Source: Phycisphaeraceae bacterium (GTDB taxonomy: Bacteria; Planctomycetota; Phycisphaerae; Phycisphaerales; Phycisphaeraceae). From it: a stretch of 21,468 bases of DNA. The stretch lies in contig JADZET010000353.1 of the NCBI GenBank assembly GCA_020850375.1, positions 1 to 21,468 of the forward strand. Reading direction: 5' to 3'. Both the position numbers and the translations under genes were made by a program. Shown here piece by piece: positions 1-21,468 of this stretch (position 1 is the first letter of the stretch; every line of letters starts with the position of its first letter). The notes beneath the pieces were generated by a model. That model searched no databases and was not told the origin of the DNA. It saw only the letters and a list, made by a program, of their open reading frames with translations.

Positions 1-2
1 CC

Positions 3-272
3 CCCAACGGCTGGAGCCCCAAGACCGTCATGACCCTCATCCACCGCCTCGTCAAAAAAGGCGCCGTCGCCTACGACAAGCAAGGCCGCGCCCACCTCTA
101 CCGCCCCAAGCTCCGCCAATCCCAGTGTGTCCGCGCCCAGAGCCGCTCCTTCCTCGACAAGGTCTTCCGCGGCGCCACCATGCCCATGCTCGCCCAGTTC
201 CTCGAAGATGCCCGCCTCACCCCCGACCAGATCCACGAGCTCAAACAAATTCTCGACAAAAAATCCCAATAA
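3..272 (+). CDS. BlaI/MecI/CopY-family transcriptional repressor, 3' part only
   Basis: The coding frame is open from the first bases of the window (frame starting at base 3) to a TAA at 270-272, so the 5' end lies outside. The visible ~89 residues match the second half of the BlaI/MecI (Penicillinase_R) family. They start with the end of the winged-helix recognition region (NGWSPKTVMTLIHRLVKKG), continue with the wing (GRAHLYRPK), and end in the helical dimerisation tail (SFLDKVFRGATMPMLAQFLED, then LTPDQIHELKQILDKK). Proteins of this family bind a palindromic operator as dimers and are inactivated by cleavage after an M56 membrane protease senses a signal. The next gene downstream is such an M56 protein, 73 bases away on the same strand, so this is very probably a BlaI-BlaR1-type pair. 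The ATG at base 30 is internal, not the start. The operator would lie upstream of the window. The target drug or signal cannot be read from the sequence. Confidence 0.85.
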   Translation, partial: PNGWSPKTVMTLIHRLVKKGAVAYDKQGRAHLYRPKLRQSQCVRAQSRSFLDKVFRGATMPMLAQFLEDARLTPDQIHELKQILDKKSQ

Positions 273-289
273 CCCCCCCTGCCCGTCCT

Positions 290-314
290 AAGCCCAGGCA
301 TGGCATGCCTGGGT
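290..314 (+). repeat. Family A hairpin repeat, copy 1 (TCCTAAG-flank subtype)
   Basis: Arms CCCAGGCAT and ATGCCTGGG with loop GGC, flanked by AAG on the left and TTT on the right. It lies 17 bases after the repressor stop codon and 31 bases before the M56 gene, inside the presumed operon. The same core with the same TCCTAAG flank recurs at 10618 and 16342, and nearly the same at 21328. Confidence 0.95.
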
Positions 315-345
315 TTCCTCGCCTCTCCCACCGAAAGGCGCCCCC

Positions 346-3300
346 ATGCTCCCCTCCGATCTCTTACCTCCCCTCCTCCATCGCCTCCTGACGATGAGCC
401 TCGAAGCCTCCGTCCTGACCCTGCTCATCGCCGCCGTCCTGCTGATCTTCCGCCACCGCATCCCCCCCAGGTGGCGCTACATCCTCTGGTCCCTCGTCCT
501 CGTCAAGCTCATCCTGCCCACCTCACTCCCCACCTCCCTGAGTCTCTACAACCTTCTGCCCGCCCGACCCTCAACCCCCGCCCCCACGCTCACGCTCCCC
601 ACCCCTCTCACCCCTCCCACGCCGCCCCTGAGTCCGCGAAGGGGCGGGTATCTCCCATCCCCCATCTTCCCTCCCCCCCTCCCCGAACCACTCACACCCC
701 CCACCACCTCACTTTCCGCGCCCGTCCCCTATCTCACCGTCCTCTACCTCACCGGCGCCCTGACGCTCACGCTCCTGGTCGTCACCCAGTCCCTCCGCCT
801 CTCCCTCGCCATCCGCGCCCAGCGACCCCTCACCGACCAGACCACCCTCGACCTCCTCGAGGACGCCAAGCAGCAGATGCGCGTCCGCACCCACCTCCCC
901 CTGATCGAGACCGACCGCGTCGCCCCCCCCTCCCTCTTCGGCTTCATCCGCCCCAAGCTCCTCCTGCCCGCGCGCAGCTACGAACGCCTCCTCCGCGACC
1001 AGCTCCGCCACGTCCTGCTCCACGAGCTCGCCCACCTCAAACGCCTCGACGTCCCGATCAACTGCCTCGCCACCCTCCTGCTGATCCTCCACTGGTTCAA
1101 CCCCCTGATCTGGATCGTCCTCGCCCGCATGCGCGCCGAGCGCGAGCTCGCCTGCGACGCCATGGTCCTCGACCTCCTGCACCGCGAGCCCGACGCCCCG
1201 CACGCCTATGGCCAAACCCTCCTCGAGCTCCTCGCCGAACCCGCCCGAACACGACCCCTGGCCAACCTCGCCTGTGTCCTGGAAAACCCGCACCAACTCA
1301 AGCACCGCATCGCCATGATCGCCTCCTTCCGCCCCACCCCCTGGCTCACCACCCTCACCGCCGCCTCCCTCCTCCTCCTCCTCACCGCCGTCGGCCTCAC
1401 CCAAGCCAAACCCCACCAAGACCATCCCCCCAAGAGCAAACCCGCCGCCACCGAATCCCCAACCACGCCACCCCCAAGCCCAGGCATGGCCATGCCTGGG
1501 TCTCCTGACTCCTCCATCTCCCCCGCCACCCAACCCACCACCCGCGCCATCGGCAACGCCTACCTCATGGGCGCCATCTCCCGCCCCGGTACCTACGGCC
1601 TGCCCCCCGACGCCGACCTCACTCTCCGCAACCTCCTCGCCGCCGCCGGCGGCCTCGACACCGACCAAAAATCCGACCCCTGGATCTACCTCTACCGCAA
1701 CCAAGGCCAGAACACCTTCAAACAGATCCTCGCCGCCCCCTACACCCAGGCCATCGCCGCCCCCAACAACCCCACCGTCATCCCCGGCGACCTCATCCTC
1801 GTCACCAAGACGCCCCTGACCCCCTTTACTCCCTTCACTCCCTCCACCTCTCAGCCCCGCGTCTACCTCGAAGGCCCCGTCCCCCGACCAGGAACCTACA
1901 GCCTGACCAAAGACGGCCCCCTCACCCTCATCCAACTCCTCGCCGCCGCCGGCCTGGACCTCGCCGCGCACGGCAACGACACCATCGTCCTGCTCCGTCG
2001 AACCACCGACAAGACCGAGCAACGCATCGACGTCCACCCCGTCGACATCCTCTCCGGCGCCACCCCCGACATCTCCCTCCAGCCCAACGACATGGTCTCC
2101 GTCGTACCCCACGCCCCCGGTGTCGCCAGTCTCGTAACCCCCATCCCCCCCGCCACCCAACCTTCCTCCACCACCGATCCCCGGGCCTCCAAGCCGGGCC
2201 CTTCAGGCCCGGATGCTCCCTCCCCCGACCCCCAGCAGCGCCGCCAACCCTTCCTCGACCGCATCAACCTCGACCGCCAACGCTACTCCCCCCAGCAGAT
2301 GGGCGAGATCGAGTCCCTCTACCTCTACGCCAACAAAAACTGGGGTGCCCCCCAGGCCATCGAGAACCTCCAAACCCTCATCTCCCGCTATCCCGGCGCC
2401 AACCACACCGGCTGCGCCATGCTCTATCTCGGCCAGTTGTCCCAAGGCCCCATCAAGGAGCGTTACCTCCAGCACGCCATCGGGGACTACTTCGACTGCC
2501 TCTACGACGACGGCGTCCAGGTCGGCCCCTACGCCATGTTCCACCTCGCCCGCCACTACGCCGACAACAGCCGCCCCGCCGACGCTCAGTCCCTGCTCGA
2601 CCGACTCCGTCGCGACTACCCCACCGCCATCGACCACCAGGGCCGTCTCCTGATCGACCAGCTCCCTTCCATCCCCCCCGCCACCCAACCCGCCGCCTCA
2701 CCCTCGCCCCGCCCCGACCCCCAGCAGCGCCGCCAACCCTTCCTCGACCGCATCAACCTCGACCGCCAACGCTACTCCCCCGACCAGCGCCGCGAGATCG
2801 AGCGCCTCTACCAGGTCGCCAACAAGAACTGGCGCTCCCCCCAAGCCGTCCAGAGCCTCGAAACCCTCATCGCCCGCTACCCCGACGCCAACCGCACCGG
2901 CTGCGCCCTGCTCTACCTCGGCCAGATGTCCGAGGGCCCCACCCGCGAGCGATACCTCCTGCGCGCCATGAATGACTTCCCCGACTGCTACTACGGCGAC
3001 GGCGTCCAGGTCGGCCCCTACGCCATGCTCCACCTCGCCCACTACTACCTCAACCTCAACCGCCCCGACGACGCTCAACCCCTCCTCGACAAGATCCGCC
3101 ACGACCACCCCACCGCCATCGACCACCGAGGCCGACTCCTGATCGACCACCTCCCCGAAATGACCCCCGCCCAGACGCCACCCTCTCAGAACCTCCTCAT
3201 GAACCCGGGAGCCGAGCTTGGCTCCGACGCCCCCGCCCATTGGTCACAAGGCGCAGCCGTCCAGGGCGTCCAATACCTCTGGGACCGCCACGCCGGCTTT

Positions 3301-3672
3301 AGCAGCAACGCCAGCCTCTGCCTGACCAAGACCGCCAACCGGTATTTCCCCATCGCCCAATGGCATCAAACCGTCGAAAGAACAGGCGCCGCCCCGCGCC
3401 TCCACGTCAGCGCCCAAGTCAAGGCCGAGAACGTCACCAAAGCCATCCTCGACGTTCTGTTCCTCGACGAGAACGACCAGTGGATCCGCCACCAGTGGGT
3501 CTCATACATCGGCAGCCAAAATGACGGCGACCCCCCCGCCAACCACGACTGGAAGCCCTACGCCGGCCAGCTCGACATCCCCCAGAACACCAAGAAGATC
3601 CAGATCGGACTGCAAATCTACGGCCCGGGCAAAGTCTGGTTCGATGACATCACCGCAACATACGTCCAGTAG
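346..3672 (+). CDS. M56-family (BlaR1-like) membrane metalloprotease with SLBB, duplicated helical and C-terminal beta domains
   Basis: A 1108-residue protein; the ATG is preceded by GAAAGG at 333-338. The N-terminal ~350 residues are an M56 integral-membrane metalloprotease. Hydrophobic segments lie near 15-35, 43-58, 126-150, 237-260 and 333-350. The zinc motif is HELAH (226-230), followed by ERELACD (265-271), which contains the expected third ligand. Canonical BlaR1 ends in a penicillin-binding sensor, and none is seen here. Instead, after the last membrane segment come two SLBB-like beta-grasp regions (about 403-480 and 505-590, each with a 'G-x-RPGTY' motif), two copies of a ~150-residue TPR-like helical unit (from 628 and 791), and a C-terminal region (about 949-1108) resembling a carbohydrate-binding jelly roll (NPGAE at the start, KVWFDDI near the end). 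The extension is probably extracytoplasmic. By analogy with BlaR1 it would sense an envelope or polysaccharide signal and trigger repressor loss (inference). Repeat hairpins are embedded in frame at residues ~92-102, 377-386 and 616-624. Confidence 0.88.
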   Translation: MLPSDLLPPLLHRLLTMSLEASVLTLLIAAVLLIFRHRIPPRWRYILWSLVLVKLILPTSLPTSLSLYNLLPARPSTPAPTLTLPTPLTPPTPPLSPRRGGYLPSPIFPPPLPEPLTPPTTSLSAPVPYLTVLYLTGALTLTLLVVTQSLRLSLAIRAQRPLTDQTTLDLLEDAKQQMRVRTHLPLIETDRVAPPSLFGFIRPKLLLPARSYERLLRDQLRHVLLHELAHLKRLDVPINCLATLLLILHWFNPLIWIVLARMRAERELACDAMVLDLLHREPDAPHAYGQTLLELLAEPARTRPLANLACVLENPHQLKHRIAMIASFRPTPWLTTLTAASLLLLLTAVGLTQAKPHQDHPPKSKPAATESPTTPPPSPGMAMPGSPDSSISPATQPTTRAIGNAYLMGAISRPGTYGLPPDADLTLRNLLAAAGGLDTDQKSDPWIYLYRNQGQNTFKQILAAPYTQAIAAPNNPTVIPGDLILVTKTPLTPFTPFTPSTSQPRVYLEGPVPRPGTYSLTKDGPLTLIQLLAAAGLDLAAHGNDTIVLLRRTTDKTEQRIDVHPVDILSGATPDISLQPNDMVSVVPHAPGVASLVTPIPPATQPSSTTDPRASKPGPSGPDAPSPDPQQRRQPFLDRINLDRQRYSPQQMGEIESLYLYANKNWGAPQAIENLQTLISRYPGANHTGCAMLYLGQLSQGPIKERYLQHAIGDYFDCLYDDGVQVGPYAMFHLARHYADNSRPADAQSLLDRLRRDYPTAIDHQGRLLIDQLPSIPPATQPAASPSPRPDPQQRRQPFLDRINLDRQRYSPDQRREIERLYQVANKNWRSPQAVQSLETLIARYPDANRTGCALLYLGQMSEGPTRERYLLRAMNDFPDCYYGDGVQVGPYAMLHLAHYYLNLNRPDDAQPLLDKIRHDHPTAIDHRGRLLIDHLPEMTPAQTPPSQNLLMNPGAELGSDAPAHWSQGAAVQGVQYLWDRHAGFSSNASLCLTKTANRYFPIAQWHQTVERTGAAPRLHVSAQVKAENVTKAILDVLFLDENDQWIRHQWVSYIGSQNDGDPPANHDWKPYAGQLDIPQNTKKIQIGLQIYGPGKVWFDDITATYVQ
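621..651 (+). repeat. Family C hairpin repeat, copy 1, inside the M56 gene
   Basis: Arms CCGCCCCT and AGGGGCGG around the 10-base loop GAGTCCGCGA, followed by GTAT. The 31 bases are identical to 17413-17443, which is intergenic. Here they are read as part of a proline-rich loop (LSPRRGGYLPS) between predicted membrane segments of the M56 protease. Confidence 0.9.
1476..1501 (+). repeat. Family A hairpin repeat, copy 2, inside the M56 gene
   Basis: The core is a perfect 22-base palindrome made of CCCAGGCATGG and its complement, with the usual AAG on the left and T on the right. It is translated as SPGMAMPG at residues ~378-385, in the unstructured linker between the last membrane segment and the first SLBB-like region. 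Confidence 0.93.
2191..2216 (+). repeat. GC-rich hairpin (AAG-flanked), inside the M56 gene
   Basis: Arms CCGGGCC (2194-2200) and GGCCCGG (2206-2212) around CTTCA, with the AAG flank shared by families A and B. It is read as KPGPSGPD in a proline-rich linker just before the duplicated helical units. Only this copy is in the window, so membership in a repeat family is inferred from its design. Confidence 0.55.
2227..3162 (+). repeat. 489-base tandem duplication encoding the two helical units of the M56 protein
   Basis: The segment beginning at 2227 is repeated beginning at 2716, an offset of exactly 489 bases (163 codons). About 66 bases at the start of each unit are identical, and a second identical block lies at 2512-2538 and 3001-3027 with the same offset, so there is no net length change between the two anchors. 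Each unit encodes a TPR-like pattern (NLDRQRYSP, ETLIARYP, YLGQ, VQVGPYAM, RGRLLID). Confidence 0.9.
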
Positions 3673-3754
3673 GCCGACGTCGTCCCCCTCCCCCGCCCCC
3701 TCATCCCGTCGCAAACCCCTCCACCCACCATCCCCCCCTCATCATCAAAACCTC

Positions 3755-3782
3755 TTGTCTTTTTTCCCTTCTTCGCTATAAT
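3755..3782 (+). promoter_or_regulatory. Sigma-70-type promoter for the FHA-GspE gene
   Basis: TTGTCT at 3755-3760 and a perfect TATAAT at 3777-3782 are separated by 16 bases. The segment between them is T-rich, standing out from the C-rich surroundings. Transcription would begin near 3790 and leave an ~88-base leader before the start codon at 3878. Confidence 0.75.
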
Positions 3783-3877
3783 CCCTTCACATCTCGCACC
3801 CGCTTCCGCGACGACCCTTTTCTCGTGATCCGCCGCCGTCAACAACCGTATCTCATGAAGTGCTGAGGGAGTACAGT

Positions 3878-5827
3878 ATGCTCGCGCGAGACCACGCCTC
3901 CGCCGGCCTCCCCTCGGACGTCCTCGCCGCGAGTTCTTCGATGTCCAATATGTTCTATCTCATCTTCCAGACCCCCGGCGGAACCCGCCAGGTCGGCCTG
4001 ACCGCACAGCCCTTCACCATCGGACGAGGCTCCGGCAACGCCCTGGTCATCGACGAGGGACAAGCCAGCCGAACCCACTGCGTCATCGAGCCCGCCATGG
4101 AGACCGGCGGTTTCCAGCTCCGCGACCTCGGCTCACGCAACGGAACCAAGCTCAACGGACAGTTCGTCGCCCTCGCCCTCCTCCAGCCCGGCGACGTCAT
4201 CCAGATCGGCCGATTCTCCGTCCGTTTCTCCGACGCACCCGCCACCCTCAGCAACGGCGCCCGCGCCGCCTCCCCACCACCCTTCGCCGACCCCGCACTC
4301 AAACCCGACGCCCCCACACGCTCCGCCACAAGCCCAGGCATGGCCCTTCCGGGGGTGCCTGGGTTCCTCAAGAAAAAACCTCCCGCCCCCGCCCCCTCCC
4401 CCGACCCCGACGACACCCTCACCGACGACGACGCCATCCCCCTCGCCCCACACCAGGTCGTCACCTCCCGCAAAGTCCCCGAGGGACGAATCATCCAGGC
4501 CGCCGCCGAGGATGAGAAAACCCTCCGCATGCTCGCCCAATCCTTGCCCAATCAGCAGTTCCCCGAAACCGCCATCAGCCTCGTCAACGCCCGCGGACAG
4601 ACCGTCCACGCCGGCGACCCCCGAACCTTGACCTCCGCCGGACCCGACGGCGCCGCCGCCGCCTCCGTCGCCGAGACCGTCCGACTCCTCCGACTCCTCC
4701 TGCTCGTCTGCTTCCGCTCCCGTGCCACCGACCTCCACGTCGAGCCCAAGGAGACCCGCTTCGAGATCCGCGTCCGCGTCGACGGCATGATGGTCCGCGT
4801 CATGAACCTCCACAAGGACTCCGGCCTCAAGCTCATGAGCCTCGTCAAGATCCTCGGCGACATCGACATCGCCCAGAAGGCCGTCGTCCAAGAAGGACAC
4901 TTCACCACCGCCGTCCCCGGACGACGCGTCGACTACCGCATCAGCTTCACACCCGCCATGAACGGCCAAAAGCTCGTCGTCCGCGTCCTCGACCTCGCCA
5001 ACGCCCCCTCACACCTCCGCGACCTCGACCTCCCCCAGTGGATGTTCGAGGAGGCCCGACGACTCATCCACCAGGACGCCGGCATGGTCCTCATGTGCGG
5101 CCCGACCGGATCCGGCAAGACCACCACCCTCTACGCCATGATCCGAGAGATCGACGTCCACCAACGCAACGTCATCACCATCGAGGACCCCGTCGAGTAC
5201 CGCATCGACGGCGTCACCCAGATCCCCGTCAACGATTCCAAGGGCAACTCCTTCTCCAACCTCCTCCGCTCCGTCCTCCGTCAGGACCCCGACGTCCTGC
5301 TCGTCGGCGAGGTCCGCGACGCCGAGACCGCCAAGATCGCCATGCAGGCCGCCATGACCGGACACCTCGTCTTCTCCACCGTCCACGCCCAGAACACCAT
5401 CGGCTCGATCTACCGCCTGATGGACCTCGGCGTCGACGGCTACCTCGTCGCCTCCGCACTCCACCTCGTCGTCGCCCAACGACTCGTCCGACTCCTCTGC
5501 CCCCACTGCAAGCTCCTGCGCAAGGCCCAGCCCTCCGAGCAGATGCGCATGGCCAAGGCCGTCCAGGAACTCAACCAGCTCCCCCAGGCCGTCGGCTGCC
5601 CACGCTGCCTCGAGACCGGCTTCCACGGCCGAAAAGCCGTCTTCGAACTCCTCACCGCCACCGCCGAGATCCGCGACGTCATCCTCGCCGGCGGCGCCGT
5701 CCAGGCACTCCGAAAGGCCATGGCCAACACCCTCTTCACCAGCCTCCTCGAAAACGCCTACAAACTCGTCGCCGAGGGCCTGACCACCCTCGAAGAAGTC
5801 GAACGCGTCATCGGCACCGAATCCTGA
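3878..5827 (+). CDS. FHA domain fused to a GspE/PilB-type secretion (type II / type IV pilus) ATPase
   Basis: The ATG at 3878 is chosen because AGGGAG (3866-3871) lies at ideal distance; an in-frame GTG at 3860 lies upstream of that site. The protein has 649 residues. Residues ~24-115 form a forkhead-associated domain with the phosphothreonine-binding signature: GRG at 49, SRTHC at 64, SRNGTKLNG at 86. A proline-rich linker (about 115-190) follows and contains a family A repeat (SPGMALPGVPG). The rest is a GspE/PilB hexameric ATPase: Walker A GPTGSGKT (408-415), Asp box VITIEDPVEY, Walker B DVLLVGE (472-478), His box TGHLVFSTVHA, and a zinc tetracysteine CPHC (541) ... CPRC (574). All catalytic motifs are intact. 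It should power pilus or pseudopilus assembly from the cytoplasm, with the FHA domain docking to a phosphorylated partner (inference). The usual N-terminal GspE/PilB domains appear to be replaced by FHA. No pilin, GspF or secretin gene adjoins it. Confidence 0.92.
   Translation: MLARDHASAGLPSDVLAASSSMSNMFYLIFQTPGGTRQVGLTAQPFTIGRGSGNALVIDEGQASRTHCVIEPAMETGGFQLRDLGSRNGTKLNGQFVALALLQPGDVIQIGRFSVRFSDAPATLSNGARAASPPPFADPALKPDAPTRSATSPGMALPGVPGFLKKKPPAPAPSPDPDDTLTDDDAIPLAPHQVVTSRKVPEGRIIQAAAEDEKTLRMLAQSLPNQQFPETAISLVNARGQTVHAGDPRTLTSAGPDGAAAASVAETVRLLRLLLLVCFRSRATDLHVEPKETRFEIRVRVDGMMVRVMNLHKDSGLKLMSLVKILGDIDIAQKAVVQEGHFTTAVPGRRVDYRISFTPAMNGQKLVVRVLDLANAPSHLRDLDLPQWMFEEARRLIHQDAGMVLMCGPTGSGKTTTLYAMIREIDVHQRNVITIEDPVEYRIDGVTQIPVNDSKGNSFSNLLRSVLRQDPDVLLVGEVRDAETAKIAMQAAMTGHLVFSTVHAQNTIGSIYRLMDLGVDGYLVASALHLVVAQRLVRLLCPHCKLLRKAQPSEQMRMAKAVQELNQLPQAVGCPRCLETGFHGRKAVFELLTATAEIRDVILAGGAVQALRKAMANTLFTSLLENAYKLVAEGLTTLEEVERVIGTES
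4330..4364 (+). repeat. Family A hairpin repeat, copy 3, inside the FHA-GspE gene
   Basis: Outer arms CCCAGGCA and TGCCTGGG enclose an expanded loop containing CCCTTCCGGGGG, which can form a smaller nested hairpin. It is translated as SPGMALPGVPG in the linker between the FHA and ATPase domains (residues ~151-162). AAG lies on the left and T on the right, as in every other copy. Confidence 0.92.
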
Positions 5828-5860
5828 CCCCCCGACAACACCCGCTGATCCCCCTCTGCC

Positions 5861-5886
5861 AAGCCCCGGCATGGACATGCCTGGGT
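5861..5886 (+). repeat. Family A hairpin repeat, copy 4 (CTCTGCC-flank subtype)
   Basis: Arms CCCCGGCAT and ATGCCTGGG with one mismatch and loop GGAC. It lies 33 bases past the GspE stop codon and 20 bases before the CYTH gene's stop, so it sits in a convergent junction. The downstream + strand is pyrimidine-rich (GTCTCTCTCC). Confidence 0.9.
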
Positions 5887-5906
5887 GTCTCTCTCCTCTC
5901 TCCCCC

Positions 5907-6476
5907 CTACCCAAACCTCACCTCATCCACCCCCAGCCGATGCTCCGACACGTACACGCTCAGCAGCGAGATATAGCTCGCCTGCACCAGCGCCTCCGTG
6001 TCCAGCCCCAGCTTCTTCATCACCGCCAGCACCGCCTGCTCGCTCGAACCCTCCACCTCCACGAAGTCCCCCACGTAAGGCAAGCTGTCCAGCTCCACCC
6101 GGCAACCGTCGAGCGTCCACGACTGCCTCTTCTTCTCGAAGCTGAACACCCGGTTGAACCCCAGCCGCGCAAACAATTCCCCCGCCACCGCCGCGTCCGA
6201 GATCTCCAGCTCGATCTCTTCCCTGCTCTTGATCACCCCCCGAGCCCGCGGACCCTTGTGCGTGATCGTCGCCGACGCCTTGCCTCTACCCCCCGCCGGC
6301 CGGCACACCCGCACCCGCAACCCCTGGTCCATGCTCTTGAGCGTCCCCTCCCGCGTGTCGAAGAACAGGTTCTCCTCCACCGCCGCCCTGCCCCTGACCC
6401 CCCCGTGCGCCGACAGCGCCGCCTCGACCGTCCCCAGGTCCTCCACCGCCACCTTCGCCTCAATCTCCAATCCCAT
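5907..6476 (-). CDS. CYTH-domain protein (class IV adenylate cyclase / triphosphatase family)
   Basis: The 189-residue protein starts with the CYTH signature ExExK at residues 4-8 (EIEAK). Further conserved charged strands follow: FFDTREGTLKSMDQGLRVRV, then ITHKGP, KSREEIELEI, FEKKRQSWTLDG, VELDSLPYVGDFVEVEG. The CYTH tunnel fold uses these acidic and basic residues to bind a triphosphate and metal ions. Members make cAMP (CyaB-like) or hydrolyse thiamine triphosphate or inorganic triphosphate, and the sequence alone does not decide which. I chose the ATG at 6474-6476, which has GGAG nine bases upstream. A longer reading from 6506 would begin inside a family A repeat (MPGLGQEW...) and is unlikely. 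It lies downstream of the HEAT and membrane-protein genes on the same strand and may be cotranscribed with them across an 85-base gap holding the repeat. Confidence 0.85.
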   Translation of the reverse strand: MGLEIEAKVAVEDLGTVEAALSAHGGVRGRAAVEENLFFDTREGTLKSMDQGLRVRVCRPAGGRGKASATITHKGPRARGVIKSREEIELEISDAAVAGELFARLGFNRVFSFEKKRQSWTLDGCRVELDSLPYVGDFVEVEGSSEQAVLAVMKKLGLDTEALVQASYISLLSVYVSEHRLGVDEVRFG

Positions 6477-6494
6477 AACAACCCACTCCTGGCC

Positions 6495-6519
6495 AAGCCC
6501 AGGCATGGCATGCCTGGGT
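6495..6519 (+). repeat. Family A hairpin repeat, copy 5
   Basis: Arms CCCAGGCAT and ATGCCTGGG with loop GGC, followed by TCTCTTTTCTTA on the + strand. It lies between two minus-strand genes, 42 bases beyond the stop of the membrane-protein gene and 18 bases upstream of the CYTH start. The T-rich side faces against the transcription of both neighbours. Confidence 0.93.
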
Positions 6520-6561
6520 CTCTTTTCTTAGATCGTCTCTCGCCTCTCCCCTCCGCACTTC

Positions 6562-7116
6562 CTACTCTCTCGCCCCCACCGCCATCTTCCGCACCACCCC
6601 CCCACCCACCGCGCGGTACCGCCGCGTCCCGAAGATCTTCCGCTCCATCCGCACGATCCGACGCGCCGACCCCTCCCGCTCCGACACCGGCAACCTCTTG
6701 AGGTAACGCCTCCCGTGATGACGCAGCGTCGACGACGACACCAGCAGCGTCAACGGCGTCGGCAGACGCTCCGCCTGCGCGATCCTGCTCAAGAGCCACT
6801 GATCCCACGGCGAAATCCCCAACCGGATCGACACCCGCACGAACGTCCACCCCGGCCGCGGCAGCGTCACCCGCCTCCCACGCTCACCCACCCAGTGCAA
6901 CCCCAACGCCAGCAGGAATGCCGCCAGCAGCAGCACCACCGCCCACCGCCCATCCAGCAGCGGCTCTCCCCCCCACACCCACATGTCCTTGAGGCTGTGA
7001 CGATTGATCGCCCCCCCCTGCGTGACGCCGAGAACGGCCAAGGCCCACGCCTCCCCGCCCCCAAGCCGGGGCGCAAGCCCCGGGTCCAATGAACGTGATG
7101 CCCACAACCTACTCAT
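6562..7116 (-). CDS. Single-pass membrane protein of unknown function
   Basis: The family is not recognised. The ATG at 7114-7116 overlaps the TGA of the upstream HEAT-repeat gene (ATGA), and GGGGGAGG lies just upstream, so translational coupling is likely. The 184 residues show one clear membrane segment (about 58-76, WAVVLLLAAFLLALGLHWVG) followed by a basic, probably cytoplasmic region: RRVTLPRPGWTFVRV, SPWDQWLLSRIAQAERLPTP, a histidine/arginine patch RHHGRRYLKR, and ARRIVRMERKIFG. The first 44 residues look poorly constrained and include a family B hairpin read as DPGLAPRL. A shorter form starting at the ATG near 6984 (MWVWGGEP) is therefore possible, though its ribosome-binding site is badly spaced. 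The tight coupling to the HEAT protein suggests the two act together. Confidence 0.7.
   Translation of the reverse strand: MSRLWASRSLDPGLAPRLGGGEAWALAVLGVTQGGAINRHSLKDMWVWGGEPLLDGRWAVVLLLAAFLLALGLHWVGERGRRVTLPRPGWTFVRVSIRLGISPWDQWLLSRIAQAERLPTPLTLLVSSSTLRHHGRRYLKRLPVSEREGSARRIVRMERKIFGTRRYRAVGGGVVRKMAVGARE
7063..7085 (+). repeat. Family B hairpin repeat, copy 1, inside the membrane-protein gene
   Basis: Arms CCGGGGC and GCCCCGG close a GCAA loop, with AAG on the left and GT on the right. The 23 bases are identical to the copies at 12989 and 17327. Here it overlaps the N-terminal codons of a minus-strand gene. Confidence 0.92.
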
Positions 7117-8945
7117 GCCGCCTCCCCCTCTTTCAGACCCGCCTGACTCCCGCGCCGCAGCACCTGACGCGCCAGCCACACCGCGCTGCGCCGATGCTCC
7201 ACCCGCTCGTCGTTGAGCATCGCCTTAAGGTGCTCCAGCCCCCGCCGCGGATGCTCCCGCAGCAACTGACCGATCGCCATCGCCCGCGGCCGGGCCGACG
7301 CCTCCACCGCCAGACGCTCGAGGTTCCCCCGCTGACGACGAACCGCCGACGGACCGAGCGTCTCGATCGCGTTCGCCCGAACCCGCGCGTCACGATGGCT
7401 CAGACCCAGCTCCAGCGTCGCCATCGCCTCGATGCTCACCACCTTCCCCAGCGTCCGCATCGACGCCGACGCCAGCACCACGTCCTGCCCCCGCGCCGCC
7501 TCCAGCAACGCCCGCTCGAACAACCCCCCCAATTCCAGCACCCCGATCATTGACATCGCCCGCAACCGCTCCCTCACGCTCCCCTCCGTCAATTTCCGCC
7601 CCAACTGATCCGCAAAGTCCGGCACAAGACGCATCATCGCCCGACCCGCCAGCACCCGCTGCCTCTGATTCAGCCTCCCCCAGCTCCCCCACAACCTCCC
7701 GAAACCCACCCCCGCCAACCGCCGCTGCGCCATCCCCGCCACCGGCCCGTGCGGCGAATTCGCCAACCGCGGAAGCATCCGCACCACCCCGATCCACCTC
7801 GAACCCTCCAACGCCCGCATCGCGATCCGCGCCACACGACCGTCCACGTCCTTGACCGCGTACTCCCCGATCGCCTCCCACACCGCGTCGACCTTCTGAT
7901 TCCGACCCAGCCCCGACAACGCCCCGACCGCCGCCAGTCGCGCCGAGACGTGCGGCAGATTCACCATCGTCCCCAGCAGCTTCGCCCGCTCCTTCACCGG
8001 CAGACCCAGCGACCCCGCCCACCGAACCAGCCCACCGCAAGCCCCCTCGCTCAGCTTCCCCCAAAGGTGCGGCGAGGGCGTCAACCGGTGCGCCTGCGCC
8101 ACCTTCGCCATCGCCCGACCCACCGACGGATCGCTCGCCAGGTGCGCCGCGCTCAGCAGCTCCTCCCACCGACCCTCCCGCGCCGCACGGTGCAGACCCG
8201 CCGCCGCCGCTCGACCGAAGTGCGGGCACGCCAGACCGCTGATCAGACTCCCGACCAGACCCTGCTCCAGCACCCTGCCCATCGCACCCACCGCGAACCC
8301 GTAAAAATCCTGCCCCGGCTGGTCCACCGCCACACGCACCGCCGACGGCCGCAACGGCATCAGCGCCAACGCCGCCAGCAGCACCTCCTCGCAACGATGC
8401 TCCCGATACCGCCGAAGACCCAGCTCCAACGCCCCGATCAACCGCCTCACCCCCTCCTCATCCTCCCCTCTGCCAAGCCCGGGCATCTTCCGGGCGGCCA
8501 TGCCTGGGGGCTTCTCAACACCCCACCTCTCCCGCACCTCGCGCGCCAGCTCCCACAGACACCCCGCCGCCTGCTCACGGATCACCCGATCCCCCGCCCC
8601 GAGCTGTTCAGCAGCCAGGTGCGACAATCTGAGATCTTTTGAATCACGAATCAGCTCAAGGATATTGACCGCAACCTGTCCGTTGCGATATACTGACGCT
8701 CGCTTCAAGCATTTCTCAAGCTGTCCCGTCCGTGACGTGATCTGCTTCTGGACCGAACCTGGCAACCGGTGGAACTGTAGGATCACTGACGAGAGCGCTT
8801 CAGGACGATCCCGCTCCAGCAGCGTCCGAACAATCCCGGGAAGGTCCTTGGCATCCGCACTCGGCATCGCCGCCGACAACGCCTGATCAACGCTGCGGTC
8901 CGAATATTTACGGAGTAACCCTAGGATCGGCTGGCCAGAACTCAT
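7113..8945 (-). CDS. HEAT-repeat protein
   Basis: A 610-residue soluble protein made mostly of paired amphipathic helices of the HEAT type, for example HVSARLAAVGALSGLGR, DGRVARIAMRALEGSRW, DARVRANAIETLGPSAV and ERVEHRRSAVWLARQVL. Such solenoids act as protein-protein scaffolds; no catalytic motif is visible. The ATG at 8943-8945 follows a GATAAT box by nine bases and has no clear ribosome-binding site, suggesting a nearly leaderless mRNA. Its stop overlaps the start of the membrane-protein gene. Residues ~145-157 (KPPGMAARKMPGL) come from a family A repeat lying between helices. The DNA for roughly the first 105 residues (about 8630-8945) is visibly less GC-rich than the rest of the gene. 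The partner is unknown; the downstream membrane protein is the best guess. Confidence 0.82.
   Translation of the reverse strand: MSSGQPILGLLRKYSDRSVDQALSAAMPSADAKDLPGIVRTLLERDRPEALSSVILQFHRLPGSVQKQITSRTGQLEKCLKRASVYRNGQVAVNILELIRDSKDLRLSHLAAEQLGAGDRVIREQAAGCLWELAREVRERWGVEKPPGMAARKMPGLGRGEDEEGVRRLIGALELGLRRYREHRCEEVLLAALALMPLRPSAVRVAVDQPGQDFYGFAVGAMGRVLEQGLVGSLISGLACPHFGRAAAAGLHRAAREGRWEELLSAAHLASDPSVGRAMAKVAQAHRLTPSPHLWGKLSEGACGGLVRWAGSLGLPVKERAKLLGTMVNLPHVSARLAAVGALSGLGRNQKVDAVWEAIGEYAVKDVDGRVARIAMRALEGSRWIGVVRMLPRLANSPHGPVAGMAQRRLAGVGFGRLWGSWGRLNQRQRVLAGRAMMRLVPDFADQLGRKLTEGSVRERLRAMSMIGVLELGGLFERALLEAARGQDVVLASASMRTLGKVVSIEAMATLELGLSHRDARVRANAIETLGPSAVRRQRGNLERLAVEASARPRAMAIGQLLREHPRRGLEHLKAMLNDERVEHRRSAVWLARQVLRRGSQAGLKEGEAA
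8475..8508 (+). repeat. Family A hairpin repeat, copy 6, inside the HEAT-repeat gene
   Basis: Arms CCCGGGCAT and ATGCCTGGG (one G-T position) enclose the expanded loop CTTCCGGGCGGCC. The flank CCTCTGCCAAG is shared with the copies at 5861, 12379 and 14015. Unlike the copies in the M56 and GspE genes, this one is read on the opposite strand from its AAG-to-T orientation. Confidence 0.9.
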
Positions 8946-8954
8946 GCACTAGTC

Positions 8955-8960
8955 ATTATC
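8955..8960 (-). promoter_or_regulatory. Possible -10 box of the HEAT-repeat gene
   Basis: GATAAT on the minus strand ends nine bases before the ATG, which would put the transcription start within about three bases of the start codon. No convincing -35 box is seen at 16-18 bases upstream, so this is tentative. Confidence 0.4.
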
Positions 8961-9065
8961 GGCTCTTTAACCCCCCGCCTGCCCTTAGCAGACGTTAAAC
9001 CCGCCGTTATCGGGCCTTACCGGAGTTCTTCGTCAGGAAAATCACAGAAATATCGATGCAAAGGG

Positions 9066-9094
9066 TTCCTTTCCCACCCACCCGAGGCTATAAT
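9066..9094 (+). promoter_or_regulatory. Promoter of the DUF2617-like gene
   Basis: A perfect TATAAT at 9089-9094 is preceded 17 bases upstream by a weak -35 (TTCCTT, 9066-9071). The leader would be about 25 bases, containing AAGGA at 9110-9114. This divergent region (8946-9125) is clearly richer in A+T than its surroundings. Confidence 0.6.
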
Positions 9095-9125
9095 CCTATC
9101 TTTTAACTCAAGGAACACCCCACCC

Positions 9126-9686
9126 ATGGCTACTCCCCTCAATGTCAGCCATAAGTCCAGTAACAGCCAGGTCTTCCGCCTGATGCTCTATCAGCGCGCC
9201 GTCCACCCCGAGCTCGTCGACCTTCAGGGACGACGCCAGCACCGCCAGGACAACTACGAGGTCGAGTACTGGATCATGCCCAGCGGCCACGTCGCCCGTT
9301 TCCAGGTCGGCGACCAGCTTTTGACCGAAGCCGTCCTCGAGCGCGGAGACCACCTGCCCGAGAACGGCCTCGTCTACGCCCTGCCCTGCCTCGGCGAAAA
9401 AGAATACGAGCACGAGCCCACAGGACGCATCGGCTACGTCACCACCATCCAGACCGAGACCCTCAACGAAAACCTCTACATGGCCACCTATCGCGAAATG
9501 TCCGATTTCGCCAAAGAGGTCGGCGCCCTCTCCCACGCCTGGACCGCCCCCGACGGCGCCCCCTGCCTCTCCCTCGTCGATATCCAGCGATACCGCAAGG
9601 AGTTCCACGTCCAGAGCTACCACCTCGCCGGCGCCACCGGCCTGGTCCTCCGCACCCAGTCCATCTTTGAAGTGCTCGAGGACTAA
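9126..9686 (+). CDS. Conserved protein of unknown function, DUF2617-like
   Basis: A 186-residue soluble protein with no signal peptide or membrane segment. The pattern FRLMLYQRAVHPELVDLQGRR near the start, then a tyrosine-rich strand region (YEVEYWIMPSGHVARFQVGDQLLTEAV) and an ending RTQSIFEV, resembles my memory of the DUF2617 family, which is frequent in planctomycetes. I hold that assignment with only moderate confidence. No catalytic motif is apparent. The ATG at 9126 follows AAGGA by 11 bases and a good -10 box by about 30. It lies divergently from the HEAT-repeat gene and 174 bases ahead of the aldolase gene. That gap holds a possible hairpin and a tandem repeat, so a shared transcript is uncertain. 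Confidence 0.7.
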   Translation: MATPLNVSHKSSNSQVFRLMLYQRAVHPELVDLQGRRQHRQDNYEVEYWIMPSGHVARFQVGDQLLTEAVLERGDHLPENGLVYALPCLGEKEYEHEPTGRIGYVTTIQTETLNENLYMATYREMSDFAKEVGALSHAWTAPDGAPCLSLVDIQRYRKEFHVQSYHLAGATGLVLRTQSIFEVLED

Positions 9687-9770
9687 TCTCCGGAAAGCAC
9701 AGCGGCCAGCCGGGCCGGGGCCTGCCCACTTGCCGCCCGCTCTTGAGGTCAGTACCCCGCACCCAGATCC

Positions 9771-9804
9771 GCCCCCGAGTCCCACACGACAACGGGGCGG
9801 TTAT
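9771..9804 (+). repeat. Possible diverged family C hairpin
   Basis: CCCCCGAGTCC, a spacer, then GGGGCGGTTATC recalls family C (CCCCTGAGTCC ... GGGGCGGGTAT) in order and spacing, but only about five base pairs of stem survive and the loop is longer. It lies in the 174-base gap before the aldolase gene. Confidence 0.4.
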
Positions 9805-9818
9805 CTTGGGCGCCAGCC

Positions 9819-9850
9819 CAGCTCCCCTGCTCAACTGTTCTCCTGCTCTT
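9819..9850 (+). repeat. 8-bp tandem repeat CTGYTCAM, locus 1 (degenerate)
   Basis: Four consecutive 8-base units: CAGCTCCC, CTGCTCAA, CTGTTCTC, CTGCTCTT. It ends 10 bases before the aldolase start codon. Related arrays are at 11792, 13971 and 16383, all in the same orientation. Confidence 0.7.
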
Positions 9851-9860
9851 TGGACCCCCC

Positions 9861-10523
9861 ATGTCCACCGCCGACGCCATCATCCGCCACGCCCTGATCG
9901 CCATCATCCGCCTCCCCGCCCCCGACCAGCCCGGCGGACTGCACCCCCACGAATTCGCCGACCTCTGCCGTGCCCTCGCCGACGGCAACCTCCCCATCAG
10001 TGAGATCACCCTCAACACCCCCAACGCCCTCGACGCCATCCACCACGCCTCGACCGCCCTCGCCGTCCGCGCCCACGTCGGCGCCGGCACCGTCCTGACA
10101 CCCCAGGCCTGCCACGCCGCCATCGACGCCGGCGCCTCCTTCATCGTCACCCCCAATCTCAACCCCGACGTCATCGACGCCGCCCACCAGCGAAACACCC
10201 CCGTCATCCCCGGCGTGCTCACCCCCACCGAGGCCCAGCAAGCCCACCACCTCGGCGCCGACTTCATCAAGGTCTTCCCCGCCAACCTCTTCGGCCCACC
10301 CTACATCCGCGACCTGCTCGCCCCCCTCCCTCACCTCCGCCTCGTCCCCACCGGCGGCGTCCGACTCGACAACCTCTCCCAATGGCTCACCGCCGGCGCC
10401 ACCGCCCTGGGCGTCGGATCCTCACTCCTCCAAAAAGACCTCATCATCAAACGAGACTGGCCCGCCCTGACTGCCCTCGCCCGCCAGTGGTCCACCGCCA
10501 TCCAATCCCACAAACCCCGCTGA
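9861..10523 (+). CDS. eda: 2-keto-3-deoxy-6-phosphogluconate (KDPG) / 4-hydroxy-2-oxoglutarate aldolase
   Basis: The 220-residue protein matches the class I aldolase Eda over its whole length. The catalytic glutamate is in SEITLNTP (E48) and the Schiff-base lysine in FIKVFPA (K137). Other family blocks are the early IIR (R17), VGAGTVLT, ASFIVTPNLNPDVI, PVIPGVLTPTEA and VPTGGV. It cleaves KDPG to pyruvate and glyceraldehyde 3-phosphate in the cytoplasm, the last step of the Entner-Doudoroff pathway and of uronate breakdown. Substrate specificity within the family (KDPG, KHG or KDPGal) cannot be fixed from motifs. No edd or uronate genes adjoin it. The ATG at 9861 has only a weak GGAC upstream, and the leader contains tandem-repeat DNA. 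Confidence 0.93.
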   Translation: MSTADAIIRHALIAIIRLPAPDQPGGLHPHEFADLCRALADGNLPISEITLNTPNALDAIHHASTALAVRAHVGAGTVLTPQACHAAIDAGASFIVTPNLNPDVIDAAHQRNTPVIPGVLTPTEAQQAHHLGADFIKVFPANLFGPPYIRDLLAPLPHLRLVPTGGVRLDNLSQWLTAGATALGVGSSLLQKDLIIKRDWPALTALARQWSTAIQSHKPR

Positions 10524-10567
10524 TCTGGATATCCCTCCTCCCCGCGACCTCGCCCCCTCCCCGCGAG

Positions 10568-10587
10568 CCGCGACGTCCCCGTCGCGG
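10568..10587 (+). repeat. GC hairpin (family D design) after the aldolase gene
   Basis: Perfect 8-base arms CCGCGACG and CGTCGCGG with loop TCCC, 44 bases after the aldolase stop. There is no T tract, so it is not a standard terminator. It is a single copy in this window. Confidence 0.7.
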
Positions 10588-10617
10588 CCACCTCACCCAA
10601 CCCCCAAACGCCCTCCT

Positions 10618-10642
10618 AAGCCCAGGCATGGCATGCCTGGGT
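10618..10642 (+). repeat. Family A hairpin repeat, copy 7 (TCCTAAG-flank subtype)
   Basis: The core is identical to copy 1, with TCCTAAG on the left and TTCTTCTC on the right. It lies in the convergent junction between the aldolase and ThpR-GNAT genes, 20 bases from the latter's stop. Confidence 0.95.
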
Positions 10643-10662
10643 TCTTCTCGCTCCCTCTTTCC

Positions 10663-11709
10663 TCACCCCTGCCCCCCCTTCCACCTCTCCCGCGTCAGCT
10701 CCCAACGCGTCCCCCCGTCCACCGCCCGCAGCCCGCAACGCGTCAACAACTTCTGCCCCGCCACGTCCTCCACCGCCACCTCCGCCCACACCCGCTCGAC
10801 CGTCGGGTTCGCGTTGAACACCATCCGCACCAAGAGACCCATCGCCTTGATCGACTGACCCTTCCCCGCCGCCTCCACCGTCATCTTCACCTCCACCCGC
10901 GCCGACTTCTTCTGCCCGTCCATCACGTACGACGCCTCCCCGCAGAACGTCGCCCCCGACCGAACCGCGAAGTGCCGCCGCAACCCCTGACCCGCCAGCC
11001 CATTGAACCACCCCTGCGCCTCCTCCGACCCCCACCCCAGCCCCTTGGGCTGCTCCGTGAAACGCATCACCCGCGCGTCGTTCCACAGCCCCAACAGATC
11101 CCCCAGGTCCTCCACCCGCACCGGCGTCAGCTTCACCCCAGGCACGTCCCCGTGCGGCCGAGTCGCCAACGGCACGTTCGACGCCACCGTGTAACGCGGC
11201 CCCTGCGGACGAAGCTCGCTCGTCAGCAACTGAATCACCTCCACCCGGATCGCCCCCAATTCCGTCCCCCCGTGCGACCCCACAAACCTCACTAATTCCG
11301 CCGGCATCTCCCCCTTGACCCGCGCCAGCGTCAGGTGCGGATGCCAGGGCCGATCATCCCCCTTGATCCCCAGATCATCCAGCAGCACCCCCAGCTCCTC
11401 GACCATGTGCGACAGCGACCCCGCGTTCTCGATCCCCGTCCACACGATCTCCGGGTGCTTGTTCTCCGGGAACCCTCCCAATCCGCGCAGACGCAGACCC
11501 ATCGCCAGCAGGTTCGCCGACGCCGCGCTGATCGCCCGCGTGATCTCCGCGAACTTCGACCCCTCGGTCTCACCCAGGAATCGCAGCGTCAGGTGCAGGT
11601 TCCGGTGCGCCACCGGCCGAACCACCGGGCTGATCCTCCCCAGCGCCTCGAGCATGCGCGCCAACGCCTGATTCGGCTGCACCGTCACGGCCACAAATGC
11701 TCGCGGCAT
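10663..11709 (-). CDS. Fusion of RNA 2',3'-cyclic phosphodiesterase (ThpR/LigT) and GNAT acetyltransferase
   Basis: One uninterrupted 348-residue frame. Residues 1 to ~187 are a 2H phosphoesterase of the ThpR/LigT type with both catalytic motifs: HLTL at 39-42 and HLTL at 125-128, in contexts NLHLTLRFLGE and WHPHLTLARVKG. This family opens 2',3'-cyclic phosphates on RNA ends, acts on tRNA halves, or ligates them. Residues ~196-340 are a RimJ/RimL-type GNAT acetyltransferase: LTPVRVEDLGDLLGLWND, acetyl-CoA loop AAGKGQSIKA, helix GLLVRMVF, and the final pattern EDVAGQKLLTRCGLRAV. The start at 11709 has AGGAAGGG five bases upstream. ThpR is usually a stand-alone protein of about 180 residues, so a tail-to-head fusion to GNAT is unusual. 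It may process or modify RNA ends, tRNA or ribosomal proteins (inference). Confidence 0.88.
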   Translation of the reverse strand: MPRAFVAVTVQPNQALARMLEALGRISPVVRPVAHRNLHLTLRFLGETEGSKFAEITRAISAASANLLAMGLRLRGLGGFPENKHPEIVWTGIENAGSLSHMVEELGVLLDDLGIKGDDRPWHPHLTLARVKGEMPAELVRFVGSHGGTELGAIRVEVIQLLTSELRPQGPRYTVASNVPLATRPHGDVPGVKLTPVRVEDLGDLLGLWNDARVMRFTEQPKGLGWGSEEAQGWFNGLAGQGLRRHFAVRSGATFCGEASYVMDGQKKSARVEVKMTVEAAGKGQSIKAMGLLVRMVFNANPTVERVWAEVAVEDVAGQKLLTRCGLRAVDGGTRWELTRERWKGGQG

Positions 11710-11791
11710 GTCAACCCTTCCTCGAAACCCCTGCCCTAAACCCTAACCCTTATCCTACCCTCCCCGCAACCCCACCCTCTCATCTCCTCCC

Positions 11792-11815
11792 CTGTTCAAC
11801 TGCTCAACTGCTCCC
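11792..11815 (+). repeat. 8-bp tandem repeat CTGYTCAM, locus 2
   Basis: Three exact-length units: CTGTTCAA, CTGCTCAA, CTGCTCCC. It lies in the 165-base divergent spacer between the ThpR-GNAT and flavoprotein genes, just upstream of the latter's -10 box. Confidence 0.8.
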
Positions 11816-11832
11816 AGCCCCCCTCCCCACGT

Positions 11833-11838
11833 TACAAT
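11833..11838 (+). promoter_or_regulatory. Possible -10 box of the flavoprotein gene
   Basis: TACAAT, 36 bases before the start codon. The expected -35 position falls in the tandem repeat and does not match well. An ordinary leader with GAGGA at 11862-11866 follows. Confidence 0.45.
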
Positions 11839-11874
11839 GCCCCCAGCTTTTTCCCCCGACCGAGGACCTCCGCC

Positions 11875-12351
11875 ATGCCCACCGACGCCGACCTCCTCGC
11901 CCTGGCCATCCGCACCGTCAACGACGCCTTCCTCGGCCTCCTGACCACCGTCGACCCCGACGGCCTCCCCCACGCCCGATGGATGGGCGCCTCCTCCGTC
12001 ACCGGCGGGCTCCGCGAAGTCTACACCCTCACCGGCTCCTCCACACGCAAGATCGCCCACCTCCACGCCAACCCCAACGTCTGCTGGGTCTTCTCCGCCC
12101 CCGACTACTCCACCGTTGTCACCCTCCAGGGACGCGCCGAGGTCCTGACCTCCCCCAACGTCGCCCAGGCCGTCTGGGACCGACTCGTCGAGTGCGCCCG
12201 AACCTGGTGCATGAGCGCCCTGTCCAACCAGGACAACCTCGAGTTCATCACCATCAAAACCCACGTCGACCACATCGAGATCATCAGCCCCCGCCTCCAG
12301 ATCTTCGCCCCCAAAACCCTCACCCTCCCCAACCACACCCCCACTCACTAA
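11875..12351 (+). CDS. Pyridoxamine 5'-phosphate oxidase-fold flavoprotein (general stress protein 26-like)
   Basis: The 158-residue protein has the order of motifs of the PNPOx-like split-barrel family. These are an N-terminal helix with AFLGLLTTVDPDGLPHARWMG, then YTLTGSSTRKIAHLHANPNVCWVFSAP and YSTVVTLQGRAEVLTSPNVAQAVWDRL, and a final HVDHIEIISPRLQIF. Proteins of this group bind FMN, F420 or heme as dimers. The 'TSSxRKIAHLxxNPxV' block is typical of the general stress / FMN-binding subgroup rather than of true PdxH. The reaction is not predictable. The start is supported by GAGGA eight bases upstream. It is cytoplasmic, with no operon partner; it is divergent from ThpR-GNAT and convergent with the release-factor-like gene. 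Confidence 0.85.
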   Translation: MPTDADLLALAIRTVNDAFLGLLTTVDPDGLPHARWMGASSVTGGLREVYTLTGSSTRKIAHLHANPNVCWVFSAPDYSTVVTLQGRAEVLTSPNVAQAVWDRLVECARTWCMSALSNQDNLEFITIKTHVDHIEIISPRLQIFAPKTLTLPNHTPTH

Positions 12352-12378
12352 ACCCACGACTTGCTTCCGCCCTCTGCC

Positions 12379-12404
12379 AAGCCCAGGCATTGCTATGCCT
12401 GGGT
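12379..12404 (+). repeat. Family A hairpin repeat, copy 8 (CTCTGCC-flank subtype)
   Basis: Arms CCCAGGCAT and ATGCCTGGG, loop TGCT, then TGCCTTTGTTC. It fills most of the 78-base convergent junction between the flavoprotein and release-factor-like genes. Confidence 0.93.
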
Positions 12405-12429
12405 GCCTTTGTTCTCGTCCACTCCTCCC

Positions 12430-12948
12430 TCACTTCAGCTCCCTCTCCCCCCTCTTCCTCCTCTCCGCATTCACCCGCTCCAGCGCCCCCGCCTCCACCC
12501 TCAGCAGCTTCACCAACTGCGACCCCGTGCACCCCAGCACACGACCCGCCACCCCAGGCTCCCACTTCCGCGTCGCCAGGTGATCCATCGCCTCGGCCAG
12601 CATCGCCGGAAACTCCGCATGCTCCGGGTTGATCTTCACCACCCCCTTCACGCACCTCGCTCTCCACATCGCCGACGCCCCGACCTCCAACGGCAGCACC
12701 CGCCGCACCTCGATCGCCAGCCGCACCCGCAGCCGAAACAACGCCACCCGACGGTTCTCCTCCTGGCTCCGCCGCTCCGACGCCTGACCCACCATCCCCG
12801 TCGGCTTGTGCAGGATCTCCACCGCCGTCTCGACCTTGTTCCGATGCTGACCCCCCGGCCCGCCCTTGCGCCCACGCGTCACCACGCACTGCCTCAGCAG
12901 CGCCCCCTCCTCCAACCCCGCCGGATGCAACTCAATGCTCTCCCGCAT
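12430..12948 (-). CDS. Peptide chain release factor-like protein (RF-1 domain, GGQ)
   Basis: The 172-residue protein has the catalytic loop of class I release factors: GRKGGPGGQHRNKVETAVEI, with GGQ at 32-34, followed by the typical basic stretch SERRSQEENRRVALFRLRVRLAI. It lacks the codon-recognition domains of RF1/RF2, so it belongs with short GGQ proteins such as ArfB/YaeJ or RF-H, which hydrolyse peptidyl-tRNA on stalled ribosomes or act elsewhere in rescue. The C-terminal half (HAEFPAMLAEAMDHLATRKW, TGSQLVKLLR, ERVNAERRKRGERELK) is helical and ends in a basic tail, as expected for a domain inserted in an empty mRNA channel; the exact ArfB tail motif is not evident. The start at 12948 lies in a purine-rich GGAGGG...GAGGGG context. 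It is probably monocistronic. Confidence 0.87.
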   Translation of the reverse strand: MRESIELHPAGLEEGALLRQCVVTRGRKGGPGGQHRNKVETAVEILHKPTGMVGQASERRSQEENRRVALFRLRVRLAIEVRRVLPLEVGASAMWRARCVKGVVKINPEHAEFPAMLAEAMDHLATRKWEPGVAGRVLGCTGSQLVKLLRVEAGALERVNAERRKRGERELK

Positions 12949-12988
12949 CCCCTCATCCTACCCTCCACGCCCACCCCTTCCTTCCCCC

Positions 12989-13011
12989 AAGCCGGGGCGC
13001 AAGCCCCGGGT
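12989..13011 (+). repeat. Family B hairpin repeat, copy 2
   Basis: Identical to the other family B copies: arms CCGGGGC and GCCCCGG around GCAA. It occupies the short divergent spacer between the release-factor-like and CPBP genes and ends 12 bases before the -10 box of the latter. Confidence 0.92.
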
Positions 13012-13023
13012 ATCCTTCTGAGC

Positions 13024-13029
13024 TAAACT
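13024..13029 (+). promoter_or_regulatory. Possible -10 box of the CPBP protease gene
   Basis: TAAACT ends 11 bases before the ATG, so the leader would be about five bases and has no ribosome-binding site. The expected -35 position is inside the family B repeat and does not resemble a -35 box. Confidence 0.45.
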
Positions 13030-13040
13030 ACGACCCGTTC

Positions 13041-13964
13041 ATGACCGACCCACGCCACGACACCCCCGCACCGCACGCCACCGCGTCCTCCCCCCGCGGC
13101 CCGCTGTCACGCCTCGATCGCTGGATGGCCTCCCATCCCTGGCACCCACGCCTCGCCCCCTACCTCCTCTACCTCCTCGTCCTCGCCCTGATCCTCGAAC
13201 TCGTCCCCCTCCAGCCACGCCTCTACCCCTTCCTCTACACCCTCCAGTGCGCCCTGGTCCTCTACCTCCTCCACCGCTACCGCTCCCTCCTCCCCGAACT
13301 GTCCCTCCGCTTCCACTGGCTCGCCATCCCCACCGGCGTCATCGTCTTCATCGCCTGGGTCCTCCTCGGCTGGCTCATGGCCGGCGAATTCCACGACCGC
13401 TGGACCGCCCTCCTCCAAGGCCGCCTCCTGGGCCCCCTCAGCACCGTCGACGCCCCCGTCGACTTCCGACACCCCGACCAGATGGGCCCAACCATCGGCT
13501 GGCTCGCCCTCGTCCTCCGACTCCTGGGCATGTCCCTCGTCGTCCCACTCTTCGAAGAACTCTTCATCCGCTCCCTCTGCCTCCGCTCCTTCCACTCCCT
13601 CCGAACCACCGCCATCGGCGTCCTCCACTTCCTCATGGACCTCCCCCTCCTCGGCGACTGGCTCATGCAGACCAGCCTCGGCGAACGCGCCGGCCGACAC
13701 GACCCCGTCCTCGGACGTGCCTTCACCCAGACCCCCCTCGGCGACCTGAGCCTCTTCGGCGTCATCGCCTCCACCCTCGTCTTCATGTCCGCCCACATCC
13801 CACGCGACTGGCCCGCCGTCTGGGTCTGCGGCATCGCCTACTGCCTCCTCCTCCGCGCCACCGCACAAAAGCACCGCCTCGGCCCCGTCATCTGGGCCCA
13901 CGCCATCACCAACGCCCTGCTCTGGCTCTACACCCTGACCACCGCCGACTGGCAGTTCCTCTAA
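13041..13964 (+). CDS. CPBP-family (CAAX-type, Abi) intramembrane protease
   Basis: The 307-residue protein has about seven or eight hydrophobic segments, beginning with APYLLYLLVLALILELVPL and AIPTGVIVFIAWVLLGWLMAG. It has the three motifs of the CPBP / type II CAAX protease family: EELFIR (172-177, the paired catalytic glutamates and the arginine), SAHIPRDWP (H252) and GPVIWAHAITN (H287, N291). All catalytic residues are present. These proteins cleave substrates inside the membrane; bacterial roles include envelope protein processing and, in some genomes, maturation linked to PEP-CTERM sorting. No exosortase or PEP-CTERM gene is visible here, so the substrate is unknown. A proline-rich cytoplasmic N-terminus of about 30 residues precedes the first segment. 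The mRNA appears nearly leaderless. Confidence 0.9.
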   Translation: MTDPRHDTPAPHATASSPRGPLSRLDRWMASHPWHPRLAPYLLYLLVLALILELVPLQPRLYPFLYTLQCALVLYLLHRYRSLLPELSLRFHWLAIPTGVIVFIAWVLLGWLMAGEFHDRWTALLQGRLLGPLSTVDAPVDFRHPDQMGPTIGWLALVLRLLGMSLVVPLFEELFIRSLCLRSFHSLRTTAIGVLHFLMDLPLLGDWLMQTSLGERAGRHDPVLGRAFTQTPLGDLSLFGVIASTLVFMSAHIPRDWPAVWVCGIAYCLLLRATAQKHRLGPVIWAHAITNALLWLYTLTTADWQFL

Positions 13965-13970
13965 CCCCCA

Positions 13971-14002
13971 TCGCTCAACTGCTCACCTGTTCAACTGCTC
14001 AC
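13971..14002 (+). repeat. 8-bp tandem repeat CTGYTCAM, locus 3
   Basis: Four units: TCGCTCAA, CTGCTCAC, CTGTTCAA, CTGCTCAC. It starts six bases after the CPBP stop codon and ends 12 bases before a family A hairpin. Confidence 0.85.
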
Positions 14003-14014
14003 TCGCCCTCTGCC

Positions 14015-14048
14015 AAGCCCAGGCATTCCCGGGGGGCCATGCCTGGGT
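14015..14048 (+). repeat. Family A hairpin repeat, copy 9 (CTCTGCC-flank subtype)
   Basis: Arms CCCAGGCAT and ATGCCTGGG with a 12-base loop TCCCGGGGGGCC, followed by TGCCTTTCTCTTCTTC. It is in the convergent junction between the CPBP and GH42 genes, 15 bases from the latter's stop. Confidence 0.93.
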
Positions 14049-14063
14049 TGCCTTTCTCTTCTT

Positions 14064-16286
14064 CTACCAACGCCCCGGCACAAACAACTCCGCCTGCCTC
14101 CCCCCAAACCGCAACGCCTTCCCCTCGCTCCCGATCACCTCATCCGTAAACACCCCCCGCATCGCCTCCCCCGGCCGCAGCCTCACCTCCACTCCCTCCC
14201 GCATCGCATTCGTCACCGCCCACACCGCCCCACGCCGCGTCTCGATCACATCCACGTGCACCCCATAAGGCAGCTCCGTCCCCCCCACCCCCGCCCCCAT
14301 CCCCGCCTCCACCATCGCCCTCTTCAAGATCTCCCCCAATCCCCCCGGCCGATCCACGTCCGCCGCCGCACCCGCCAGCGTCCCGATGTAATACACGCAC
14401 CCCTTGCCGTGCTTCTTCCTCACCACGCACGCCCCTCGCCCCTCCAACCCCCCGAGCACTTCCACCCCCGCCCCCTCGAGCTCCACATACCGCCACCACC
14501 CCCGCAGCGCCTCCGCGCTCCCGCGCAGCGGCACCGCGATCCCCTCCCGACCCGGCAGCCCCAGCGCCGCCATCGCCTTCGCCAGATCCCCCTCCCACTC
14601 CGCCCCCGGAAGTGCCCCCGGAGTCGCCGCGCTCGGCCCCTTGAGCAGATCCTCCGCGCTCCCCCCGCCCGCCCGGAAGTTCTGCGTCGCCGTCGAGTTC
14701 ACCTCGCGCAGTCCCACCAATCGCGCCACCGACGACGTCCTCTCGTGGTGCCCCATCGCATGCCGTCCCAGCGTCAGGTCATACGCCCCCGCGTGCGCCT
14801 CGCACACCAGCACCCCACCATCCTCCACCCACCGCGCGATCGCCCCCGCCGTCGCCTGCTCAAGCGCATAAACATCCGGCAGCACCAGCATCCTCACCCC
14901 CGCCTCCAATCCCTTCTGCACCAGCCGATCATCCACGTACCGCAGCCGCGCGTTCATCCGATACAGAATCTCCGTGTACGCCTCGATCGACTGCCGGAGC
15001 CGATACTTCGACCTCAGCCCGCACCACTGAAAAATCTCATTCGCCGTCGACTTGAGTATGGCTACCGATGAAACACCTTCCGGGGGCACGCTCCCCATCA
15101 GATCCCCCGCCACCGGCCGCAGCCTCCTCCACATCTCCTTCGCCGCCTCGAGCGCCCTCCCCGCCGTCCCGTCCGTCTCGAGCAGCCCCCACGCCGGCGA
15201 CTCCGACCCCAGCGACTCCGACCGGAACTGCCAGAACAAAAACCCCCTCACCCCGAACCCCATCTGCGGCACGAACTCCCCCGCCAGGTCCCCCACCGTC
15301 AGCGCCCGCGGGTGAAACCACGTCGACCCCGCCCGCACGTGGCTCTCGACGTTGTAGCATGTCTTGCCCTGCGCCGACGACACCGCCTGCAGCGGGAACA
15401 CCAGCGACCCGATCACCGTCCCCCCGAACACGTCGCACTTCTCCGCCATCAGGAAATCATCCACGCAAGTCACCGCGTTCATCGGCGACATCGTGTTCGG
15501 CACCGTGTGCAGGTACACCGGGTGTTCCCCGTCGATCTCCTTGACCGTCTCGATCCGCATCCCCGCCTCATCCGCCAACACGCGATTGAAGAACAGCCGC
15601 CAGTCCACCATGTCCGTCAGCGTCCCCTTATCGCGCGGCAGCTCCACCTCGCCCCACGTCTCATAGCACCGCCCCCAGACCCGATTCAGCCCGTCCAGCG
15701 ACCCGTACTTCCCCTCGAGCCACTCCCGGAACGCCCCCGCGCACCGCGGGCAGTAGCACAGCAGCGTCTCGAGCTGCGGCTCCCGCGACGTCGCGCAAAG
15801 CTCCGGCTCATTCCACACGTCCCACATCCCCATCGCCCGATGCTTCGCGTACCGCCCCACCACATGCCGAGTAAACGCCCGCCGTGCCTCCCGCCCCTCC
15901 GCATGGTGGTAGCAAGGCCCCGGATACCCCCCGATCTGCCGAAACGATGTCGTCCCAGGCTCGACCCGCCTCCCCCCCCACGTCACCATCACGCAGTCCG
16001 GATCCTTCTCATACAACCACGACGGCCCCACGTCATAAATCAGATTGATCGTCACCCGCAGCCCATTCGCCCCCGCCAGCTCCATCAGCTCATCCATGTC
16101 CTCATCGAAGTACCGCCCCGGCCCGCGTTGCGTCCACCGCCACTGCGACCAGAACTTCACATCCGTGAACCCACACGCCGCCATCCGCCCAAGGTCCTCC
16201 GCCCACAGCCCCCTCTCCGGCGTAGGCGCGCGGTAATACTGCGCCCCGAACAGAAACGGCAGCTCCCACTTCTTGTCTGTACTCAT
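14064..16286 (-). CDS. GH42 beta-galactosidase
   Basis: A 740-residue protein with no signal peptide, so probably cytoplasmic. It follows glycoside hydrolase family 42 throughout: an N-terminal TIM barrel opening (FLFGAQYYRAPTPERGLW), the acid/base glutamate in WDVWNEPE (E160) and the likely nucleophile in YNVESH (E314). These positions are close to the E141 and E312 that I recall for Thermus A4 beta-galactosidase. The CYCPRC cluster just after the acid/base region matches the zinc-binding cysteines of that enzyme. A Rossmann-like trimerisation domain follows (MLVLPDVYALEQ ... VEDGGVLVCEAHAG), then a small C-terminal beta domain. It would hydrolyse beta-galactosides taken from plant or algal oligosaccharides. 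I start it at 16286 (MSTDKKWELP) because a TTGACG-18-GACAAT promoter ends six bases upstream. A frame extending to 16358 would start inside a family A repeat. Confidence 0.9.
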   Translation of the reverse strand: MSTDKKWELPFLFGAQYYRAPTPERGLWAEDLGRMAACGFTDVKFWSQWRWTQRGPGRYFDEDMDELMELAGANGLRVTINLIYDVGPSWLYEKDPDCVMVTWGGRRVEPGTTSFRQIGGYPGPCYHHAEGREARRAFTRHVVGRYAKHRAMGMWDVWNEPELCATSREPQLETLLCYCPRCAGAFREWLEGKYGSLDGLNRVWGRCYETWGEVELPRDKGTLTDMVDWRLFFNRVLADEAGMRIETVKEIDGEHPVYLHTVPNTMSPMNAVTCVDDFLMAEKCDVFGGTVIGSLVFPLQAVSSAQGKTCYNVESHVRAGSTWFHPRALTVGDLAGEFVPQMGFGVRGFLFWQFRSESLGSESPAWGLLETDGTAGRALEAAKEMWRRLRPVAGDLMGSVPPEGVSSVAILKSTANEIFQWCGLRSKYRLRQSIEAYTEILYRMNARLRYVDDRLVQKGLEAGVRMLVLPDVYALEQATAGAIARWVEDGGVLVCEAHAGAYDLTLGRHAMGHHERTSSVARLVGLREVNSTATQNFRAGGGSAEDLLKGPSAATPGALPGAEWEGDLAKAMAALGLPGREGIAVPLRGSAEALRGWWRYVELEGAGVEVLGGLEGRGACVVRKKHGKGCVYYIGTLAGAAADVDRPGGLGEILKRAMVEAGMGAGVGGTELPYGVHVDVIETRRGAVWAVTNAMREGVEVRLRPGEAMRGVFTDEVIGSEGKALRFGGRQAELFVPGRW

Positions 16287-16292
16287 CCCCCG

Positions 16293-16322
16293 ATTGTCGA
16301 CGCCCCCCGCCAACCCCGTCAA
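16293..16322 (-). promoter_or_regulatory. Promoter of the GH42 gene
   Basis: On the minus strand, TTGACG (16317-16322) and GACAAT (16293-16298) are separated by 18 bases. Only six bases separate the -10 box from the ATG, so the transcript would begin at or very near the start codon. It lies between the GH42 start and a family A repeat. Confidence 0.6.
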
Positions 16323-16341
16323 GCACCCACTGCCTCGTCCT

Positions 16342-16366
16342 AAGCCCAGGCATGGCATGCCTGGGT
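16342..16366 (+). repeat. Family A hairpin repeat, copy 10 (TCCTAAG-flank subtype)
   Basis: The core and TCCTAAG flank are identical to copies 1 and 7. It lies between two minus-strand genes, 44 bases beyond the stop of the membrane-anchored unknown and upstream of the GH42 promoter. Confidence 0.95.
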
Positions 16367-16382
16367 TGCCTCCTCTTCTCTC

Positions 16383-16414
16383 CTGCTCAACTGCTCACCT
16401 GCTCCCCTGCTCAC
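16383..16414 (+). repeat. 8-bp tandem repeat CTGYTCAM, locus 4
   Basis: Four units: CTGCTCAA, CTGCTCAC, CTGCTCCC, CTGCTCAC. The TCA of the last unit (16411-16413) is, on the minus strand, the TGA stop of the neighbouring gene. It is 16 bases from a family A hairpin, as at locus 3. Confidence 0.88.
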
Positions 16415-17067
16415 TCCCCCCCCACCATCTCCCTGACCATCTCCCACACCGTCACCCGATCCAATTCTTGCTCTACCTCTTTCTCAATCTCCGAAAAATC
16501 CTTCACCGCCGGCGCCGTCGTCAACCTCGCCGGCTCATCCCCCTCACGCCGCGTCAGCGCCAGCGACCCATCCCCCGACACCGTCACCACCCACCTCCCC
16601 TCCTCCAGGCTCCGGTACACCGCCTTCCCATACAAACTTCCCGGGGCCGCCCAGTCCACCCTCTCCAGCGCCGGGTCGATCACCACCGCCATCGCCGGCG
16701 CCGTCTTCGCGTCAAACACCCGCCGGATCCACAGCCGCCCCTCGCGCACCGCGAAGTCCACGTAGATCTCCCCCTTCGGGTCGAACGGCGTCTCGATCAC
16801 CCGCTCCTCCCCATCCGCCGTCCGCACCGCCACCGACAGCTTCCCTTCCTTGACCACCAGCTCCGTCACCGCCGTCCTCTTGACCGCCTGGTTGTACATC
16901 CCCACCAACTGCGCATGCTCCTGGCTGAGCGCCCGCAGCCGCCCCCGGTACACCGACGCCGCCAGCCGCGCCTCGAGCAGCCGGTACGTCGCCATCCCCG
17001 CCGCCGCCAGCAGCACGATCAGCGCCACGGTCTTCAGCCACGCCACCGGGTTGATTTTCACCGCCAT
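16411..17067 (-). CDS. Membrane-anchored protein of unknown function
   Basis: A 218-residue protein with one N-terminal membrane segment (about 10-30, LKTVALIVLLAAAGMATYRLL), then a helical stretch likely to form a coiled coil (AASVYRGRLRALSQEHAQLVGMYNQAVKRT). A beta-rich domain follows: TELVVKEGKLSVAVRTADG, ETPFDPKGEIYVDFAVREGRLWIRRVFD, WVVTVSGDGSLALTR. It ends in an acidic helix (KDFSEIEKEVEQELDRVTVWEMVREM). It resembles unnamed proteins conserved in planctomycetes, from memory; no function is known to me. The bulk is probably on the outer face of the membrane. The ATG at 17067 has AGGA seven bases upstream. Its stop codon is supplied by the tandem repeat at 16383-16414. It is divergent from the tRNA gene. 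Confidence 0.75.
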   Translation of the reverse strand: MAVKINPVAWLKTVALIVLLAAAGMATYRLLEARLAASVYRGRLRALSQEHAQLVGMYNQAVKRTAVTELVVKEGKLSVAVRTADGEERVIETPFDPKGEIYVDFAVREGRLWIRRVFDAKTAPAMAVVIDPALERVDWAAPGSLYGKAVYRSLEEGRWVVTVSGDGSLALTRREGDEPARLTTAPAVKDFSEIEKEVEQELDRVTVWEMVREMVGGE

Positions 17068-17141
17068 GTCCTCATCCTAGCGGACGAAAGCCGACTTTCA
17101 GCCCCACCTTGCGCATTGTTCCGCTCCCGGGGCCGCAATCG

Positions 17142-17170
17142 TGGAAATCTCCCCCTCCAGATGATAAACT
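17142..17170 (+). promoter_or_regulatory. Promoter of tRNA-Val
   Basis: TGGAAA (17142-17147) and TAAACT (17165-17170) are spaced 17 bases apart, with the mature tRNA beginning 12 bases downstream. The region is richer in A+T than its surroundings. Confidence 0.6.
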
Positions 17171-17181
17171 ACCCTTCCTGC

Positions 17182-17255
17182 GGGCGATTAGCGCAGTTGG
17201 CTAGCGCGCCTCTTTGACGTAGAGGAAGTCACAGGTTCGAATCCTGTATCGCCCA
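17182..17255 (+). tRNA. tRNA-Val, anticodon GAC
   Basis: A full cloverleaf can be drawn. The acceptor stem GGGCGAT pairs with ATCGCCC. The D arm has GCGC/GCGC, the anticodon stem CCTCT/AGAGG has loop TTGACGT (anticodon GAC), and the T arm is ACAGG TTCGAAT CCTGT. The discriminator base is A and the CCA end is not encoded. GAC reads the valine codons GTC and GTT, and GTC is abundant in the C-biased + strand genes. It is a single isolated gene with its own promoter and a strong terminator. Confidence 0.96.
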
Positions 17256-17264
17256 CTTCCAAAG

Positions 17265-17293
17265 CCCAGGGCCCCCCGGCCCTGGGTCTTTTT
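17265..17293 (+). terminator. Intrinsic terminator of tRNA-Val
   Basis: A perfect 9-bp stem (CCCAGGGCC at 17265-17273, GGCCCTGGG at 17278-17286) with loop CCCC, followed by TCTTTTT. The outer bases AAGCCCAGG ... CCTGGGT are the same as the outer frame of family A repeats. Confidence 0.93.
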
Positions 17294-17326
17294 GTTCCCC
17301 CCCTCCTCCCCCCCACCCCCTCCTCC

Positions 17327-17349
17327 AAGCCGGGGCGCAAGCCCCGGGT
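17327..17349 (+). repeat. Family B hairpin repeat, copy 3
   Basis: Identical to the copies at 7063 and 12989, in the same orientation, 16 bases before a family A repeat. Confidence 0.93.
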
Positions 17350-17365
17350 AATCTCCAAAAAAAAC

Positions 17366-17390
17366 AAGCCCAGGCATTGCATGCCTGGGT
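17366..17390 (+). repeat. Family A hairpin repeat, copy 11
   Basis: Arms CCCAGGCAT and ATGCCTGGG with loop TGC, followed by GATTTTCTGT. A run of A (CAAAAAAAACAAG) precedes it, which in the minus direction reads as a T tract, so it could terminate transcription both ways between tRNA-Val and the converging regulator gene. Confidence 0.94.
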
Positions 17391-17412
17391 GATTTTCTGT
17401 CCCCCTCAATAC

Positions 17413-17443
17413 GCCGCCCCTGAGTCCGCGAAGGGGCGGGTAT
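17413..17443 (+). repeat. Family C hairpin repeat, copy 2
   Basis: The 31 bases are identical to 621-651. It lies 33 bases past the stop codon of the minus-strand REC-GGDEF-EAL gene. The rest of the spacer to 17476 is a pure pyrimidine-type C/T stretch with no other feature. Confidence 0.92.
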
Positions 17444-17476
17444 TCCTCTTCCCCTTCCCCTCTTCCCCTCTCCCCT

Positions 17477-19228
17477 CTACTCTCCATCCTCTACTTTCCT
17501 CTCCCCCACCCCTTCACCCACCCCCTCCGCCATCATCCTCCCCGCCTCCTCCGCCGCCGCCGGCCGCGCGAACAGATACCCCTGCGCCGCGTCGCACTCG
17601 AGCGCCTGAAGCTGCGCCAACTGCTCCTCCGTCTCCACCCCCTCGCCCACCACCGACAGCTCCAGGTTGTGCGCCAGCGTGATGATCGCCTGCACGATCG
17701 CCGAGTGCGCCCGAGACTCCGCCAGGCAGTGCACGAACGCCCGGTCGATCTTCAGAATATCCAGCGGGAACCGGTGCAGACTCGCCAGCGACGAGTACCC
17801 CGTCCCGAAATCGTCCATCGCCAGACGCATGCCTAACCCACGCAGCCTCGCCATCGCCGGCACCACCGTCGCCGGGTTGTGCATGATCACCGACTCGGTC
17901 ACCTCCAGCGTCAGGTCCTTCGACTCCAGCCCCCCCGCCGTCAGGCTCCCCCTCACGCACTCGATCAGCCCCGGGTCCTCCAGCTGCTTCTTCGACAGGT
18001 TCACCCCCATCCGCACCGTCCCCGACACCCCACGCCCCAGCTCCCGCCACCGACCAAGCTGCCCGCACGCCTCCCCCAGCGCCCACGCACCGATCTCCGT
18101 GATCACCCCCAGCTCCTCCGCCACCGGGATGAACAGCCCCGGCGGGATCAAACCCTTGCCCGGGTGCTGCCATCGAATCAACGCCTCGAACGCCCTCAAC
18201 CTCCCGTCCTCCAGCCCCACGATCGGCTGATAGTGCAGCACGAACTCCCCCCGACCCACCGCACCACGCAGATCATTCTCCATCTGCAGACGCGTCAAAA
18301 CCTGGTGGTGCATCTTCCCGTCGAACATCACGCAACCCCCGCGCTGCACCGCCTTGGCGTGATACAGCGCCGTGTCGCTGTCCCTCAGCAGCTCCTCCGC
18401 CGAACCGTCCTCCGCGGACCCCATCCGCAGACCCATGCTCGCCGAAGGCTGCACCCGATGCGCCCCCACGCTCACCGGCGCCGCGATCTGACGGCAAACC
18501 CGCTCCGCCACCTCGCTCGCCTCCTCCACGCTCGGAATGTCATCCAACAGCAGCACGAACTCATCCCCCCCCATCCGCGCCACCACGTCCGTGCCGCCGC
18601 CCCGCACCCGCGACAACGCCTCCCGAAGACGTTCCGCCACCGTCATCAACAACTGATCCCCCGCCTCATGACCCAGCGAGTCGTTCACCAGCTTGAAACG
18701 GTCCAGGTCCAGGAACAGCACCGCCATCTTGTACCCCGGCCGAACCCGCGCCCGCGCCAGACAACGATCCAGCGCCCGGTGCAACGCCGCACGGTTCGGC
18801 AGACCCGTCAGCGGGTCCGACCACGCCAGACACTCGAGCCTCTCCATGAGCGCCTGCGTCCGCAACGTCGCGCCCACCCGCGCCCGCAGCTCCGCCGCGT
18901 CGAACGGCTTGGTCACATAATCCACCGCCCCCGCCTCGAACGCCCGCAGCTTCACCTCCCGATCCTCCGACCCCGTCAGAAAAATCACCGGGATCGACCG
19001 CAGACCCTCGTCCTCCTGGATCCGCCGGCAGACCTCCAGCCCCGTCATGTCCGGCAGATTCATGTCCAGCAAAATCAGCTCCGGCCGACCCTCCCGCGCC
19101 AATCTCAATCCCGTGCCCCCGTCGAGCGCCTCGAGGAATTCAACCCCCTCCTCACGCAGCCGCTCCCGAACCAGCCGATGCACCATCGGCGAGTCGTCGA
19201 TCACCAGCACCTTCTGCATTCGCTCCAT
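17477..19228 (-). CDS. Response regulator with GGDEF and EAL domains (c-di-GMP turnover)
   Basis: The 583-residue cytoplasmic protein has three domains. REC (about 6-120) has the acidic pair D11-D12, phospho-acceptor D55 (LILLDMNLPD), T85 and K107 (TKPF). GGDEF (about 136-300) has an intact GGDEF at 220-224, the DPLTGLPNR entry and FLDLDRFKLVND. EAL (about 320-565) has EAL at 348-350 and the catalytic series NLSKKQL, EVTESVIM, DDFGTGYSS, KIDRAFV, EGVET and QGYLF. All catalytic residues for both making and degrading cyclic di-GMP are present. The inhibitory I-site (RxxD five residues before GGDEF) is degenerate: the arginine is replaced by glycine (GGTD). No sensor kinase gene adjoins it, so it is an orphan regulator here. 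The ATG at 19228 has GGAG seven bases upstream. Confidence 0.95.
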   Translation of the reverse strand: MERMQKVLVIDDSPMVHRLVRERLREEGVEFLEALDGGTGLRLAREGRPELILLDMNLPDMTGLEVCRRIQEDEGLRSIPVIFLTGSEDREVKLRAFEAGAVDYVTKPFDAAELRARVGATLRTQALMERLECLAWSDPLTGLPNRAALHRALDRCLARARVRPGYKMAVLFLDLDRFKLVNDSLGHEAGDQLLMTVAERLREALSRVRGGGTDVVARMGGDEFVLLLDDIPSVEEASEVAERVCRQIAAPVSVGAHRVQPSASMGLRMGSAEDGSAEELLRDSDTALYHAKAVQRGGCVMFDGKMHHQVLTRLQMENDLRGAVGRGEFVLHYQPIVGLEDGRLRAFEALIRWQHPGKGLIPPGLFIPVAEELGVITEIGAWALGEACGQLGRWRELGRGVSGTVRMGVNLSKKQLEDPGLIECVRGSLTAGGLESKDLTLEVTESVIMHNPATVVPAMARLRGLGMRLAMDDFGTGYSSLASLHRFPLDILKIDRAFVHCLAESRAHSAIVQAIITLAHNLELSVVGEGVETEEQLAQLQALECDAAQGYLFARPAAAEEAGRMMAEGVGEGVGERKVEDGE

Positions 19229-19458
19229 CTCAAGACTCCGTCAAATCATCCAGATCCGACGCTCGGGGCGCAAACCACCATCAACCCCTCGTGGACCGTG
19301 CCCGAAACACATCACAGCCCCGAGAACCGGAACCGCAAGAACATCCACTTTCAAATATCGGTGATTTCCCGAGAGCCGTTCACACCGCAGGCAGATTAAA
19401 ACCGATCACGCATCAATGCCATCCCCCCTGCGCCCACCCCCCCCCGCCGACCCGTGGC
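19229..19458. other. 230-base intergenic region
   Basis: This is the spacer between the DUF3592 gene (ending at 19459) and the start of the REC-GGDEF-EAL gene. About 19235-19415 is richer in A+T than most of the window and presumably holds the promoter of the regulator gene, but I see no convincing -35/-10 pair, no hairpin repeat and no RNA gene. The end near 19430-19458 is a C-rich stretch. Confidence 0.5.
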
Positions 19459-20538
19459 CTATTCCAGCACCAAAGACCACTTCCGTATATTTCCCGTCCA
19501 CTCCTTCCCCCCCACCGTCACCCACACCTCCCACTCCCGCCTCGGATAACCCCACGCCGACCACGCCGTCGAACCATGACGCTTGAGCGTCGGCACGTCG
19601 AACGACACCTCCTTCACGTACACCTGCCCAGGCGTCAGCACCACCTCCCCACCCACACGCGCCGACGCGAAATAGCTCCGCTCCCTGCTCAGCAAACCCT
19701 TCCGCTCCACGCACGCCAACGCCGCCGTCACCTGCTCAACCTTCCTCTTCCGCTCACCCCCCGACAGCTCCACCCGAACGTGCACCGGCAGGTCCACCCG
19801 CAGCGCCGGCAGCGTCGCCGACACCCACGCACCCACCTGACCCTGCGCCCTGAAAAAACACACCATCCCCACCACCCCCAGGCACACGCACCACACCCCG
19901 TACAAACCAAAGATCATCCCCACCCCCTGCCCGTCACGAGCCTCGAACACCGACCAGCACATCCACCCCACCAGCACCCCGTAAACCACCCCCGCCGCGA
20001 ACACCCCCAGCCACCACCCCGCACGACGTCCCATCGACCACCGCTCCCGCAGCCGATACCACCCCGAAGGCCCCCTCGTCACCGGCCGGGGCGACCCATC
20101 CAACACCCCCCCCAACGTCACCACCCCCCACAGCAACGCCACCCCGAAACCCGCCGACAGCATCATCGCAAACGGCCACAACCGCACCCGCCTCAGCAGG
20201 TACGACTCCCCAGGACGCCTCGGATCATAAAACGCCGTCACGGGCCTGCCCAACGGCACCTCCGACAGCAACCCCTCAATCTCCCGCGCCGTCCCACGCC
20301 ACGGCAACGCCGTCAGCTCGTTGCCCGTCCGACCGATCCCCCCCGCCTCGTAACGATACTCCACCAAACCCCGATACCTCCCCCCCGACGCGTACACCAC
20401 GTCCTTGCTCAGCACCACCGCCGGCGCAGCCTCATACCTCTCGAGCCGTCGCTGCTGCTCCCTCGCCTGCTCAAACCCATAGATCCCCGCCCCAAGGCAG
20501 ATCACCCCCCAGATCGCTACGATCCACGCCGCTCGCAC
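19459..20538 (-). CDS. DUF3592-domain membrane protein
   Basis: The 359-residue protein begins with GTG at 20536-20538, preceded by AAGGAGG at a nine-base gap. The first hydrophobic segment (about 5-22) may be a membrane anchor. Residues ~38-118 fit DUF3592: PAVVLSKDVVY, YRGLVEYRYEAGG, then LGRPVTAFYDPRRPGESYLLRR, the characteristic 'G..V..yYdP..P' ending. Further membrane segments follow near 120-145, 177-197 and 208-230 (GWWLGVFAAGVVYGVLVGWM; FGLYGVWCVCLGVVGMVCFF). The C-terminal ~120 residues form a soluble beta-rich region with repeated short strands (VDLPVHVRVELSGG, YVKEVSFDVPTLKRHG, WEVWVTVGGKEW), somewhat like the DUF3592 fold again. The function is unknown. It stands alone, divergent from the nitroreductase gene. 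Confidence 0.78.
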   Translation of the reverse strand: MRAAWIVAIWGVICLGAGIYGFEQAREQQRRLERYEAAPAVVLSKDVVYASGGRYRGLVEYRYEAGGIGRTGNELTALPWRGTAREIEGLLSEVPLGRPVTAFYDPRRPGESYLLRRVRLWPFAMMLSAGFGVALLWGVVTLGGVLDGSPRPVTRGPSGWYRLRERWSMGRRAGWWLGVFAAGVVYGVLVGWMCWSVFEARDGQGVGMIFGLYGVWCVCLGVVGMVCFFRAQGQVGAWVSATLPALRVDLPVHVRVELSGGERKRKVEQVTAALACVERKGLLSRERSYFASARVGGEVVLTPGQVYVKEVSFDVPTLKRHGSTAWSAWGYPRREWEVWVTVGGKEWTGNIRKWSLVLE

Positions 20539-20588
20539 CGCGACAGGCCTCCTTCACGCTCCCCGCTCCACACTCTACTAAATCCCCC

Positions 20589-20617
20589 TTGCCCACGCCC
20601 CCCTCAACCCCTAAAGT
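20589..20617 (+). promoter_or_regulatory. Promoter of the nitroreductase-like gene
   Basis: TTGCCC (20589-20594) and TAAAGT (20612-20617) are 17 bases apart. Only six bases separate the -10 box from the ATG, so the transcript should be leaderless, and no ribosome-binding site is present. Confidence 0.6.
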
Positions 20618-20623
20618 CCACCC

Positions 20624-21292
20624 ATGACCACCACCCCACCCCCCATGGTCCCCTACTCCAACCGCTACCTTCCCAGCACCCCCCCGGAAGTCGCCGCCAA
20701 AACCTTCTACGAAATCCTCGCCCGACGACGCTCCGTCCGCGAGTTCTCTAACCGCCCCGTCTCCCAAGAGGCCATCGAATGGCTCATCCGCTGCGCCGCC
20801 TCCGCCCCCAGCGGCGCCAACAAACAGCCCTGGCGCTTCGTCTGCGTCTCCAACCCCGACCTCAAACACCAGATCCGACTCGCCGCCGAGGAGGAAGAAC
20901 GAGCCTTCTACGCCGGCCGCGCCAACCCCGAATGGCTCGCCGACCTCGCCCCCCTCGGCACCGACCCCGACAAAGCCTTCCTCGACGTCGCCCCCTGGCT
21001 CATCGTCGTCTTCAAGCTCGCCTCCACCGACGAAGGCACCCAGGTCTACTACGTCAACGAGTCCATCGGCATCGCCGTCGGCTTCCTCCTCACCGCCATC
21101 CACCACGCCGGACTCGTCGCCCTCACCCACACCCCAAGCCCCATGAAGTTCCTCGCCCAGCTCCTCCACCGCCCCGACAACGAACGACCCTACCTCCTGA
21201 TCCCCGTCGGATACCCCGCCGAAAACTGCCAAGTCCCCCTCCTCGCCACCCAACGAAAACCCCTCGACCAAGTCATGATCCTCCAAAAATAA
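20624..21292 (+). CDS. Nitroreductase-family flavoprotein, iodotyrosine deiodinase-like
   Basis: A 222-residue FMN-dependent nitroreductase-fold protein. General motifs are [13 protein letters not shown] (34-46) and [10 protein letters not shown] (61-70), which contact FMN. The best match I know is iodotyrosine deiodinase (IYD, reductive dehalogenation of halotyrosines). The shared features are EEEERAFY (89-96), [47 protein letters not shown]-like LIPVGYP, and the ending [10 protein letters not shown], against human KRKPLDQIMV. The three lid residues that hold the substrate's amino acid end in IYD (E157, Y161 and K182 in human) have counterparts with the same spacing: E92, Y96 and K117. Unlike the mammalian enzyme it has no membrane anchor. 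True substrates in bacteria are uncertain. It is followed by a sulfatase gene on the same strand. Confidence 0.85.
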
Positions 21293-21327
21293 CCCCAGCG
21301 CCCCATCCCCCCAACACGCCCCCTCCT

Positions 21328-21352
21328 ATGCCCAGGCATGGCATGCCTGGGT
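21328..21352 (+). repeat. Family A hairpin repeat, copy 12
   Basis: The core is identical to copies 1, 7 and 10, with TCCTATG instead of TCCTAAG on the left and TTTCC on the right. It lies 35 bases after the nitroreductase stop and 25 before the sulfatase start. Confidence 0.94.
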
Positions 21353-21377
21353 TTCCTAACTGAATCACCCCACCCCC

Positions 21378-21468
21378 ATGCCCACCCCCCCCAACATCCT
21401 CCTCATCCTCGCCGACGACCTCGGCTACGGCGACCTCGCCTCCTACGGCAACACCGACATCCCCACCC
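21378..21468 (+). CDS. Sulfatase, N-terminal fragment
   Basis: The reading frame from the ATG at 21378 runs to the end of the window (30 codons). It encodes the opening of a type I sulfatase: PNILLILADDLGYGDLASYGN, where D13-D14 are calcium ligands of the alkaline-phosphatase-like fold. The active-site CxPxR motif would lie beyond the window. There is no signal peptide before the first strand, so this member may be cytoplasmic, or the true start may differ. Sulfatases are typically numerous in planctomycetes and remove sulfate from algal polysaccharides. Confidence 0.9.
   Translation, partial: MPTPPNILLILADDLGYGDLASYGNTDIPT

Follow-up and report, generated by a model that had tools for sequence, protein, structure and literature searches.

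A short hairpin, here called family A, was found in twelve copies and in a single orientation in a 21,468-nucleotide stretch, apparently a whole contig, of a Phycisphaeraceae bacterium (JADZET010000353.1; the whole stretch is referred to as the window), and this orientation follows strand composition, not transcription. The copies are probably non-autonomous REP-like elements, dependent on a divergent transposase of the RAYT/TnpA-REP (Y1 HUH) type. The foot of the hairpin, the Tyr-x3-His motif of the transposase and the strand-bound orientation are unusual, and family A is not a GTAG REP. The sequence-only reading of the window had put the hairpin forward as its best candidate for an undescribed element, which seems right for family A itself and does not hold for its kind, since REP/RAYT systems are already known.

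Hairpin copies in the window

All twelve copies were found at the starts given by the sequence-only reading (Table 1). Perfect arm pairs (CCCAGGCAT/ATGCCTGGG, spacer of at most 30 nt) were found nine times in the window and were absent from 100 dinucleotide shuffles, and the remaining copies, at 4330, 5861 and 8475, were found to contain changed arm bases. A sequence-blind hairpin scan of the window (arms of at least 8) gave 13 hairpins, where five first-order Markov sequences gave 1, 7, 2, 1 and 5, and the window hairpins are not an artefact. The left side was found to contain AAG in 11 of the 12 copies, and the right side T in 11 of the 12. The copy at 21328 contained ATG at the left, and the copy at 8475 contained GGCTTC on the right, so that the orientation of the latter is read from its left foot only. 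The foot was [C/T]AAG, once TATG, and the GT[AG]G 5′ foot was not found in the family A copies of the window. The single orientation that had been claimed was recovered by the scoring rule in 12/12 copies and by a strict rule requiring both marks (left AAG and right T) in 10/12; for the context table the window copies were entered as '+' by hand. No inverted pairs, as in a REPIN or BIME build, were found among the family A copies of the window, all twelve of which were singlets in one orientation.

Nine of the twelve copies were intergenic, each at 16-87 bp from a gene 3′ end as called by a small gene finder, and were thus mostly extragenic and at gene 3′ ends, as expected of REPs. Their tails on the + strand were mostly C/T-rich. 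The other three copies were found in the ORFs of an M56 peptidase/SLBB protein, a GspE-like ATPase and a HEAT-repeat protein (Pfam). By context, four copies were convergent, four tandem, one at the window edge and three in genes, and one of the four scored as tandem really sits between a tRNA and a minus-strand gene. A second family (AAGCCGGGGCGCAAGCCCCGGGT, three copies) was found in the same orientation as family A. The hairpin behind the tRNA (17262-17287) also had this orientation. No RAYT-like gene was seen among the genes of the window.

Table 1. Hairpin features of the window and their surroundings
Feature	Position	Strand	Context
Family A hairpin, AAG + 21-nt palindrome + T	290..314	+	20 bp after the end (272) of a + gene
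Family A hairpin	1476..1501	+	inside M56/SLBB ORF 346-3672; reading frame uninterrupted
Family A hairpin, long-loop imperfect form	4330..4364	+	inside GspE-like ORF 3860-5827
Family A hairpin, one arm change	5861..5886	+	between convergent genes
Family A hairpin	6495..6519	+	between tandem minus-strand genes, 43 bp past one end and 27 bp before the next start
Family A hairpin, long-loop, without right-hand T	8475..8508	+	inside HEAT-repeat ORF 7113-8945
Family A hairpin	10618..10642	+	between convergent KDPG aldolase and LigT-GNAT genes
Family A hairpin	12379..12404	+	between convergent PNPOx and RF-1 domain protein genes
Family A hairpin, long-loop form	14015..14048	+	between convergent Rce1-like and GH42 genes
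Family A hairpin	16342..16366	+	between tandem minus-strand genes
Family A hairpin	17366..17390	+	between tRNA gene (+) and GGDEF-EAL gene (-)
Family A hairpin, ATG for AAG	21328..21352	+	38 bp after nitroreductase gene
Second REP-like family (AAG...GGGT, other stem)	7063..7085	+	other copies of this family bracket a RAYT-like gene in SJ746
Second REP-like family	12989..13011	+	between divergent genes
Second REP-like family	17327..17349	+	after tRNA gene

Relatives and a RAYT-like Y1 HUH gene

The window comes from a bacterium related to two Phycisphaeraceae MAGs, SJ709 (G001) and SJ746 (G002). Exact arm pairs numbered 57 in SJ709 (3.6 Mb), 10 in SJ746 (2.5 Mb), 22 in genome G003 and 9 in genome G004; with 12 copies in the 21 kb of the window, the palindromic hairpin of 20-50 nt in many dispersed copies that is typical of REPs was found. 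Among the matches listed in a contig scan with the AAG hairpin, 67 of 80 loci had planctomycete titles, many of them from SJ709 and SJ746. The AAG hairpin was present in 6 of the 51 genomes of the family of SJ709, and the asymmetric AAG...T form, searched as an exact pattern, in 6 of the 400 genomes of its order. The copies of G003 were symmetric (AAG...CTT) and mostly contained both feet, those of G055 were symmetric in all nine scored cases (AAAG...CTTT), and those of G004 mostly read AAAG...TTTT.

Contig C57 of SJ709 was found to contain nine of the window genes, from CYTH to the Rce1-like protein, with order and relative direction preserved. The family A copies at 6495, 8475, 10618 and 12379 lie within this block and those at 5861 and 14015 at its borders. 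No family A copies with arms of at least 8 were found in the syntenic 20-kb stretch of SJ709, so that either the lineage of the window acquired its copies or that of SJ709 lost them. In the alignment of the HEAT proteins, gaps of 12 and 3 residues in the SJ709 ortholog flank the stretch encoded by the 8475 element. No insertion or excision event was seen at base level; SJ709, the closest genome by GspE (67% identical), is too distant.

Several Y1_Tnp genes of the relatives were found to be bracketed by recurrent hairpins, and a search of the loci with six such bracketed proteins gave a gene of SJ709 (L217:9655-10269, minus strand, 204 aa). A family A copy (9599) lies about 34 bp past the stop of this gene and another (10325) about 55 bp ahead of its start, and a symmetric copy (9895) lies in frame inside the gene itself. 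The earlier hunch of a RAYT gene was thereby borne out in SJ709, where a Y1 HUH gene stands between copies of the family A hairpin, and not in the window itself. The predicted fold of the protein was a TnpA fold, nearest to TnpA-REP and to the TnpA of IS608/ISDra2. The HUH motif and the catalytic Tyr were present, with His100, Tyr183 and His187 invariant in 86 sequences and His98 conserved at 90% or more. The Tyr motif was Y---H in 86/86 sequences and was neither the Y---NP described for class 2 nor the Y---Q described for class 1 (IS200/IS605) of TnpA-Y1 (PMC6006769).

Matches to the SJ709 protein were found in 98 of the 400 genomes of the order; G003 and G031 were not among these 98, and no gene bracketed by family A was found in G003 or G055. 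Neither the SJ709 protein nor any of the six members scanned scored above the cut-off of Pfam Y1_Tnp or NCBIfam NF047646, and among the 120 matches listed those named by their source were mostly 'hypothetical protein', so that the Tyr-x3-His subfamily has probably been overlooked.

In 30 loci of related genes, taken from among more matches, a class hairpin (at least 7 perfect pairs, with AGCCC or AGCCG as its foot) was found within the 200 bp upstream of the gene in 18 loci, in the gene itself in 15 and within the 120 bp downstream in 15, against 11 class hairpins in the remaining 76,308 bp of the same loci. Twelve of the 30 genes had none upstream, and several had none anywhere. The in-gene copies were all found at 0.51-0.61 of the gene, and the protein alignment was found to contain a stretch of variable length between the HUH and Tyr motifs. 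The stems varied from gene to gene yet were perfect, with 17 different 9-bp stems, all starting with CCC[A/G] in a scan that required AGCC. The foot AGCCC[A/G] was conserved and the inner stems were fully compensated; one of the 17 stems, in genome G012 (L367), was the family A stem itself. Many of these hairpins were symmetric.

A gene of SJ746 related to the SJ709 gene (L288:10174-10791, minus strand) was found with second-family copies at 10120(-), 10196(+) and 10798(-). The copy at 10196(+) lies within the last part of the ORF as listed, that at 10798(-) just before the ORF start, and the reading frame seems broken near the 3′ end. An inverted pair was seen for the second family at this gene.

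Orientation, strand composition and transcription

The + strand of the window was found to be strongly C-rich, with a GC skew of -0.28 to -0.48 in all 20 2-kb windows whatever the gene strand; the typical skew reported in SkewDB is about 2.5% (PMC8941118). Because the whole + strand is C-rich, the shared orientation on this one contig counts as a single piece of evidence rather than twelve. Each copy was given an orientation from its feet, and this was set against the GC skew of ±10 kb, a skew above 0.08 in absolute value being taken as clear; the stretches of SJ709 and SJ746 were those around listed model or DNA matches rather than whole genomes, and copies on one contig share its skew. Of the 48 copies with clear skew and away from contig ends, 47 had the AAG side 5′ on the C-rich strand (window 12/12, SJ746 10/10, SJ709 25/26), which upholds the link to strand or replication direction made by the earlier reading. 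With exact stems only, 17/18 copies of SJ709 and 9/9 of SJ746 were concordant. The 48 leave out copies with an absolute skew of 0.08 or less (10 in SJ709, 1 in SJ746 and all 13 in G004), copies that are symmetric (6 in SJ709, 9 in G055) and 26 copies of SJ709 at 800 bp or less from a contig end. Of these 26, 6 agreed with the skew, 12 disagreed and 8 were at near-zero skew, and many adjoin a longer repeat; they were set apart after their deviation was seen, and with them SJ709 gives 31/44 at clear skew. The context counts skip copies of undetermined orientation outside the window (10 in SJ709, 2 in SJ746, some of them loose matches), and recurrences of a single sequence were counted once.

The second family (AAGCCGGGGCGCAAGCCCCGGGT with at most 3 changes) was found to follow the skew in 3/3 copies of the window, 7/9 of SJ746 and 4/4 distinct copies of SJ709, duplicates from overlapping loci having been removed by hand. 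One of the two exceptions in SJ746 is among three copies crowded at a transposase gene, and the other lies elsewhere.

A single orientation could also be the trace of strand-biased mutation on symmetric palindromes, AAG...CTT losing one foot. The symmetry of many hairpins at the RAYT-like genes implies that one foot has probably changed, and strand asymmetry is strong in these genomes. However, from the composition of the window the reverse orientation would be the likelier one (likelihood ratio 0.37 for left G/right T versus left A/right C), and SJ709 hairpins that pass the same flank rule with stems other than CCCAGGCAT, CCCACGGAT and CCCAGGG ignore the skew, 16 of 32 being concordant and 16 discordant (by subtraction). 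This explanation is considered unlikely.

Selection or origin at the RNA level, as had been suggested from the sequence, was not supported in these genomes by the tandem intergenic copies, for which sense to antisense was 1:3 in the window, 1:5 in SJ746 and 5:8 in SJ709, and all five sense-oriented copies at clear skew still track the skew. The + transcript was found to fold better in 12/12 window copies (mean -18.46 against -16.58 kcal/mol), but in most copies this is due to the G.U and A-U foot pairs themselves.

Intrinsic terminators reused many times, with a stem and a U-rich tail at gene 3′ ends, would account for the nine intergenic window copies near 3′ ends and for their mostly C/T-rich tails. 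In G004, with skew near zero and AAAG...TTTT feet, 6/8 tandem copies were sense-oriented with T-rich tails, so that terminator-like use is possible in that genome. Bidirectional intrinsic terminators, which lie at gene ends, have a stem flanked by an A-tract and a T-tract foot; the symmetric hairpins of G055 (9/9) are alike, whereas those of the window, SJ709 and SJ746 are asymmetric and take their orientation from the strand instead of from transcription. The orientation of the upstream gene, expected for an intrinsic terminator, was found in 2 tandem copies against 8 antisense ones in the window and SJ746 together, three window copies lie inside genes, and the bracketing of RAYT-like genes and the insertion into them are left unexplained. 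Reuse of terminators is judged quite improbable; family A is not a plain terminator, and a side use of its hairpins as terminators is possible.

Selection for a replication-polarised DNA signal, such as Chi or the FtsK-orienting sequences, that holds one orientation whatever the source of the copies would suit the strand-tied orientation of two families with different stems (47/48 in family A and the second-family counts above), but is very unlikely, as the uneven density among relatives (9 exact copies in the 21-kb window against 57 in 3.6 Mb of SJ709) and the absence of the asymmetric form, as an exact pattern, from 394 of 400 genomes of the order are odd for a cell-cycle signal and the contig-end copies of SJ709 disobey.

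The genes around ribosomal protein L2 of SJ709 were found to run on the C-rich strand, and its skew flips from + to - about 10 kb after dnaA; both suggest that the C-rich strand is leading. The position of rpoB of SJ709 on a weakly G-rich strand, and the counts of genes on the G-rich and C-rich strands (76:46 in the SJ746 loci, 245:228 in SJ709), suggest the reverse polarity with the G-rich strand leading. The usual origin neighbours were not among the ten proteins checked around dnaA of SJ709. The AAG strand would be the lagging-strand template, as used by IS608-type elements, only if the C-rich strand is leading.

Relation to known systems and proposed spread

Family A resembles the canonical GT[AG]G REPs and their RAYT/TnpA-REP, as described, in the presence of short multi-copy palindromes near gene 3′ ends and in some genes, and of palindromes that bracket a Y1 HUH gene, each transposase having its own stem (PMC2817692, PMC3733652, PMC8266576). 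The canonical REPs of these descriptions differ in their GT[AG]G foot and inverted pairs, whereas AAG, single window copies and an orientation bound to strand composition were found here. The 'double foot' REPs of TnpA-Y1 subclass 2.4 (Quentin et al. 2018, PMC6006769) are alike in containing a foot and its reverse complement, but their reported foot is GT[AG]G...C[TC]AC with YIxNNP and their hosts are mainly Cyanobacteria and Bacteroidetes, in contrast to AAG...CTT, Y---H and the Phycisphaerae here. Class 3 of the same classification shares Planctomycetes hosts and atypical hairpins, which reach high copy numbers in one or more of its hosts, and is given a Y----Q motif and a CnGA foot (PMC6006769), which differ from the Y---H and AAG of the present family. 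The IS200/IS605 elements IS608 and ISDra2, which are described as preferring the lagging-strand template (PMC6006769), are alike in the predicted fold, the HUH motif, the single Tyr and the hairpins. They differ in their Y---Q, which was not found here, and in SJ709 a single gene match was found beside dozens of dispersed hairpins that have no gene.

For REP-like elements dependent on such a transposase, the protein would recognise hairpins of single-stranded DNA by AAG, a guide-like foot, and is predicted to cut the single strand beside this foot. Copies might then be joined into single-stranded gaps at replication forks, and such fork-coupled joining would leave each copy in one orientation relative to fork movement, gene 3′ ends and flexible linkers being places that may tolerate insertion. 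More specifically, and only tentatively, a fourth Y1 HUH class with Tyr-x3-His, present in the Phycisphaerae and relatives, may paste AAG-footed palindromes into one fork arm and so leave strand-locked single REPs throughout the chromosome, with its own palindrome kept at one fixed site inside the gene.

For a specialist, the surprise would lie in the orientation rule. The mechanisms of REP dissemination have been described as poorly understood (PMC8266576), and genomes in which nearly every single REP is strand-oriented would offer a direct genome-scale test of fork-coupled single-strand transposition, for which the two hairpin families and the two related transposases would be internal replicates. 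The strand-tied orientation could in this way show how such repeats spread at replication forks.

Further hairpins and degenerate repeats

A 26-nt hairpin, CCGCCCCTGAGTCCGCGAAGGGGCGG, was found in two identical copies of shared orientation in the window (622-647 and 17414-17439), one of them within the M56/SLBB ORF. The AAGCCCAGGGCCCCCCGGCCCTGGGTCTTTTTG hairpin, starting at 17262 on the 3′ side of a tRNA gene (tRNA and hairpin together 17182-17287), was the most clearly terminator-like and was found to contain AAG...T feet as in the REP-like family A. Family A copies adjoined two of the four degenerate ACTGCTCAACTGCTCACCTG-type runs.

Degenerate repeat runs in the window
Feature	Position	Strand
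ACTGCTCAACTGCTCACCTG-type run	9805-9848	+
ACTGCTCAACTGCTCACCTG-type run	11779-11828	+
ACTGCTCAACTGCTCACCTG-type run	13974-14014	+
ACTGCTCAACTGCTCACCTG-type run	16370-16427	+

Gene-level features and strand asymmetry

The M56/SLBB/TPR gene contained a 300-nt direct repeat (84%) at 2218-3006, and a LigT-type RNA ligase/phosphoesterase domain was found fused to a GNAT domain at 10663-11709. Strand asymmetry was extreme and constant, with a GC skew of about -0.39 over 1-21468 regardless of gene strand.

Hairpin-flanked transposase genes and a contig-end repeat in relatives

Two more RAYT-like genes of MAG SJ709 (L241:4967-6100, which passed the NCBIfam model NF047646, and L347:3950-4700) were flanked on both sides by other abundant hairpin families, CACACAGCA and GCCCCGCAT. 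In a low-skew relative, an IS200-type gene (G004 L349:4270-5320) was found with inverted pairs of CCCAGGGC hairpins on either side, their feet being AAG...T. MAG SJ709 also contained a mosaic repeat made up of hairpins and reaching about 700 bp at most (L268:10343-14642 and contig ends). At many contig ends this repeat terminated in a family A hairpin, and in most of the cases listed the contig broke off on the side of the AAG foot.
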